Below, piece after piece: positions 1-64,000 of a stretch of 64,000 nt of DNA. The notes under the pieces are model-generated. The model worked only from the letters and a program-made list of their open reading frames with translations. It was not told the DNA's origin and did not search any database. The stretch is from contig JAOAUC010000061.1 in assembly GCA_030157785.1 (NCBI GenBank), forward strand, positions 62,001 to 126,000, given 5' to 3'. Made by a program: the position numbers and the translations under genes. The DNA is from Zoogloea oleivorans. GTDB lineage: Bacteria > Pseudomonadota > Gammaproteobacteria > Burkholderiales > Rhodocyclaceae. Position 1 is the stretch's first letter. Each line of letters begins with the position of its first letter.

Positions 1-22
1 GCATGGCCAGATGACGGGGGAG

Positions 23-42
23 GGTCGGTGCGCTGGCGCACA
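23..42 (-). promoter_or_regulatory. Crp-like dyad facing left, off the window edge
   Basis: The + strand reads GGTCGGTGCGCTGGCGCACA, the inverted partner of the site at 75-94; the two centres are 52 bp apart, about five helical turns. In this window the GACC end of such a site always faces the gene it serves in divergent pairs. Here that end points left, and minus-strand bases 5-1 begin a hexamer CATGC(n). I infer that a minus-strand gene of the same regulon lies just outside the window. Confidence 0.6.
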
Positions 43-74
43 TGGGTCGATCAGGCCGCCGCGGACGGACCCTG

Positions 75-118
75 TGTGCGCCAGCGTACCGACCGCGAAC
101 ATCACGGATGGGTAAGCT
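75..118 (+). promoter_or_regulatory. Class II Crp-like promoter of ndvB
   Basis: The 20-bp block TGTGCGCCAGCGTACCGACC occupies 75-94 and contains the dyad GTGCG-N4-CGTAC. A -10-like hexamer TAAGCT is at 113-118, one base beyond the register seen at most other sites. The predicted start of transcription is near 125, giving a leader of about 128 nt before the GTG at 253. Confidence 0.65.
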
Positions 119-252
119 GCGCTAGAGGTTTCGCCTTGGGCCGGTGGTGGATGCCGCCCGGAACAGCTTGCCTCTCCCTCGAGAAGCAGCCGTTTGCGCG
201 ATACCCCGGTCCATCGTCAGCCGTTCCATGGCGAAACTGCGGAAGGAATCGC

Positions 253-3200
253 GTGGCAACCCTGGCCAATCCCAGTCGACCGTTCAAAACCTGGTTTCCC
301 GGTAGCGGATGGCCACAGGCCTTCCGTGACGAAGAGCCGCCGTTGCGCTCGGAGTTGTTCAGTGCCGACCAGATGGCGCAACACGGTACGGTGCTCGCCG
401 CGTCCCACGTTCTTGCCAGCGGGCAGGCGCCGGACCAGTTGCTGGCCCGTCTGGCCGAGAACGAAAGCATCCTCGTCGATGTGTGCAAGCTGCTCACCCG
501 GGCGGTGGCCGACAGCCGCCGCATCGTGCCGGCCGGTGAATGGTTGCTCGACAACTTCTATCTCATTGAAGAACAGATCCGCATGGCCAAGCGGCTGCTG
601 CCCAAGGGCTACAGCCGGGAGCTGCCACGTCTGGAGGACGGTCTGGCCAGCCCGGCGGCCGGGCGGCCGCGGGTTTACGACATTGCGCTGGAAACCGTTG
701 CCCACGGGGACGGGCGGGTAGACGCCGAAAGTCTGGCCCGCTTCGTCGCCGCTTACCAGACTGTTGCGCCGCTCAAGCTCGGCGAGCTGTGGGCGATTCC
801 TATCATGCTGCGTCTCGCGGTGATCGAGAATCTGCGCCGCGTCGGCGTGCGCATTGCGGCGGGCTGGGTCGAGCGCGAACTGGCCGACTCGTGGGCCGAC
901 CGGATGACCGAAACCGTCGAGACGGACGCCAACGGCCTGATTCTGGTGATCGCCGACATGGTGCGCTCCGAGCCGCCGATGGCCAGCGCCTTTGTGGCCG
1001 AATTGGCCCGACGCCTGCAGGGCAGGGGGCCCGCACTGGCCCTGCCGCTGAACTGGATCGAGCAGCGTCTGGCCCAGTCGGGGCTGACCATCGAGCAACT
1101 GGTGCAGTCCGAAAACCAGCAGCAGGCCGCCGACCAGGTTTCCATCAGCAACAGCATCGGCAGCTTGCGGGTGCTGGGGGCGATGGACTGGCGGGATTTC
1201 GTCGAGGCCTTGAGCCTGGTCGAGCAGACCCTGTTGGGCGACCCGGACGGTGTTTACGGCCGGATGGATTTCGCCACCCGTGACCGTTATCGCCATGCCA
1301 CCGAGACCATTGCCCGCAAGGGCCGGATGAGCGAGGAGAACGTGGCCCGCAAAGCCGTGGAACTGGCCCGGGCTGGCGCCGAGGGCGCTGGCGGCCGGAC
1401 GGCGCATGTGGGTTACTACCTGATCGACAAGGGCTTGCCCGCGCTGGAACTGGCCGCCGAGGTACGCGTGGGGGCCGTTGAGACCTTGCGTCGGGCCGCC
1501 GGGCGCAGCCCCCTGAGCCTTTATCTGGGTGCGATTGCCCTGCTTGCGGTGGCGGTTGCCGCCTGCCTGCTGACCCCCGCGCTGGGCGTCGGGCTGCCTC
1601 TGGCGGCGCTGGTGCCGGTTGGCTTCCTGGCCTTGCTGGCCGGGAGCCAACTGGCCGTGGCCCTGGTGAACTGGCTGGTGACGCTGCTGGTGACGCCGCG
1701 CCCGCTGCCGCGGATGGATTTTTCGGAAGGCATTGCGGTGCCGTCGCGCACGCTGGTGGTGGTTCCGACCATGCTCACGGGCACCGCCAGCGTCGAGGGG
1801 CTGGTCGAGGCGCTGGAGGTGCGCTTTCTGGCCAACCGGGATGCCTGCCTGCACTTTGCGCTGCTCACCGATTTCCTCGACGCCCAGCAGGCCTCGCTGC
1901 CTGGCGACGCGGCCCTGGTGGCGCAGGCCCGGGCCGGGATCGCCGCGCTCAACGACAAGTACGCCCCTGCCGAATTCGACATCTTTTTCCTGTTTCACCG
2001 GCCGCGCTGCTGGAACCCCCTGGAGCAGGCGTGGATCGGCTGCGAGCGAAAGCGCGGCAAGCTCGCCGACCTGAATGCCTTGCTGCGGGGCGGTGGCCGT
2101 GACAGCTTCGCCCTGATCGAGGGCGACATTGCGGTGCTGTCCGGCGTCAAGTACGTGATCACGCTGGATACGGATACCCAGCTCCCGCGGGATGCGGCGC
2201 GGCATTTTGTCGGTGCCATGGCGCATCCGCTGAACCGCCCGCTCTACGACCCGGACAAGCGTCGCGTTGTAGAAGGCTACGGCATCCTGCAACCGCGGGT
2301 GGCGATCAGCCTGCCGGGCACCAGCCGTTCCCGTTACGCCAAATTGTATGGCGGCGAGCCGGGCATCGACCCCTACACCCGGGCCGTCTCGGATGTGTAT
2401 CAGGACGTGTTCGGCGAAGGCTCCTTCATCGGCAAGGGCATCTACGACGTGGATGCCTTCGAGCAGTCCCTCGGCGGATGCTTCCCCGACAACCGCATCC
2501 TCAGCCACGACTTGCTGGAAGGCTGCTATGCCCGGGCCGGGCTGCTCAGCGACGGTCTGCTTTTCGAGGACTATCCGGCCCGTTACAGCGCCGATGTGAG
2601 CCGTCGCCACCGCTGGATTCGCGGCGACTGGCAACTGGCCGGCTGGCTGCTGCGCCGGGTGCCCGGCGCGGGTGCCCAGCGGCTGGCGAATCGTCTGTCG
2701 GTGCTGTCCCAGTGGAAGCTCGTGGACAATTTGCGCCGCAGCCTCGTCCCGGCGGCGCTTACCTCGCTGTTCCTGACCGGTTGGCTTGTGCTGGACGCCA
2801 GCGGGCTATGGACGGCCTCGGTCATCGGTATCCTGCTGCTGCCCTCCCTGTGCGGTACCGTGCTCGACCTGCTGCGCAAGCCGGACGAAGTGCTGTTGCG
2901 GCAGCACCTGGCTGCCGTGGCCAGCAGCACCAAACGCCATTTCGCCCAGGTGGCCTTCGAGCTGGCCTGCCTGCCTTACGAAGCCTTCTTCAGCCTCGAT
3001 GCCATCCTGCGCACGCAGTGGCGCATGCATGTCAGCCATCGGGGCCTGCTCGAATGGAAGCCGTCGAGCGAAGTCGAGCGGGAGTCGGCCGGCCGCGGCC
3101 GCAGCGATCTGGCCGCCGCGTGGCGGGCCATGGTGGTTGCACCCGGCATTGCCTCGGTGGTCGCCTTGTGGCTGGCCATGGCGCATCCGGCTGCCCTGCT

Positions 3201-6200
3201 GGTGGCCGCGCCGGTGCTGCTGCTGTGGTTCGTCGCACCGCTGCTGGCCTGGTGGATCAGCAGCCCGCTGACAAGCCGCAAGGCCGTCCTGACGCTGGAG
3301 CAGACTTTGTTCCTGCGGGCTCTGGCGCGCCGCACCTGGCGCTTTTTCGGCACCTTCGTCGGCCCTGCCGACAACTGGCTGCCCCCCGACAATTACCAGG
3401 AATACCGTGTCGCCTCGGTCGCGCATCGCACCTCGCCCACCAACATGGGGCTGGCGCTGCTGGCCAATCTGTCGGCTTACGATTTTGGTTATATCCCGCT
3501 TGGCCCGCTCGTCGAGCGCACCACCCGCACCCTCTCCACCATGCAGGGCCTGGAGCGCTACCGGGGCCACTTCTACAACTGGTACGACACCCAGAGCCTG
3601 CAGCCCCTTGCGCCGCTTTACGTGTCCACCGTGGACAGCGGCAACCTGGCCGGGCATTTGCTGACCCTGCGGGCCGGTCTCGATGCCCTGGCCGACGACC
3701 AGATCCTGCGGCCGTGCTTTCTCGCCGGCCTGAGCGACACGCTGGTGATTCTCGAGGACGCCATCGGCAGCCCGCTGACAGCCTTCTGGAAGGCGCTGGA
3801 GTCGGCCTCCAGCACCTGCCCGACCACACTCCCGGCGGCCCGGGCTACCCTCGAAGGGCTGGCCCTTTGCGCCGCCGGGGTGCTCGCCCAGGCCAGGGGC
3901 AAGCTCGATGTCGGCGACGACAAGGCCCCGGCAGTCGAGGCACATGCCTGGGCCCAGGCCTTGGTCGAGCAGGTGCAGGAAGCGCTCGACGAACTGAACT
4001 TCCTGGCGCCGTGGCTGTTGCTCCCCAAGCCGCCCCGCGGGCTCGAGGCCCTGGTAACGGGGCTGGCCGGAGAGACGGGTATCCCGTCCCTGCGTAGATT
4101 GGTAGAGCTCGATGCCGAGCTGTCGCCACAGATCCGGCAATGCCTCGGCGGAGAAGTGACGGATGCCCAGCGCACCTGGCTGGCCGAGTTGCAGGGCGCC
4201 CTGGCGGAGGCGAGCGTCCGTGCCCGGGTGCGGATGATGGCCATCGACGGGCTGGCCCTGCAGGCTGCCGACCTGGCACGCATGGAATACGATTTCCTGT
4301 TCGACAAGACCCGCCATCTGCTGACCATCGGCTACAACGTGCCGGAGCGCCGGGTCGATTCGAGCTGCTACGACCTGCTCGCCTCCGAGGCGCGTCTGGC
4401 CTGTTTTGTGGCCATTGCCCAGGGAGAGTTGCCGAAGGAAAGCTGGTTCGCCCTCGGCCGTCTGCTCACCAGTGCCGGCGGCGAGCCGGTGCTGCTGTCG
4501 TGGAGCGGCTCGATGTTCGAGTACCTGATGCCCATGCTGGTGATGCCGACCTACGACAACACCCTGCTCGACCAGACCTGCAAGGCGGCGGTGGCGCGGC
4601 AGATCGACTACGGGCGCCAGCGCGGCGTGCCGTGGGGCATTTCGGAGTCGGCCTACAACACGGTGGATGCCCAGCTCAACTACCAGTACCGGGCCTTTGG
4701 CGTGCCAGGGCTGGGCCTCAAGCGCGGGCTGGCCGAAGATCTGGTGATTGCCCCGTACGCCGCGGTGCTGGCCCTGATGGTGGCCCCCGAGGCGGCCTGC
4801 CGGAACCTGCAGCGCATGGCCGTGGAAGGCTTCATGGGCAAGTTCGGGTTCTTCGAGGCGGTGGATTACACGCCGGCCCGGCAGCGCCGGGGGCAGGCCA
4901 GGGTGCCGGTGCGGGCCTTCATGGCTCACCACCAGGGCATGAGCCTGCTGGCTCTGGCCTACCTGGTGCTGGATCGCCCGATGCAACGGCGTTTCGAGTC
5001 GGACCGCAGCTTCCAGGCGGTCATGCTGCTCCTTCAGGAGCGCATCCCGAGGGCCACGGCCCTGTTCTCCCATTCGGCCGAGATTTCAGAGCTGCGCTCC
5101 CGCACCACCGACATGGAAACGCCAATCCGGATTTTCGACAGTCCGGATACGCCGATCCCCGAAGTCCAGCTGCTTTCCAATGGCCGCTACCACGTCATGC
5201 TGACCAATGCCGGCGGTGGTTACAGCCGCTGGAAAGACCTGGCCGTGACCCGCTGGCGCGAGGATGGCACCTGCGACAGCCTGGGTTCGTTCTGCTACGT
5301 GAAGGATGTGACGAGCGGGATCTACTGGTCCACCGCCCATCAGCCGACGCTGCGCCGGCCGAGTTGTTACGAGGCGATATTCTCCGAAGGACGGGCCGAG
5401 TTCCGGCGCCGCGATTTTGTTGGCGAGGAGGGCTCCGCCGGCGACATCGAGACCTACACCGAGATCGTCGTGTCGCCCGAGGACGACATCGAGCTGCGCC
5501 GGGTGCGCATCACCAACCGGACGCGCCTGCACCGGGAAGTTGAAGTGACCAGCTACGCCGAGGTGGTGATTGCGCCTCCGGCATCGGACGCGATGCATCC
5601 GGCCTTCAGCAAGCTCTTCGTGCAGACCGAGGTGCTGGCAGAGCAGGGGGCGATTCTGTGCATGCGTCGGCCGCGCTCCGCCGGCGAGCCGACGCCGCGC
5701 ATGCTGCACCTGATGGCCGTGCATGGGGCCGACACCGGCGCCGTATCGTGGGAGACCGACCGGGCGCGCTTCATCGGCCGCACCCGCAGCACTGCCGCAC
5801 CCCTGGCAATGGACCAGGCCGGCCCGCTGTCGGATACCGTTGGTGCCGTGCTCGACCCGATCGTGGCGATCCGCCAGCGCATCGTCCTGGCGCCGGAACA
5901 ATCGGTCACCGTCGACATCGTGTCGGGCATGGCCGATACCCGCGAGCTGGCCGTCGGCCTGGTGGACAAGTATCAGGACAGGCATCTGGCCGACCGCGTC
6001 TTCGATCTGGCATGGACCCACAGCCAGGTGGAGCTGCAGCAGATCAACGCGGTGGAAGCCGACGCCCAGCTTTACGCCCGGCTGGCCGCCTCGGTGCTCC
6101 ATGCCAATGCCTGCCTGCGCGCCGATCCGGCCCTGCTGATCAAGAACCGGCGCGGCCAGTCGGGTCTGTGGGGCTATTCCATCTCGGGCGATCTGCCGAT

Positions 6201-9015
6201 CGTGCTGCTGCAGATCGGGGATGCGGCCAACATCGACCTGGTGCGCCAGCTCGTCCAGGCCCATTCATACTGGCGCCTGAAAGGGCTGATGGCCGATCTG
6301 GTGATCTGGAACGAGGATCACGCCGGCTACCGTCAGCGCCTGCAGGACCAGATCATCGGGCTCATCGCCTCGGGTATCGGGGCCAGCGTGATCGACCGGC
6401 CGGGCGGCATCTTCGTACGCTCGTCCGAACAGATCTCGGCCGAAGACCGGCTGTTGTTCCAGTCCGTCGCCCGCGTCGTCATCATCGACAGCCAGGGCTC
6501 GCTGGTGGAGCAACTCGACCGCCGCGGCCTTCCCGACGTGCGCATGCCGCGCTTCGTGCCGAGCCGCCGGCATCGTCCCGAGCTCACCGTGGTCGACTCG
6601 ACGGAAGCGACGGCCGGGCTGCTGCTCTTCAACGGTCTCGGTGGCTTTACCCCTGACGGCAGTGAATACGTGATGGCCCTCGCGCCGGGGCAGGCCACGC
6701 CGGCCCCGTGGGCCAACGTGCTGGCCAACCCGCACTTCGGCACGCTGATTTCCGAAAGCGGTATGGCCTACACGTGGAGCGAGAACGCCCATGAGTTCCG
6801 CCTCACCCCGTGGCACAACGATCCGCTGTGCGATGCCGGCGGCGAGGCCCTCTACCTGCGCGACGAGGAAAGCGGCCACCTGTGGTCGCCGACGCCGCTG
6901 CCGGTGCGGGGCTTGACGCCCTGCGTGATCCGCCATGGTTTTGGCTACAGCGTCTTCGAAACCCGCTCGGACGGCATCGTCTCGGAACTGACGGTATTCG
7001 TTGCCATGGATGCGTCGGTGAAGTTATCGGTGCTCAAGCTGCGCAACGATTCCGGCCGGCCGCGGCGCCTGTCGGCAACCGGCTACGTGGAGTGGGTGCT
7101 GGGCGATCTGCGCGAAAAATCGGCCATGCACGTGAGCACCGAGATCGCCCCGCGCAGCGGCGCGCTCTTTGCGCACAACCCCTACAGCACCGAGTTCGCC
7201 GGGCGGGTGGCCTTCTTCGATGTGGATGACCCGATGCGTACCGTCACCGGCGACCGGGCCGAGTTCATCGGCCGTAACGGCTCCCTTCAGGATCCGGCGG
7301 CGCTCCGGCATACGGCCCTGTCGGGCAAGGTCGGCGCCGGGCTCGACCCGTGCGCGGCGATCCAGGTCGATTTCGAGCTGGCCGACGGGCAGACCCATGA
7401 AGTCGTCTTCCGCCTGGGCGTAGGGCGTGACATGGAGGACGCCGGCAAGCTCGTGCAACGCTTCCGCGGCATGCCGGCAACCCGCAGCGCCCTCGATGCG
7501 GTGCGCCAGTACTGGCGCCACACCCTCGGCGCGGTGCAGGTGGAAACCCCCGATCCGGCGCTCAATGTATTGGCCAACGGCTGGCTGATTTACCAGACCC
7601 TGGCCTGCAGGATGTGGGCGCGTGGCGGCTACTACCAGTCGGGTGGCGCCTTTGGTTTTCGGGACCAGTTGCAGGATTCGATGGCCCTCGTCCATACGGT
7701 GCCGTGGCTGGTGCGTGAGCACCTGCTGCTGTGCGCCAGCCGCCAGTTTGTTGAAGGTGACGTGCAGCACTGGTGGCATCCGCCATCGGGCCGCGGTGTG
7801 CGTACCCGCTGTTCGGACGACTTCCTGTGGTTGCCGCTGGCCGTGTGCCGCTATGTGGGCACCATCGGCGACACCGGCGTGCTGGATGAGATCGTGCCCT
7901 TCCTGGATGGCCGTCCGGTCAATCCGGAGGACGATTCCTACTACGACCAGCCGGCCCGCTCCGCCGAGTCGGTCAGCCTCTATGAACACTGCGTGCACGC
8001 CATCCGGCGCGGCATCCGGCAGATGGGCGAACACGGCCTGCCGCTGATGGGTTCCGGTGACTGGAACGACGGCATGAGCCGGGTCGGGATTGGCGGGAAG
8101 GGTGAAAGCGTGTGGCTGGGCTTCTTCCTGTGCGCGGTGCTGCGGGACTTCGCCGGAGTGGCCCGGGCCCATGGCGATGCCGACTTTGCGGCGCTGTGCG
8201 TGACGGAGGGCGAACGCCTGCGCCGAAGCATCGAGCAGCACGGCTGGGACGGGGAATGGTATCGCCGCGCCTACTTCGACGATGGCACACCCCTTGGTTC
8301 GGCCTCCGGCACCGAATGCCGGATTGACTCGATTTCGCAAAGTTGGGCGGTGCTGTCGGGGGCTGGCGACAGTGCACGCAGCCGCATGGCCATGGACGCG
8401 GTGGGGGAACACCTGGTGCGCAGCGACGATGGCCTGGTGCAGCTCCTCGACCCGCCCTTCGATTCGGCGGCGCTGGACCCGGGCTATATCCGCGGCTACA
8501 TCCCCGGCGTGCGCGAGAACGGCGGGCAGTACACCCACGCCGCGGTGTGGGCCGCCATGGCCTTTGCCGAGCTGGGCGAACATGAGTTGGCCTGGGCGCT
8601 GCTGCGGCTGATTGCGCCGGTCAACCACGCCCTGTCGGCCCGCAGCGCTGCGATCTACAAGGTGGAGCCCTACGTGGTGGCCGGTGACGTGTATGCCGTG
8701 GCGCCCCATGTGGGCCGTGGCGGCTGGACCTGGCACACCGGTGCGGCAGGGTGGACTTACCGGCTGCTCATGGAGTCACTGATCGGTCTGCGCCGGGAGG
8801 GCAATGTGCTGCACCTGGCACCGCGCCTGCCGGCCGAGTGGCCGGAGGTGAAGATCGCCTACCGCTTCCGCGAGACGGTCTTCCACATTCTTGTTTCACG
8901 GGCTGCGCCGGAAAACGGGGAGCGTGGCATGACGGTGGATGGCGTTGCGTGCCTCGACATGGCGATTCCACTGGTGGATGACCAGCGGGCGCACCACGTC
9001 GAGGTGAATATCTGA
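253..9015 (+). CDS. ndvB: Cyclic beta-1,2-glucan synthase (NdvB/ChvB type)
   Basis: Giant inner-membrane enzyme that makes cyclic beta-glucans from UDP-glucose and delivers them to the periplasm, where they serve in osmotic adaptation and envelope function. The GTG at 253 is chosen because GGAAGGA lies at 241-247; an open frame reaches back to 28 but has no such site. The product is about 2,920 residues, normal for the family. Visible parts: a hydrophobic stretch near residues 418-478, a glycosyltransferase core with LDTDTQLP (DxD near 639-641) and RHRWIRGDW near 785, long carbohydrate-binding and glucoamylase-like central regions, and a C-terminal GH94 phosphorylase-like domain with GSGDWNDGM near 2600-2607, which in this family sets ring size. 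It is a single-gene unit ending at a strong hairpin, and its promoter carries the shared dyad. Confidence 0.95.
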
Positions 9016-9021
9016 GGGATG

Positions 9022-9049
9022 GCGCCCGGCCGGTTTCCGGCACGGGCGC
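9022..9049. terminator. Bidirectional hairpin between ndvB and the RcnB-like gene
   Basis: GCGCCCG (9022-9028) pairs with CGGGCGC (9043-9049), with an inner CCGG/CCGG pairing around a TTT loop. It sits between two convergent genes 43 bp apart and has no clear T run, so termination is inferred from position and stem strength. Confidence 0.6.
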
Positions 9050-9058
9050 AATGCGGGC

Positions 9059-9517
9059 TTACTGGTTGAGCAGGATCTGCAGGATGACGCCGGTGGCAAT
9101 GGCCACCAGCACGTAGTCGCCCCCCGCCTGGACCCAGTGGTAGCCCCGGGGCGGTGCGCTCAGGCGATGGCCGCGCCAGTCGTTCACCACGTAGTTGCGG
9201 TGACGGTATTCGCCGGGCAGGCGGTCACCCCGGTAAAAGTTGTGCTGGGGGCCGGCGCCCGGGCCGCGGCGATCTTCGCGATAAGCCTGGGGCGGCGGCC
9301 GGTTGCCGCGCTGGTCGCGGTAGTCGCGGTGGTCACGCTGCTCGCTGCGCTGCCAGCGGCCCTGGTTTCCGTGGCCCTGACCCCGGCCGTCGTGGCCGCG
9401 TTGTGCTTGTTCATGGTTACCACGCTGGCCGTGGCGATCATTGCCGTCGGCGAAGGCAACACTCCCGGGAAGCAGGGATATCGCCAGGGCGATGGCCAGA
9501 ACTGTTTTGCTTTTCAT
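9059..9517 (-). CDS. RcnB-family periplasmic protein
   Basis: A 152-residue exported protein. The ATG at 9517 is preceded by AAGGAGCC and opens a clean signal peptide (MKSKTVLAIALAISLLPGSVAFA). The middle is rich in Arg, His, Gln and Gly (HGQRGNHEQAQRGHDGRG), a likely disordered or metal-binding stretch. The C-terminus has the RcnB-type pattern YRGDRLPGEYR...YVVNDWRGHRLSAPPRGYHW followed by a short hydrophobic tail. E. coli RcnB influences periplasmic nickel/cobalt levels, but many relatives are uncharacterised, so a metal role is only suggested. It diverges from the PRC-barrel gene; only a degenerate half of the shared dyad faces it. Confidence 0.8.
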   Translation of the reverse strand: MKSKTVLAIALAISLLPGSVAFADGNDRHGQRGNHEQAQRGHDGRGQGHGNQGRWQRSEQRDHRDYRDQRGNRPPPQAYREDRRGPGAGPQHNFYRGDRLPGEYRHRNYVVNDWRGHRLSAPPRGYHWVQAGGDYVLVAIATGVILQILLNQ

Positions 9518-9598
9518 GCGGGCTCCTTGGGTCGTGATTGACCCGTCTGACGCTAAAGCAGTCCGTCCGGCGAGTCTGTGCGTAAGCCCACAGAGGTG

Positions 9599-9641
9599 TG
9601 TGTGTTGCCCGACAGACCGGGCCTGTGCATCCACCTATCTT
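9599..9641 (+). promoter_or_regulatory. Class II Crp-like promoter of the PRC-barrel gene
   Basis: TGTGTGTTGCCCGACAGACC at 9599-9618 keeps the outer TGTG and GACC arms but has a degenerate centre. The hexamer TATCTT at 9636-9641 has A and T in the exact shared register. The start codon is 94 bp beyond the block. Confidence 0.55.
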
Positions 9642-9711
9642 GGATAGGAGGCGCTGCAGGCCTGGAGCGACGCTCTGACCCCTTCCCCAGGCGAATGATC
9701 AGGAGACAAGC

Positions 9712-10143
9712 ATGAACTACGAAGAAAACGACACCTACGGTATCTACAAGGCCAACACTGCCGGCGGCATCGGGCTCGATGCGGGCGAGGGCCCCGGCCC
9801 CGCGCTGATGGGCGCACACACCCTCATCGGCAACGACGTGGTCAGCCACAGCGCCGAGCTGCTGGGTGAAGTGAAGGAGATCATGCTGGATGTGCGCAGC
9901 GGGCGGATTGCCTATGCGGTGCTGTCCTTCGGCGGCTTCCTGGGCATGGGCGAAAAGCTCTTTGCCGTGCCGTGGAGCGCCCTGACCCTCGACACGATGA
10001 ACAAGCGCTTCATGCTCGACGTGCAAAAGGAGCAGCTCGAGCGCGCCCCGGGCTTCGACAAGGACAAGTGGCCCGACATGGCCAACCCCGAGTGGGCCGA
10101 GGGCATCCACGCCTACTATGGCCGCACCATGTACTCGCTCTGA
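9712..10143 (+). CDS. PRC-barrel domain protein
   Basis: A 143-residue soluble protein, ATG preceded by CAGGAGACAAGC. Residues about 35-105 form a PRC-barrel-like beta domain (LIGNDVVSHSAELLGEVKEIMLDVRSGRIAYAVLSFGG is the hallmark, with LFAVPWSAL following). Such proteins occur as stand-alone stress-associated proteins in many Proteobacteria; the domain binds partner proteins or RNA in other contexts, and no specific ligand can be read here. It has its own dyad promoter and is probably co-transcribed with the fatty acid hydroxylase gene 78 bp downstream. Confidence 0.85.
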   Translation: MNYEENDTYGIYKANTAGGIGLDAGEGPGPALMGAHTLIGNDVVSHSAELLGEVKEIMLDVRSGRIAYAVLSFGGFLGMGEKLFAVPWSALTLDTMNKRFMLDVQKEQLERAPGFDKDKWPDMANPEWAEGIHAYYGRTMYSL

Positions 10144-10221
10144 CATGATTCAGGCGCTGGTCTTCGCCCTGTCGAAGGCCTGGCGCCAGAGCATGAACAG
10201 GACGCGCGTGGAAGGATCGTG

Positions 10222-10770
10222 ATGGCAGATTTTCGCGTACCAGGACCGGCGTTTGCGTTTCCCCGGTCGGTGCTGATTCCGTCGGCGGTCCTGGGGGTTC
10301 TGGCGGGTTTGTGGCTGCGCATGGCCGCTATCGGCTGGTCGGCGGGCCTTGGTGCAGTGCTGGCCGGGCTGGCGGCATGGACGCTGGCGGAATACCTGCT
10401 GCACCGCTTCATCCTGCACGGAATCGAACCCTTCAAGCGCTGGCACCTGGAACATCACCGCCAGCCCGACGTGCCGATGCGCACGCCGGTGCTGTTCAGC
10501 CTGATGCTGGTGCTTGCGCTGGCCGTGCTGCCCCCGTTGCTGTGGGCCGATACGGGTCTTGCCCTGGGGTTTTCCTGCGGGCTGATAGTGGGACATCTGA
10601 CGCAGGAGCTCGTGCACTACCGGCTGCATCTGGCTGCGCCCTGCACTCAGGGCTGGCTGGCGGCCCGCTGGCGACACCACGATTTTCATCACCACGACAA
10701 CGACAGCCTGGCCTTTGGCACCTTGGGCAGCTTCTGGGACCGCCTGCTCGGCACGCAGCCGGGGCGCTAG
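10222..10770 (+). CDS. Fatty acid hydroxylase / sterol desaturase superfamily membrane protein
   Basis: A 182-residue integral membrane di-iron oxygenase-type protein. ATG 10222 is chosen over GTG 10219 because GAAGGA at 10211-10216 is five bases upstream of the ATG. Hydrophobic segments lie near residues 15-50 and 85-125. The histidine clusters expected for two iron atoms are present: EYLLHRFILH, WHLEHHRQ, HYRLH and RHHDFHHHDN. The family hydroxylates or desaturates lipids or carotenoids in the membrane; the substrate cannot be told. It lies downstream of the PRC-barrel gene and convergent with the sugar dehydrogenase, two bases apart. Confidence 0.85.
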   Translation: MADFRVPGPAFAFPRSVLIPSAVLGVLAGLWLRMAAIGWSAGLGAVLAGLAAWTLAEYLLHRFILHGIEPFKRWHLEHHRQPDVPMRTPVLFSLMLVLALAVLPPLLWADTGLALGFSCGLIVGHLTQELVHYRLHLAAPCTQGWLAARWRHHDFHHHDNDSLAFGTLGSFWDRLLGTQPGR

Positions 10771-10772
10771 TT

Positions 10773-12125
10773 TCAGCGCTTGGCCGGCGTCACCCGCCAC
10801 ACGCTGTTGCCCGTGTCGTCGGCCACCAGCAAGGCACCGGCATGATCCACCGCGACACCCACCGGGCGCCCTCGGGCATCGCCGTTCTCGCTCAGGAAGC
10901 CCGTCAGCACGTCTTCGGGCGGGCCGGCCGGGCGACCCTCGGCAAAGGGAACGAAGATCACCTTGTAGCCGCCGAAGGGCTGCCGATTCCATGAGCCGTG
11001 CTGGCCGACAAAAGCGCCACCCGCGTATTTTTTTGATAACAGCGTGGCGTTGTAAAAGGCAAGGCCGAGGGACGCCGTATGCGCGCCCAGCGCATAGTCC
11101 GGCACCCGCGCCAGGGCAATCAGATCGGGCCGTGGCGGGCTGGGGCGGGTGTCCACATGCTGGCCGTAGTAGCTGTAGGGCCAGCCGTAAAAGGCGCCGT
11201 CCTGCACGGCGGTCATGTAGTCCGGCACCAGATCGCTGCCGAGCCCGTCCCGTTCATTGACGGTGGTCCACAGGGCGCCGCTGGCGGGTTGCCAGGCCAG
11301 CCCGTTGGGGTTGCGCAGGCCCGACGCGAAGAGGCGCGCGCGGCCGCTGGCCAGGTCGATCTCGTGAATGGCGGCGCGCCCGGTTTCCTTGTCCATGCCG
11401 TTTTCGCCGGCGTTGCTGTTGGAGCCCACCGTGACATAGAGGCGCGTGCCGTCGGGGCTGGCGATGAGGTTCTTGGTCCAGTGGTGGTTGAGCTTGCCGG
11501 CCGGCAGGTCGATGAGCTTTACCCCCGGCGTGGTGATCTGCGTGGCGCCGGGCACATAGGCAAAGCGCCATACGGCATCGGTGTTGGCCACGTACAGATT
11601 GTTGCCGACCAAGGCCATGCCGAAGGGCGAATGCAGGCCCTGCAGGAAGACGCTGCGCGTTGCGGCAACGCCGTTGGCGTCGATGCCGCGGAGCAGGGTG
11701 ATGCGGTCGGCACTGGGCACGCCGGCACCGACGGACTTCATGATCTGCTTGCTGACCCAACCGACAAAGCCGGTGCCGATGTCGTGTTCGGCCGGGGCAT
11801 TGCTCTCCGCGACCAGCACATCACCGTTGGGCAGCACATGCAGCCAGCGCGGGTGGTCGAGGCCGCTGGCGTAGGCGCTCACCGCCAGGCCTGCCGCGGC
11901 CTGCGGCGTGGTGCCGGCCGGCCAGCCGACGGCGCGGGCAGTGTTGACGGTTGGAACAAGGTCCATCCGGGGGGCGGGAAGGCTTGGCCGGGGGCCGAAG
12001 CCGGCACTATCCGGCAGGGTGGCGACATCGCCACAGCCGGCGACGGCGAGGGTGAGGGCGAGCACCGCAGGGCTGCCCGAAAACAGTCCGTGTCGTCCGC
12101 CGCGGCGGGTTCTGCTTCGATTCAT
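10773..12125 (-). CDS. PQQ-type sugar dehydrogenase (sorbosone dehydrogenase-like) lipoprotein
   Basis: A 450-residue exported protein with a lipobox (LAVAGCGD) after an Arg-rich start, so probably lipid-anchored. From about residue 85 it shows a six-bladed propeller pattern of the glucose/L-sorbosone dehydrogenase family ([75 protein letters not shown]). The family oxidises sugars or aldoses with PQQ and feeds electrons to the respiratory chain; substrate unknown. It follows the alpha/beta hydrolase gene by 7 bp and is likely its operon partner. I found no shared dyad upstream. Confidence 0.85.
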
Positions 12126-12132
12126 GAGGGTG

Positions 12133-12843
12133 TCAGCCGCTCAGTCCGGTGACCCATTCCAGCAGCAGGCGGGCGACTTCTTCCGGTTGGTCGAGGGGGG
12201 ACAGGTGGCCGCAGGTGTCGATGATGTGAAGCTGCGCATGCCTGATGTGGGTAGCGATTTCCTCGGCCATTTCGGGGGGCGTGATGAGGTCTTCGCGGCC
12301 AACGATCACCAGCGTCGGGCAGGTGATGGCGGCGAGGCCCGGACGGCTGTCGGCGCGGCCCATGATGGCTGTCTGCTGACGCAGGAAGACGTCCTTGCCG
12401 AGGCCGGTGAGCATCGAATGGAAGACGCCGCGCACCACCGGCAGGTTCATCCGGTCCGGGTGGGACAGACGCGGCAGCATCTGCTCGCTGACCGCCTCCA
12501 TGTCGGTTTCGGCCAGCTTCATCAGCGCCTTGCGGGCGGTGGAGGCTTCGGGGCTTTCGGGGCGGGCCGAGGTGTCCAGCAGGGCCAGGCCGCAGACGCG
12601 GTCGGGGGCCTGGCGCATGATTTCGAGGGCGACATAGCCGCCCATCGACAGGCCGACCAGTACGAAGCGTCCCGGGGGGGCCTGCTCGATTACGCCTGCC
12701 GCCAGCTCGGCAATGCTGTCCGAGCGGGTCAGGTCGGCCACTTCGGTCAAGGCCACCGGCGACAGCGCGGCGAGCTGCTCCCGGAAGAGGCTGGCGTCGT
12801 TGAGCAAACCCGGCAGGAAGAGCACGTGGACTTTTGGTTTCAT
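12133..12843 (-). CDS. Alpha/beta hydrolase
   Basis: A 236-residue cytoplasmic alpha/beta-fold hydrolase. The nucleophile elbow is GLSMGG (Ser near residue 66), preceded by the N-terminal [13 protein letters not shown] oxyanion segment. The acid is probably the Asp in [10 protein letters not shown] and the His that in [13 protein letters not shown]. The pattern resembles small esterases and acyl hydrolases of the YcdJ/MenH type, but the substrate cannot be inferred. First gene of a two-gene unit with the sugar dehydrogenase. Confidence 0.85.
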
Positions 12844-12937
12844 GGTTGGCTCCGTGGTGGCAGGTGGACGTTTCGTGGGGAGGTGCCCTGTCGGCTCTGC
12901 GGGGGCAGGGCGGAGCCGGCAGGTTCGCCTGCGCTGC

Positions 12938-13150
12938 TCAGCCCTTGGTCTTGTCGAGAAATTCCTTGACCTGCCTCTCGGCTTCGTCGCGGGTAATGGC
13001 GTAGCGCTCCTGGATCAGGCCGGCGAGTTTTTGATCGTGGCCTTCGGATTTGAGCAGTTCATCCTCGGTCAGCTTTCCCCAGGCAATCTTGGCGGCGCCT
13101 ACCTGTTGCTGCCATTTGCCCTTGAGTTCATCGACGCTGGGAATGTTCAT
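12938..13150 (-). CDS. CsbD-family stress protein
   Basis: A 70-residue hydrophilic protein. The N-terminal half matches the CsbD pattern (DELKGKWQQQVGAAKIAWGKLTEDELLKSEG is its core), and the C-terminal half (GLIQERYAITRDEAERQVKEFL) is typical of proteobacterial members. In other bacteria CsbD genes are induced by general stress; no biochemical role is established. It is divergent from the DUF3309 gene, and each direction has its own dyad promoter. Confidence 0.9.
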   Translation of the reverse strand: MNIPSVDELKGKWQQQVGAAKIAWGKLTEDELLKSEGHDQKLAGLIQERYAITRDEAERQVKEFLDKTKG

Positions 13151-13204
13151 GATTACCTCCGAATGAGTTCCGTGACCTGCACAGTGCGGGGAAACGGTGG
13201 AATG

Positions 13205-13247
13205 ACAATGGCAGTGAAGCCATGGGGCGTCGGTGCGCTGTCGCGCT
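13205..13247 (-). promoter_or_regulatory. Class II Crp-like promoter of the CsbD gene
   Basis: Read on the minus strand the block is AGCGCGACAGCGCACCGACG (13247-13228), with hexamer CATTGT at 13210-13205 in exact register. It is the left member of a convergent pair of blocks whose centres are 53 bp apart. Confidence 0.7.
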
Positions 13248-13280
13248 TACAGGCGGGGGCCGCAAGGCCGTTGCCGGAAA

Positions 13281-13323
13281 TGTTCGCCAGCGCACCGAGG
13301 CCGCGTGGGCATCGGCAGACAAT
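13281..13323 (+). promoter_or_regulatory. Class II Crp-like promoter of DUF3309-cbpA-cbpM
   Basis: TGTTCGCCAGCGCACCGAGG at 13281-13300 is followed by hexamer GACAAT at 13318-13323, in exact register. Predicted transcription starts near 13330, giving a leader of about 67 nt. Confidence 0.72.
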
Positions 13324-13396
13324 CGTCATGGCGATGCTGTTTCATGGTTCCGGTTTGCCGGGCCGGCAGCATCGATTCAGCGCGAAGGAGCCTGTC

Positions 13397-13555
13397 ATGT
13401 CACTCGGAACCATTCTTCTGGTTATCGTCATCCTCGCCCTGCTGGGCGCCCTTCCGACCTGGCCGCACAGCCAGTCCTGGGGCTATGGCCCGAGCGGCGG
13501 GGTGGGGCTGGTGCTGATCATCCTGGTCGTCCTGCTGCTGCTCGGACGCATCTAG
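13397..13555 (+). CDS. DUF3309 small membrane protein
   Basis: A 52-residue protein with two hydrophobic helices: residues 3-20 (LGTILLVIVILALLGALP) and 33-50 (GGVGLVLIILVVLLLLGR), joined by WPHSQSWGYGPSG. This is the DUF3309 pattern, function unknown. ATG has GAAGGAG upstream. It ends 6 bp before cbpA, so it probably leads a DUF3309-cbpA-cbpM operon. Confidence 0.88.
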   Translation: MSLGTILLVIVILALLGALPTWPHSQSWGYGPSGGVGLVLIILVVLLLLGRI

Positions 13556-13561
13556 ACGTTC

Positions 13562-14506
13562 ATGAAATTCAAGGACTACTACCAGGCTCTGGGGGTCGAG
13601 CGCGGCGCGACGGCGGACGAGATCAAGAAGTCCTATCGCAAGCTGGCCCACAAATACCACCCGGATGTCTCCAAGGACCCCGCCGGCGAGGAGAAATTCA
13701 AGGAGGTGGCGGAGGCCTACGCGACCCTGAAAGACCCCGAGAAGCGTCAGGCTTACGACGACCTCGGGCGGCGCCCGGCCGGCGAGTCCTTCACGCCGCC
13801 GCCCGACTGGCAGCAGCGCTTTCACACTGATGAAGCGGGCTTTGAGGACGTGGACCTGTCGGACCTGTTCGCCGCTTTCGGGCGTGCCGGCCACGGCCCT
13901 CGGCCGCGCAAGGACCCGCCGCGGCGCGGACAGGATTTCGAGATCACCGCGCCGGTGACGCTGGAGCAGATATTTCACGGCGGCGAAATCGAAGTGCGCG
14001 CCGAACTGCCGGAATACGATCCGAGCGGCCTGGCCCACCGGGTTGCACGCACCTTTCGTATCACCATTCCGAAAGGTGCCGGCGATGGCTACCGCCTGCG
14101 CCTGGCCGGCAAGGGTGGCCCCGGGCACAAGGGCGGGCCGGTTGGCGATCTTTACGTGGCCCTGGCCCTGCAGCCCCATCCCCTCTATCGCCCGAGCGGC
14201 CGCGATCTGTACATCGACCTGCCGCTGACCCCCTGGGAGGCCGCGTTGGGGGCGGACGTGGAGATTCCCACCCTGGCCGGCAGCGTCACCCTCAAGGTCA
14301 AGCCGGGTACCCAGTCCGGGCACAAGCTGCGCCTCGCCAGGCGCGGGCTGACGGCGAAGGACGGCAGCATCGGCGACCTGTATGCGCTGGTGCGCATCGA
14401 TGTGCCGGCCACCCTCAGCCCCGCCGAACACGATCTGTTCGTGCAGCTGGCGGCGCTATCCGGCTTCAACCCTCGCCAGCACTTCAAGTCAGGAGAGCCC
14501 GCATGA
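13562..14506 (+). CDS. cbpA: DnaJ-class co-chaperone CbpA
   Basis: A 314-residue DnaJ homologue of the CbpA type. The J domain is residues 1-70 with the HPD motif (KYHPDVSK) that stimulates DnaK. There is no cysteine-rich zinc domain; a short linker leads directly to two beta-sandwich substrate-binding domains (about 120-300). In E. coli CbpA works with DnaK, binds curved DNA and accumulates in starvation. It overlaps cbpM by 4 bp (ATGA), the usual arrangement with its inhibitor. Confidence 0.93.
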   Translation: MKFKDYYQALGVERGATADEIKKSYRKLAHKYHPDVSKDPAGEEKFKEVAEAYATLKDPEKRQAYDDLGRRPAGESFTPPPDWQQRFHTDEAGFEDVDLSDLFAAFGRAGHGPRPRKDPPRRGQDFEITAPVTLEQIFHGGEIEVRAELPEYDPSGLAHRVARTFRITIPKGAGDGYRLRLAGKGGPGHKGGPVGDLYVALALQPHPLYRPSGRDLYIDLPLTPWEAALGADVEIPTLAGSVTLKVKPGTQSGHKLRLARRGLTAKDGSIGDLYALVRIDVPATLSPAEHDLFVQLAALSGFNPRQHFKSGEPA

Positions 14507-14817
14507 ACACGCAATTTTCCGAGCCGGCAGGGCAGGGCGATACCCGGGTCTGCCGCATCGAATACCTCGCCGAAGTGTCCGGCCTGAGTACCGACGAGAT
14601 CGAGGATCTCGTCGCCATCGGCTTGATTGCGCCGGCTGACGAAGCCGTGCGGCCACCGGCTTTCGCGCTGTGCTGCGTGTTGACCGTGAAGACGGCACGG
14701 CGCCTGCGCGACGACTTTCAGCTCGACCGCCACGGCGTTGCGCTGGCCCTCACGCTGGTGCAGCGGATCCGCGAACTGCAGGCCGAACTGAAGGCGCTGC
14801 AGGCGCGGCTGGGTTAG
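14503..14817 (+). CDS. cbpM: Chaperone modulator CbpM
   Basis: A 104-residue MerR-like small protein that in E. coli binds the J domain of CbpA and blocks its co-chaperone and DNA-binding activity. The N-terminal half carries a helix-turn-helix-like segment (RIEYLAEVSGLSTDEIEDLVAIGLI), followed by a C-terminal helix (VALALTLVQRIRELQAELKALQARLG). Its start codon overlaps the cbpA stop codon, which supports coupled translation. Confidence 0.88.
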   Translation: MNTQFSEPAGQGDTRVCRIEYLAEVSGLSTDEIEDLVAIGLIAPADEAVRPPAFALCCVLTVKTARRLRDDFQLDRHGVALALTLVQRIRELQAELKALQARLG

Positions 14818-14826
14818 GGCGGGCTG

Positions 14827-14869
14827 TGTCTGGCAGCGCACCGACTGACGCGTCACGCCCTGTAAAGCT
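14827..14869 (+). promoter_or_regulatory. Class II Crp-like promoter of the flavodoxin-like reductase
   Basis: TGTCTGGCAGCGCACCGACT at 14827-14846 begins 10 bp after the cbpM stop codon. Hexamer AAAGCT at 14864-14869 is in exact register. The start codon is 53 bp after the block. Confidence 0.68.
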
Positions 14870-14898
14870 GGTCTTTCCTGATCCCCCACGGAGGCAGC

Positions 14899-15978
14899 AT
14901 GCCGCAAACTCCCGTTCCGCGCCTCGGCCAGGCACCTGCCAAGCTCGGGCGCAATGAATTCCACCTGCAGTTCCGGCGGGCCTACGCCGACCCGGCCTTC
15001 GATACGGTCAAGGATGCGCTGGCCGAAGTCGAGGAGATTGCCTGGGACAACTACAGCCACGGTCACAAGGCACCGCTGACTGCCCCCGCCGGCCCGGGCT
15101 TTGCCGACCCCGACTACCTGTTGTCGGTGGAATGGAAAGCCACCCGTGACCGCCTGCTGGCGGCCGAGAAGACCCAGCGCGACCCGGCTACCCGCTCGCG
15201 GGTGCTGCTGATCTGCGGTGCCGCGCGCAACGACGGTAGCTGCGCCAGCGAGATCTCGAAAACCTTCCGCATGACCCAGTGGGCAAGGGAGATCCTCGAA
15301 GCCGAGGGCATCGAGGTAGACCTGCTTGATCTGAGCCTGCTGACTTCCAGCTACGACCTGCATATCCATCCCTGCAAGGCCTGCGTGTCCACCGCCATGC
15401 CCCTGTGTCACTGGCCGTGCAGTTGTTATCCCAATCACGGGACACGCCAGACCAACGACTGGATGGCCGAGATCTATGAAAAATGGACTGCCGCCCACGG
15501 GGTCATCATTCTCACGCCGGTGTATTGGTACCAGACGCCGGGCGTGCTCAAGCTGATGATCGACCGGCTGGTGTGCGCCGATGGCGGCAACCCCGATCCG
15601 ACCACCACCCAGGGCAAGAAGGCCGAACTGGCCAAGGCGCTGGAAATAGCCGGCTGGAACTACCCCAAGCATCTGGCCGGCCGGGCTTACGGGCTGGTTG
15701 TGCATGGCGATGTGGCCGGTATCGAAGGCGTGCGCCGCGGGCTGTCGGACTGGCTCGACTGGATGGGCCTGATCGATGCCGGGGCCCTGTCGCGGCTGGA
15801 TCGCTACATCGGCTACTACAAGTCCTACGCGGACAGCCACGCCGCCCTCGACCGGGACCACTTCGTCCAGGACGAGATCCGCAACGTGGCCCGCGCCGTG
15901 GCCCAAACCGTTGCCGGCTTGCGTAGCGGCATCGTCACCGCGGCCGACGTCGGCCTGCATGCGCCGCGCCCGAAATAG
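14899..15978 (+). CDS. Flavodoxin-fold NAD(P)H-dependent FMN reductase-like protein
   Basis: A 359-residue protein, longer than the usual 180-200 of the family because of an N-terminal extension of about 95 residues. The flavodoxin-like fold begins at RVLLICGAARNDGSCASEI (near 101) and contains GVIILTPVYWYQTPGVLKLMIDRL, the usual FMN-phosphate region. A cysteine cluster (CKACVSTAMPLCHWPCSCYP, near 158-177) sits where iron-sulfur flavoproteins carry extra ligands, but the spacing does not match a known cluster. Role is probably quinone or flavin reduction under stress. ATG preceded by GGAGGCAGC. Confidence 0.8.
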   Translation: MPQTPVPRLGQAPAKLGRNEFHLQFRRAYADPAFDTVKDALAEVEEIAWDNYSHGHKAPLTAPAGPGFADPDYLLSVEWKATRDRLLAAEKTQRDPATRSRVLLICGAARNDGSCASEISKTFRMTQWAREILEAEGIEVDLLDLSLLTSSYDLHIHPCKACVSTAMPLCHWPCSCYPNHGTRQTNDWMAEIYEKWTAAHGVIILTPVYWYQTPGVLKLMIDRLVCADGGNPDPTTTQGKKAELAKALEIAGWNYPKHLAGRAYGLVVHGDVAGIEGVRRGLSDWLDWMGLIDAGALSRLDRYIGYYKSYADSHAALDRDHFVQDEIRNVARAVAQTVAGLRSGIVTAADVGLHAPRPK

Positions 15979-16010
15979 GCGCTCGCTCACCTCATTACCC
16001 GGAGCTCATC

Positions 16011-16553
16011 ATGAACACATCCGTCGAAGAAAATACCCCCGTTTCCAGCACAACAACCCACACGGTGTCGGCGGTCTATCCGAGCCGGGAGGAGGCCGAA
16101 GGCGTACGCCAGGTCTTGTTGGAGCGGGGCATTGCAGCCGGAGAAATCCGGATTTTCCAGGAAGCTCCCACGCAGCCTGCCGAGGAAGTCAGCGATGACG
16201 TGCTCAAGGACGTGCTGGTGGATGGCAGCATCGGCACCGTAGTGGGTACCGGTGTCGGGGCCCTCGGTACGCTGGCCATCGTGGCGTCCGGCATCACGCT
16301 TTTTGTGGCCAGCCCGGTGGTGGCACCTCTGGCCATGCTCGGCTGGTTCGCCGGCATTGGCGGCATCGTCGGGGCGGCTGTCGGCGCCGGCCGCAAGGAA
16401 GGGCGCTTTTCTGAGCTGGTGAGGGATGCCGTCAAGGCAGGCAACACTGTGCTGCTGGTCCGCACCCACTGCGCTACCGATCAGGAGTTGGCCCGCAACA
16501 TTGTCGAGGCGTCCTTCCGGGGCCGTGACGAAGTCAGTACGGAGTCGAGCTGA
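16011..16553 (+). CDS. General-stress protein with glycine-zipper core
   Basis: A 180-residue protein. Residues about 18-55 (THTVSAVYPSREEAEGVRQVLLERGI) resemble the general stress protein 17M/YflT N-terminal fold. The centre (about 70-130) is hydrophobic and Gly/Ala-rich (GTVVGTGVGALGTLAIVASGITLFVASPVVAPLAMLGWFAGIGG is the run of helices), suggesting two membrane-inserted helices. The C-terminus (GNTVLLVRTHCATDQELARNIV) is again soluble. No enzymatic motif. CCGGAGCTCATC precedes the ATG; it lies 32 bp after the reductase and may share its transcript. Confidence 0.7.
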   Translation: MNTSVEENTPVSSTTTHTVSAVYPSREEAEGVRQVLLERGIAAGEIRIFQEAPTQPAEEVSDDVLKDVLVDGSIGTVVGTGVGALGTLAIVASGITLFVASPVVAPLAMLGWFAGIGGIVGAAVGAGRKEGRFSELVRDAVKAGNTVLLVRTHCATDQELARNIVEASFRGRDEVSTESS

Positions 16554-16562
16554 CCCAGTAAA

Positions 16563-16589
16563 ACGGGGGCGGGCAATGCCCACCCCCGT
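16563..16589. terminator. Bidirectional terminator hairpin
   Basis: ACGGGGG (16563-16569) pairs with CCCCCGT (16583-16589), with an inner GGGC/GCCC stem and an AAT loop. It lies between two convergent genes. On the minus strand a TTTT run follows the stem. Confidence 0.7.
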
Positions 16590-16616
16590 CAGGGTAAGAA
16601 AGGTCTGGGTGGAGGG

Positions 16617-16841
16617 TCAGCGGGCGGGCTTTCCCACCTGATTACCGATGATGCCGCCCACCGCCGCGCCGCCTACCGTGCCGGTGGTGCTCCCGCCGGT
16701 AATCACGTTGCCAACCACGCCGCCCACTACGGCACCCGCCGCGGTGCTCTGGTCCCGCTGGGACATTCCGCTACATGCACCGAGACCGGGCAGCATTGCC
16801 AAGGTCGCCAGAATGGCCGCAAGTCTTTGTGTCGTTTTCAT
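16617..16841 (-). CDS. Glycine-zipper lipoprotein
   Basis: A 74-residue protein with a signal peptide and lipobox-like LGACSGM, then a glycine-zipper 2TM segment (AAGAVVGGVVGNVITGG...GGAAVGGIIGNQVG), as in small outer-membrane lipoproteins of the SlyB/Rick 17-kDa type. Probably lipid-anchored and envelope-associated. ATG is preceded by GAGGTAGCACC. Convergent with the glycine-zipper stress gene; no shared dyad found upstream. Confidence 0.82.
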   Translation of the reverse strand: MKTTQRLAAILATLAMLPGLGACSGMSQRDQSTAAGAVVGGVVGNVITGGSTTGTVGGAAVGGIIGNQVGKPAR

Positions 16842-16918
16842 GGTGCTACCTCTTCTTCGAGTGAATCAGCCGGCGGGCGAGCCCGCGTTCATGCCTGCGA
16901 GCTGGTTGCCACGTCCTT

Positions 16919-16939
16919 GCAGGGTCTTTGTAACCCTGC
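16919..16939. repeat. Inverted repeat in the 331-bp gap before the Crp gene
   Basis: GCAGGGT (16919-16925) and ACCCTGC (16933-16939) are a perfect 7-bp inverted repeat around CTTTGTA. It lies about 80 bp upstream of the lipoprotein gene (minus) and 230 bp upstream of the Crp-type gene (plus). It could be an operator or a weak hairpin. The rest of 16842-17058 shows no gene I can support. Confidence 0.35.
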
Positions 16940-17058
16940 CCGATCAGGATGGAGGCTGGAGGCGTTGCAGTCTGTGCTGCAGCCAACATTGGGCGCCATA
17001 CCCCAAGAAACCAATCTGGGCGGAATGCTGATTTTTGCTAGCATGAAAATGGAAGTTT

Positions 17059-17105
17059 TATATGTTGGCTATCGCACACAGTAATTCCTGCTTTTAGCCT
17101 ACTCT
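17059..17105 (+). promoter_or_regulatory. Class II Crp-like promoter of the Crp-PAS regulator (possible autoregulation)
   Basis: The + strand reads TATATGTTGGCTATCGCACA at 17059-17078, the same block in the opposite orientation to most sites, with its dyad (GTTGG-N4-CGCAC) centred at 17070.5. A hexamer TACTCT at 17100-17105 has A and T exactly where a dyad centred at -41.5 predicts. Predicted transcription starts near 17112. Confidence 0.6.
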
Positions 17106-17172
17106 GCCCTGTACAAACAAAATATTGCGCAATGAACCTATTCTTACTGCCTGCATGACCCGAGGTGCCCAG

Positions 17173-18477
17173 ATGCCCAGTTCTACTCCCGACAGCCCGC
17201 GACAAAACCGCATTCTGGCGGCCCTGTCGCCGGAAGAATATGCTCGACTGGCGGATGATCTGGAACTTGTCAGCCTGCCTGAGGGGCAGACTCTTCTCGA
17301 ATCCGGCGACAGTCTGGTTTTTGTCTATTTCCCCACAACCTCCATTTTTTCGCTGATTTCCACGACCGAGAACGGTTCGTCGGCCGAACTTGCCATGACC
17401 GGCAAGGATGGTCTGGTGGGGATTCCGCTGGTGCTGGGCGGCGACACGAGCAACTACAAGGTTGTCGTGCAAAGCGCAGGCAAGGCCTACCGCCTGCGCG
17501 CCGAGGTGATGTGCTGGGAGCTCGAGCAGAGCGGCAATCTGCGCCGGCTGGCCCTGAGTTACACCCAGGCTTTGATGACCCAGATGGCCCAGAGCGTAGT
17601 GTGCAACCGGCACCACTCAGTTGATCAGCAGCTGTGCCGCTGGCTGCTCCTCACCCTCGACCAGATGGACGGGAATCAGCTCCATGTGACCCAGGAAGTG
17701 ATCTCCAACATGCTCGGGGTGCGCCGCGAAGCCGTTACCGAGGCTGCCGGCAAGCTCCAGGCGGCCGGCTTGATCCAGTACCGCCGGGGCAACATCACGG
17801 TTACCGACCGCCCCGGCCTGGAGGCGCGGGTATGCGAGTGCTACGGCGTGGTCAAGGCCGAATACGATCGGCTCTTCCGTCTGCTGGCGGCTGCACCGGA
17901 CCGCTATCGGGCCCGCCCCAACCCGGCAACCCTGCGCCAGCGCGCCGAGGCCCGTTTGCAGCAGGCCCAGTCCGTTACTCAGGGGAGCCAGTGGGATGCG
18001 GAGCGACTGCTCCACGAACTGCAGGTGCACCAGATCGAACTCGAGATGCACAACGAGGAACTCCGCAACGCCTACGACGAGGCGGACACCCTGCGCGAGA
18101 AATACGCGGACATCTACGACTTTGCGCCGGTCGGCTATTTCACCCTGGATGCCCATGGCTCCATCCTGCAGATCAACCTGGCGGGGGCCATCCTGCTCGG
18201 CATGAAGCGCTCGCAAATGGGGCGCTCGCGCTTCGCCGCATCGGTAAAGCCGGAATTCCTGCCGGAATTCAATGGCTTTCTGGCCGATGTGGCGAGCGGC
18301 AGGGGGCGCAACAAATGCGAAGTTGCCTTGATTGCCACCAGTCAGCGCCCCGAGGCCCTGGTCCGCATTGAAGCGGTCATGGACGAAGGGGGCCGGGAGT
18401 GCCGTATGGTGGTGATGGACGTCACCGAAAAATCGCCCTTTGCTGTGCGTGCAGCGCGTACCGATTCCATCGGGTAG
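17173..18477 (+). CDS. Crp/Fnr-family regulator fused to a PAS domain
   Basis: A 434-residue transcription regulator. ATG 17173 is chosen because GAGG is 8 bases upstream; an ATG at 17155 and a TTG at 17125 lack ribosome sites. Residues about 12-130 form a cyclic-nucleotide-binding-type sensor, 150-225 the HTH with recognition helix LGVRREAVTEAAGKL (Arg-Glu placed as in CRP), 255-310 a coiled linker containing LLHELQVHQIELEM, and 313-425 a PAS domain (YDFAPVGYFTLDAHGSILQINLAGA). The Fnr N-terminal cysteine cluster is absent. A C-terminal PAS on a Crp protein is unusual and could add a second input. It is the only Crp/Fnr gene seen here, and its own promoter carries the shared dyad, so it is the leading candidate for the regulator of that dyad. 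Confidence 0.85.
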   Translation: MPSSTPDSPRQNRILAALSPEEYARLADDLELVSLPEGQTLLESGDSLVFVYFPTTSIFSLISTTENGSSAELAMTGKDGLVGIPLVLGGDTSNYKVVVQSAGKAYRLRAEVMCWELEQSGNLRRLALSYTQALMTQMAQSVVCNRHHSVDQQLCRWLLLTLDQMDGNQLHVTQEVISNMLGVRREAVTEAAGKLQAAGLIQYRRGNITVTDRPGLEARVCECYGVVKAEYDRLFRLLAAAPDRYRARPNPATLRQRAEARLQQAQSVTQGSQWDAERLLHELQVHQIELEMHNEELRNAYDEADTLREKYADIYDFAPVGYFTLDAHGSILQINLAGAILLGMKRSQMGRSRFAASVKPEFLPEFNGFLADVASGRGRNKCEVALIATSQRPEALVRIEAVMDEGGRECRMVVMDVTEKSPFAVRAARTDSIG

Positions 18478-18489
18478 TGCGGCCACGCT
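18447..18489 (+). promoter_or_regulatory. Possible degenerate Crp-like promoter of the DUF1840 gene
   Basis: A half-conserved block at 18447-18466 ends in CGCGTACCGATT, matching only the gene-side half of the shared block. Hexamer CACGCT at 18484-18489 is in the expected register. The site overlaps the end of the Crp-PAS gene; support is weak. Confidence 0.3.
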
Positions 18490-18538
18490 GTGCATTCCGC
18501 CAGTGCCATGCCGCATCCCGTTCCAAGGAGAACAGATC

Positions 18539-18856
18539 ATGCTTTACACCTTCAAGTCCCCGGCCACCGCCAATCTTGTGATGCTCGAGAAGAACGGTGC
18601 GCAGATGCTCACCATCATCGGCAAGGAACTGTTGCCCCAGGGCATCATCACGGTGGCCCAGATTCCGGATGCCATGGCCGCGCTGGAGGCAGAGGTCGAC
18701 GCGCAGGAGGCCGCCCAGGGGCAGCCCGAAAATGGCCCGACGCCGGAGTCGGAAGAACAGGTTGAGCATGTCACCCTGCGTCAGCGGGTCACGCCCTTCA
18801 TCGAGATGCTGCAGCGCAGCGAGGATGCCGGTGAGGCCGTGGTGTGGGGCGTTTGA
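18539..18856 (+). CDS. DUF1840 protein
   Basis: A 105-residue soluble acidic protein matching the DUF1840 pattern: MLYTFKSPATANLVMLEKNGAQMLTIIGK at the N-terminus, then a charged linker and a C-terminal HVTLRQRVTPFIEMLQRSEDAGEAVVWGV helix-rich end. Function unknown; the family is common in Betaproteobacteria. AAGGAG is 9 bases upstream of the ATG. It follows the Crp-PAS gene by 61 bp and faces the histidine kinase gene. Confidence 0.85.
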   Translation: MLYTFKSPATANLVMLEKNGAQMLTIIGKELLPQGIITVAQIPDAMAALEAEVDAQEAAQGQPENGPTPESEEQVEHVTLRQRVTPFIEMLQRSEDAGEAVVWGV

Positions 18857-18870
18857 GCGACCGGGCGTTA

Positions 18871-20328
18871 TCAGTCCTGTGCGTCTGCCAGCGGATCGGG
18901 GCGTAGCCAGCGCAGCAGGGTCTGGAACAGTTCTTCGATGTTCACCGGCTTGGCAATGAAGTCATTCATCCCGGCTGCGAGGCAGCGCTCCCGGTCCGGG
19001 GCGAAGGCGCTGGCGGTCATCGCAACGATCGGTGTCGCGCTGCGATCCACCAGTTGCCGGATTTTTCGGGTGGCTTCAAGCCCGCCCATTTTCGGCATCT
19101 GCTGATCCATCATGATCAGTGCGTAGTCGGTCGCACTGGCCTTCTCTATGGCCTCGATGCCGTTTTCGGCGATGTCGACCTTCAGGCCGATGTCCGTCAG
19201 CAGCATTTCCATCACTTCCCGGTTGATCGCATCGTCGTCCACAACAAGGACTCTGGCACCCCGATGGTCGCGCTGGAGGATTTGTTCTGCGTTGTCCGGC
19301 AGCTCGGGTGGTGCGGCACTTTCGAGCGGCTCTCCCTTGCCCAGCCGCACGTCCAGCCAGAAGGTGCTGCCCTGGCCGGGGATGCTGGTTACGCCGACCT
19401 CGCCGCCCATGAGCTGGATAATTTTCCGGGTGATGGCCAGGCCTAGCCCGGTGCCGCCGAATCTGCGGGTTGTCGAACTGTCGGCCTGCGTGAAGGCCTC
19501 GAAGAGTCGCGCCTGCCCGTCCGGCGCGATGCCGATGCCGGTGTCGATGACCTCGAAATGCAGCAGGTAGTCGTTGTCGGTTTCCGCACTGACGCGGCCC
19601 TTGAGGACGATGCTGCCCTCGGGGGTGAACTTGATGGCATTGCCCAGGTAGTTGATGAGCGCCTGCGCCAGGTGCGTGCGGTCGCCGCACAGGGCCTGCG
19701 GCATGTCCTGCATGTCGACACTGAGTTGCAGGCCTCTTGCGGATGCGCCGTTGGCGACGACTGCCAGCGTGTCGCCGATCATGTCGTCCAGCGTGAAGTC
19801 GGCGTGTTCCAGCACCAGCTTGCCGGCCTCGATCTTGGAGAAGTCGAGGATGTCGTTGATGAGGCTGCTCAGGTGGCGGCCCGACACTTCGATCTTGTCG
19901 AGCTGGTCGGCCTGCTTCGGGTTTACGCCGCCGCGGCGCAAGAGGTGGGCCATGCCCAGGATGCCGTTCAGCGGCGTCCGGATCTCGTGGCTCATGTTGG
20001 CGAGAAAGCTGGTCTTGGCGCGGTCGGCCGCCTGGGCCGCATCGCGGGCCGCCAGCAGTTCGGTTGTACGAGCGGCGACCAGTTCTTCGAGCCGCGCATT
20101 GAGGACGCTCAGTTGCTCGCGTGCCTCGTTGGCATCGTCGCGGGCGGCGCGCAATTCTTCGTTCTGCATCTCCAGCTCGACCTGATGAACCTGGAGTTCG
20201 TGCATCAGCCGCAGCGCATCGATTTCATCCGGGCAGGCGGTCGACTGCTGTTCCTGCACGAGACGCGCTTCGGCGTTCCGGCGCAGCCTGGCGGCCGCCT
20301 TGTGGCCGGGGGGCGGCTCAGTGCTCAC
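18871..20328 (-). CDS. Hybrid sensor histidine kinase with receiver domain
   Basis: A 485-residue cytoplasmic hybrid kinase. The GTG at 20328 is chosen because GGGAGG lies 7 bases upstream and the start overlaps the end of the CheB-CheR gene by 11 bp. Order: linker with [14 protein letters not shown] (about 41-54), coiled coil, HisKA with [10 protein letters not shown] (phospho-His 114), HATPase with [17 protein letters not shown] and GGTGLGLAI, then a C-terminal receiver ([13 protein letters not shown]; phospho-acceptor Asp near 408 in [11 protein letters not shown]). No sensor or membrane domain is present, so its input probably comes from the upstream CheB-CheR-PAS protein. Confidence 0.9.
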
Positions 20329-22906
20329 GGCGTGCCTCCCTTTTGCGCAGGCGGGCTTCAAGTTGCTTGATGCCGGTGATGTCGATGAAGGTGACCACCA
20401 CGCCGTCGATCACGTTGTCCTGGGTGCGGTAGGGCATTATGCGCACCCGGTACCAGCGTCCGTCCTCGGTGCACACCTGTTTCTCGCTGAAGATCAGGGT
20501 GGTCAGCACGGCCGTCGCGTCGTCCTGCAGGGCGGGGTAGTCGAGGTCGGTGACAATGTCGGAAAGCGAGCGTCCGACGTCTCCGGGGATGAACTTGAAG
20601 AGATGCGTGGCGTGGGTGGTGAAGCGTCGCAGTTTCATCTCGTTGTCGAGAAAGATGGTGGCGATTTCCGTGCTGTTGAGCAGGTTCGTCATGTCGTTGC
20701 GCGCCCAGGTCAGATCGTCCACCTTGGATTGCAGCTCGGCGTTCATCGTTTGCAGTTCCTCGTTCATCGACTGCAATTCTTCTTTCGAGGTGGTGATTTC
20801 CTCATTGGTGACCTGGAGCTCCTCGTTGGCCGACTTCACCTCTTCCATGGACGACTGCATTTCTTCCTGGTTGACGCGCAGGGTTTCGCGGGTCTGGGCC
20901 AGTTCGACGGTCAGGGCATTCTCCCGGTCGGAGGCCTCGCTCTGGCGGGGTTTGTGGCGTCCCGGCATGGCCTTCACGTCGTTGAAGACGACGAGCACCC
21001 GGTTGCGCAGCGATTCCGGCTTGTTGATGCCCTGCACGGTGATGTTGACGGTTTGCATGCCGCCGTCAGTGGAGACCTGCAGGCCGTTCAGGTGAATGGG
21101 CTGGGGCTGGTGCAGGGCGTTGCGGATCACCCCGGTCAGCGCGTCGCGCAGGCCGTCGCGGGCCATCGCATGGATGTTGATGTTTACCTTGCCGGCGGGG
21201 GGTTCCAGGTACTTGCCGACGCGCCCGCTGATGTAGAGGATGTCGCCGTCGCTGTTGGTCAGTACCGCAGCGGGCGAGTAGTTCTGCTGGATGAGCTGGT
21301 TGGTCAGGTATTCGAGGCTGTCCCGGTAGTCCGGCCGTTCGCCGTCGATCACCACGCGGACTCCGGACGGCGTCCGCGCCGGGATGTCCATCCACGACGA
21401 GCCGGAGAGACGGTCGATGCGCTGGAAGATGTGGGTTTTCTTGTCGATGGGGGCAAACAGGTCAGTGAAGCCGCCAACGGTTTCGGCGCTGCCCAGTACC
21501 AGGATGCCTTCGCGGCTCAAGGCGTAATGAAACAGGGGCAGGATCTTCTTCTGCAGCTCGGGGCCGAAGTAAATCAGCAGGTTGCGGCAGGACAGGATGT
21601 CGAGCCGGGTGAAGGGCGGGTCGGAGACAATGTTCTGCGGCGCAAAGATGACCATCTCGCGAATGTCCCGGTCGACCCGGTAGTTACTTTCGTCGGCAAC
21701 GAAGTAGCGGGCCAGCCTTTCCGGCGTCACGTCGGCGGCGATATTGGCCGGGTAGCAGGCCTGGCGGGCCTTGTCGATGGCATCCACGTCCAGGTCGGTG
21801 GCGTAGATCTGCAGCGAGAAGTGCGCCTCGGGCTTGAGCTGCTCGAGCACCTCCTTGAAGACGATGGCCAGCGAATAGGCTTCTTCGCCGGACGAGCAGG
21901 CCGGCACCCAGGCGCGCAGGGCCTTGCCCTCCGGGTGCTTGGCGAGCAGGGCGGGAATGGCCGTGTCGCGCAGGAATTCCCACACGGAGGGGTCGCGAAA
22001 GAAGTTGGTGACGCCGATCAGTACTTCCTTGAAGAGCAGGTCGAGCTCTTGCGGGTTGTCGCGCAAGTAGCCCACGTAGTCGGCAATGCCGGCGATCTGG
22101 AGCAGGGCGATGCGTCGCTCGATGCGCCGGTACAGGGTGCTTGGCTTGTACAGGGACAGATCGTTGCCGGTGCGGTTGCGCAGCAGGACGATGATGCGCT
22201 CAAGGGCGCTTTGCTCGCCGGTCTGCGGTGCGGCGTTGGTCTTGAGGCCCGGCGGGGCGTGTCGCAGGTAGGCGGCAATGCGCGCCACCACTTCTTCTGC
22301 CGGGGCGACGATATCAACGACGCCGGCCTTGATGGCGCTGCCGGGCATGCTGTCGGCCTTGGCGCTGGCCGGGTCCTGGGCGAGGGTCAGGCCGCCTTTT
22401 TCCTTGATTGCACCGAGGCCGAGCATGCCGTCGGAACCCATGCCCGACAGCACCACGCCGATGGCTTTGTCCTGGCGGTCGTCGGCCAGCGTGCGCAGAA
22501 AGAAATCGATAGGCAGGCGCAGGCCGCGCTTTTCGGCGGGATCGAGCAGGTGCAGGACGCCGCGGAGCAGGGACAGGTCCTTGTTGGGCGGAATCACGTA
22601 AACGCAGTCGGGCCGGACCTCCATGCGCTCGCCGGCCTCGACCACCGGCATCGGGGTTGCACGCTGCAGAAGTTCAGGCAGATTGCTGGTGTGCTGCGGG
22701 TCGAGGTGCTGGACGATGACGAAGGCCATGCCGCAGTCGGCGGGGACATGGGACAGCAAGGCTTCGAGGGCTTCGAGCCCGCCGGCCGAGCAGCCGATGC
22801 CGACAATGGGAAAGTCGGCGTCCCGGGTACGGCTCCGGGCGGGGCGGGCCGCGTGTTCCGGGCTCGTCACGCTTTCAGCCGTCGTGACGCTGCTTTCTTT
22901 GACCAT
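20318..22906 (-). CDS. CheB-CheR-PAS fusion protein
   Basis: An 862-residue cytoplasmic fusion. Residues 33-215 are a CheB methylesterase with Ser40 (GCSAGG), His67 (VQHLDP) and Asp159 (SGMGSDG). Residues about 240-500 are a CheR methyltransferase with its N-terminal helical domain and [13 protein letters not shown] for SAM binding. A PAS-like segment follows ([22 protein letters not shown]), then a long coiled coil ([17 protein letters not shown] onward) and a final PAS ([19 protein letters not shown]). No receptor or CheA is nearby, so this is likely a non-chemotaxis signalling module working with the overlapping hybrid kinase. Confidence 0.92.
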
Positions 22907-23037
22907 ACGTCAATCCAGTGGGGTGCGGCTTTGATTGTAGAGGCCGGTTGCGAGGCAGGCGGGAGGTGGCGATTCTCCGCTCCATTGATACCCGCTGCGC
23001 GATTATCTTCTATCTTCGCGCCCGGAACCGCCTGGGC

Positions 23038-23187
23038 TTACAAGGCGCGGCGTCCGCTGATGACCCTGAGCAGTACAACCACGATGGCGATTACCAGCAG
23101 GATGTGGATGAAGCCGCCCATGGTGGTCGAGGTGACGAGGCCGAGCAGCCACAGGATGAGCAATACGACAGCGATGGTGTACAGCAT
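23038..23187 (-). CDS. Lmo0937-family small membrane protein
   Basis: A 49-residue protein reading MLYTIAVVLLILWLLGLVTS then TTMGGFIHILLVIAIVVVLL and a basic tail RVISGRRAL, that is, two transmembrane helices split by a Ser/Thr-Gly turn. This is the Lmo0937/DUF5670 pattern, function unknown, often stress-induced. CGGAGGACATC precedes the ATG. It sits 15 bp downstream of the DUF883-like gene and is probably co-transcribed with it. The 130 bp between it and the CheB-CheR gene holds nothing I can support. Confidence 0.85.
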   Translation of the reverse strand: MLYTIAVVLLILWLLGLVTSTTMGGFIHILLVIAIVVVLLRVISGRRAL

Positions 23188-23202
23188 GATGTCCTCCGTT
23201 TT

Positions 23203-23547
23203 CTAGCGTGAGCGCAGCAGCCAGCTGATCAGCAGCCCGGCACCGACGGCGATGCCCAGCGCGGCAACCGGCTTGTTGCGGATGTGGGCGCTGCAGCTTT
23301 CGGCAAAGCGCGATTTGGCGTCCAGCAACTGGCGGCCTTTCGTGTCCATCCTTTCGGCGGCCCGGCTGGCGCTGCCGGCGAGTCTTTCGACGGCCTGGTG
23401 GGCGCCGGTGGCAAGCTGGTCGACGGCCGGGAGCGCGGCGTCCGAGGCCCGGTCAATGGCTCCGTGAAGGCTGTTGGTGGCTTGGTCTACCGAGCGGGCG
23501 AGCGTGCCGCCCAGGTCGTTTGTTCCCGTCATTGATGTACTTGCCAT
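23203..23547 (-). CDS. DUF883 (ElaB/YqjD-type) membrane-anchored protein
   Basis: A 114-residue protein. An amphipathic, Ala-rich helical region (about 15-85) is followed by a C-terminal anchor NKPVAALGIAVGAGLLISWLLRSR, the hallmark of the ElaB/YqjD/DUF883 group. E. coli YqjD and ElaB bind stationary-phase ribosomes at the inner membrane; that role is only transferred by similarity. ATG 23547 has AGGAGAATC upstream; the open frame extends further but without ribosome-site support. A second member lies at 58761. Confidence 0.85.
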   Translation of the reverse strand: MASTSMTGTNDLGGTLARSVDQATNSLHGAIDRASDAALPAVDQLATGAHQAVERLAGSASRAAERMDTKGRQLLDAKSRFAESCSAHIRNKPVAALGIAVGAGLLISWLLRSR

Positions 23548-23576
23548 GATTGATTCTCCTGTCTGATTGGGGGCGC

Positions 23577-23596
23577 GGGGGCCGGATGGGGCCCCC
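23577..23596 (-). terminator. GC-rich hairpin after the Cys-repeat gene
   Basis: GGGGGCC (23577-23583) and GGCCCCC (23590-23596) flank a 6-base loop, just downstream of the minus-strand gene that ends at 23609. There is no T run, so termination is uncertain. Confidence 0.4.
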
Positions 23597-23608
23597 CCGG
23601 GCCTGCGC

Positions 23609-24190
23609 TTACATCTGGCCGTTGCGGGCCTTGGCGTCCTTGATACAGGCAGCCTTCGGGTCGCCAGCCAGCGCGTCACACTTTTCCTTGGCGACGGCAT
23701 AGGCGGCGTCGCGCTTGTCCGAAGCGGCATCCTTGCGGACGGTGTTGGTCTTGTCGTGGGCGGTGGTGTTGGCGTCGTTGGTCTTTTCGACCACCTTGGC
23801 ATCGGCCTTGGCGGTCACGTGGGCGGCCTTGGCCTCCTTGACGCAGACGTCCTTGGCATTGCCGGCGGCGTCGTCACACTTTTCCTTGGCGACGTCATAG
23901 GCTGCATCGGCCTTGGCCATGCGGACTTCGTAGTTGTGCTTTTCGGACGGCTCGTAGCTGGCTTCGAGTTCGGCCTTGGCAACCTTCTCGTGGCCCTTGG
24001 CTTCTTCGACGCAAATGTCCTTGGCGTTGCCGCTCATCGGCTGGCAGGCGGCCTTGTCGGTCTTGTACTTGGCGGAGATCCCGTCCTTGGCGGCGCTGTA
24101 TTCAGCCTTCGACATGGGGGCGGCAATGGCTGCAGCGCTGAAGGTGAGGCAAACGGCAGCAGAGAGGGCGGCGAGAGTGAAGTTTTTCAT
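23609..24190 (-). CDS. Exported protein with three Cys-repeat units, function unknown
   Basis: A 193-residue periplasmic protein with a signal peptide ending near AAAIAAPMSK. The ATG at 24190 is 5 bases after AAGGA; another at 24196 overlaps that site. The mature part is mostly helical, Ala/Lys-rich, and contains three related units, each with two cysteines: CQPMSGNAKDICVEEAKG, CDDAAGNAKDVCVKEAKA and CDALAGDPKAACIKDAKA. Each pair is about 11 residues apart and could form a disulfide-closed helical hairpin. I do not recognise a named family. It has its own dyad promoter. Confidence 0.75.
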   Translation of the reverse strand: MKNFTLAALSAAVCLTFSAAAIAAPMSKAEYSAAKDGISAKYKTDKAACQPMSGNAKDICVEEAKGHEKVAKAELEASYEPSEKHNYEVRMAKADAAYDVAKEKCDDAAGNAKDVCVKEAKAAHVTAKADAKVVEKTNDANTTAHDKTNTVRKDAASDKRDAAYAVAKEKCDALAGDPKAACIKDAKARNGQM

Positions 24191-24251
24191 GATCATCCTT
24201 TTTTGGTTTGGCCGTCGTGGGGGGCACGATGTGGCTCGTTAACGCAAATCA

Positions 24252-24294
24252 AGGATGGACTGCTGGGCAGCAGGGGTCGGTGCGGTGGAGCACA
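24252..24294 (-). promoter_or_regulatory. Class II Crp-like promoter of the Cys-repeat gene
   Basis: On the minus strand the block reads TGTGCTCCACCGCACCGACC (24294-24275) and hexamer CATCCT lies at 24257-24252, in exact register. The start codon is 85 bp from the block. Confidence 0.7.
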
Positions 24295-24312
24295 CTGGAA
24301 GCGGGTATCGCT

Positions 24313-25071
24313 TCAGGCTGGTGGCTCTGTCTGGTGAAAGGCGAAGTTGCCGCCGCCGCTGCGCTTGATGCGGTACATGGCAGCGTCGGCGCGGGCGATG
24401 AGGGTGGCTGCATCGGTGCCGTCTTCAGGATAGAGCGCGATGCCGATGCTGGCGCTGATGGTGACAAGGAACTCGCCGATCGGCGCTGGTGCTGCGATGG
24501 CCGACAGCATCTTGCCGGCGACCATGGCGGCATCGCTGGCCTGGCTGACTTCGGTCAGCAGGGCCAGAAACTCGTCGCCGCCGTGGCGGCTGACGGCGTC
24601 CGAATTGCGCAGCACCGCGGCCATCCGGTTGGCCATGAGCTTGAGAATTTCGTCGCCCACAGCGTGGCCCCGGCTGTCGTTGATCTCCTTGAAATTGTCG
24701 AGATCGAGAAAGAAGACGGCGATGCGCGTGCTGCGCCGGCGTGCCAGGTTGATCGCGTTTTCGAGGCGGTCGAGCATCAGGCTGCGGTTGGGTGTGCCGG
24801 TGAGGGGGTCGTGCTGGCTGCTGCGGGTCAGCTCGTCGAGGTCGCTCAGGGCGTTCTCGGCGACGCTGTCGGCCTGCAGCGCAGCGATGACCAGGTTTTC
24901 GTTGGCATCGCGGAGCAGGTTGGCCCGGGTGACGTCGGAGTCATGCCGGGCCTTGTCCAGGTCGTCGTGGAGTTGCGCCAGTTCGGCCCGCAGTGCGTCG
25001 GCTTCTGCGTGGAGTCGGGCCAGCGTCAGCCGGGCGGCGGCCACCTTTTTTGTCTCAGGGGGCTTGGCCAC
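24313..25071 (-). CDS. Diguanylate cyclase (GGDEF)
   Basis: A 252-residue cytoplasmic protein. An N-terminal coiled coil (about 8-80) probably dimerises it; the GGDEF domain starts at DPLTGTPNRSLMLDRL. The active-site loop is intact (RHGGDEFLALL, GGDEF at 164-168), and RNSD at 155-158 matches the inhibitory RxxD site, so c-di-GMP synthesis with product feedback is expected. Last gene of the three-gene unit with the KaiC-like protein, 6 bp downstream of it. No sensory domain of its own, so KaiC or the small first protein may control it. Confidence 0.9.
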   Translation of the reverse strand: MAKPPETKKVAAARLTLARLHAEADALRAELAQLHDDLDKARHDSDVTRANLLRDANENLVIAALQADSVAENALSDLDELTRSSQHDPLTGTPNRSLMLDRLENAINLARRRSTRIAVFFLDLDNFKEINDSRGHAVGDEILKLMANRMAAVLRNSDAVSRHGGDEFLALLTEVSQASDAAMVAGKMLSAIAAPAPIGEFLVTISASIGIALYPEDGTDAATLIARADAAMYRIKRSGGGNFAFHQTEPPA

Positions 25072-25077
25072 GGCGGC

Positions 25078-26532
25078 TCAGACCGCTGTCAGGGGCGTCT
25101 CTCGGGCCGGCCGGCCGCCCAGTATGCCTTCGAGGCCACTGAGCATTGCGCCGATCCGGATGCCGTCGTCGTCGATAGTGAAGAGGTGCAGTTCGTCGGA
25201 GTGGGCGCTGGCCCGCACCTTGACCACGGCCATGGCGCGCAGCAGCCGGCTGCCCACCTCGACGTAACGATGCACGATGATGGCGTCGGTCAGGAAGGCG
25301 GTGCCGTAGGGGCTGAAGCGCAGATCGGTGTAGCGGTCTTCGAGTTCCGAGGTCATCAGCACCGTCACCCCGGTGCTGGCCAGCGCCGACACCAGGCGCG
25401 ACAGGGATTCGCGGAAGTCGTCGCGGAAGGTGGGGGCAAGGGCCAGTTCGAAACCCGACAGCGAATCGATGACCACCCGGCTGGCGCCCAGGCGCTGGAT
25501 CTCGTTGATGAGGAGCATGGCCATCTCATCGACGGACAGATCCGGCGCCCGGGTGTCGACGACGCCGATCCGGTCGCTGTCGATCAGCTCGGCAACGATG
25601 CGGCCGCGAGAGTGCCGCGAGCGCTGCTCGAAGGCGGCGATCACGCCGGTTTCGCCACAGCGTGCCCCTTCGGCCAGGAAGGCCGAGGCGAGGATGCTCT
25701 TGCCCGATCCGGACGGGCCGGCAACGAGCAGTGAGTAGCCCCGCGGCAAACCGCCACCCATCATCTCGTCGAGACCGGCAACGCCCATCTGCAGACGCTC
25801 AAGGCTGCTGGTTTCGGCGGGCGGCGCGAGGGGCCGTGGCGCAAAGACGTGGATGCCGGCGGCGCAGATGCGAAAGGTGTGCAGGCCCGCCAGAGTCGGC
25901 TGGCCGCGCATCTTCATGACCTCCATCTTGCGCACCATCGAGTTGCCCTGCACGCTCTGGCCAAGCCAGATGAGTCCGTCGGCAACGGTGAACACCGGAT
26001 CGTGATCGTCGGGGCTGGCGTATTCGCCGATCAGGAAGCTGGTGGCCTGCCAGCAGGTCATCAGCACGCCGAGGTTCTGGATGAAGTGCTGCAGGCCAAG
26101 GGAGGGGCTGCCGTCGGGCCTGGTGTTGCCGACCACCGAGCGGAAGGAGTCCACAAAGACGAGCCCCGGGCCATAGTTTTCGACCTCGGTGGCGATGCGC
26201 GCCAGCACCTTGTCGAGATCGCCGGAAGCGGCTTCGTCGGACAGGTCGATGAAGCGGATCGAGCGGTTGAGCTGCTCGAGGTCAAAAAAGGCGAACTGCT
26301 GCTGGTAGCGCAGCATCTTGAGCGGCGGCTCGCCGAGCACGGTGAAGTACAGGGCCGGACGCTCGGGCGTGGCCAGGGCGAACATGATCTGGTGGGCAAG
26401 GGTCGTTTTGCCGCAGCCGGGGGGGCCGGCGATCAGGTTGAAGGAGAACTCCGGCAGGCCACCACCGAGCACCTCGTCCAGACCGGGCACGCCGGTAGCC
26501 AGACGCTGGATTCTTGTCTTGCCTGTGTTCAT
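25078..26532 (-). CDS. KaiC-like double-domain ATPase
   Basis: A 484-residue RecA-fold protein with two tandem KaiC domains. Walker A motifs are AGPPGCGKT (35-43) and AGPSGSGKS (271-279); Walker B-type strands are LVFVDSFRS (about 124) and RVVIDSLSGFE. Domain starts share the typical TGVPGLDEVLGGGLP and MGVAGLDEMMGGGLP lead-ins. Cyanobacterial KaiC is a clock ATPase/kinase, but proteobacterial KaiC-like proteins are mostly stress- or signalling-related. No kaiA or kaiB is nearby. Its start overlaps the stop of the preceding small gene by 4 bp, and a diguanylate cyclase follows. Confidence 0.9.
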   Translation of the reverse strand: MNTGKTRIQRLATGVPGLDEVLGGGLPEFSFNLIAGPPGCGKTTLAHQIMFALATPERPALYFTVLGEPPLKMLRYQQQFAFFDLEQLNRSIRFIDLSDEAASGDLDKVLARIATEVENYGPGLVFVDSFRSVVGNTRPDGSPSLGLQHFIQNLGVLMTCWQATSFLIGEYASPDDHDPVFTVADGLIWLGQSVQGNSMVRKMEVMKMRGQPTLAGLHTFRICAAGIHVFAPRPLAPPAETSSLERLQMGVAGLDEMMGGGLPRGYSLLVAGPSGSGKSILASAFLAEGARCGETGVIAAFEQRSRHSRGRIVAELIDSDRIGVVDTRAPDLSVDEMAMLLINEIQRLGASRVVIDSLSGFELALAPTFRDDFRESLSRLVSALASTGVTVLMTSELEDRYTDLRFSPYGTAFLTDAIIVHRYVEVGSRLLRAMAVVKVRASAHSDELHLFTIDDDGIRIGAMLSGLEGILGGRPARETPLTAV

Positions 26533-26933
26533 GACGAGGTGTCCTGTGCGGCGTTGCCGCTGTTGGGGGTGTCACGCATCGACGGGAGCAGTCGCTCGGC
26601 GAGCTGTGCTCCGATCAGCCGGGTCAGGAGGTCGAAGAACATTTGCAGCAGGGCGATGTTGGCGGCAGCGGCGGTGGTGCTGGTTTGCTGGGACAGCAGC
26701 GTGTGCAGCGGCGCGAACTCGCCTTCGCGGACGGTGGCCTGGTGTACGCCGGCCAGCCAGGGGTAGTCGTTACGGGTCAGGTACAGGCTGCGCTTGTAGA
26801 GTGCCGCGACACCCCGCCGGCCGATGATCGGGGAGAGGGCCGCATCGACGCCGCGCCACATGGTGACTGCCGTGTCGGCTATCTGTCCGGGGCCTGCACC
26901 GTCCTCGGCCAGTCGCCTCAAAGTCGCTTGCAT
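26529..26933 (-). CDS. Hypothetical protein leading the KaiC-GGDEF operon
   Basis: A 134-residue soluble, mainly helical protein that I do not recognise. Notable stretches are MWRGVDAALSPIIGRRGVAALYKRSLYLTR and a helix near 85-115 (AANIALLQMFFDLLTRLIG), followed by a polar tail. The start at 26933 has GAGG upstream and lies 75 bp from a dyad block. The 4-bp overlap with the KaiC gene suggests a direct partner, for example an input adaptor. Confidence 0.75.
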   Translation of the reverse strand: MQATLRRLAEDGAGPGQIADTAVTMWRGVDAALSPIIGRRGVAALYKRSLYLTRNDYPWLAGVHQATVREGEFAPLHTLLSQQTSTTAAAANIALLQMFFDLLTRLIGAQLAERLLPSMRDTPNSGNAAQDTSS

Positions 26934-26984
26934 CGGGTATGCCTCATTCAATGGTTGCCGCAGAAAGAAATCGCCGTACGGCGA

Positions 26985-27027
26985 AGTCTGGATGTCGGTT
27001 GATTGTGCGTCGGTGTGCCAGCACACG
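26985..27027 (-). promoter_or_regulatory. Class II Crp-like promoter of the KaiC operon
   Basis: On the minus strand the block reads CGTGTGCTGGCACACCGACG (27027-27008), with hexamer CAGACT at 26990-26985 in exact register. The dyad core here is almost perfectly symmetric (GTGTGCTGGCACAC). Confidence 0.7.
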
Positions 27028-27046
27028 CCGGGGCCGGTGGAGGGGG

Positions 27047-27853
27047 TCAGCGTCGCGCCGGCAGCGGCGACCAGTCGGGGCGCGTGCTGCGTTCCGAGTC
27101 GACCACCACGATGTAACGACCCGGCGACCCGGTGGGGATGCGGTCGGCGCGCATCACCCACAGGTTGGCACCGCTGGCGAGGGCCCGTTCGTAGTCTTCG
27201 TCCAGCACGCCGCGGCGATCGAGGAAGTTGTTAAGTTCTTCGGGGATGCGAATGCAGCCTTCGGACTGGGCGGTGCCCAGCCGTTGCGCCCCGTGGTCGG
27301 GGTCGGTGGCGTGCATCTGCAGGCGCAGTACGCCCATGGCTCCGTCGCCCCAGCCCCGCGGGGCCTTCACCCAGCCCAGGTCGTAAATGCGCATTCCCTT
27401 GCTGCCATAGCCCCGGAAGCCGAGCTTGTTCTTGGTGCCCTCGGCGCGAAAGTCGGGATTGACCAGGGTGTGCGCATATACGCCCAGCGGCGTCGTGAAA
27501 TGCTCGAAGCGGCCCGGCAGGCCGGTGGATACCGGGGCGGCACCGACGAAGTCCCAGCCTTGCCCGTTGGCGCCCCAGTACAGCAGTGCTGCCTGCACCA
27601 TGGGGCTGCGGTCCACCAGCAGCACAAACTGCGGCGTGGTGATCTCAGTGCCCGCCGTTGCCAGGGCCTGGCGCAACTGGGTGGCGTAGTTGGCGCGCTC
27701 AACCGGCGGCGGGTCGAGGTGTGGCGTCACTTCCTGTGCAAACTCCGCCGCGAGGGGCGGTGGTGCCCCGTAGGCAGGGGGCAGCACCGCGATGCACAGC
27801 AGGGCGGCCAATCCGAGCCGGACGCCGGAAGGAAAGCAGAGGTGTTTGAACAT
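27047..27853 (-). CDS. L,D-transpeptidase (YkuD) family protein with altered motif
   Basis: A 268-residue exported protein with a signal peptide ending near PPAYGA. The YkuD domain includes TGLPGRFEHFTTPLGVYAH, His181 (LRLQMHATDPDHG) and Cys200. The family motif SHGC is here SEGC (Glu198), followed by IRIP as usual. The catalytic Cys and an upstream His remain, so cell-wall crosslinking is possible but may be altered. It lies 20 bp upstream of the KaiC operon promoter block; the OYE operon diverges from it. Confidence 0.82.
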   Translation of the reverse strand: MFKHLCFPSGVRLGLAALLCIAVLPPAYGAPPPLAAEFAQEVTPHLDPPPVERANYATQLRQALATAGTEITTPQFVLLVDRSPMVQAALLYWGANGQGWDFVGAAPVSTGLPGRFEHFTTPLGVYAHTLVNPDFRAEGTKNKLGFRGYGSKGMRIYDLGWVKAPRGWGDGAMGVLRLQMHATDPDHGAQRLGTAQSEGCIRIPEELNNFLDRRGVLDEDYERALASGANLWVMRADRIPTGSPGRYIVVVDSERSTRPDWSPLPARR

Positions 27854-27860
27854 GGCCTGA

Positions 27861-27903
27861 ATGGTGGGCGAAGCCTGACGTATCGTCTGTTCGGCAGCAT
27901 ACG
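27861..27903 (-). promoter_or_regulatory. Weak Crp-like promoter candidate for the L,D-transpeptidase gene
   Basis: A degenerate block (minus strand CGTATGCTGCCGAACAGACG, 27903-27884) is followed by hexamer CACCAT at 27866-27861 in the shared register. Predicted transcription would begin at about 27854, next to the ATG at 27853, implying a leaderless message or a coincidental match. Confidence 0.3.
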
Positions 27904-27932
27904 CTGGCGGCAGGGGGCCTCTTCGGCGCTTC

Positions 27933-27975
27933 TGCTCGATAGCGCACATACGCCGACGGTCTTTCGACCTACCTT
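27933..27975 (+). promoter_or_regulatory. Class II Crp-like promoter of the OYE-exporter operon
   Basis: TGCTCGATAGCGCACATACG at 27933-27952 matches the block with a few changes, and hexamer TACCTT at 27970-27975 is in exact register. The start codon is 79 bp from the block. Confidence 0.55.
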
Positions 27976-28030
27976 GCGTGCCAGTCCCGCCCGTTTCAGT
28001 CTCTTCCAACCTTTACCGACAGGCCCTGTG

Positions 28031-29107
28031 ATGACGACCCTTTTCGACCCCATCCGCATCGGCGACATTGATCTTGCCAACCGCATCGTCATGGCCCCGC
28101 TGACCCGCAATCGGGCGGCGCCCGGGCAGATTCCCGCGCGCCTTTCCATCGAGTACTACCGGCAGCGCGCCAGCGCCGGCCTGATCGTCGCCGAGGCCAC
28201 GCAGATCAGCCCGGCCGGGCAGGGCTATCTGGACACGCCGGGCATCTACAACGCCGCGCAGATTGCCGCCTGGCGACTGGTTACCGACGAGGTGCACGCC
28301 GCCGGCGGGCGCATCGTGGTGCAGCTCTGGCATGTGGGGCGCATCTCGCATGTGTCGCTGCAGCCGGACGGTCAGGCGCCGGTGTCGTCCACCGCCCGGC
28401 GGGCCGATACCAAGACTTTCACCCGTGACGGCTTCGTGGATGTTTCCACGCCCCGCGCCCTGCGCACCGATGAGCTCCCGGCCATCGTGGCGAGCTATCG
28501 GGACGCCGCCCGCAACGCCATCACGGCAGGGTTCGACGGCATCGAAGTGCATGCGGCCAACGGCTACCTGATCGAGCAGTTCCTGCGCGACAGCATCAAC
28601 GACCGTAGTGATGCTTACGGTGGCTCGATCGAAAACCGCACGCGCCTGTTGCTGGAAGTGATGCAGGCCGTCGCCGGCGAGATCGGCGCTGGTCGTTGCG
28701 GGCTGCGCCTGTCGCCGGTCACCCCGGTTAACGGCGCCGGGCCGGACAGCGACCCGCAGGCTCTGTACAACTATGCGGTGGAGCAACTGGCCTCGCTGAA
28801 GCTGGCCTTCCTGCATGTGATCGAAGGTCAGACCGGCGGTGCCCGCGATTGCGCCCCCTTTGACTACGCGGCGCTGCGCAGTCATTTCGACGGTGCCTGG
28901 ATGGTCAATAACGGCTATACACGGCAGATGGCGCTGGATGCGGTGGCCTCAGGGGCGGCCGATCTGGTCGCCTTCGGCCGGCCCTTCATCAGCAACCCCG
29001 ATCTGGTGCGTCGTTTGCGCGACAACGCGCCACTCAACGCCCTCGACGCGAGCACGCTCTACGGTGGCGGTGCCAAGGGCTATACCGACTACCCAAGCCT
29101 GGGCTGA
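28031..29107 (+). CDS. Old Yellow Enzyme family alkene reductase
   Basis: A 358-residue FMN TIM-barrel enzyme that reduces activated C=C bonds (enones, N-ethylmaleimide-type compounds) with NAD(P)H, a detoxification role. Signatures: DLANRIVMAPLTRNRA near the N-terminus, VQLWHVGRISH, FDGIEVHAANGYLIEQFL and SDAYGGSIENR, and the C-terminal phosphate-binding ADLVAFGRPFISNPDL. First gene of a plus-strand unit; the DevC-like permease starts 11 bp after it. The gene has only a weak ribosome site. Confidence 0.93.
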   Translation: MTTLFDPIRIGDIDLANRIVMAPLTRNRAAPGQIPARLSIEYYRQRASAGLIVAEATQISPAGQGYLDTPGIYNAAQIAAWRLVTDEVHAAGGRIVVQLWHVGRISHVSLQPDGQAPVSSTARRADTKTFTRDGFVDVSTPRALRTDELPAIVASYRDAARNAITAGFDGIEVHAANGYLIEQFLRDSINDRSDAYGGSIENRTRLLLEVMQAVAGEIGAGRCGLRLSPVTPVNGAGPDSDPQALYNYAVEQLASLKLAFLHVIEGQTGGARDCAPFDYAALRSHFDGAWMVNNGYTRQMALDAVASGAADLVAFGRPFISNPDLVRRLRDNAPLNALDASTLYGGGAKGYTDYPSLG

Positions 29108-29118
29108 CCGGAGCTTCC

Positions 29119-30279
29119 ATGTTCCAGATCGCACTGAAGATGCTGTTCGGTGATCGCGGAAAATACTTCGGGATCATTACCGGCATCGCCCTCGCATCCC
29201 TGCTGATGATCCAGCAGCCGGGCATCCTGATCTCGATCTTCTCGCGCACCTACAGCTTCATTTCCGATGTGGCGCTGCCCGACATCTGGGTCATGGACCC
29301 GATGGTCAAGTATGTGGATGACTCGCAGCCCATGCTCGACACCGAGCTCTACCGCATCCGTGGCGTGAAGGGCGTCGAATGGGCGGTGCCGCTCTACAAG
29401 GGCAACCAGCGCGTGCGCCTGGCCGACGGGCAACTGGTCGGCTCCAACCTGCTGGGGCTGGACGACGCCACGCTGATCGGCGGTCCGGCGGTGATGCTCA
29501 AGGGGCGCCTGGCCGACCTGCGCCTGCCCGACGCGGTCATCGTCGACGAGGCCGGCGCCACCGGTCGCCTGGCCAAGCCGGCGACCACCCCGGAGGGCAA
29601 GCCGACCCCGCTGCAGGTGGGCGACATCCTCGAAATCAACGACAAGCGGGCACTGGTGGTGGGCATTGCCCAGGCCCGCGCAACCTTCCAGTCGCAGCCG
29701 ATCATCTACACCACCTATACCCGGGCAACCAGCTTCGCCCTGTCGGAGCGCAAGCAGCTCAGCTACATCCTGGTGAAGGCCAAGAGCGACGAATCCCTGC
29801 AGACGGTGGCCCGGCGCATCACCCACGATACGGGCATGGCGGCGCGCACGGCGCAGGAGTTCAAGGACATGACCTTCCGCTACATCCTCAACAACACCTC
29901 GATCCTCACCAACTTCGGCTTCGTGGTGGTGGTCGGCTTCATCGTCGGCGCGGCGGTAACCGGACAGATTTTCTATAACTTCACCCTCGACAACCTGCGC
30001 TACTTCGCGGTCTTCAAGGCCATGGGCGCCACCGACCGCATGCTGCGCCGGATGATCCTGCTGCAGGCGCTGCTGGTGGGTTTTGTCGGCTTCGGGCTGG
30101 GGGCCGGTGCCACGGCCCTGTTTGCCGCGGCTACCCGGGGCAGGGCCGGTCTGTCGATGACGCTCAACTGGGAGCTGCTGGTGGGCAGCGGTATCGCGGT
30201 GGCCCTGATCGTGCTGTTCGCCGCGTTGATCAGCGTGCGCAAGGTGCTGCGCCTCGAACCGGCGGTGGTGTTCAAGTGA
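29119..30279 (+). CDS. ABC exporter permease, DevC type
   Basis: A 386-residue inner-membrane permease of the MacB/FtsX class, closest in pattern to DevC of heterocyst glycolipid exporters. TM1 is near residues 15-35 (YFGIITGIALASLLMIQQPG), a large periplasmic domain spans about 45-270, and three C-terminal helices follow from FGFVVVVGFIVGAAVTGQIF to the last LVGSGIAVALIVLFAALISV. Its stop codon overlaps the GTG of the ATPase gene (GTGA). Works with the next two genes and the outer membrane factor as a DevBCA-TolC-like exporter; cargo unknown. Confidence 0.88.
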   Translation: MFQIALKMLFGDRGKYFGIITGIALASLLMIQQPGILISIFSRTYSFISDVALPDIWVMDPMVKYVDDSQPMLDTELYRIRGVKGVEWAVPLYKGNQRVRLADGQLVGSNLLGLDDATLIGGPAVMLKGRLADLRLPDAVIVDEAGATGRLAKPATTPEGKPTPLQVGDILEINDKRALVVGIAQARATFQSQPIIYTTYTRATSFALSERKQLSYILVKAKSDESLQTVARRITHDTGMAARTAQEFKDMTFRYILNNTSILTNFGFVVVVGFIVGAAVTGQIFYNFTLDNLRYFAVFKAMGATDRMLRRMILLQALLVGFVGFGLGAGATALFAAATRGRAGLSMTLNWELLVGSGIAVALIVLFAALISVRKVLRLEPAVVFK

Positions 30280-30992
30280 GCGACCCCGTCACACCGGCAA
30301 CGCCCACGCTCGCTGTGCGCTGCAGCGGCATCACCAAGCACTACGGCGTCGGTGAAGCCCAGGTGCTGGCGCTGCGGGGTATCGATCTGGACGTGCGGGC
30401 GGGGGAGCTGCTGATGCTCGTCGGCCCCTCGGGCTGCGGCAAGACGACGCTGATCTCGGTGATCGCCGGCATCCTCGACCAGGACGAGGGCAGCTGCATG
30501 CTCTTCGGGCGCGACATCAAGCAGTTTTCGCAGGAAGAGCGGGTGAGCTACCGGGGCAAGAACATCGGCTTCGTGTTCCAGTCCTTCAACCTGATTCCGA
30601 CGCTCACCGCGGCCGAGAACGTCGCCATCCCGCTGCTCATCAACGGCATGAAGATGGATGCGGCTCTTGTCGAGGCCCGCGAGCGTTTGCGCGAGGTGAG
30701 CCTCGAAGGGCGCGAGGAATCCCTGCCGACCCAGCTTTCCGGCGGCCAGCAGCAGCGGGTCGCCATTGCCCGGGCCCTGGTGCACAAACCCAAGCTGGTG
30801 GTGTGCGACGAACCGACCAGTGCCCTCGACGGCGAAACCGGCCGCAAGGTGATGGAAGTGCTCAAGCAGCTTGCCGTGGGCAGCGACCGCGCCCTGGTGA
30901 TCGTCACCCACGATTCGCGTATCTACGACTTTGCCGACCGCATTGCCCACATGGAAGACGGTCGCATCGTCAGCGTTGATGAGTCGCACTGA
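30276..30992 (+). CDS. ABC exporter ATPase, DevA type
   Basis: A 238-residue nucleotide-binding subunit. Walker A is [10 protein letters not shown], the Q-loop region [14 protein letters not shown], the signature [15 protein letters not shown], Walker [13 protein letters not shown] and the switch His in [14 protein letters not shown]. It belongs to the MacB/LolD class that powers mechanotransmission exporters. GTG start overlapping the DevC-like stop; the HlyD-like gene starts 18 bp later. Confidence 0.92.
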
Positions 30993-31010
30993 GTGGCGAC
31001 GGAGAACCGC

Positions 31011-31994
31011 ATGAACCTCAAGAACAAGATCCTTCCAGGCATTGCGGCCCTTGGGCTGCTGATTGCCGTCGTGGTGGCCATCCAGGCCGAGCAGAAAACG
31101 CCGCCGGCCCAGCCTGTCGCACAACCGGCGCAGGCACCCTTCAAGTCCTACATCGGTGGTGCCGGGCTGATCGAGGCGAGCAGCAACAACATCCACATCG
31201 GCACCGGCCTGGCCGGTATCGTCAAGACGGTTTTCGTCAAGGTTGGCCAGCCGGTCAAGGCGGGGGCACCCTTGTTCCATATTGACGACCGGGAGCTGCA
31301 GGCGGCCCTGCTGATCAAGGACGCCAATGTGCTGAAGGCCAAGGCTGCGGTGGAAGAGGCCAGGGCGACGCTGGAAGACGCCCGTTCCCAGTACGCGCTG
31401 GTGAGCAGCGCCGGCGACCGGCGCGCGGTCAGCATCGACGACGTGCAGAAGCGCCGCAACGCCGAACTGCTGGCCAAAGCCCGGCTGGAAAGCGCCCGCG
31501 CGGCGGTTATCGCCAGCGACGCGGATGTGAAGTCCACCCGCACCGGCATCGAGCGCCTGACGGTGCGTGCGCCCATCGACGGTGAAGTCATGCAGGTCAA
31601 TATCCGCCCTGGCGAGTTTGCCCAGGCCGGGGTGCTGAGCACGCCGCTGGTGATGATGGGCAATCTCGACCTGCTCTACGTGCGCGTCAATATCGACGAA
31701 AACGACGCCTGGCGCTTCAAGCCGCAAACCCCGGCAGCGGCCACCATGCGCGGCAACCGGGATCTGAAGACGATGCTCAGCTTCGTGCGCGTCGAGCCCT
31801 ACGTGACGCCGAAGCAGTCGCTCACCGGGGCCAGCACCGAACGGGTGGACACCCGGGTACTGCAGGTGCTCTACAGCTTCCGCCGCGACGCGCTGCCGGC
31901 CTATGTGGGGCAGCAGATGGACGTGTTCATCGAGACGCCGGAGCTGCCGACGCCGGTGGTACCGCTTGCCGTGGCGCGGGAGGAGGGAAAGTGA
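31011..31994 (+). CDS. Membrane fusion protein, DevB/HlyD type
   Basis: A 327-residue periplasmic adaptor. The ATG at 31011 is preferred because GGAGA is 5 bases upstream; a GTG at 30993 is in frame. One N-terminal helix (ILPGIAALGLLIAVVVAIQA) anchors it; the lipoyl half-motif AGIVKTVFVKVGQPVKAGAPLFHIDDRE and its return RLTVRAPIDGEVMQVNIRPGEF flank an alpha-hairpin. It bridges the DevCA-like pump and the outer membrane factor encoded next, whose start overlaps its stop. Confidence 0.9.
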   Translation: MNLKNKILPGIAALGLLIAVVVAIQAEQKTPPAQPVAQPAQAPFKSYIGGAGLIEASSNNIHIGTGLAGIVKTVFVKVGQPVKAGAPLFHIDDRELQAALLIKDANVLKAKAAVEEARATLEDARSQYALVSSAGDRRAVSIDDVQKRRNAELLAKARLESARAAVIASDADVKSTRTGIERLTVRAPIDGEVMQVNIRPGEFAQAGVLSTPLVMMGNLDLLYVRVNIDENDAWRFKPQTPAAATMRGNRDLKTMLSFVRVEPYVTPKQSLTGASTERVDTRVLQVLYSFRRDALPAYVGQQMDVFIETPELPTPVVPLAVAREEGK

Positions 31995-33478
31995 AGACCG
32001 TGCGCAAGGGCCGTGTCTGCCTGCCCGCCGTGCTGGCTGCGTTGCTGGGCGGCTGCGTGGCGGTGGGCCCCGATTACACGGCCCCGGCGCTTGCCGCGCC
32101 GGCCCGCTGGAGCGAAACGCCGGATGCTGCCGAGGCCGCGCCGCTGCTTGAGCAGCGCGCCTGGTGGCAGGCCTTTGGCGATCCGCAGCTCAACGCCCTG
32201 ATCGATGAGGCCAGCCGCAGCAACCTCGACCTGGCCCAGGCCCGGGCGCGCATCGTGCAGGCCCGCTCGGATCTCGTGATTGCCGGGGCGGCGCGCCTGC
32301 CGGTGGTGAATGCCGGCGCTTCGGTGACGCGCAGCGACAGCAGCAACAATACCGCGGCGTCGGCCTTTGCTGCCAACAAGGGGCCGGGCAGCGTGTATCT
32401 GGCCGGCTTTGACGCGAGCTGGGAAGTCGATGTGTTCGGCGGCGTGCGCCGCGGCGTCGAAGCGGCCGGGGCGCGGGTTGATGCCAGCATCGAGAGCCTG
32501 CACGCCACCCGGCTGACCCTGCTCGGCGAGCTGGTCCGCAACTACATCGAACTGCGTTCAAGCCAGGCGGAGCTCGACATCGCCCGGCGCAGTGTCGAGG
32601 CCCAGCAGCAGACCGTCGATGTCACGCGGGAGCGCTACCGGCTCGGCCTGACCAGCTATCTCGACGTGGCCCAGGCCGACGCGCAACGGGCCACCACGGC
32701 GTCCACCATCCCGACCCTCACGGCGGCCATCAAGCAGTCGATCCACCGCCTCGCCATCCTGAGCGGGCAGGCGCCCGATGCGCTCAAGCCAGCCTTGTTG
32801 GAGGCGCGGCCGCTGCCCGGCTACACGGGCTTCGCCGCCACCGGCCTGCCGTCGGAACTGCTGTCCCGCCGGCCCGACCTGCGTCTGGCCGAGCGCAAGC
32901 TGGCGGCGGCATCTGCCGACATCGGCGTGGCTACCGCCGGGCTGTATCCGAAGTTTGATCTGACCCTCGGACTCGGCCTGCAAAGCAATGACGCATCGCG
33001 CTTTCTGGAACGTTCGAGCCGTTACTGGTCGGTGATTCCGGGGGTATCGCTGCCGGTCTTCAATGGTGGACGGACCACTGCGCTGATCGAGGGCAAGCGG
33101 GCGGCTTACGACGAAGCCCTGGCCGCTTACCGGGCCGCCTTCAACACGGCGCTGGAAGACGTGGAGAATGCCCTGGCGGCGTATTACGCCGAAGCGGCCC
33201 GACGGCAAACCCTGGAGGAGGCCGTCTCCGCCAGTACCCAGGCCGTGACGCTGGCCAAGGATCGCTACCGGCGCGGGCTCACCACCTTTCTGGATGTGCT
33301 GACGGCCGAGAACTCCCTGTTCACGGCCGAGCGCAGCCTGAGCCAGTCGAAGGCCGGCGTGCTGACCGATCTGGTGTCGCTCCATAAAGCGCTGGGCGGT
33401 GGCTGGAACACCGCCGACGCTCAGGCCGACAGCAGCGCCCTGGCCCGTTCGACCACGTCCTCCACGGTAAAGCCGTAG
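31991..33478 (+). CDS. Outer membrane efflux factor (NodT family lipoprotein)
   Basis: A 495-residue TolC-like channel. GTG start with GGAGG upstream, overlapping the preceding stop. The signal peptide ends in a lipobox [22 protein letters not shown] is typical of the NodT group. Two repeats of the OEP fold follow, with [24 protein letters not shown] in the middle. The C-terminus ([18 protein letters not shown]...LGGGW) runs past the usual family end, and its last 58 bp overlap the tail of the convergent transketolase gene. Confidence 0.92.
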
Positions 33479-35487
33479 GCGCGCAGCAATTCGCCTGCCG
33501 GGGCCGAGGCGCCGAAGCGCTCGACCCCGAGCATCGCGCCCCGGTCGCCCACATAGCGGTGCCAGCCCTGCGCAACGCCCATCTCCACCGCCAGGCGCAG
33601 TGGTATGTTCGGCGGCAGCACGAGGTCGCGGTAGGTGGGCGGCTGGGCGTCGAAGAGTTCCCAGCTGGGCATCGATACGCAGCGCACGGCAAAGCCCTCG
33701 GTCCGCAGGATTTCGGCAGCGGCGACAATCAGCGCCACTTCGGAGCCGCTGGCGATGAGGATCAGCCGTGGCGGGCGCAAGGGCGTGTCGCTCAGCACGT
33801 AGGCGCCGCGGCGCAGGCCGTTGGCGCTGGCGTAGCGCTGGCGGTCGAGGGTCGGCAGATCCTGGCGGGTCAGCACCAGCAGCACCGGACCATCGCGGGA
33901 CTCCACCGCCACGCGCCAGGCCACGGCGGTTTCATTGGCGTCGGCCGGGCGGATCACCGTGAGCCCGGGAATGGCCCGCAGGCTGGCCAGCTGTTCCACC
34001 GGCTGGTGGGTCGGGCCGTCTTCGCCGACAGCGATGCTGTCGTGGGTGAAGACATGCACCACGTGCAGGCCCATCAGCGCCGCCAGGCGGATCGCCGGGC
34101 GCAGGTAATCCGAGAAGATCAGGAAGGTGGCGCCGTAGGGCACGCAGCCGCCGTGGGCGGCCAGGCCATTGACGATGGCGCCCATGGCGTGTTCGCGCAC
34201 GCCGAAGTGCAGGTTGCGGCCGGCGTGGCTCCAGCCACCGCCATCCGAGCCTTGCTGGTCGGTGTTGGTGCCGGCCGGCGGGTTGAAGTCGCCAAGGCCC
34301 TTGAGAGCGGTCTTGGTGGACGGGTCGAGATCGGCCGAGCCGCCGGTGAGGGCCGGCAGGCGTGCAGCGATGGCATTCATCACGCGCCCCGAGGCAACCC
34401 GCGTGGCCATGCCGGTGGCGTCGGCAGGAAAGTCCGGAATGTCCCGGTCCCAGCCGGGTGGCAGCCCGCCGCGCAGGCTGCGCTGGAGTTCGTCGGCCAG
34501 CTCCGGAAAGGCCTCCGTGTAGGCGGCCATGCGGATGTTCCAGGCAGCTTCGAGCCTTGCGCCACGCGAGACTGCCTCGCGCAGGTGGGCGAGGACGGCC
34601 TCCGGAATCAGGAAGGGCGGCTCGGCAGGCCAGCCGAGGGCCGCCTTGGTCAGGCGCACTTCCTCAATGCCGAGCGGTGAGCCGTGGGCCTCGAAACTGC
34701 CTTCCTTGTGCGGCGAGCCATAGCCGATGAGCGTGCGTACCAGGATCAGCGAGGGGCGCCGGGTTTCGCCCCGGGCGGCTTCCAGTGCGGCAAAGATGGC
34801 TGCCACGTCGTTGCCGTCGGCAAGCGTGATCGTGTGCCAGCCGCAGGCTTCAAAGTTGGCGGCGCTGTCTTCGGTAAAGCTGATGTCGGTGCCGGCCGAC
34901 AGGGTCACGCGGTTGTCGTCGTAGAGGCAGATCAGCTTGCCCAGTTGCAGGTGTCCGGCCAGCGACACCGCCTCATGGACGACGCCTTCCATCAGGTCGC
35001 CGTCGCCGGCCAGCACGTAAGTGTGATGGTCGATGATGGTGTGGCCAGGGCGGTTGTAACGGGCCGCCAGCTGGGCTTCGGCGATGGCCATGCCGACGGC
35101 GTTGGCGAAGCCCTGGCCGAGGGGGCCGGTGGTGACTTCGATGCCCGGCGTGTGACCGCGTTCCGGGTGGCCCGGGGCCTTGCTGCCGAGCTGGCGGAAG
35201 TTGCGGATGTCGTCGAGGCTCAGCGCAAAACCGCACAGGTGAAGCAGGCTGTAGAGCAGCATCGAGCCGTGCCCGGCCGACAGCACGAAGCGGTCGCGGT
35301 CGGCCCAGTCCGGGTTGCGCGGGTTGAAGCGCAGCAGGCGGCTCCACAGCGTGTAGGCCATCGGGGCGGCGCCGAGGGGCAGGCCGGGGTGGCCGCTGTT
35401 GGCCTTCTGGATCGCATCCACCGACAGAAAGCGGAGGGTGTCGATGCACTGCCGGTCGAGGGCGGCAGCGGGGATGAGGGGGCTCAT
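33421..35487 (-). CDS. tkt: Transketolase
   Basis: A 688-residue thiamine-diphosphate enzyme that moves two-carbon units between pentose-phosphate sugars. Visible: [15 protein letters not shown], the ThDP motif [13 protein letters not shown] with YDDNRVTL, the catalytic Glu region [16 protein letters not shown] and [23 protein letters not shown], and a C-terminal domain with [13 protein letters not shown]. Length is normal. Last gene of tal-pgi-pgm-xfp-tkt; its ATG overlaps the phosphoketolase stop (ATGA), and its 3' end overlaps the convergent outer membrane factor gene by 58 bp. Confidence 0.95.
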
Positions 35488-37853
35488 GCGCGCGGCCCCG
35501 TCCATTGCCAGTCGCGTACTTCGGGCATGTCCTCGCCGTGTTCGCTGACCCACGCCTTGTGGCGGGCGATGGTCTGGCGGTAGCGCTCGGTGGCTTCGTC
35601 GACCCGGTTGCGCAGGCGCGGGATGCGCCGGATGGCGTCGAGGGCGAGCTGGTAGCGATCCATGTTGTTGAGCACCACCATGTCGAAGGGGGTGGTGGTC
35701 GAGCCTTCTTCCTTGTAGCCGCGCACGTGCAGGTTGGCGTGGTTGTGGCGCCGGTAGGTGAGGCGGTGGATCAGCCAGGGGTAGCCGTGGAAGGCGAAGA
35801 CGACGGGCTTGTCGCGGGTAAACAAGGCGTCGAAGGCGTCGTCGTCGAGGCCGTGGGGGTGTTCGGCGGGGGGCTGCAGGGTCATCAGATCCACCACGTT
35901 CACCAGGCGGATGCGGATGTCCGGCACGTAGTCGTGGAGCAGCGTCACGGCGGCCAGGGTTTCGAGGGTCGGCACGTCGCCGGCGCAGGCCATGACCACG
36001 TCGGGTTCGCCCGCGTCGTTGCTGGCCCAGTCCCAGACGCCGGCGCCGGCGGTGCAGTGGCGGATCGCCGCATCGATGTCGAGCCACTGCCATTCCGGCT
36101 GCTTGCCGGCGATGATCAGGTTCACGTAGTTGCGGCTTTTCAGGCAGTGGTCGGTGACGGCCAGCAGGCAGTTGGCGTCGGGGGCCAGGTAGATGCGCAC
36201 CACCTCCGGACTCTTGTTGGCCACGTGGTCGATGAAGCCCGGGTCCTGGTGCGAGAAGCCGTTGTGATCCTGGCGCCACACGTGGGAGGTGAGCAGGTAG
36301 TTGAGGGACGCCACCGGCTTTCGCCACGGGATCTGGCGGCACACCTTGAGCCACTTGGCGTGCTGGTTGAACATCGAATCGATGATGTGGATGAAGGCCT
36401 CGTAGCACGAGAACAGGCCGTGGCGGCCGGTGAGCAGATAGCCTTCGAGCCAGCCTTCGCAGAGGTGTTCGGAGAGCACTTCCATCACCCGGCCGTCGGC
36501 CGAGAGCTGGTCGTCGCCGGTTTCGATGTCGGCCATCCAGGCCTTGCCGCTCATGTCGATGACGGCGCCGAGGCGGTTGGAGGCGGTTTCGTCGGGGCCG
36601 AAGAGGCGGAAGTTGGCCTCGGGCAGGTTGAGTCGCATCACTTCGGCCAGAAAGCTGCCCATCACGCGGGTGGCTTCGGCCCGGACGCTGCCCGGTGTGA
36701 GCACGGCAAGCGCGAAGTCGCGGAATTCGGGCATCACCAGCGGCACCAGCAGTTCGCCGCCGTTGGCGTGGGGGTTGGCGCCCATGCGGCGCGGGCCGGT
36801 GGGGGCCAGGCTGGCGAATTCGGCGTGGAGGCTGCCGGTGGCATCGAAGAGTTCTTCAGGGGCGTAGCTGCGCATCCAGTCTTCGAGCTGGCGGATGTGT
36901 TCGGGTGTCTTGAAGTCGGCGATGGGAACCTGGTGGGCGCGCCAGGTGCCTTCCACCGGCAGCTTGTCGACGGTTTTCGGGCCGGTCCAGCCCTTGGGCG
37001 TCTGCAGCACGATCATCGGCCACAGCGGGCGCGGCGGCGGCCGGGGCGCATCGGGGGCGCGGGCGGCGGCCTGGATCGCCCGGATGTCGGCCAGCACGCT
37101 GTCGAGGGTGGTGGCCATCTGTTCGTGCATCGCCATCGGCTCGTCGCCAACGACAAAATGCGGCGCGTAGCCGTAGCCGCGGAACAGTTCGGCGAGTTCG
37201 GCGTGGCCGATGCGCGCCAGCACGGTGGGGTTGGCGATCTTGTAGCCGTTGAGGTGGAGGATGGGCAGCACCGCGCCGTCCCGGGCCGGGTTGAGGAACT
37301 TGTTGGAGTGCCAGCTGGTGGCCAGCGCGCCGGTTTCGGCTTCGCCGTCGCCGACGATGCAGGCCACGATCAGGCCCGGATTGTCGAAGGCCGCCCCGTA
37401 GGCGTGGGCCAGGGAATAGCCCAGCTCGCCGCCTTCGTGGATCGAGCCGGGGGTTTCCGGCGCTACGTGGCTGGGAATGCCGTAAGGCCACGAGAACTGC
37501 CGGAACAAGGCCTGCATGCCGTCCCGGTCCTGGCTGATGTCAGGATAGGTTTCGCTGTACGAGCCTTCGAGGTAGGTGCTCGCCACCAGGCCCGGCCCGC
37601 CGTGCCCGGGGCCGATGATGTTGATCATGTCGAGGTCGTGATCCTTGATCAGCCGGTTCAGGTGCACATAGACAAAGTTCAGCCCCGGAGTGGTGCCCCA
37701 GTGGCCGAGCAGGCGCGGCTTGATGTGCGCAAGGCTCAGCGGTTCTTCGAGCAGCGGGTTGGCGCGAAGGTAGATCTGCCCGACGGACAGATAGTTGGCG
37801 GCCCGCCACCAGGCGTGCATGCGGTGGAGAAGGTCGGGGCTGAGCGTGGTCAT
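35484..37853 (-). CDS. xfp: Phosphoketolase
   Basis: A 789-residue ThDP enzyme that splits xylulose-5-phosphate and/or fructose-6-phosphate into acetyl phosphate plus an aldose phosphate. Signatures: [15 protein letters not shown] with EGSYSE, the ThDP motif [22 protein letters not shown], and [19 protein letters not shown] 37853 (GGGAGC upstream) gives the usual family N-terminus; a GTG at 37919 would add 22 residues and overlap the phosphoglucomutase stop. No acetate kinase or phosphotransacetylase gene is in view, so the fate of acetyl phosphate must be elsewhere. Confidence 0.95.
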
Positions 37854-37915
37854 GATCGGTGCTCCCGTAAGGGTGTCAGTCGAAGGGCCGGATTGACCGG
37901 GGCAAATAAAGGGGC

Positions 37916-39568
37916 TCACTGGCCGGCGAGCGCGGCGTCCACGATGCTCTGCGCTTCGTCCAGCAGGCGCTGCAAATGGGCCAGGCTGTGGAAACTCTCA
38001 GCGTAGATCTTGTAGATGTCTTCGGTGCCCGAAGGGCGGGCGGCGAACCAGCCTTTTTGCGTGATCACCTTGATCCCGCCGATTGGCGCGCCGTTGCCGG
38101 GGGCCGTGTCGAGCACCTGCTCGATGGGGTCGCCGGCGAGTTCGCTGCGGGTGATCTGCTGCGGGGTGAGACGCGCCAGTGCGGCCTTGCGGGCCGGGGT
38201 GGCGGGGGCGTCAAGGCGATCGCTGAAGACTTCGCCGAGATCGGCGCCCAGCGCCGTGTACAGCACGCCGAGGTCGATGCCACTGTGGGCGGAGATCTCG
38301 GCCGACAGCAGCGCAGCCACAATGCCGTCCTTGTCGGTGGTCCACACGCTGCCGTCACGGCGCAGAAAGCTGGCGCCGGCGCTTTCCTCGCCGGCAAAGC
38401 CGAGACTGCCGTCGAACAGGCCGTCGGCAAACCACTTGAAGCCGACCGGAAGTTCGACCACCGGGCGCCCGAGCCTGGCCGCCACGCGCGGGATCATCGC
38501 GCTGCCGACCACGGTGGTGCCGATGGCGGCGGCCGCGTTCCACCGGGGCCGGTTGCGAAACAGGTAGTCGACGGCGACGCTGAGGTAGTGGTTGGCTGGC
38601 AGCAGGCCGGCGGCAGGGGTGACGATGCCGTGGCGGTCGTGGTCGGTGTCGCAGGCGAAGGCGATGTCGAAGTGATCCTTCAGCCCGACCAGCCCCTGCA
38701 TGGCCCAGGGCGAGGACGGGTCCATCCGGATCTTGCCGTCCCGGTCCACCGCCATGAAGGCGAACTGCGGATCGACGGTTTCGCTGATCACGTCGAGGTC
38801 GAGCCGGTAGTGCTCGGCGATCCGCCGCCAGTAGTGCACGCCGGCACCTCCCAGCGGGTTGACGCCCATGTGCAGGCCGCTGCGCCTGATCGCGTCAAAG
38901 TCGATGATGCTGCCCAGGTCGGCCACGTAGGCGCCCAGGTAATCGTGTGCATGAGTGGTGGCGGCCAGTCGCGCCTCGCTCAGGGGCATGCGCCGGACGT
39001 CCTTCAGGCCGCCTTCGAGCAGGGCGTTGGCGCGGTCCTGGATGTGCCGGGTGATGTCGCTGTCGGCGGGGCCGCCGTTGGGCGGGTTGTACTTGAGGCC
39101 GCCGCTGTCCGGCGGATTGTGGGACGGGGTGATCACGATGCCGTCGGCAAGGCGGCTGCGACGCCCCCGGTTGCAGGCCAGGATGGCGTGGGAGACCGCC
39201 GGAGTGGGGGTGAAGTCGCCACCGCTGGCGATCATCGTGTCTACGCCGTTGGCGGCCAGCACTTCCAGCACCGTTTCGAAGGCGGGGCCGGACAGGGCGT
39301 GGGTATCGATGCCGACAAACAGCGGGCCGTCGATGCCGCGTGCCTTGCGGGTGTCGCAAATGGCCTGGCTGATGGCCAGCACATGTGCCTCGTTGAAGCT
39401 GCGCGTGAAGGCGCTGCCCCGATGGCCGGAGGTGCCGAAGGCGACGCGCTGGGCGGCGATGCCCGGGTCGGGCGTGAATGCGGTGTAGGCGGCCAGCAGT
39501 GCGGCAACATCCACCAGCAGGGCCGGCGGGGCGGGCAGACCGGCGAGGGGGCTGAGCGAGGGGGTCAT
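37916..39568 (-). CDS. pgm: Phosphoglucomutase
   Basis: A 550-residue alpha-D-phosphohexomutase interconverting glucose-1-P and glucose-6-P. Visible: [19 protein letters not shown], the phosphoserine loop [19 protein letters not shown], the metal loop [13 protein letters not shown], the sugar loop [11 protein letters not shown] and the C-terminal phosphate site [17 protein letters not shown]. It overlaps pgi by 4 bp. In this operon it can link glycogen or UDP-glucose (also the NdvB substrate precursor) with the pentose-phosphate shunt. Confidence 0.95.
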
Positions 39569-41214
39569 GGGCAGGCTCCCGTGGCGAGGCTGTCGCGGAG
39601 CAGGCGGTAGCGGCGGATCAGGGCGTTGGTGGAACTGTCGTGAGCGAGTGCCGGCAGCGTGGTGGCCCGCAGTTCGGCAAAGGTGGTGCCGGCCAGCTGC
39701 TTGCCCAGTTCGACACCCCACTGGTCGAAAGAGTCGATGTTCCAGATGACGCCCTGCACGAATACGCTGTGCTCGTAGAGGGCAATCAGGGTGCCCAGCG
39801 ACCAGGGCGTGAGGCGGGCGGCGAGGACGGTGTTGCTCGGGCGGTTGCCCTCGCAGCAGCGGTGGGCCACCAGCTCGTCGGGCGTGCCTTCGGCGCGCAC
39901 TTCGTCGGCATTGCGCCCGAAGGCCAGGGCCTCGCCCTGGGCCAGCATGTTGGCGATCAGCAGGTCGTGCTGGACCGGCAGGGGGTTGAGAGCCTGGCCG
40001 AAACCGATGAAATCGCAGGGCACGATGCGGGTGCCCTGGTGGATCAACTGGTGAAAGGAGTGCTGGCCATTGGTGCCCGGCTCGCCCCAGTAGATCGGCC
40101 CGGTGGCGTAATCGACGCGGACACCGTCCACGGTGACGTGCTTGCCGTTGCTCTCCATGGCCAGTTGCTGCAGGTAGGCCGGAAAGCGTTTGAGGTATTG
40201 CTCGTAGGGCAGCACGGCAACGGTGGCGGCGTCGAGAAAGTTGTTGTTCCACACGGCCAGCAGGCCCATCAGCACCGGCAGGTTGTGGTCCAGCGGCGTG
40301 TCGCGAAAATGCACGTCCATGGCGTGCATGCCGGCCAGCATGTCGCGAAAGGCGGCCGGGCCGATGGCCAGCAGCGTGGACAGGCCGATTGCCGAATCCA
40401 TCGAGTAGCGCCCGCCGACCCAGTCCCACAGGCCGAACATCTGCGCCGGGGCGATGCCGAAGGCGGCAACCCGCTCGGCGTCGGCAGACACCGCAACGAA
40501 GTGGCGGGCCACGGCGGCGTCGCTACCCAGCGCGTCCACACACCACTCCCGGGCGGCGTGGGCGTTGCTCAGGGTCTCGAGGGTGGTGAAGGTTTTCGAG
40601 CAGACGATGAAAAGGGTTTCGGCGGCGTCGAAGTCGCGCAGTGCTTCGGCCAGATCGGTGCCGTCCACGTTGGACACGAAGCGAAAGCGCAGGTCGCGGC
40701 GGCTGTAGGCGCGCAGGGCTTCCCAGGCCATCACCGGGCCCAGGTCGGAGCCACCGATGCCGATGCTGACGACGTTGCGCACCGGCTGGCCGGTGTAACC
40801 GAGCCAGCTGCCGGTGCGTACCGCGTAGGCAAAGGCGTCCATGCGGGCGAGCACCTCGTGCACATCAGCCACCACATCACGGCCGTCCACCCATATCTGT
40901 TCGCCGGCCGGAGCACGCAGGGCCACGTGCAGTGCGGCCCGGTGCTCGGTGGTGTTGATGAGATCGCCGCGGAACATGGCCGCGATGTGCTGCGGCAGCG
41001 CGCAGGCCTCGGCCAGCGCGAACAGGAGCGGGCAGGTGTCGACGGTGATGCGCTGGCGGGAGTAATCCAGGTACAGGCCGGCGGCTTCGGCCGTGAAGCG
41101 CTCGCCCCGGGCCGGGTCGGCGGCAAACAGGTCGCGCAGGTGCAGGCTGCCGATTTCGGCGAAGTGTTGCCCGAGCGCCAGCCACTCGGGGCGCCGGGTC
41201 AGCTCGGGGCTCAT
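39565..41214 (-). CDS. pgi: Glucose-6-phosphate isomerase
   Basis: A 549-residue enzyme interconverting glucose-6-P and fructose-6-P. Family signatures are [15 protein letters not shown] (written here as [14 protein letters not shown]), [18 protein letters not shown] and the C-terminal [19 protein letters not shown]. Length is normal. ATGA overlaps with both neighbours (transaldolase upstream, phosphoglucomutase downstream). Confidence 0.96.
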
Positions 41215-42314
41215 GGCGTCGGCGTGGCGGGCGGCGTCACGTCGAGATTGGCCGATTTTTCGTCGATGCGCTGCAGCAGTTGTTGCCAGGATTTCACGAA
41301 GGCCTCGGCGCCGTCGAGTTGCAGGCGGGCGGCGAGGGCATTTACATCCACGCCGGCGAGGGCGATTTCAGCCAGTACCGCGTCGGCGTCGCCGCCGTCG
41401 ATGGGCATTACGCCGGCCAGCGTGCCGTGATCGGCGAAGGCGTGCAGAGTCTTCTCGGGGAGTGTGTCGATGGTGCCGGGGGCGGCCAGTGCAGTGACGT
41501 ACAGGGTGTCGGAAGCCTGCGGGTCCTTGGTGCCGGTGCTGGCCCACAGCAGGCGCTGGGGTCGGGCGCCGGCGGCCGCCAGCTTGAGCCAGCGCGGCGA
41601 GGTAAACAGCGTGCAGTAGGCCCGGTAGCTTTGCCCGGCCACGGCGATGCCCAGCTTGTGTTGCAGCGCTGCCGGCAGTTGCGGGTTGGCGGCCACGTCC
41701 CAGCGGCTGATGAACAGCGACGCGACCGAAGCCACGCAGGGGTCGAGGCCGGCTTCGACGCGCCGTTCGACGCCGCGCAGGTAAGCCTCGGCCGCCGCCA
41801 GATAATGAGCGCAGGAGAACAGCAGGGTCACGTTGATCGGGATGCCGGCAAAAATCGCCTCTTCAATGGCGATCAGCCCTTCCGGGGTGCCGGGAATCTT
41901 CACGAACAGGTTCTTGCGCCGCCCCTGGGTATGGATCTGCCGGGCCGCGGCAAGCGATGCGCCAGCGTCGGCGGCCAGCAGCGGCGAGATTTCCATCGAC
42001 ACCCAGCCGTCGATCTGGTCAGTGGCGTCGAAGACCGGCCGCAGCAGGTCGGCGGCGCGGCGCAGGTCATCCAGCGCCAGTTCGATGAACAGCGCCTCGC
42101 CGCTCAGCCCGAGCAGGGTCTTCGCGGTGATCGCCGTGTCGTAGGCCGTACCGCTGCCGATGGCGGCATCGAAAATGCTCGGATTGGAGGTTAGCCCGGT
42201 GATCGAATCTTCGGCGATGTAGCGTGCCAGCGTGCCGTCGTCGAGGAGCGTGCGGGTGATGTTGTCGAGCCACAGGCTCTGGCCGAGTCCGTGTAACTGC
42301 CGGGTTGCGTTCAT
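41211..42314 (-). CDS. tal: Transaldolase
   Basis: A 367-residue transaldolase of the longer bacterial type that moves dihydroxyacetone units between sedoheptulose-7-P and glyceraldehyde-3-P. Signatures: [18 protein letters not shown] at the N-terminus, Schiff-base Lys in [13 protein letters not shown], and [11 protein letters not shown]. First gene of the five-gene operon, with a dyad promoter 59 bp upstream shared back-to-back with the lactate dehydrogenase promoter. Confidence 0.95.
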
Positions 42315-42349
42315 GGGTGCCTTCCAGTGGTCGGAACAGGGTGAACGTC

Positions 42350-42392
42350 AATCTGCGCGTCATGCCGGCGGGCGTCGGTTCGCTGTCGCACG
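42350..42392 (-). promoter_or_regulatory. Class II Crp-like promoter of tal-pgi-pgm-xfp-tkt
   Basis: Minus-strand block CGTGCGACAGCGAACCGACG (42392-42373) with hexamer CAGATT at 42355-42350, in exact register. Centre-to-centre distance to the divergent ldh block is 33 bp. Confidence 0.75.
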
Positions 42393-42405
42393 TAGGCTGC
42401 GGGTG

Positions 42406-42447
42406 TGTACGCCACAACACAGACTGGCACAGGGGCATATGGACAAT
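42406..42447 (+). promoter_or_regulatory. Class II Crp-like promoter of the lactate dehydrogenase gene
   Basis: TGTACGCCACAACACAGACT at 42406-42425, with hexamer GACAAT at 42442-42447, one base closer than the shared register. The start codon is 53 bp beyond the block. Confidence 0.6.
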
Positions 42448-42477
42448 CGGGCGCTTCCGAACCCCTGGGAGACTTCC

Positions 42478-43494
42478 ATGAAAGTTGCCGTATTCAGTGC
42501 CGTGCGTTACGACCGCGAGTTCCTCGACGCCGCCAATGCCGCATCCGGCCATCAGCTCGACTTCTTCGATGTGCCCCTCGGCGCACAATCGCTGGCGCTG
42601 GCGGCGGGCCACGAGGTGGTGTGCATCCTGCCCAACGACGCCGCCGACGCCGATACGCTGGCTGCTCTGGCGGCGGGGGGATGCCGCCTGCTGGCCTTGC
42701 GCAGTACCGGTTTCAACAACGTGGACCTGCAGGCCGCGGCGCGGGCGGCCATCAAGGTGGTGCGGGTGAGCGCCTATTCGCCCTACTCGGTGGCCGAACA
42801 CGCGGTGGCGCTGCTGCTGGCCCTCGACCGCAAGATTCCCCGGGCCTACAACCGGGTGCGTGACGGCAACTTCTCGCTGGACGGGCTGATGGGCTTCGAC
42901 CTGCACGGCAAGACGGTGGCCGTGGTGGGCACCGGCAGGATAGGCCGGGCCTTCGCGCGGATCATGGTGGGCTTCGGCTGCGAGGTGATCGGCTACGACA
43001 CGCATCCCGTGCCCGATTTTGAAACCCTTGGCGGACGCTATGCGGCGCTGGCCGAGATCGGCGCCCGTGCCGACGTGGTGTCGCTGCACTGCCCGCTGAC
43101 GCCCGACAACCACCACATCATCAACGCGGAAAGCCTCGGCCGCCTGAAGCGGGGCGCCTTGCTGATCAACACCAGTCGCGGCGGGCTGGTCGATACCGAA
43201 GCCGTCATCGCCGCGCTGAAGTCAGGCCATCTCGGCGGCCTCGGAATCGATGTCTACGAGCAGGAGGCGGCGCTGTTCTTCCATGACCTGTCGGGCACGA
43301 TCATCACCGACGATCTCTTCGAGCGCCTGCTGACCTTTCCCAATGTGATCGTCACCGGGCACCAGGCGTTTTTCACCCGCGAAGCCATCACCACCATCTG
43401 TGCGACCACTATCGCCAGCATCGACGACTTTGAGGCCGGCAATCCGCTGGCCAACGAAATCCCGATCCCGCCGACGGTGCCGACGGGCGTCTAG
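42478..43494 (+). CDS. ldhA: D-2-hydroxyacid (probably D-lactate) dehydrogenase
   Basis: A 338-residue NAD-dependent enzyme of the D-lactate dehydrogenase type, expected to reduce pyruvate to D-lactate. Visible: substrate-side LRSTGFNNVDL, NAD fold VVGTGRIGRAFARIM, INTSRGGLVDTEAVIAAL, IDVYEQEAALFF, and catalytic His in VIVTGHQAFFTREA. GGGAGA precedes the ATG. It is transcribed away from the sugar-shunt operon and toward nifJ, ending 4 bp from the nifJ stop. Confidence 0.92.
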   Translation: MKVAVFSAVRYDREFLDAANAASGHQLDFFDVPLGAQSLALAAGHEVVCILPNDAADADTLAALAAGGCRLLALRSTGFNNVDLQAAARAAIKVVRVSAYSPYSVAEHAVALLLALDRKIPRAYNRVRDGNFSLDGLMGFDLHGKTVAVVGTGRIGRAFARIMVGFGCEVIGYDTHPVPDFETLGGRYAALAEIGARADVVSLHCPLTPDNHHIINAESLGRLKRGALLINTSRGGLVDTEAVIAALKSGHLGGLGIDVYEQEAALFFHDLSGTIITDDLFERLLTFPNVIVTGHQAFFTREAITTICATTIASIDDFEAGNPLANEIPIPPTVPTGV

Positions 43495-43498
43495 CGCT

Positions 43499-46400
43499 TC
43501 AGGCGCTTGCTGCCGCCTGGTCGCGGGCGGCGAGGTCTTCGTACAACTGGTACTTGCTGGCAATGGCCGCCTGGGCCTCGACCAGCAGTGCGGCGGCGTC
43601 ATCCGGGCGGGTGCGGGCCAGGGACGAATAGCGGATTTCCTTGTAGGCGTAGTCCTTGAAGGGAATCTGCGGGCGCGGGGAGTCCAGCTGGAAGGGGTTT
43701 CTGCCCACCGTGCGCAGGGCCGGGTTGAAGCGCAGCAGCGGCCAGTAGCCGCAGGCCACGGCCAGGTCCTGCTGTTCCATGCCGAAGCGCATGTCGATGC
43801 CGTGGGCAATGCACTGGCTGTAGGCGAGGATCAGGGACGGCCCGTCGTAGGCCTCGGCTTCGCGGAAGGCATCCAGGGTTTGCTGCGGGTTGGCGCCCAT
43901 GGCCACCTGCGCAACGTAGACGTTGCCGTAGGCAATGACCTGCAGGGCCAGATCCTTGCGCGGCACGCGTTTGCCGGCCGCCGCAAACTTGGCCACGGCA
44001 CCCAGCGGCGTGGCCTTCGAGGCCTGGCCGCCGGTGTTGGAATACAGCTCCGTGTCGAGCACCAGCACATTGACGTTGCGCCCGCTGGCGAGCACGTGAT
44101 CGAGCCCGCCGTAGTCGATGTCGTAGGCCCAGCCGTCACCGCCGACGATCCAGATGCTGCGCCGGACCAGATGGTCCACCACCGACAGCAGATCCTGTGC
44201 GGGCTCGCTGCCCAGGGCCAGCAGCGCGGTCTTGAGTTCGGCCACCCGGACCCGCTGGGCGCGCAGTTCGAATTCGTGAGTCTGTGGCGCGGCGAGGATC
44301 GTGGCCGCCAGCGCTTCGCCCACTTGCGGCGCCAGCTCGGCCAGCAGGCTGCGGGCGAGCGCCACGTGCTTGTCGGCGGCGAGCCGGTAACCCAGGCCGA
44401 ACTCGGCGTTGTCTTCGAACAGCGAGTTCGACCAGGCCGGGCCGCGGCCTTCCTTGTTCGTGGTCCACGGTGTGACCGGCAGGCTGCCGCCGTAGATGGA
44501 TGAGCAGCCGGTGGCGTTGGCGATCTGCGCCCGGTCGCCGAAGAGCTGGGAGAGCAGCTTGAGGTAGGGGGTTTCGCCGCATCCGGCGCAGGCGCCGGAA
44601 AACTCGAACAGCGGTTCGAGAAACTGGATGCCGCGCACGTTGGCGAAATCGACCCGGGCCCGGTCATTGACCGGCAGGGACTCGAAGAAGGCGATGTTGG
44701 CGCGCTCGCCTTCCAGCAGCGGCGCCTTGTCGGCCATGTTGATGGCCCTGTGTTGCGGCGCATCGGGAAGGCTGTCGGGGCTGATGGCCGGGCAGGCTTC
44801 GATGCACAGTCCGCAGCCGGTGCAGTCTTCCACGTAAAACTGCAGCGTGAAGCGCGCTTCGGGGTAGCCGCGGGCATTGACCGGGGCCGACTTGAAGGTG
44901 GCGGGTGCAGAGTCGAGAGCGGTGTCGGGATAATAGCGGGCACGGATGACGCTGTGGGGGCAAACGAAGCTGCACTGCCCGCACTGGATGCACAGCGCGG
45001 CTTCCCAGACCGGCACGGCGTCGGCGATGTTGCGCTTTTCGTAGGCGCTGGTGCCTGATGGAAAACTGCCGTCCGCCGGAATGAGGCTCACCGGAATGTC
45101 GTTCCCGCGCCCGATCAGCATGCGGGCGGTGACTTGCTGCACGAAGTCCGGTGCGCTGGCGGCCACCACCGGCGGGCGCTCGTGCGGGTTGCTGGCAGTG
45201 GCAGGCACCGGGATTTCGTAGAGACAGGCAAGGGTGCTGTCGACGGCCGCGAAGTTCTTGTCCACCACGGCGTCGCTCTTCTTGCCGTAGGTCTTGCGGA
45301 TGGATTCCTTGATGTGGCGGATCGCGACATCCCGCGGCAGCACGCCGGAAATGGCGAAGAAGCAGGTCTGCAGGACGGTGTTGGTACGCACGCCGAGGCC
45401 GGCGTCGCGGGCCACCTTCGAGGCGTCGATGACGAACAGGCGAAGCCGCTTGTCGATGATCTGCTGCTGCACGGTGCGGGGCAGCTGGTCCCAGGTGTCG
45501 GCCTGCCCGTAGGGGCTGTTGAGGAGGAAGACGCCACCGGGCGCGGCAAGCCGCAGCACGTCCTGCCGTTCGAGAAAGCCGAACTGGTGGCAGGCCACGA
45601 AACCGGCCGAGGCGATGAGGTAGGGCGCCTTGATCGGCGTCGGCCCGAAGCGCAGGTGGGATATGGTCTGGGCGCCGGACTTGTGGGAGTCGTAAACGAA
45701 GTAGCCCTGGGCGAACAGCCCGGCATCCTCGGCGATGATCTTCACGCTGTTCTTGTTGGCGCCCACCGTGCCGTCGGCACCGAGCCCGTAGAAGACCGCG
45801 CGGGTAACGGTGTCGGCCTCGATGGAAAACTCGGGATCGACCGTCAGGCTGCTGTGGGACACATCGTCGTCGATGCCGACGGTGAAGCTGTTGCGCCCGG
45901 CAAAGCAGTCGTTGGCATCGTGCCTGGCCAGCTCGTCGAGGGCGGCGGTGGCCATGGCCGGCGTGAAATCCTTGGAGGCGATGCCGTAGCGTCCGCCGAT
46001 GACGCGGGGCATCGACACGTCTTCGCCCCAGGCGCCAACGGCAAAGCCCTGGGCAAGGGTGGCGAGCACGTCCAGGTACAGGGGTTCGCCGGCGGCGCCG
46101 ACTTCCTTGGTCTGCTCCAGTACCGCGATGGCCCGCACCGACGGGGGCAGGGCGGCCAGGAAATGCGCCGATGAAAACGGGCGATACAGGCGCACCTGGA
46201 TCACGCCGACCTTTTCGCCCAGGCTGACCAGCGTCTTTACCGTTTCCCGGGCCGTTTCGGCCCCGGAGCCCATGATGATCAGCACGCGTTCGGCATCGGC
46301 GGCACCTTCGTATTCGAAGAGCTGGTAATGCCGGCCGGTGAGGGCGGCAAAGTGCGCCATGGCACCATCGACGATTCCCGGCACGCGGGCGTAGAAGGGG

Positions 46401-47098
46401 CTGACGGCCTCCCTGGCCTGAAAGAAAGTGTCCGGGTTCTGGGCCGTGCCGCGGATGAACGGATGCTCGGGGTTGAGGGCGCGGCCGCGGTGGGCGCGCA
46501 CCAGATCGCTGGAGATCATCGCGCGCATGTGGTCGTCGCAGATCAGCTCCAGGGTGTTGAGCTCGTGGGAGGTGCGAAAGCCGTCGAAGAAATGCACGAA
46601 AGGTACCCGCGCCTCGAGGGTTGCGGCCTCGGCGATCAGGGCCATGTCGTGGGCTTCCTGCACGTTGGCCGACGAGAGCAGCGCAAAGCCGGTGGTGCGG
46701 ATGGTCATCACGTCGGAGTGGTCGCCGAAGATCGACAGGGCCGAGGTGGCGAGCGAGCGGGCAGCCACATGAAAGACCGTCGAGGTCAGCTCGCCGGCGA
46801 TCTTGAACATGTTGGGCAGCATCAGCAGCAGGCCCTGCGACGAGGTGAAGGTGGTCGTCATGGCGCCCGATTGCAGGGCGCCATGAACCGCGCCGGCGGC
46901 ACCGCCTTCGGCCTGCATTTCCTGAATCACCGGCACATTGCCCCAGATGTTCGTCAGTCCCTCCGCGGCCCACTGGTCGGCCAGTTCGGCCATGGTGGAC
47001 GAAGGCGTGATCGGGTAGATGGCGCAGACCTCATTGACCCGGTACGCCACGTGTGCGACGGCCGTGTTGCCGTCCATTGTTGTTTTCTTTCCCATCAT
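43499..47098 (-). CDS. nifJ: Pyruvate:ferredoxin (flavodoxin) oxidoreductase
   Basis: A 1,199-residue single-chain enzyme that converts pyruvate and CoA to acetyl-CoA, CO2 and reduced ferredoxin/flavodoxin; oxygen-sensitive in most hosts. N-terminal MDGNTAVAHVAYRVNE and YPITPSSTMAE, a two-[4Fe-4S] ferredoxin insert (CIQCGQCSFVCP near 700 and CTGCGLCIEACP near 757), the third cluster region CAGCGETPYLKLL near 834, and ThDP motif GDGWAYDIDYGG with LDTELYSNTGGQ near 986. The GAGAGG upstream suits either ATG 47098 or 47095. Last gene of the MFS-oxidoreductase-nifJ unit. Confidence 0.96.
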   Translation of the reverse strand: MMGKKTTMDGNTAVAHVAYRVNEVCAIYPITPSSTMAELADQWAAEGLTNIWGNVPVIQEMQAEGGAAGAVHGALQSGAMTTTFTSSQGLLLMLPNMFKIAGELTSTVFHVAARSLATSALSIFGDHSDVMTIRTTGFALLSSANVQEAHDMALIAEAATLEARVPFVHFFDGFRTSHELNTLELICDDHMRAMISSDLVRAHRGRALNPEHPFIRGTAQNPDTFFQAREAVSPFYARVPGIVDGAMAHFAALTGRHYQLFEYEGAADAERVLIIMGSGAETARETVKTLVSLGEKVGVIQVRLYRPFSSAHFLAALPPSVRAIAVLEQTKEVGAAGEPLYLDVLATLAQGFAVGAWGEDVSMPRVIGGRYGIASKDFTPAMATAALDELARHDANDCFAGRNSFTVGIDDDVSHSSLTVDPEFSIEADTVTRAVFYGLGADGTVGANKNSVKIIAEDAGLFAQGYFVYDSHKSGAQTISHLRFGPTPIKAPYLIASAGFVACHQFGFLERQDVLRLAAPGGVFLLNSPYGQADTWDQLPRTVQQQIIDKRLRLFVIDASKVARDAGLGVRTNTVLQTCFFAISGVLPRDVAIRHIKESIRKTYGKKSDAVVDKNFAAVDSTLACLYEIPVPATASNPHERPPVVAASAPDFVQQVTARMLIGRGNDIPVSLIPADGSFPSGTSAYEKRNIADAVPVWEAALCIQCGQCSFVCPHSVIRARYYPDTALDSAPATFKSAPVNARGYPEARFTLQFYVEDCTGCGLCIEACPAISPDSLPDAPQHRAINMADKAPLLEGERANIAFFESLPVNDRARVDFANVRGIQFLEPLFEFSGACAGCGETPYLKLLSQLFGDRAQIANATGCSSIYGGSLPVTPWTTNKEGRGPAWSNSLFEDNAEFGLGYRLAADKHVALARSLLAELAPQVGEALAATILAAPQTHEFELRAQRVRVAELKTALLALGSEPAQDLLSVVDHLVRRSIWIVGGDGWAYDIDYGGLDHVLASGRNVNVLVLDTELYSNTGGQASKATPLGAVAKFAAAGKRVPRKDLALQVIAYGNVYVAQVAMGANPQQTLDAFREAEAYDGPSLILAYSQCIAHGIDMRFGMEQQDLAVACGYWPLLRFNPALRTVGRNPFQLDSPRPQIPFKDYAYKEIRYSSLARTRPDDAAALLVEAQAAIASKYQLYEDLAARDQAAASA

Positions 47099-47113
47099 GG
47101 CCTCTCGTGTTTG

Positions 47114-48745
47114 TCAGGCGCTCTCGGCGACCATTTCCATGGCGTGGCAGGGGCATTGCTCGACGCACACGGCACAGCCGGTGCACAGGGCGTCGTTGAT
47201 CTCGTAGCGCTTGCCCGGCCCGAGCTTGCGAATGGCGTCCTCGGGGCAGGCGGCAAAGCAGTTGTCACACTCGAAGCAGTTGCCGCAGGACAGGCAGCGT
47301 CGGGCTTCGTGGAGCGCCGCGGCTTCGTCGATGCCGCCGATCACTTCGTCGAAGCCCGTGCTGCGCGAGCTGGCCTGCAATTCGTGCTGGCTGGAGGGCG
47401 CAGCGTCGGCGTAGATGGGCAGGTTCAGCCCGGCGAAGGCGATTTGCGGATGCCGCGGCGGGCGGATGAAGGTGCTGCCGCGCAGCCAGGCGTCGATGTG
47501 GCGGGCGGCCTTTTTGCCATGGCCCGTCGCCTCGGTGACCGAGCGTTCGCCCGGCACCAGGTCGCCGCCGGCAAAAATGCCGGCCCGGCCGGTCATCATG
47601 TCGGGCGTCACTTCGACGCTGCCGTCGGGCTGGCGGACGATTTCGGCGATCTTGCCGAGAAAGCCGCTGTCGGCCGTCTGGCCGAGGGCCAGCACCACGC
47701 TGTCGGCGTGCAGGGTTTCGAACTGCCCGGTGGGCTGCGCCGTGCCGGCTTCGTCGAGGCGCATCACTTCAAGCTGGATGTCGGTGCCGTCGATGGCCTT
47801 GATGGCACTGAGCCATTTGATCCGGATGCCTTCGGCGAGGGCTTCGTCGGCCTCGAAAGGGTGGGCCTGCATATGCGCCCGGTCCTTGATGTAGACGACC
47901 AGCGCGTCCTCGGCGCCGAGCCGTTTGGCGGTTCGGGCCGCGTCCATGGCGGTGTTGCCCGCGCCATACACGACGACCCGCCGGCCCAGTCTGGGGGCTG
48001 CGCCGGTTTCCACGTCGTGCAGCAGGCCGATGGCGGTCAGCACGCGGGGCGCATCCCGGGCCGGAATGTCGATGCGCTTGCCGATGTGGGTGCCAATGGC
48101 GATGAAGACGGCGTCGAACTTGCCGGCGGCCTGTTCGGCCAGCAGATCCTCGACCTTGTGATTGAGAACGATGCGCACGCCCGTCGCTTCGATCCGCTGT
48201 ACTTCTCGCATCAGCACCTCGCGCGGCAGGCGGTAGGCGGGAATGCCGAAGTGCAGCATGCCGCCGGGCGCAGCCTCCGCCTCGCGGATCTCGACCTGGT
48301 GGCCGAGCTGGGTGAGGTGATGGGCGGCCGACAGGCCGCCAGGGCCGGCGCCGATGATCAGCACGCGCTTGCCGCTGGCGGGCGCGCCGGCCGGCACCGG
48401 CCAGCCCTCCCGCGTGGCCAGGTCGCCCAGGAAGCGCTCTACCGCATGAATGCTGACGGCACTGTCGAGTTCCTGGCGGTTGCAGCTGCTTTCGCAGGGG
48501 TGGTAGCAGACGCGTCCATGCACGGCCGGCAGCGGGTTGTCGCGGATCAGGGCTTCCCATGCGGCGCGGAATTTTCCGGCCTGGGCCAGATCCAGCCAGG
48601 CCTGGATGTTCTCGCCGGCGGGGCAGGCGGCGTTGCAGGGCGGCAGCAGGTCGACATACACGGGATGCTGGCTGCGCACCGGGCCGGTGCCCCGCGGGCG
48701 GGTCAGATCGACCCCGGGGGTCATGTCGCGGGCGAAGAGGTTCAT
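47114..48745 (-). CDS. GltD-like FAD/NAD(P) oxidoreductase with C-terminal ferredoxin domain
   Basis: A 543-residue flavo-iron-sulfur protein. The N-terminal domain has the GltD cysteines (CNAACPAGENIQAW, CYHPCESSCNRQ); FAD fold IIGAGPGGLSAAHHL, NAD(P) fold VYGAGNTAMDAART, and a final two-cluster ferredoxin domain (CGNCFECDNCFAACPEDAI, then CTGCAVCVEQCPC). Not glutamate synthase here: no GltB is nearby and nifJ follows by 15 bp. I infer NAD(P)H:ferredoxin electron transfer paired with NifJ. Overlaps the MFS gene by 4 bp. Confidence 0.88.
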   Translation of the reverse strand: MNLFARDMTPGVDLTRPRGTGPVRSQHPVYVDLLPPCNAACPAGENIQAWLDLAQAGKFRAAWEALIRDNPLPAVHGRVCYHPCESSCNRQELDSAVSIHAVERFLGDLATREGWPVPAGAPASGKRVLIIGAGPGGLSAAHHLTQLGHQVEIREAEAAPGGMLHFGIPAYRLPREVLMREVQRIEATGVRIVLNHKVEDLLAEQAAGKFDAVFIAIGTHIGKRIDIPARDAPRVLTAIGLLHDVETGAAPRLGRRVVVYGAGNTAMDAARTAKRLGAEDALVVYIKDRAHMQAHPFEADEALAEGIRIKWLSAIKAIDGTDIQLEVMRLDEAGTAQPTGQFETLHADSVVLALGQTADSGFLGKIAEIVRQPDGSVEVTPDMMTGRAGIFAGGDLVPGERSVTEATGHGKKAARHIDAWLRGSTFIRPPRHPQIAFAGLNLPIYADAAPSSQHELQASSRSTGFDEVIGGIDEAAALHEARRCLSCGNCFECDNCFAACPEDAIRKLGPGKRYEINDALCTGCAVCVEQCPCHAMEMVAESA

Positions 48746-50052
48746 GGTGTGGCTCCAGCGGGCCTGGCCGCGTCGGGGGGCGGCGCATCATTGGTTTTGG
48801 GGACGCAGCGCGCGCCGGTTTCGCGGATGAAGCACGACAGGACGATGGCGAGCACGATGCCGCCGACGCCAACGATTCCGGCTTTCTGGAAGACCGGCAG
48901 GCTCAGGGCGCCGCCGTCGGAAACCTCGACCAGTATCCAGCCGTAGGCCGGGGCCATCAGGGCGCTGAGGGTGAACACCAGGAAGTTGATCGCCCCGGTG
49001 GCGCTACCCTTTACCTCGTCGGCGTTCACTTCCTTGATGATCGTGTAGGGAATCATCGCCGCGCCGGAGCCGAAGCCCAGCAGGAAGCCCGCCAGATAAG
49101 GCGGCAGGATGCCGTGGGGCAGGTAGAGGATGGCCAGGGACACCACGAGCATGAACACCCCGCCGCCGATCAGCACCGGCCGGCGGCGTCCGAGGTGGTC
49201 GGACAGGTAGCCCAGCAGCGGGCTGCCGATGACCCAGCCAAGAGGCACCATGGCGGCCCGGTTGACCGCCTCGCCGTAGCCGATGTGCCAGCCTTCGCGC
49301 AGGAAGGACACGCCCCAGATCATGTCGCCCACTGTGGTCGGCAAGAACAGGAGCCCGGCGGCGAAACCGCACAGGTAGGACTGGGGGTTACTGAGGACGG
49401 ATTTGTAGGGCGTGAACATTGACCAGATCGAGCCCTGCGCCGTGGTGCGTTCGGCGTGCCCGCCCGGCGTGACCACGAGGAGCACGACAGCAAGGGCCGT
49501 CGTCGCCACGCCGCCGTAGATCCAGAACTGCTGCCAGCCGAGGACGCCATGAATCAGCGGGGCGACGGCAAACTGGCCGGCGGCGCCACCGAGCATGCCG
49601 AAGCACTGGGTGAAGCCGATGGCGGTGGCCAGATAGCGTCCCGGGAAACCGTGGGTGGCCAGATACACCGCCCCGGTGAAGGAGAAGGCCGACCCGGCGC
49701 CCTGCAGAAGCCGTCCGCCCTCGGCGGCGTTTGCCGAACCCAGCCCGAACAGGACCGCGCCGGCCGCCAGCATGAGCAGCCCGACCGGAACCACGTACTT
49801 GGCCCCGTAACGGTCGAAGCACGCCCCCGAGACGATCGCGAAGGCCGAGTAGGTGTAGTAGTAGAGGCCGATCAGCGAACTCACGCCGAGGGCCGACAGC
49901 CCGAAGGCGGCGGTCAGCTCCGGCACCATCACGCCCGGTGCCGAGCGCAGCGCGTACTGCAGGAAGTAGAAAACCACGCAGAAGCCCCACGCCATGATGA
50001 AGGGCCGGTGGAAGTCCGATCCGGTCTTTGGTGTCCTGGTGTCCATGCTCAT
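48742..50052 (-). CDS. OFA-type MFS carrier, probable monocarboxylate transporter
   Basis: A 436-residue 12-helix major facilitator protein of the oxalate/formate antiporter (OFA) type. ATG 50052 has GAAGG 5 bases upstream. The first loop is GACFDRYGAKYVVPVG, the second half has GYLSDHLGRRRPVLIGGG, typical MFS A-motifs. OFA members carry oxalate, formate, lactate or pyruvate. The operon with nifJ suggests pyruvate, lactate or formate. Divergent from the efflux operon. Confidence 0.85.
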   Translation of the reverse strand: MSMDTRTPKTGSDFHRPFIMAWGFCVVFYFLQYALRSAPGVMVPELTAAFGLSALGVSSLIGLYYYTYSAFAIVSGACFDRYGAKYVVPVGLLMLAAGAVLFGLGSANAAEGGRLLQGAGSAFSFTGAVYLATHGFPGRYLATAIGFTQCFGMLGGAAGQFAVAPLIHGVLGWQQFWIYGGVATTALAVVLLVVTPGGHAERTTAQGSIWSMFTPYKSVLSNPQSYLCGFAAGLLFLPTTVGDMIWGVSFLREGWHIGYGEAVNRAAMVPLGWVIGSPLLGYLSDHLGRRRPVLIGGGVFMLVVSLAILYLPHGILPPYLAGFLLGFGSGAAMIPYTIIKEVNADEVKGSATGAINFLVFTLSALMAPAYGWILVEVSDGGALSLPVFQKAGIVGVGGIVLAIVLSCFIRETGARCVPKTNDAPPPDAARPAGATP

Positions 50053-50090
50053 CCGGCCTTCACTGCCGCGGGTTATGCGTATCGACGGGG

Positions 50091-50133
50091 AGAATGGATA
50101 GAAATGCCGGGCGGGTCCGTGTGCTGTCGCACC
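50091..50133 (-). promoter_or_regulatory. Class II Crp-like promoter of the MFS-oxidoreductase-nifJ operon
   Basis: Minus-strand block GGTGCGACAGCACACGGACC (50133-50114), hexamer CATTCT at 50096-50091 in exact register. The start codon is 62 bp away. The divergent block is centred 31 bp to the right, about three helical turns. Confidence 0.75.
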
Positions 50134-50144
50134 CAGACAAGCTG

Positions 50145-50188
50145 TGTGTGTCAGCAGACAGACCGGCCTCGGGGGCGGTGCGCAGACT
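50145..50188 (+). promoter_or_regulatory. Class II Crp-like promoter of the second efflux operon
   Basis: TGTGTGTCAGCAGACAGACC at 50145-50164, with hexamer CAGACT at 50183-50188, one base beyond the shared register. The start codon is 55 bp from the block. Confidence 0.6.
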
Positions 50189-50218
50189 GCGGGTCTGCCC
50201 TGTATCTGCCCCGACTCC

Positions 50219-51679
50219 ATGACTGGCTTCAATCCGATCACCGCCCGCTGGGCAGCATTGCTGCTGGCCGGCAGCGTGGCCGGCTGCGCGTCCATGGCGC
50301 CGCCCTACGCCAGACCGCCGCTGCCGGTGGCCGCCGCCTACCCGGGCGAGCGGCCTGCCGCCGACGCACCGGTACAGACTGCCGCCTGGCAGGACTACTT
50401 CGCCGACCCGCATCTGAAGGCCCTGATTGCCCTCGCCCTCGACAACAACCGCGACCTGCGTGTGGCCGTGCTGCGCGTCGAGGAAGCCCGGGCGAGCTAC
50501 GGGATCCAGCGGGCCGCACAGTTTCCGACCCTTGGCCTCGGCGTGGATGCCGGCCGTTCGCGCATTCCCGCCGACCTGAACTTCACCGGCAAGCCGCTGA
50601 TTGCCAGCCAGTATCAGGTTGGCCTGGGCATCAACAGCTGGGAGCTGGATTTCTGGGGGCGGGTGCGCAGCCTCAAGGATGCGGCGCTGGAAAACTACCT
50701 GGCCACCGACGCGGCCCGCCGGGCGGTCAGCATCAGCCTCATCGCCCAGGTGGCAAATGCCTACCTGGGCCTGCGCGAACTCGACGAGCGCCTGCTGCTG
50801 GCACGCCAGACCATCGCCAGCCGGGCCGAATCCCTGCGCATCTTCCGGCGGCGGGTCGAAGTGGGTGCCACTTCGCGGCTCGACCTGACCCAGGTGGAAA
50901 CCCTGCACCAGCAGGCCGTGGTGCTGGGCGCCCAGCTGGAACTGGCGCGCGCCCGTCAGGCCCATGCACTGGATCTGCTTGTCGGTGCGTCGGTGGGCCC
51001 GGATCTGCTGCCTGCCGGCATCGACGATGGTGCTGTGATGCGCGAGCTGCAGGCCGGCCTGCCTTCCGATCTGCTGGCCGAGCGCCCGGACATTGTGGCG
51101 GCCGAGCACCAGTTGCGGGCCGCCAACGCCAACATCGGCGCGGCGCGGGCGGCCTTCTTTCCGCGCATCGCCCTGACCGGCTCGCTGGGCACGGCGAGCG
51201 CCGAGCTCAATGGCCTGTTCGGTGCCGGCAGCAGCGCCTGGAACATCGCCCCGAGCCTGCTGCTGCCCCTCTTCGACGGGGGGCGCAACCGCAACAACCT
51301 GGCGCTCAACGAGGCGCTCCGCGATGAAGCCGTGGCGCGCTACGAAAAAACCATCCAGGACGCCTTCCGCGACACCGCCGACGCCCTCGCTGCCCGCCAG
51401 TGGCTGGGCGAGCAGGTGCGCACCCTGCAGGCCACGGTGGCGGTGCAGACCCTGCGCGCACGCCTTGCCCGGCTGCGCTACGCCAACGGCGCGGCCGCCT
51501 TCCTCGAAGTGCTCGACGCCGAGCGCGAACAACTGACGGCCGCCCAGCAACTGGTGCAGGTCCGCCGGGCGCTGTTGTCCAGCCGGGTGGATCTGTACGT
51601 CGCCCTCGGCGGCGGCGCCCCACACCTTGCACCGGCCACCGCGGCTGCTGTGGCCCCGGCAGAACGCTCCGCCCGCTAA
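50219..51679 (+). CDS. Outer membrane efflux factor (NodT family lipoprotein)
   Basis: A 486-residue TolC-like lipoprotein channel. Signal peptide with lipobox LLAGSVAGCASMAPPY. OEP repeats include YQVGLGINSWELDFWGRVRSLKD and LAERPDIVAAEHQLRAANANIGAARAAFFP. The C-terminal helix ends with FLEVLDAEREQLTAAQQLV and LLSSRVDLYVALGGGAP; a near copy of that helix opens the next gene. No clear ribosome site before the ATG. First gene of the second exporter. Confidence 0.9.
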   Translation: MTGFNPITARWAALLLAGSVAGCASMAPPYARPPLPVAAAYPGERPAADAPVQTAAWQDYFADPHLKALIALALDNNRDLRVAVLRVEEARASYGIQRAAQFPTLGLGVDAGRSRIPADLNFTGKPLIASQYQVGLGINSWELDFWGRVRSLKDAALENYLATDAARRAVSISLIAQVANAYLGLRELDERLLLARQTIASRAESLRIFRRRVEVGATSRLDLTQVETLHQQAVVLGAQLELARARQAHALDLLVGASVGPDLLPAGIDDGAVMRELQAGLPSDLLAERPDIVAAEHQLRAANANIGAARAAFFPRIALTGSLGTASAELNGLFGAGSSAWNIAPSLLLPLFDGGRNRNNLALNEALRDEAVARYEKTIQDAFRDTADALAARQWLGEQVRTLQATVAVQTLRARLARLRYANGAAAFLEVLDAEREQLTAAQQLVQVRRALLSSRVDLYVALGGGAPHLAPATAAAVAPAERSAR

Positions 51680-51695
51680 AACCCGGTCCCCTGAC

Positions 51696-53111
51696 ATGAA
51701 CTCGCCCACCACGCCCGCAACGCCCGGCGTACCCGCTCCGCCCGCCGAACCCGCCTACGACAAGGACACTGCCGCGCTGGTGACGGTGCTCGACGCCCAG
51801 CGCGACCTGCTGATCGCCGCCGAGCAGCAATTGGTGCACATGCGCTGGACGCTGCTGTCGAGCCGGGTCGAGCGCTTCGCGCCGGCCGAGCCGGCTGCGC
51901 CGCCGGTGGCAGCCGTCGCGCCGCCTCCCGAACCCGTCGCTGCGCCGGCTGCCAAGGCTGAACCGGCGACCCAGGCCGAAGCGCCACCCAAGCCCGCCGA
52001 AAAGCCGGCAGAGCCCGCCGCGGCCCCGCCGGCCTCGAAAAAACTCAGCCCCGTGAAGCTCGGCATCCTGATTGCCGTACTGGTGGCCGTCGTGGCTGGT
52101 GGCTATTTCATCTGGGCAGCGCTGCGCAAGACCGGGCCGGGCGAGGGCTTCACCAGCGGCAACGGGCGCATCGAGGCCACCGAGATCGACGTGGCGGCCA
52201 AGCTGGCCGGACGGGTGGACAGCATCCTGGTCAATGAAGGCGACTTCGTGAAATCGGGCCAGCCGCTGGCGACGATGCAGGTCCAGGTACTCGACGCCCA
52301 GCGCGACGAAGCCCGCGCCCAGCGTCAGCAGGCGCTCAATGCCGTGCTGGCGGCCGAGGCCCAGGTGGTGGTGCGCAGCAGTGACAAGCTGGCCGCGCAG
52401 GCCGTGGTACTGCAGCGGGCCAGCGAGCTGGATGCAGCCCGGCGGCGTCTGGCGCGGTCGACCACCCTGTCGGCCGAAGGGGCCGCCTCGGAGCAGGAAC
52501 TGGATGACGACCGGGCCCGCCGCAGCAGCGCCGAGGCCGCCGTGAGTGCCGGCAAGGCCCAGGTGACCGCGGCGCAGGCGGCCATCGATGCGGCCAGCGC
52601 CCAGGTGGTGGGTGCCCGCTCGGCGGTGACGGCTGCCGACGCCACCATCGCCCGCGTGCAGGCCGACATCACCGACAGCCAGCTCAAGTCTCCGCGCGAC
52701 GGACGCGTGCAGTACCGCGTGGCCCAGCCCGGCGAAGTGCTGGCCGGCGGCGGCACGGTGCTCAACCTGGTGGACCTGAACGATGTGTACATGACCTTCT
52801 TCCTGCCCGAAACCATCGCCGGCCGCATTGCCCTGGGCAGCGAGGTGCACATCATTCTCGATGCGGCGCCGGGCACGGTGATTCCGGCCCGGGTGTCGTT
52901 CGTGGCGACTACCGCCCAGTTCACCCCCAAGACCGTGGAAACCGCCAGCGAGCGGCAGAAGCTGATGTTCCGCGTCAAGGCGCGGATCGACCCGGCGCTG
53001 CTCAAGCGCAACGTGAAGCAGGTCAAGACCGGCCTGCCGGGGGTGGCGTGGCTCAAGCTCGACGCGCAGGCCGGCTGGCCGGCTGAACTGGCGGTGAAGG
53101 CGCCGCAATGA
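51696..53111 (+). CDS. HlyD-type membrane fusion protein with a duplicated efflux-factor tail at its N-terminus
   Basis: A 471-residue periplasmic adaptor. Residues 31-62 ([20 protein letters not shown], then [10 protein letters not shown]) copy the last helix of the preceding outer membrane factor, about 19 of 31 positions identical. Then comes a Pro/Ala/Glu linker (about 63-118), one transmembrane helix ([20 protein letters not shown]), the lipoyl half [22 protein letters not shown], a long alpha-hairpin and the return [18 protein letters not shown]. The extension is expected in the cytoplasm, so it is probably a gene-fusion relic. Overlaps the next gene by 4 bp. Confidence 0.88.
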
Positions 53112-55837
53112 CTGCCGTGCCGGCGGTGGCCCGGCTGGTGGATGTTTCCCTGCACCACGGCAAGACCCTGGCGCTGGACGCCATCACCCTCGACATTCCC
53201 GCCGGCTGCATGGTCGGGCTGATCGGCCCCGACGGGGTCGGCAAGTCCAGCCTGCTGTCGCTGCTGGCCGGTGCCCGTGTGGTGCAGGAGGGCAGGGTGG
53301 AAGCCCTCGACGGCGACATGGGCAGCGTTCGCCACCGCAATGCGGTGTGCCCGCGCATTGCCTACATGCCCCAGGGCCTGGGCAGGAATCTCTACCCGAC
53401 CCTGTCGGTGGAGGAGAACCTGCAGTTCTTCGGGCGCCTGTTCGGTCACGACGGCGCCGAGCGCCGTCGGCGTATCGACGAACTGACTGCCAGCACCGGC
53501 CTCAAGACCTTCCTGAGCCGCCCGGCGGGCAAGCTGTCGGGCGGCATGAAGCAGAAGCTCGGCCTGTGCTGTGCACTGATTCACGACCCCGACCTGCTGA
53601 TCCTCGACGAGCCGACCACCGGCGTCGATCCCCTGTCGCGCCGGCAGTTCTGGGACCTGATCGACCACATCCGCGGCGAGCGCAGCGGCATGAGCGTGAT
53701 TGTCGCCACCGCTTACATGGAAGAAGCCGAGCGCTTCGACAGTCTGGTGGCGATGGACGCCGGCAGGATTCTGGCCACCGGCACGCCGGCCGAACTGAAG
53801 GGCCGGAGCGGCAGCGCATCGCTGGAGGACGCCTTCATCGCGCTGTTGCCCGAAGACCGGCGGCGCGGGCACAAGGCGGTGGTGGTGCCGCCGATGGCCG
53901 ACGGCGACGCCGGGGAAATCGCCATCGAGGCGCGCGGACTGACCATGCGCTTCGGCGACTTCGTGGCCGTCGATCACGTGGATTTCCGCATCCGCAAGGG
54001 CGAGATCTTCGGCTTCCTCGGTTCGAACGGCTGCGGCAAGTCCACCACCATGAAGATGCTCACCGGCCTGTTGCCGGCCAGCGAAGGGCAGGCCTTGCTG
54101 TTCGGCACGCCGGTCGATTCCGGCAACATCGCCACGCGCCGGCGGGTCGGTTACATGTCGCAGGCTTTTTCGCTGTATGGCGAGCTGACAGTGCGCCAGA
54201 ACCTGGTGCTGCATGCGCGCCTGTTTCAGGTGCCCGAGGCGGAGATTGCGGCGCGGGTGGACGAGAGCGCGGCCCGCTTCGACATTGCCGGGGTGCTCGA
54301 CGACTTGCCCGAGAATTTGCCGCTGGGTATCCGCCAGCGCCTGTCCCTGGCGGTGGCGATGGTGCACAAGCCCGAGCTGCTGATTCTTGACGAGCCGACT
54401 TCGGGCGTCGATCCGATCGCCCGCGACATGTTCTGGCAATTGATGATCGACCTGGCCCGGCGTGACCGGGTGACGATCTTCATCTCGACCCACTTCATGA
54501 ACGAAGCGGCCCGCTGCGATCGCATCTCGCTGATGCACGCCGGACGGGTGCTGGTCAGTGACACGCCGGCCGGGTTGGTGCAGCAGCGTGGGGCGGCGAC
54601 ACTCGAGGAGGCTTTCATCGCCTACCTGGAAGAAGCTTCCGGCGAGGCGCCGGCCGATGCCGCGTCGGCCACGTCGCCGCTAGCCAGCACGCCCGCCCGG
54701 CCGCAGCGCCGGTTTTTCAGCGTCAACCGCGCCTGGAGCTACACCCTGCGCGAAACCCTGGAGCTCAAGCGCGATCCGGTGCGCGCCACGCTGGCCTTGC
54801 TGGGTACGGCCATCCTGATGTTCATCATCGGTTACGGCATCAGCCTCGATGTGGAGAACCTGAGCTACGCGGTGCTTGATCATGATCAGAGCGGCCTCAG
54901 CCAGAGCTATGCGCTCGATCTGTCGGGCTCGCGCTACTTCATCGAGAAGGCACCGATTGCCGACTATGCCGAGCTGGACCGGCGCATGCGCAGTGGCGAG
55001 CTGTCGCTGGCCATCGAGATTCCGCCGGGCTTCGGCCGCGACGTGCAGCGGGGCCGCCAGGTACGCATCGGCGCGTGGGTGGACGGCGCCATGCCGACCC
55101 GCGCCGAAACCGTGCGCGGCTACGTGCAGGCCATCCATCAGCTGTGGCTGGTGGATATGGCGGTGCACCGGCTCGGCCAGCATCCGGTGGTGGCCAGCAG
55201 TCTCGAAACCCGTTACCGCTACAACCCGGACGTGCGCAGCCTGCCGGCGATGGTGCCGGCGGTGATCCCGATGCTGCTGATGATGATTCCGGCCATGCTC
55301 ACGGCGCTATCGGTAGTGCGTGAGAAGGAACTCGGTTCGATCATCAACCTGTACGTCACGCCGGTGACGCGCACCGAATTCCTGCTTGGCAAGCAGTTGC
55401 CCTACATCGTGCTGGGGATGTTCAACTTCCTGCTCCTCACGGTGCTGGCGATCACCGTTTTCGGGGTGCCGGTGAAGGGCAGCTTTTTCACCCTGGCGCT
55501 GGCGGCGCTGGTCTTCGTAGTGTGTTCGACGGGCTTCGGCCTGCTGGCGTCCACCTTCACGCGCAGCCAGATCGCTGCCATGTTCGTGACCATGATCGGC
55601 ACCATCATTCCCTGCGTGCAGTTCTCCGGCCTGCTCAACCCGGTGTCGTCGCTGGAAGGGCTGGGTGCCTTCATCGGCAACATCTACCCGGCCACGCACT
55701 TTCTGACCATCAGCCGCGGCGTCTTCAACAAGGCCCTCGACCTGCCGGAGCTGGCTTCGGCCTTCGGCCCGCTGTTGCTCGCGGTGCCGGTGATCCTCGG
55801 CGCCGCCGTGCTGTTTTTGAAGAAGCAGGAGGCCTGA
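53108..55837 (+). CDS. RbbA/YhiH-like fused ABC transporter (two ATPase domains plus permease)
   Basis: A 909-residue fusion. NBD1: Walker [12 protein letters not shown], signature [13 protein letters not shown], Walker [17 protein letters not shown]2: Walker [11 protein letters not shown], a degenerate signature [15 protein letters not shown], Walker [14 protein letters not shown] and switch His in [12 protein letters not shown]. From about 555 an ABC-2 permease follows: one helix near 563-582, a periplasmic domain, then five C-terminal helices ([20 protein letters not shown] onward). With HlyD before and a YhhJ-like permease after, it resembles the E. coli yhiI-rbbA-yhhJ set; drug or lipid export is inferred. 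Confidence 0.92.
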
Positions 55838-55839
55838 GC

Positions 55840-56958
55840 ATGTGGGCCAACATTTACCGTCTGGGCGTCAAGGAACTGTGGAGCCTGGTGCGCGATCCGA
55901 TGATGCTGGTGCTGATCGCCTACACCTTCACGGTGTCGATCTACGTGGCCGCCACGGCCATGCCGGAAACCCTCCATAACGCCCCCATCGGCATCATCGA
56001 CGAGGATGGCTCGCCCCTGTCGGCGCGCCTGGTGGCGAGCTTCTACCCGCCGCACTTCAAGACGCCGCAGATGATTTCCCTCGCCGAGGCCGACGCCGGC
56101 ATGGACAAGGGCGATTACACCTTCGTGCTCGACATTCCGCCCAACTTCCAGCGCGACGTGCTGGCCGGGCGTTCGCCGGTGGCGCAGCTCAACGTGGACG
56201 CCACCCGGATGAGCCAGGCCTTTACCGGCAACGCCTATATCCAGCAGATCGTCGCCGGCGAGGTCGGCGAATTCGTGCAGCGCTACCGGAGCACGGCAAG
56301 CGCGCCGGTCGAGCTGGCCCTGCGCATGCGTTTCAATCCCAATCTGGAACAGGCCTGGTTCGGCTCGCTGATGGAAATCATCAACAACGTGACCATGCTG
56401 GCCATCGTCCTCACCGGGGCGGCGCTGATCCGCGAGCGCGAGCACGGCACCATCGAACACCTGCTGGTGATGCCGGTGACGCCGGCCGAGATCATGCTGG
56501 CCAAGGTCTGGTCGATGGGGCTGGTGGTTTTGCTGGCAGCCATGGTGGCGCTGATCTTCGTGGTGCAGGGGGCGCTGCAGGTGCCGGTGCAGGGCTCGAT
56601 GGCGCTGTTCATGCTGGCCGCGGCGCTGCACCTGTTTGCCACCACCTCGATGGGCATCTTTCTGGCCACGCTGGCGCGTTCGATGCCCCAGTTCGGCATG
56701 TTGCTGGTACTCGTATTGCTGCCCCTGCAGTTGCTCTCCGGCGGGTCTACGCCGCGGGAGAGCATGCCGGTGTTTGTGCAGGACGTGATGCTGGCGGCGC
56801 CGACCACCCATTTCGTGGCGGCCGGGCAGGCCATCCTGTACCGGGGCGCCGGGCTCGACGTGGTGTGGCCGCAACTGCTGGCCATCGTGGTCATTGGTGC
56901 GGTGCTGTTCGCCGCGTCCCTGAGCCGTTTCCGCAAGACCATCAGCCAGATGACCTGA
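55840..56958 (+). CDS. ABC-2 type permease (YhhJ-like)
   Basis: A 372-residue inner-membrane permease that partners the fused ABC protein. TM1 near residues 20-38 (MMLVLIAYTFTVSIYVAATA), a periplasmic domain (about 40-175), then five or six helices from MEIINNVTMLAIVLTGAALI, including the ABC-2 signature EREHGTIEHLLVMPVTPAEIMLAK (split across two lines of helix), to the last ILVVIGAVLFAASLSRF-like segment. Starts 2 bp after the upstream stop; the antiporter gene abuts its stop directly. Confidence 0.9.
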   Translation: MWANIYRLGVKELWSLVRDPMMLVLIAYTFTVSIYVAATAMPETLHNAPIGIIDEDGSPLSARLVASFYPPHFKTPQMISLAEADAGMDKGDYTFVLDIPPNFQRDVLAGRSPVAQLNVDATRMSQAFTGNAYIQQIVAGEVGEFVQRYRSTASAPVELALRMRFNPNLEQAWFGSLMEIINNVTMLAIVLTGAALIREREHGTIEHLLVMPVTPAEIMLAKVWSMGLVVLLAAMVALIFVVQGALQVPVQGSMALFMLAAALHLFATTSMGIFLATLARSMPQFGMLLVLVLLPLQLLSGGSTPRESMPVFVQDVMLAAPTTHFVAAGQAILYRGAGLDVVWPQLLAIVVIGAVLFAASLSRFRKTISQMT

Positions 56959-58263
56959 ATGACGATTGCCCAGTGGTCCCTGTGCGTCGGCATCCTGCTC
57001 ATCACCCTGGTGCTGGCGGGGACGCTGCTCGGGCGGCTGCCGCTCAGCAGTGCCATGATCTACCTGGGCCTGGGTTACGTGCTCGGCCCCGGTGGTCTCG
57101 ACCTTATCGCGCCCGACCCGTTTCGCCATGCCGCCCTGCTGGAGTCGCTGGCCGAGCTGGCGGTGCTGATTTCGCTGTTCGCGGTCGGCCTCCAGCTGGG
57201 AGTGCCGATGCGCGACCGGCGCTGGATGCTGCCCCTGCGTCTGGCCTTTCCGTCGATGGCGATTACCGTGGGGATGATTGCAGTGGTTGGCGTTCTGGGG
57301 CTGGATCTGTCTTTGGGGGCGGCGGTCTTGCTGGGCGGCATCCTCGCCCCGACCGATCCGGTGCTGGCCTCGGGGGTGCAGGCAGAGCCGGGTACGCGGC
57401 CCGATCTGGTGCGCTTCAGCCTGGCCGGCGAGGGCGCGCTCAACGACGGCTCGGCCTTTCCTTTTGTGTTTCTCGGGCTGGGTCTGCTGGGCCTGCGCGA
57501 TCTGGGGCAGGGCGGCTGGCGCTGGTGGACGGTGGATTTATTGTGGGCGACTTGCGGCGGGCTGGCCATCGGGGCGCTGCTGGGTTCGTTGATCGGCATG
57601 CTGGTGGTGCATCTGCGTACGCGCCATCACAGCGCGGTGGGGCTCGACGAATTTCTGTCCCTTGGCCTGGTGGCTATTTCCTATGGCACGGCGCAGTTGT
57701 GCCTGGCCTCGGGTTTTCTGGCGGTGTTCGCCGCCGGCCTGGCCCTGAACCGGGTGCGCGAGCAGCCGCTGGAGAACGAGCTTCCCCCCGGACCCGCGGC
57801 GCCCCAGGTGCACGGCTATGGCGCCCGCTCCACCCATCCCCGGCATGCCAGCGCCACCATGACGCAGGCCGTGCAGGTCTTCAACGGGCGTCTGGAGAGG
57901 CTGGCGGAGCTGGCCATCGTGCTCATCATCGGGGCCATGCTGCCCTATGTCCGGTGGTCGCCGGCGCTGTGGTGGTTCATTCCGCTGCTGTTCGTGATCG
58001 TGCGCCCGCTGGCGGTGCTGGCCGGGACGCCGGGCATGGCACTGCCGGGGCAGCAGCGGGCGATGATCGGTTGGTTCGGCATCCGCGGGATCGGCTCGGT
58101 GTTCTACCTGATGTTTGCCCTGCACCACGGCGTGGCGGGCGAGCTGGCGCGGGATCTGGTGAGCCTGACCCTGGTCACCGTGGCCGCCTCGATCCTGGCC
58201 CATGGCATGTCAGTGCTGCCGGCCATGAAGTGGTACGCCCGCGGCAAGGCAAGACGGCGTTGA
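56959..58263 (+). CDS. CPA1-family Na+(K+)/H+ antiporter
   Basis: A 434-residue protein with about 12 hydrophobic helices. The CPA1 core is visible: GGILAPTDPVLASGVQ (helix 5-type, TDP) and FSLAGEGALNDGSAFPFVFLG (the ND pair), and a late GWFGIRGIGSVFYLMFAL segment. Expected to exchange monovalent cations for protons in pH or osmotic homeostasis. Its start codon directly abuts the permease stop, so it is part of the efflux transcript even though its role is different. Confidence 0.88.
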   Translation: MTIAQWSLCVGILLITLVLAGTLLGRLPLSSAMIYLGLGYVLGPGGLDLIAPDPFRHAALLESLAELAVLISLFAVGLQLGVPMRDRRWMLPLRLAFPSMAITVGMIAVVGVLGLDLSLGAAVLLGGILAPTDPVLASGVQAEPGTRPDLVRFSLAGEGALNDGSAFPFVFLGLGLLGLRDLGQGGWRWWTVDLLWATCGGLAIGALLGSLIGMLVVHLRTRHHSAVGLDEFLSLGLVAISYGTAQLCLASGFLAVFAAGLALNRVREQPLENELPPGPAAPQVHGYGARSTHPRHASATMTQAVQVFNGRLERLAELAIVLIIGAMLPYVRWSPALWWFIPLLFVIVRPLAVLAGTPGMALPGQQRAMIGWFGIRGIGSVFYLMFALHHGVAGELARDLVSLTLVTVAASILAHGMSVLPAMKWYARGKARRR

Positions 58264-58282
58264 TACGCACATTTTCGGGCTA

Positions 58283-58325
58283 CGCGTGCCAGCGAACGGA
58301 CCCTGTCCCGCGCTTGACAGATAGT
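58283..58325 (+). promoter_or_regulatory. Class II Crp-like promoter of the 98-residue protein gene
   Basis: CGCGTGCCAGCGAACGGACC at 58283-58302, hexamer GATAGT at 58320-58325 in exact register. The start codon is 52 bp from the block. A TTGACA at 58314-58319 directly precedes the hexamer and is not in -35 position for it. Confidence 0.68.
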
Positions 58326-58353
58326 CGGACATCACCACAAGCGGGGCCATGTC

Positions 58354-58650
58354 ATGCATACCGAAGAGGTTTCAAAACAATCCTGGCCGATGGTCGTGGT
58401 CGTGGCGATTGTGCTGGGCACCCTTGGCGTTGCCGGCGGGATGGCCTGGATTCCGAGTTCGGCCGACATGGCCGACATTGTGTGCGGGCTCGACAGGCTG
58501 TTGATGCCCCCCGAGACACGGCTGCGGCCGGACGACCAGGATGCCCTCGTGTGCGGCGTGCGGGTGGATGCGGGATCTCCGCAGCCGGGCATCGCCGGTG
58601 GACTGACGCAGCAGTCGGCCATGCCGTGGGCCGTCTCGATGCGCCTGTGA
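58354..58650 (+). CDS. Hypothetical single-pass membrane protein
   Basis: A 98-residue protein, unrecognised. A transmembrane helix near residues 12-32 (PMVVVVAIVLGTLGVAGGMAW) follows a short charged start; the rest is soluble and contains two cysteines (DIVCGLDRLL, ALVCGVRV). The ATG at 58354 lacks a strong ribosome site. The dyad promoter upstream, in exact register, is the best evidence that it is a gene. Confidence 0.55.
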   Translation: MHTEEVSKQSWPMVVVVAIVLGTLGVAGGMAWIPSSADMADIVCGLDRLLMPPETRLRPDDQDALVCGVRVDAGSPQPGIAGGLTQQSAMPWAVSMRL

Positions 58651-58669
58651 GCTGCCCGCTGGTCGTCTT

Positions 58670-58712
58670 GGTTCGGTAGCGCACCGACGCCGTGGCTGCG
58701 GCCGCGCAAGAT
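58670..58712 (+). promoter_or_regulatory. Class II Crp-like promoter of the second DUF883 gene
   Basis: GGTTCGGTAGCGCACCGACG at 58670-58689, hexamer CAAGAT at 58707-58712 in exact register. The start codon is 72 bp from the block. Confidence 0.65.
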
Positions 58713-58760
58713 GATTACTCGCAATGGCACTCATGCCATTCACCTGCAGCAGGAGGGATC

Positions 58761-59093
58761 ATGACTAACGAATTGAATGCAATCCGTGGGGCCGCCGAAG
58801 ACGGGAAGGACTTTCTCGTCAAGGAATTCAGGAGTGCTGCCGGCGAGGCGAACGCGTTGGTGGACGACGTTGCCAATTCCACGGCCAAGGGATATGCCTC
58901 GGCGCGTAGCAGCGTCCTCGATTCGCTGGATGCCGCGCGGGCCCGCCTTGACGAAGCGAGCAGCCGGGTTGGCGAACAGGCTCGCCACGCTGCCGATTTT
59001 ACCCAGGTTTATGTTCACAAGAACCCCTGGCAGGTTCTCGGCGGTGCCGCCGTGCTCGGCTTCCTGGTCGGCTTTCTTGTGAGTCGGCGCTGA
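58761..59093 (+). CDS. DUF883 (ElaB/YqjD-type) membrane-anchored protein
   Basis: A 110-residue protein with the DUF883 layout: helical soluble part (LNAIRGAAEDGKDFLVKEFR to about 80), then VHKNPWQVLGGAAVLGFLVGFLVSRR as the C-terminal anchor. AGGAGGG is close upstream of the ATG. Related to E. coli ribosome-associated ElaB/YqjD; here a stress role is inferred from its dyad promoter. The zinc-ribbon gene starts one base after its stop codon. Confidence 0.9.
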   Translation: MTNELNAIRGAAEDGKDFLVKEFRSAAGEANALVDDVANSTAKGYASARSSVLDSLDAARARLDEASSRVGEQARHAADFTQVYVHKNPWQVLGGAAVLGFLVGFLVSRR

Positions 59094-59094
59094 T

Positions 59095-59283
59095 GTGAAG
59101 AACGACGACAGCCACGACGCCAGCCGCCCGCGCCGATGCCCGCGCTGCAACGGCAGTGCCTACCGCATAGAGCGGCGCTTCGTGGATCTGTTGATGAGTA
59201 TTTTCGTCCCGCTGCGCCGCTATCGCTGCGGGCGGATGGGCTGCATCTGGGAAGGCAATCTGCGCCCGATGAAGTCCCGGTAA
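59095..59283 (+). CDS. Small zinc-ribbon-like protein
   Basis: A 62-residue basic protein from a GTG one base after the DUF883 stop. Four cysteines in two knuckles (RRCPRCNGSAYR and YRCGRMGCIWEGN) fit a zinc ribbon, with a hydrophobic segment FVDLLMSIFVPL between them. Function unknown. Translation probably depends on read-on from the DUF883 gene; no separate ribosome site is needed or clear. Confidence 0.65.
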   Translation: MKNDDSHDASRPRRCPRCNGSAYRIERRFVDLLMSIFVPLRRYRCGRMGCIWEGNLRPMKSR

Positions 59284-59303
59284 ATGCGTTTCGTCATATT
59301 GCC

Positions 59304-59350
59304 GTTGTGTTGGCTGGCGCACGGAAGTGTCTATAACTTGAGAGCAGCAT
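59304..59350 (+). promoter_or_regulatory. Class II Crp-like promoter of the SYLF gene
   Basis: GTTGTGTTGGCTGGCGCACG at 59304-59323 is the block in the opposite orientation (as at the Crp gene), with its dyad centred at 59315.5. Hexamer CAGCAT at 59345-59350 fits a centre at -41.5. A competing pair TTGGCT (59310-59315) and TATAAC (59332-59337), 16 bp apart, also looks like a promoter overlapping the dyad. Confidence 0.55.
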
Positions 59351-59453
59351 GAAACCTCGCGGCGTACTGGTTGGCATTTGCCGATTGCCCTTCGCCGCTT
59401 GATCCGTCTTCTGCAATCGGAAACGATTACGGAGCAACCGAAAGGACAAACAA

Positions 59454-60017
59454 ATGAACAATATCCGTCGCACTTTCCACAAGCTCATTCTCGTGACCGC
59501 CGCTTCACTGTCTCTGGGTGCCGTCAGCAGCAGCGTTTATGCCGCCAGCGCTGAAGACCTGAACAAGGATTCTGCCCAGGCCCTGCAGACCTTGTACAAG
59601 TCCAATCCGACTGCAGAAACCCTCTCCAAGACTGCGCGGGCGATCCTGATCTTTCCGAAGATCATCAAGGCCGGCCTGGTGTTTGGTGGCAGCTACGGTG
59701 AAGGTGTCCTGATGAAGGGCTCCCAGTACAGCGGTTATTACAACTCCGTGTCCGCCTCGTGGGGCTGGCAGGCTGGCGCCGAGTCCTATGGCTATGTTGT
59801 GTTCCTGATGAGCGACAAGGCCGTCAAGTACCTCGACAAGTCCCAGGGCTGGGAAATCGGCGTGGGCCCGACGGTTGTCGTGGTCAATGAAGGCGCTGCC
59901 AAGAACCTGTCGTCCTCGACCCTCAAGAACGATGCCTACGCCTTCATCTTTGACCAGCAGGGCCTGATGGCCAGCCTGAGCATCGAAGGCACGAAGATCT
60001 CGCGCATCAAGCGCTGA
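59454..60017 (+). CDS. SYLF/YSC84 lipid-binding family exported protein
   Basis: A 187-residue exported protein with a signal peptide ending near SSSVYAASAE. The SYLF domain follows: AETLSKTARAILIFPKIIKAGLVFGGSYGEGVL (its most conserved stretch), WGWQAGAESYGYVVFLMSD, and the C-terminal NDAYAFIFDQQGLMASLSIEG. The eukaryotic SYLF domain binds phosphoinositides; bacterial members are periplasmic and poorly studied. It ends at a good terminator, so it is a single-gene unit. Confidence 0.9.
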   Translation: MNNIRRTFHKLILVTAASLSLGAVSSSVYAASAEDLNKDSAQALQTLYKSNPTAETLSKTARAILIFPKIIKAGLVFGGSYGEGVLMKGSQYSGYYNSVSASWGWQAGAESYGYVVFLMSDKAVKYLDKSQGWEIGVGPTVVVVNEGAAKNLSSSTLKNDAYAFIFDQQGLMASLSIEGTKISRIKR

Positions 60018-60034
60018 TCCGCTTTCAGGTATCC

Positions 60035-60059
60035 AACGGCAGGTTCATCCTGCCGTTTT
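60035..60059 (+). terminator. Rho-independent terminator after the SYLF gene
   Basis: AACGGCAGG (60035-60043), loop TTCAT, CCTGCCGTT (60049-60057), followed by TT. A perfect 9-bp stem with a T-rich end just after the stop codon. Confidence 0.85.
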
Positions 60060-60077
60060 CACGTCCACTTTGGGCCG

Positions 60078-60809
60078 ATGATCGAATCCCTTCTCCTCAC
60101 TGCTGCGCGCATCTTTACTTTCGGTCAGCAGCGGCGGCGTACCAATGCGAGCGGTTTCTTCTTTGCACGCGACGAGCGGCTGTATCTGGTGACCAGCCGG
60201 CATGTGATTTTCGACGAGCCGAGCCGGCACTTTCCGGACCGCCTTGAAATCGAGCTGCACATCAACGCCGCCAACATGGCGGAGTCGACCGGCTTTTCGA
60301 TTCCCCTTTATCGCGACGGCCAGAGTGTCTGGCACCAGGGGCGCGACCGCGCGGGAAAGATCGATGTGGCGGTGATCGAGATCGACCGTGCCGCGCTGCC
60401 CGCCACGACGGTCTATCGGGCCTTTACGCCGCAGCACCTGCTGGGCCCCCTCGACCAGGTGGAGGTGGGCAGTTCATTGCTGGTGCTGGGCTTTCCGCTG
60501 GGCTTTCACGACACGCTGCATCACGTGCCGGTGGTGCGTCACGGGATTGTCGCTTCGTCCTTCGGGCTGCGCTTTCAGGGGGAGGGGTATTTCCTGACCG
60601 ATGCGCGCACCCACCGGGGCAGCAGTGGCGCGCCGGTGGTGATGCGGGTTACCGGGCCGTCCGACGAGTTTGGTGATCTGCCGTGGCGTTTGCTCGGCAT
60701 TCACTCGGCGCGCCTGGATGTGGGCGGGCGAGATCTTTATCTGGATGAAGTTCTGGGCCTGAACTGCGCGTGGTACGCCGACATTCTGCTGACCCTGACC
60801 GAGCGTTGA
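60078..60809 (+). CDS. Trypsin-like serine protease domain protein
   Basis: A 243-residue protein with a chymotrypsin-like fold and no signal peptide, so probably cytoplasmic. Catalytic triad: His42 (LVTSRHVIF), Asp96 (KIDVAVIEID), Ser183 (THRGSSGAPV). No PDZ domain, unlike DegP/HtrA. The ATG lacks a clear ribosome site and lies 18 bp after the SYLF terminator. Abuts the convergent VIT gene with no gap. Confidence 0.85.
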   Translation: MIESLLLTAARIFTFGQQRRRTNASGFFFARDERLYLVTSRHVIFDEPSRHFPDRLEIELHINAANMAESTGFSIPLYRDGQSVWHQGRDRAGKIDVAVIEIDRAALPATTVYRAFTPQHLLGPLDQVEVGSSLLVLGFPLGFHDTLHHVPVVRHGIVASSFGLRFQGEGYFLTDARTHRGSSGAPVVMRVTGPSDEFGDLPWRLLGIHSARLDVGGRDLYLDEVLGLNCAWYADILLTLTER

Positions 60810-61511
60810 TCAGACCGGCGCGCCGAACAGGGCGCCAACCCCGGCGGTGATCGCCATGGCCAGCGCACCCCAGAAGGTGACCCGCGCCGCGCCGACCACC
60901 GGGCTGGCGCCGCCGGCCTGGGCCGCGACGGCACCCAGCAGGGCCAGAAAAACCAGGGATGTGCCGGATACCCACGGGATCAAACCCTGCCCGGGCACCA
61001 GCGCCGTGACGGCCAGGGGCAGGGCGGCGCCCACCGCAAAACTGGCGGCCGAGGCCAGGGCCGCCTGTACCGGCCGTGCGCTGAGCGCGTCCGAAATACC
61101 GAGTTCGTCGCGGGCATGGGCGCCGAGGGCGTCGTGCTGCATGAGCTGTTCGGCCACCTGCGCGGCGAGCTTGTATTCCAGGCCGCGGCCTACGTAGATT
61201 GCGGTCAGCTCGCGCAGTTCGGCGGCTGGCGCGGTTTCTAGTTCGATGCGCTCGCGGCCGAGGTCGGCCTTTTCGGTATCGGCCTGGGAATGCACCGACA
61301 CATATTCGCCGGCCGCCATCGACATGGCGCCGGCCACCAGTCCGGCAACACCCGTCACCAGGATGCTGCTGTGGCTCGAACTGGCGGCGGCCACGCCAAC
61401 CACCAGGCTGGCGGTGGATACGATGCCGTCGTTGGCGCCCAGAACGGCGGCGCGTAGCCAGCCGATGCGGTCGGTGCGGTGGCGTTCCTTGTGGCGCTGG
61501 AGTGAGGTCAT
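60810..61511 (-). CDS. VIT1/CCC1-family metal transporter
   Basis: A 233-residue membrane protein of the VIT/CCC1 family, which move Fe2+/Mn2+ out of the cytosol. Signatures: GWLRAAVLGANDGIVSTASLVVGVAAA, VAGAMSMAAGEYVSVHSQ, a soluble metal-binding Glu-rich helix pair (about 75-150), then three C-terminal helices. ATG 61511 gives the usual family start; a TTG at 61538 is in frame. The match to the dyad on its side is not in register. Confidence 0.9.
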   Translation of the reverse strand: MTSLQRHKERHRTDRIGWLRAAVLGANDGIVSTASLVVGVAAASSSHSSILVTGVAGLVAGAMSMAAGEYVSVHSQADTEKADLGRERIELETAPAAELRELTAIYVGRGLEYKLAAQVAEQLMQHDALGAHARDELGISDALSARPVQAALASAASFAVGAALPLAVTALVPGQGLIPWVSGTSLVFLALLGAVAAQAGGASPVVGAARVTFWGALAMAITAGVGALFGAPV

Positions 61512-61592
61512 GGCTGGCGGGAGCGGGTTAGTAGGCAATCCCCGGAGCTTAGGGCAAACCGGCGATCAACGGCAGTATCGGGCAAGGGGCTT

Positions 61593-61635
61593 TGCGCGGT
61601 GGCGCACAGACCGGGCGTGCGCGGGCGGCGATGAT
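61593..61635 (+). promoter_or_regulatory. Class II Crp-like promoter of phaC
   Basis: TGCGCGGTGGCGCACAGACC at 61593-61612, hexamer GATGAT at 61630-61635 in exact register. The start codon is 77 bp from the block. Confidence 0.62.
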
Positions 61636-61688
61636 CGGCTGTGCCGATACGTTCCGGCCCGTCCGCAACTCCCGAAAGCTGATTCCAG

Positions 61689-63431
61689 ATGACCAATGTC
61701 GCCGTCTCCGTGCTGCCCCGACCGGGCAGCAACCTCGATCGCTTTGCCCACGCCCGGCTTGCCCAGCTGACCGGTGGCATCTCGCCGGCGGCGCTGGGCA
61801 TGGCTTTCGACGACTGGTTCAAGCACTTGTCCCACAACCCGACGGAGCAGGCCGAACTGGCCCGCAAGCTGGTCGAGGCGCTGGGCCGGATGCCCGGCCT
61901 GGTACTGCAGGCCGGTCGCGCGCCGGGTACGCCAGGCATCGAACCGGGCCTGCCGGACCGCCGCTTCATCCACCCGGGCTGGCAGATGTGGCCGTTCAAC
62001 GTGATGAGCCAGTCCTATCTGCTCACCGAGGCTTGGTGGCGGGACGCCACAACCGGTGTGCACGGTGTTTCGCCACACCATGAAAACGTGGTCAGTTTCA
62101 CGGTCAGGCAACTGCTGGACGTGGCTTCGCCGGCCAATTTTCCGTGGGCCAACCCGGAGGTGCTCGAACGCACCATGCAAACCGGCGGCGCCAACCTGGT
62201 GCAGGGTTTTCGCAATTTGATGGAGGACGCCCGGCGCCAGCGCGAGCATTCTCCGCCGGCGGGCGCCGAGGCCTTCCGGGTCGGTCGCGATGTGGCCGCC
62301 ACGCCGGGCGAGGTGATCTTTCGCAACCGCCTGATCGAGTTGATCCAGTACACCCCGGCCGGCACGAAAGTGCAGCCCGAACCGATCCTGATCGTGCCGT
62401 CGTGGATCATGAAGTACTACATCCTCGATCTGTCGCCGGCCAATTCGCTGATCAAGTACCTCGTGGACCAGGGGCACACCGTGTTTGTCGTTTCGTGGGC
62501 GAATCCCGGCCTGGAGGGACGCGACCTGGGCATGGACGATTACCTGCAGCTGGGTGTGATGGAGGCGCTCGATGCGGTTGCCACCGTTGTGCCGGGCCAC
62601 CAGATCCACGCCACCGGCTACTGCCTGGGCGGCACCTTGCTGGCGATTGCCGCTGCGGCCATGGGGCGCGACGGCGACGAGCGCCTGGCGTCGGTGTCGC
62701 TGCTGGCGGCGCAGACCGATTTCACCGAGCCGGGGGAGCTGGGCCTGTTCATCGACGACAGCCAGATCAGCTTTCTGGAGGACATCATGTGGGACCAGGG
62801 CTATCTGGATTCCGCGCAGATGGCTGGCGCCTTCCAGTTGCTCAATTCCCGTGATCTGGTGTGGTCGCGCATGCTCAAGGATTACCTGATGGGCGAGCGC
62901 CACCCGATGAGCGACCTGATGGCCTGGAACGCCGACGGCACCCGCTTGCCGTACCGCATGCACGCCGAGTACCTGCGGCGCCTCTTCCTGCACAACGACC
63001 TGGCCAGCGGCCGCTACCCGGTGGGCGACAAACCGGTGGCGCTGACCGATATCGCCTGCCCGATCTTCTGCGTGTCCACCGTTCGTGATCACGTCGCCCC
63101 GTGGCGTTCGGTGCACAAACTGCACCTGCTTGCCGATGTCCCAATCACCTTCCTGCTCAGTTCCGGCGGCCACAACGTGGGCATCGTCAATCCGCCCGGC
63201 GTGCCCGGTCGCAGCTATCAGGTGCTGACCCGCCCCCGTGACGGCCGCTATCTCGACCCGGACGCCTGGCTCGAAGCGGCCGCCACGCATGAAGGATCGT
63301 GGTGGCCCGAATGGAATACGTGGCTCGGGGCCCGCTCCGGCAAACCCGTCGCTCCGCCGTCCATGGGCGTGGCCGGGGGCAGCCTGAAACCCCTGTGTGC
63401 GGCGCCCGGCACTTACGTGCTGCAAAAATAA
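61689..63431 (+). CDS. phaC: Polyhydroxyalkanoate synthase
   Basis: A 580-residue PHA synthase that polymerises hydroxyacyl-CoA at granule surfaces. The lipase-like box is GYCLGG with nucleophile Cys312; the acid is Asp467 (STVRDHVAPW) and the base His495 (SSGGHNVGIVNPP). The N-terminal domain (about 1-200) is of the class I/II type, with TPGEVIFRNRLIELIQY leading the catalytic domain. No phaA, phaB or phasin gene is adjacent, so this looks like an extra, stress-regulated copy rather than the main pha locus. Confidence 0.94.
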   Translation: MTNVAVSVLPRPGSNLDRFAHARLAQLTGGISPAALGMAFDDWFKHLSHNPTEQAELARKLVEALGRMPGLVLQAGRAPGTPGIEPGLPDRRFIHPGWQMWPFNVMSQSYLLTEAWWRDATTGVHGVSPHHENVVSFTVRQLLDVASPANFPWANPEVLERTMQTGGANLVQGFRNLMEDARRQREHSPPAGAEAFRVGRDVAATPGEVIFRNRLIELIQYTPAGTKVQPEPILIVPSWIMKYYILDLSPANSLIKYLVDQGHTVFVVSWANPGLEGRDLGMDDYLQLGVMEALDAVATVVPGHQIHATGYCLGGTLLAIAAAAMGRDGDERLASVSLLAAQTDFTEPGELGLFIDDSQISFLEDIMWDQGYLDSAQMAGAFQLLNSRDLVWSRMLKDYLMGERHPMSDLMAWNADGTRLPYRMHAEYLRRLFLHNDLASGRYPVGDKPVALTDIACPIFCVSTVRDHVAPWRSVHKLHLLADVPITFLLSSGGHNVGIVNPPGVPGRSYQVLTRPRDGRYLDPDAWLEAAATHEGSWWPEWNTWLGARSGKPVAPPSMGVAGGSLKPLCAAPGTYVLQK

Positions 63432-63491
63432 ACCCCCATCCTTTGGCAAGCTGAGCCGTATGCTGGAAGCAATGCGCGAAAACGACACACC

Positions 63492-64000
63492 ATGAAGCGC
63501 CCGGCGCTGGTGATTACCTGCGAGCACGGCGGCAACCTGATTCCGGCGCCGTACGCCGACCTGTTTCTGGATCAGCAGGCCTTGCTGGAAACCCACCGGG
63601 GCTACGATCCGGGCGCCCTCGTCATGGCCGAGGCGCTGGCGGAGGCCTTCGAGGCGCCGCTGCTGTCTTCAACGGTGAGCCGTCTGCTGGTGGACCTGAA
63701 CCGTTCGGCGGGCAATCCGACGCTTCATGCCGACGTGGTTCGCAAGCTGCCGGCTGCTGCGCGGCAGGCCATCCTGGCGCTTCATTACCAGCCTTATCGG
63801 GCCCGGGCCGAAGCCCTGGTCAGGCAGGCCATTGCCGAGCATGGCGCGGTGATTCACCTGTCGTCGCACAGTTTTACGCCGGAGCTCGATGGCGAGGTCC
63901 GGCGGGCCGATGTCGGCCTGCTGTACGACCCGCGACGCCCCGGCGAAGTGGATCTGTGCGCGCGCTGGAAGGCTTCGCTGAAGGCCTGTGCCCCCGGGCT
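63492..64000 (+). CDS. N-formylglutamate amidohydrolase family protein (3' end outside the window)
   Basis: The first 169 residues of a member of the FGase family, which hydrolyse N-formylglutamate or similar N-acyl compounds with a metal. Visible: ALVITCEHGGNLIPAPYADLF at the start, ETHRGYDPGALVMAEALA, SRLLVDLNRSAG and HLSSHSFTPELDGEVRRADVGLLYD, where the metal-binding His/Glu residues of the family lie. The gene runs off the right edge. The 60 bp between phaC and this ATG hold no evident regulatory element. Confidence 0.85.
   Translation, partial: MKRPALVITCEHGGNLIPAPYADLFLDQQALLETHRGYDPGALVMAEALAEAFEAPLLSSTVSRLLVDLNRSAGNPTLHADVVRKLPAAARQAILALHYQPYRARAEALVRQAIAEHGAVIHLSSHSFTPELDGEVRRADVGLLYDPRRPGEVDLCARWKASLKACAPG

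Follow-up and report, generated by a model that had tools for sequence, protein, structure and literature searches.

At the class II promoters of CRP and FNR, the operator is centred at approximately -41.5. The CRP operator is TGTGA-N6-TCACA, and CRP contacts cAMP through E72 and R82-S83. FNR has an N-terminal Fe-S cysteine cluster and a TTGAT-N4-ATCAA box. The RpoS-type general stress regulon of enterics has target kinds that overlap with those described below (CsbD, DUF883 and small membrane proteins); such kinds are listed in the accessible part of PMC5437024. The lxa locus of Burkholderia cenocepacia is described, in the accessible parts of two papers, as a stress and metabolism island of about 50 genes with a Crp-Fnr type oxygen sensor as its suggested regulator (PMC6127331, PMC9104464). 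Six universal stress proteins are encoded there, and BCAM0049, the protein put forward as regulator, is 43% similar in sequence to Anr (PMC6127331, accessible part).

The window analysed here (the whole stretch of 64,000 nucleotides) carries an island of genes whose promoters share a 20-bp block. A sequence-only reading had listed 17 of these promoters, and the block is present at all of them. A hexamer with A at position 2 and T at position 6 (A2/T6) lies 17 bp past the block in 14 of the 17, the spacing being 18 bp at ndvB and the second exporter and 16 bp at ldhA. The list holds as far as it goes, but four strong members and one weak one were missing from it: by matrix scan, the island has 21 promoters with the block (the 17 and these four) and a weak 22nd (Table 1).

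Table 1. Block sites with their promoter hexamers, and the genes named with them, in window coordinates
Feature	Position	Strand	Evidence
Site and -10, DUF4398 and OmpA-DUF4398 genes left of the window	1..42	-	0 mismatches to block and hexamer; PWM 31.4; Pfam
Site and hexamer at 18 bp, ndvB-like gene	75..117	+	Block letters, matrix scan
NdvB-like cyclic glucan synthase (GH94, glucoamylase domains)	253..9015	+	Pfam; NdvB name from the sequence-only reading
Site and -10, RcnB-like protein (new member)	9550..9592	-	PWM 23.3; Pfam
Site and -10, PRC-barrel protein	9599..9641	+	Matrix scan; Pfam
Site and -10, CsbD	13205..13247	-	Matrix scan; Pfam
Site and -10, DUF3309-cbpA-cbpM	13281..13323	+	Matrix scan; DUF3309 Pfam, cbpA/cbpM by eye
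Site and -10, flavodoxin-like reductase	14827..14869	+	Matrix scan; weak sub-cut-off NCBIfam matches
Site and -10, glycine-zipper protein (new member), 179 bp from start	16946..16988	-	PWM 26.5; Pfam
Site and -10, Crp-PAS gene itself	17063..17105	+	PWM 21.3; 15/20 block letters common to Z. oleivorans
Crp-PAS regulator gene	17173..18477	+	Pfam; structure model of first 240 residues
Site and -10, Cys-repeat secreted protein	24252..24294	-	Matrix scan
Site and -10, KaiC operon	26985..27027	-	Matrix scan; KaiC-like NCBIfam matches below cut-off
Site and -10, YkuD-domain protein (new member)	27861..27903	-	PWM 23.1; Pfam
Site and -10, OYE-ABC exporter operon	27933..27975	+	Matrix scan; Pfam
Site and -10, tal-pgi-pgm-phosphoketolase-tkt operon	42350..42392	-	Matrix scan; pgi, pgm, phosphoketolase Pfam; tal, tkt by eye
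Site and hexamer at 16 bp, ldhA-like gene	42406..42448	+	Matrix scan; D-lactate/2-hydroxyacid dehydrogenase NCBIfam matches below cut-offs
Site and -10, MFS-nifJ operon	50091..50133	-	Matrix scan; MFS Pfam
Site and hexamer at 18 bp, second exporter	50145..50187	+	Matrix scan
Site and -10, small protein of unknown function	58283..58325	+	Matrix scan
Site and -10, DUF883	58670..58712	+	Matrix scan; Pfam
Site and -10, SYLF (Ysc84) protein	59308..59350	+	Matrix scan; Pfam; NCBIfam SYLF below cut-off
Weak site, VIT1-family gene	61566..61608	-	PWM 13.4; Pfam
Site and -10, phaC	61593..61635	+	PWM 25.8; PHA synthase NCBIfam match below cut-off
Strong site beyond the island, same contig, before AsmA-family gene	C61:8126		Matrix scan

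Three entries call for comment. The last base of the hexamer at the leftmost site is one base beyond the window edge. The small protein of unknown function has 86 residues by our gene call (98 had been given previously). The weak VIT1 site and the phaC dyad overlap, on opposite strands.

The dyad GTGYG-N4-CGNAC had been taken as the defining element. By itself it is weak: seven exact copies are found where 2.57 are expected (seven is attained in 3 of 100 shuffles), and with one mismatch allowed there are 67 against 67.8 expected. It is the full 20-mer that carries the signal. With gene starts taken from our own simple gene caller, the best block score is at least 12/18 in 19 of 30 island start regions (200 shuffles: mean 2.45, never more than 8), compared with 1 of 37 start regions elsewhere on the same contig; scores of at least 14/18 occur in 12 of the 30, compared with 0.065 in shuffles. 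All nine island matches of at least 15/18 are noncoding and none is coding. A better reading of the motif is TGTnCG-nYRn-CGnACA and, after it, an overlapping -35, which is nnGACn in Zoogloea; motif counts give TGTnCG-N4-CGnAC. The motif and its clustering in the island are direct observations.

The fixed register is likewise observed directly. When sites are chosen on the block alone, ignoring the hexamer, the A2/T6 hexamer lies at 17 bp in 13 of 22, with no more than two at any of 19 other offsets. This spacing between block and -10 is fixed in the predicted promoters of both the window and its relatives, and it places the operator centre at about -41.5 from the predicted start. The first hexamer position is C in 11 of the 22 window sites. 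A sigma-S-like C is found at -13 in 13 of the 22; a special sigma factor is not favoured, because this C is not seen in the 388 matches in relatives.

Across the whole genome there are 11 matches to block plus hexamer, eight of them in the island, and none to the reversed control. One match is on contig C58, roughly 1.4 kb away from a Crp-PAS paralog, and two (C64:1325 and C80:80878) are in places with no known island. The C80 site is kept in Z. oleivorans, with a hexamer lacking its T. Strong sites are found in 0 of 10 start regions on the contig of the C12 paralog and in 1 of 21 on C58. The regulon is mostly the local island.

Conservation of the sites is directly visible in relatives. Over 12 promoters paired with their Z. 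oleivorans counterparts, identity is 90% in the block and 54% in the spacer, with hexamer letters out of line at the fixed register in two of the 12. Scanning relatives' loci with the window-trained matrix (cut-off >15 bits) returns 14/41 start regions in g18, 15/45 in g03, 16/42 in g30, 13/49 in g16, 8/27 in g13, 7/37 in g12, 5/42 in g06 and 1/26 in g05. The hexamer is at the same register in 139 of the 388 matches, against a mean of 18 over 60 offsets.

The motif accompanies one Crp/Fnr subfamily, here Crp-PAS, and this co-occurrence is again a direct observation. The core TGTnCG-N4-CGnACA has at least two matches in 62 of 99 same-order genomes with the subfamily, compared with 11 of 200 without it (Fisher 1e-26, a descriptive value as the genomes are related). 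Among the 11, G045 has a Crp gene truncated at the end of a contig, next to a dyad. The matches in G050, still included in the count, were rejected as regulon sites and read from their period and letters as CRISPR repeats, presumably of the type I-F family. Besides these two, two or more block matches also occur in nine genomes that have no clear Crp gene. In same-genus genomes lacking the regulator, a gapped scan gives 14 matches against 6 in the control (G019) and 13 against 3 (G020); block-only matches are near control (6 against 6 and 9 against 7, respectively). The core also lies upstream of the relatives' own Crp-family genes in 35 of 73 cases, compared with 231 of 6091 background windows; the other 38 have no core within 350 bp upstream. 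An upstream site goes with E at helix residue 186 (34 of 60 E186 genes against 1 of 16 others). The residue-186 contrast tracks phylogeny (Paraburkholderia, Pandoraea, Caballeronia, Trinickia).

Crp-PAS has a cNMP-like domain (PF00027; 29.8 bits, cut-off 27.5) and HTH_Crp_2 (PF13545; 56.2 bits, cut-off 27), which place it in the Crp/Fnr superfamily; its PAS matches in Pfam are below cut-off. The structure model of its first 240 residues has a Crp fold (pLDDT 90.7), and the best PDB matches by Foldseek are GlxR, mycobacterial CRP, E. coli CRP and FNR. No NCBIfam named-regulator family matches at E-values up to 0.001. In the subfamily, Cys144, His148, Cys221 and Cys223 are invariant and Cys155 is near-invariant. 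Because most of the fetched relatives consist only of a Crp core of about 240 residues, the family of regulators extends beyond Crp-PAS.

The block is very probably the operator, joined to a -35, of an autoregulated class II activator of the Crp/Fnr subfamily, Crp-PAS, which would control an island of envelope, stress and storage genes. The model is as follows. A Crp-PAS dimer would bind TGTnCG-N4-CGnACA directly, centred at about -41.5 from the predicted transcription start. The bound dimer would contact RNA polymerase, presumably the sigma-70 form, seated on the nAnnnT -10 and on the nnGACn -35 that overlaps the site (class II activation). In response to a putative signal, Crp-PAS would thereby activate, rather than repress, its own gene and the surrounding envelope, general-stress, fermentation and storage genes. 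Targets would include those for periplasmic glucan, CsbD, DUF883, DUF3309, CbpA, PRC-barrel, SYLF, KaiC and the exporters, as well as the phosphoketolase pathway, ldhA, nifJ and phaC.

The sites might instead form one regulon bound by another Crp/Fnr protein (the C10, C12 or C58 paralog, or FNR/Anr), with Crp-PAS merely a target. Paralogs exist (C12 and C58 at 74-75% identity, C10 at 50%), and those on C12 and C58 could share the sites; a block with one mismatch lies about 100 bp upstream of the C10 paralog, and the C58 paralog has a nearby site. However, no other DNA-binding transcription regulator of its kind was noticed among the island proteins inspected by eye or scanned (part of the proteins were scanned), and throughout the order it is the Crp-PAS family that is found together with the motif. 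The letters of the FNR box also differ from the motif. A different binder is unlikely. FNR/Anr itself was judged unlikely on the differing motif and on the position of the first Cys, residue 114.

A dimer at -41.5 could also act as a repressor, blocking RNA polymerase until a signal frees it, and the overlap of site and -35 would suit this. A repressor requires no fixed register, however, and the fixed -10 spacing, together with the poor, often C-initial -10 hexamers, suits activator-dependent promoters; repression is therefore rather improbable. That the block is a chance or composition artefact of 67% GC sequence could draw only on the near-chance count of the one-mismatch dyad. Shuffles, register test, genome control and relatives refute it, in agreement with the earlier judgement that chance was unlikely, and it can be regarded as negligible. 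The earlier proposal of one dyad in one register at many promoters with a Crp-family regulator is borne out by the register, genome-scan, relatives, co-occurrence and upstream-motif tests.

A broader reading of the Crp-PAS activator is possible but speculative. The island might exemplify a general stress system, as yet undescribed, that is widespread in Betaproteobacteria and some Gammaproteobacteria. In it the Crp subfamily would sense redox or metal via Cys144, His148, Cys155, Cys221 and Cys223 and drive an RpoS-like envelope gene set clustered about the regulator gene; a branch in Rhodocyclales would carry the PAS extension. No paper naming the motif or the regulator was found among the best matches in the open-licence literature (titles and abstract openings; subscription journals are mostly outside it). 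CsbD, DUF883, DUF3309, DUF4398, DUF5670 and SYLF, which are common proteins of unknown function, gain from sequence a candidate regulator, operator, promoter register and target list. This opens the stress response of many Beta- and Gammaproteobacteria to direct tests, and regulon annotation in genomes carrying the regulator can make use of the operator. In Zoogloea, phaC and the phosphoketolase pathway would be linked to the same switch.

Compared with known systems, the locus shares with E. coli CRP/FNR class II promoters a Crp fold with HTH and a 16-bp dyad that overlaps the predicted -35, some 41.5 bp away from the start predicted here. The half-site is TGTnCG, not TGTGA or TTGAT, and the motif does not match the operator of cAMP-dependent CRP. 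In a comparison by eye with CRP, the R-E of CRP is retained in the recognition helix, RREGVTE, which has E at the position of R185, and the A1 consensus at the cAMP-contact region has no RSA, the order being S-R-A. Both the late first Cys and the motif set the protein apart from FNR. The island resembles lxa in combining stress and metabolism genes with a candidate Crp-Fnr type regulator (PMC6127331, PMC9104464, accessible parts). Unlike lxa, no universal stress protein was noticed in the window (part of the proteins scanned against Pfam), and the word "motif" is absent from the accessible main text of the lxa papers; identity with lxa was not adopted. In contrast to the RpoS regulon of enterics, the driver here appears to be a Crp-type operator rather than a sigma factor.

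The 20-bp block that recurs upstream of genes in the motif-bearing stress and storage gene cluster of the window (here, the island) is a genuine shared motif. The window covers bases 62001-126000 of contig C61 (141,700 bases) in a 4.69 Mb genome, and gene starts were called with a simple custom script instead of a standard gene finder. The bare dyad (GTGyG-N4-CGnAC) is unremarkable alone in the C61 window, but the 20-mer, with 18 defined letters, stands out. Scores of at least 12/18 letters occur in 19 of the 30 island start regions (200 dinucleotide shuffles: mean 2.45, largest 8) and in one of the 37 on C61 outside the island, bearing out the sequence-only reading that these start regions share the block; at least 14 letters are matched in 12 island start regions (shuffle mean 0.065). 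That reading named equal abundance inside genes as evidence against the motif. At high scores within the island such abundance is not found: at 15 or more letters there are nine noncoding matches (3.8 kb) and no coding matches (58.9 kb). Counts are 12 noncoding versus 4 coding for 14 or more letters; lowering the cut to at least 13 letters gives 15 noncoding and 25 coding.

The register between the block and a putative -10 hexamer, with A at position 2 and T at position 6, is also genuine. Among 22 island sites chosen by the block alone (at least 11 letters), the hexamer is found 17 bp past the block in 13, as compared to at most two at each of 19 other offsets. Following matrix refinement, A2 is present in 18 of 22 island sites and T6 in 18. 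In relatives, matches to a 15-base core (up to one mismatch, -35 and -10 letters unused) were collected from 78 named regulator loci including Z. oleivorans; 139 of 388 distinct matches have the hexamer at the identical register (mean 18.4 over 60 offsets), with a shoulder of 36 one base further on and with offsets 16 (44) and 71 (33) also above 2 sd. The fixed register proposed from sequence alone is the peak in both sets. If the hexamer is placed at -12 to -7, the dyad center falls by arithmetic at -41.5.

The regulon is largely local to the island. A genome scan for block, spacing and A2/T6 (up to three mismatches) yields 11 matches, and the reversed control pattern none. This whole-genome check, suggested in the earlier reading, places eight matches in the island and three elsewhere (one each on contigs C58, C64 and C80). 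A search for just the block at three mismatches gives 38 matches (control: 17). On C61, 22 of 67 start regions exceed 15 matrix bits (21 in the island plus that of an AsmA-family gene), a count that includes the matrix's own training set. In regions of other genomes, the equivalent counts are 14/41 (g18), 15/45 (g03), 7/37 (g12), 13/49 (g16), 8/27 (g13), 5/42 (g06), 1/26 (g05) and, in another genus, 16/42 (g30). Over 12 promoter pairs matched to Z. oleivorans by gene or position, identity is 90% in the block and 54% in the spacer, and the hexamer letters are out of line at the fixed register in two pairs. A block before an alternative oxidase-like gene is kept, lacking a good hexamer, in two Zoogloea genomes.

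Crp-PAS has HTH_Crp_2 and cNMP-like domains above the Pfam cut-off and PAS matches below it. The model of its first 240 residues has a mean pLDDT of 90.7, and the 50 PDB matches listed are members of the Crp/Fnr superfamily, including GlxR, mycobacterial CRP, E. coli CRP, FNR and NtcA (14-21% identity, query-normalized TM mostly 0.6-0.75, a few lower). Cys144, His148, Cys221 and Cys223 do not vary across 47 aligned rows, with Cys155 and His147 almost invariant; these residues may form a redox or metal switch. Of the 22 genomes sampled from the genus, 7 contain full-length relatives, as does one genome from another genus. For the 240-residue core, 78 named loci were fetched from the best 80 of 488 relatives, mostly Betaproteobacteria with some Gammaproteobacteria (e.g. 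Halomonas); the nearest named relative of the regulator comes from Z. oleivorans. Longer regulators of 294-879 residues are encoded at L085-L106, the 22 loci that match best, many of them named as Rhodocyclales (e.g. Thauera, Aromatoleum, Azonexus, Dechloromonas); the remainder encode 207-267 residues.

The core is present in 100 of 300 genomes of the order, own genome counted. Matches to an 18-base pattern number 261 (control: 37) across the 99 other core-bearing genomes, and the 200 genomes in which no core was found have 76 (control: 38). Some of these 200 may hold the gene, since for many genomes the core search scored only a subset of the candidates. At least two matches occur in 62/99 genomes with the core versus 11/200 without (Fisher 1e-26, descriptive only because genomes are not phylogenetically independent). 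Among these 11, G045 has a Crp gene cut by a contig end and adjoined by a dyad readable on both strands, and G247 has a weak partial match to the regulator; a profile re-test, leaving out G218, did not find the regulator in seven. In G050, also one of the 11, matches recur every 60 bases in an array that looks like type I-F CRISPR repeats; such an array can mislead motif counts made across a whole genome. In same-genus genomes without the regulator (G019, G020 and G004), block matches are near control (6/6, 9/7 and 2/2), and gapped-scan counts against control are 14/6, 13/3 and 6/0.

Targets were surveyed with 499 matrix matches above 14 bits, training sites included, from 88 sources, made up of 77 named loci plus 11 regions of own and other genomes. 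ORFs starting within 330 bp downstream were clustered, and named by Pfam for window members and otherwise by eye. Recurrent families are the regulator itself (62 sources, biased upward because loci were fetched for holding it), CsbD (17), DUF3309 (15), glycine-zipper (14), PRC-barrel (13), DUF4398 (13), DUF883 (11), NdvB (11), DUF5670 (10), OmpA-like (10), BON (9), SYLF (9) and Cys-repeat (9); several further clusters are spurious overlapping frames. The tal-tkt operon (middle three genes named by Pfam, both ends by eye) is a bifid-shunt-like set, which is unexpected as Zoogloea is mainly aerobic. A stretch of the kinase gene near the regulator matches the Crp-PAS linker (59% over 61 residues), hinting at a signaling route that kinase and Crp-PAS may share.

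Positions of individual features (window coordinates unless a contig is named)
Feature	Position	Strand	Content
Crp-PAS	17173-18477	+	Crp-family regulator
Genes near regulator	18871-22906	-	CheB-CheR-PAS protein, histidine kinase-receiver protein (Pfam)
tal-tkt operon	33421-42314	-	Transaldolase-like, phosphoglucose isomerase, phosphoglucomutase, phosphoketolase (XFP), transketolase-like
Left of island (L009-L012)	C61:1-62000		Type VI secretion-like cluster, large filamentous hemagglutinin-like gene (by eye)
Strong site outside island, 28.4 bits (L009)	G000:C61:8126		Precedes AsmA-family gene (Pfam)
Block (L005)	G000:C80:80878-80920		Before alternative oxidase-like gene (by eye)
Block (L163)	G018:C95:133768		Before alternative oxidase-like gene (by eye)
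CRISPR-like array	G050:C1:473747-477089		Motif matches

The best reading is that Crp-PAS is a predicted autoregulated class II activator. The proposed model is as follows. The operator is joined to the -35 of target promoters, where a Crp-family protein would activate in class II mode, and the activator would also drive its own gene. Of 73 regulator genes, 35 have the core motif (TGTnCG-N4-CGnACA) in the 350 bp upstream, versus 231 of 6091 background windows, a count leaving out Z. oleivorans and four loci short of upstream DNA. It is present upstream of 34/60 regulator genes encoding E at residue 186 and of 1/16 encoding S, P or A, a contrast that is confounded with phylogeny. A factor of the same family bound at these operators might repress instead of activating. 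The sites could also be bound by a Crp-PAS paralog instead of Crp-PAS: the match on C58 lies about 1.4 kb from a paralog gene. On the paralog contigs 1/21 (C58) and 0/10 (C12) start regions exceed 15 bits.

Crp/Fnr regulons are already a known kind, and the autoregulated activator proposed here would be one of them. No description of the operator, the Crp subfamily or the island was found in the open-licence PMC literature searched.
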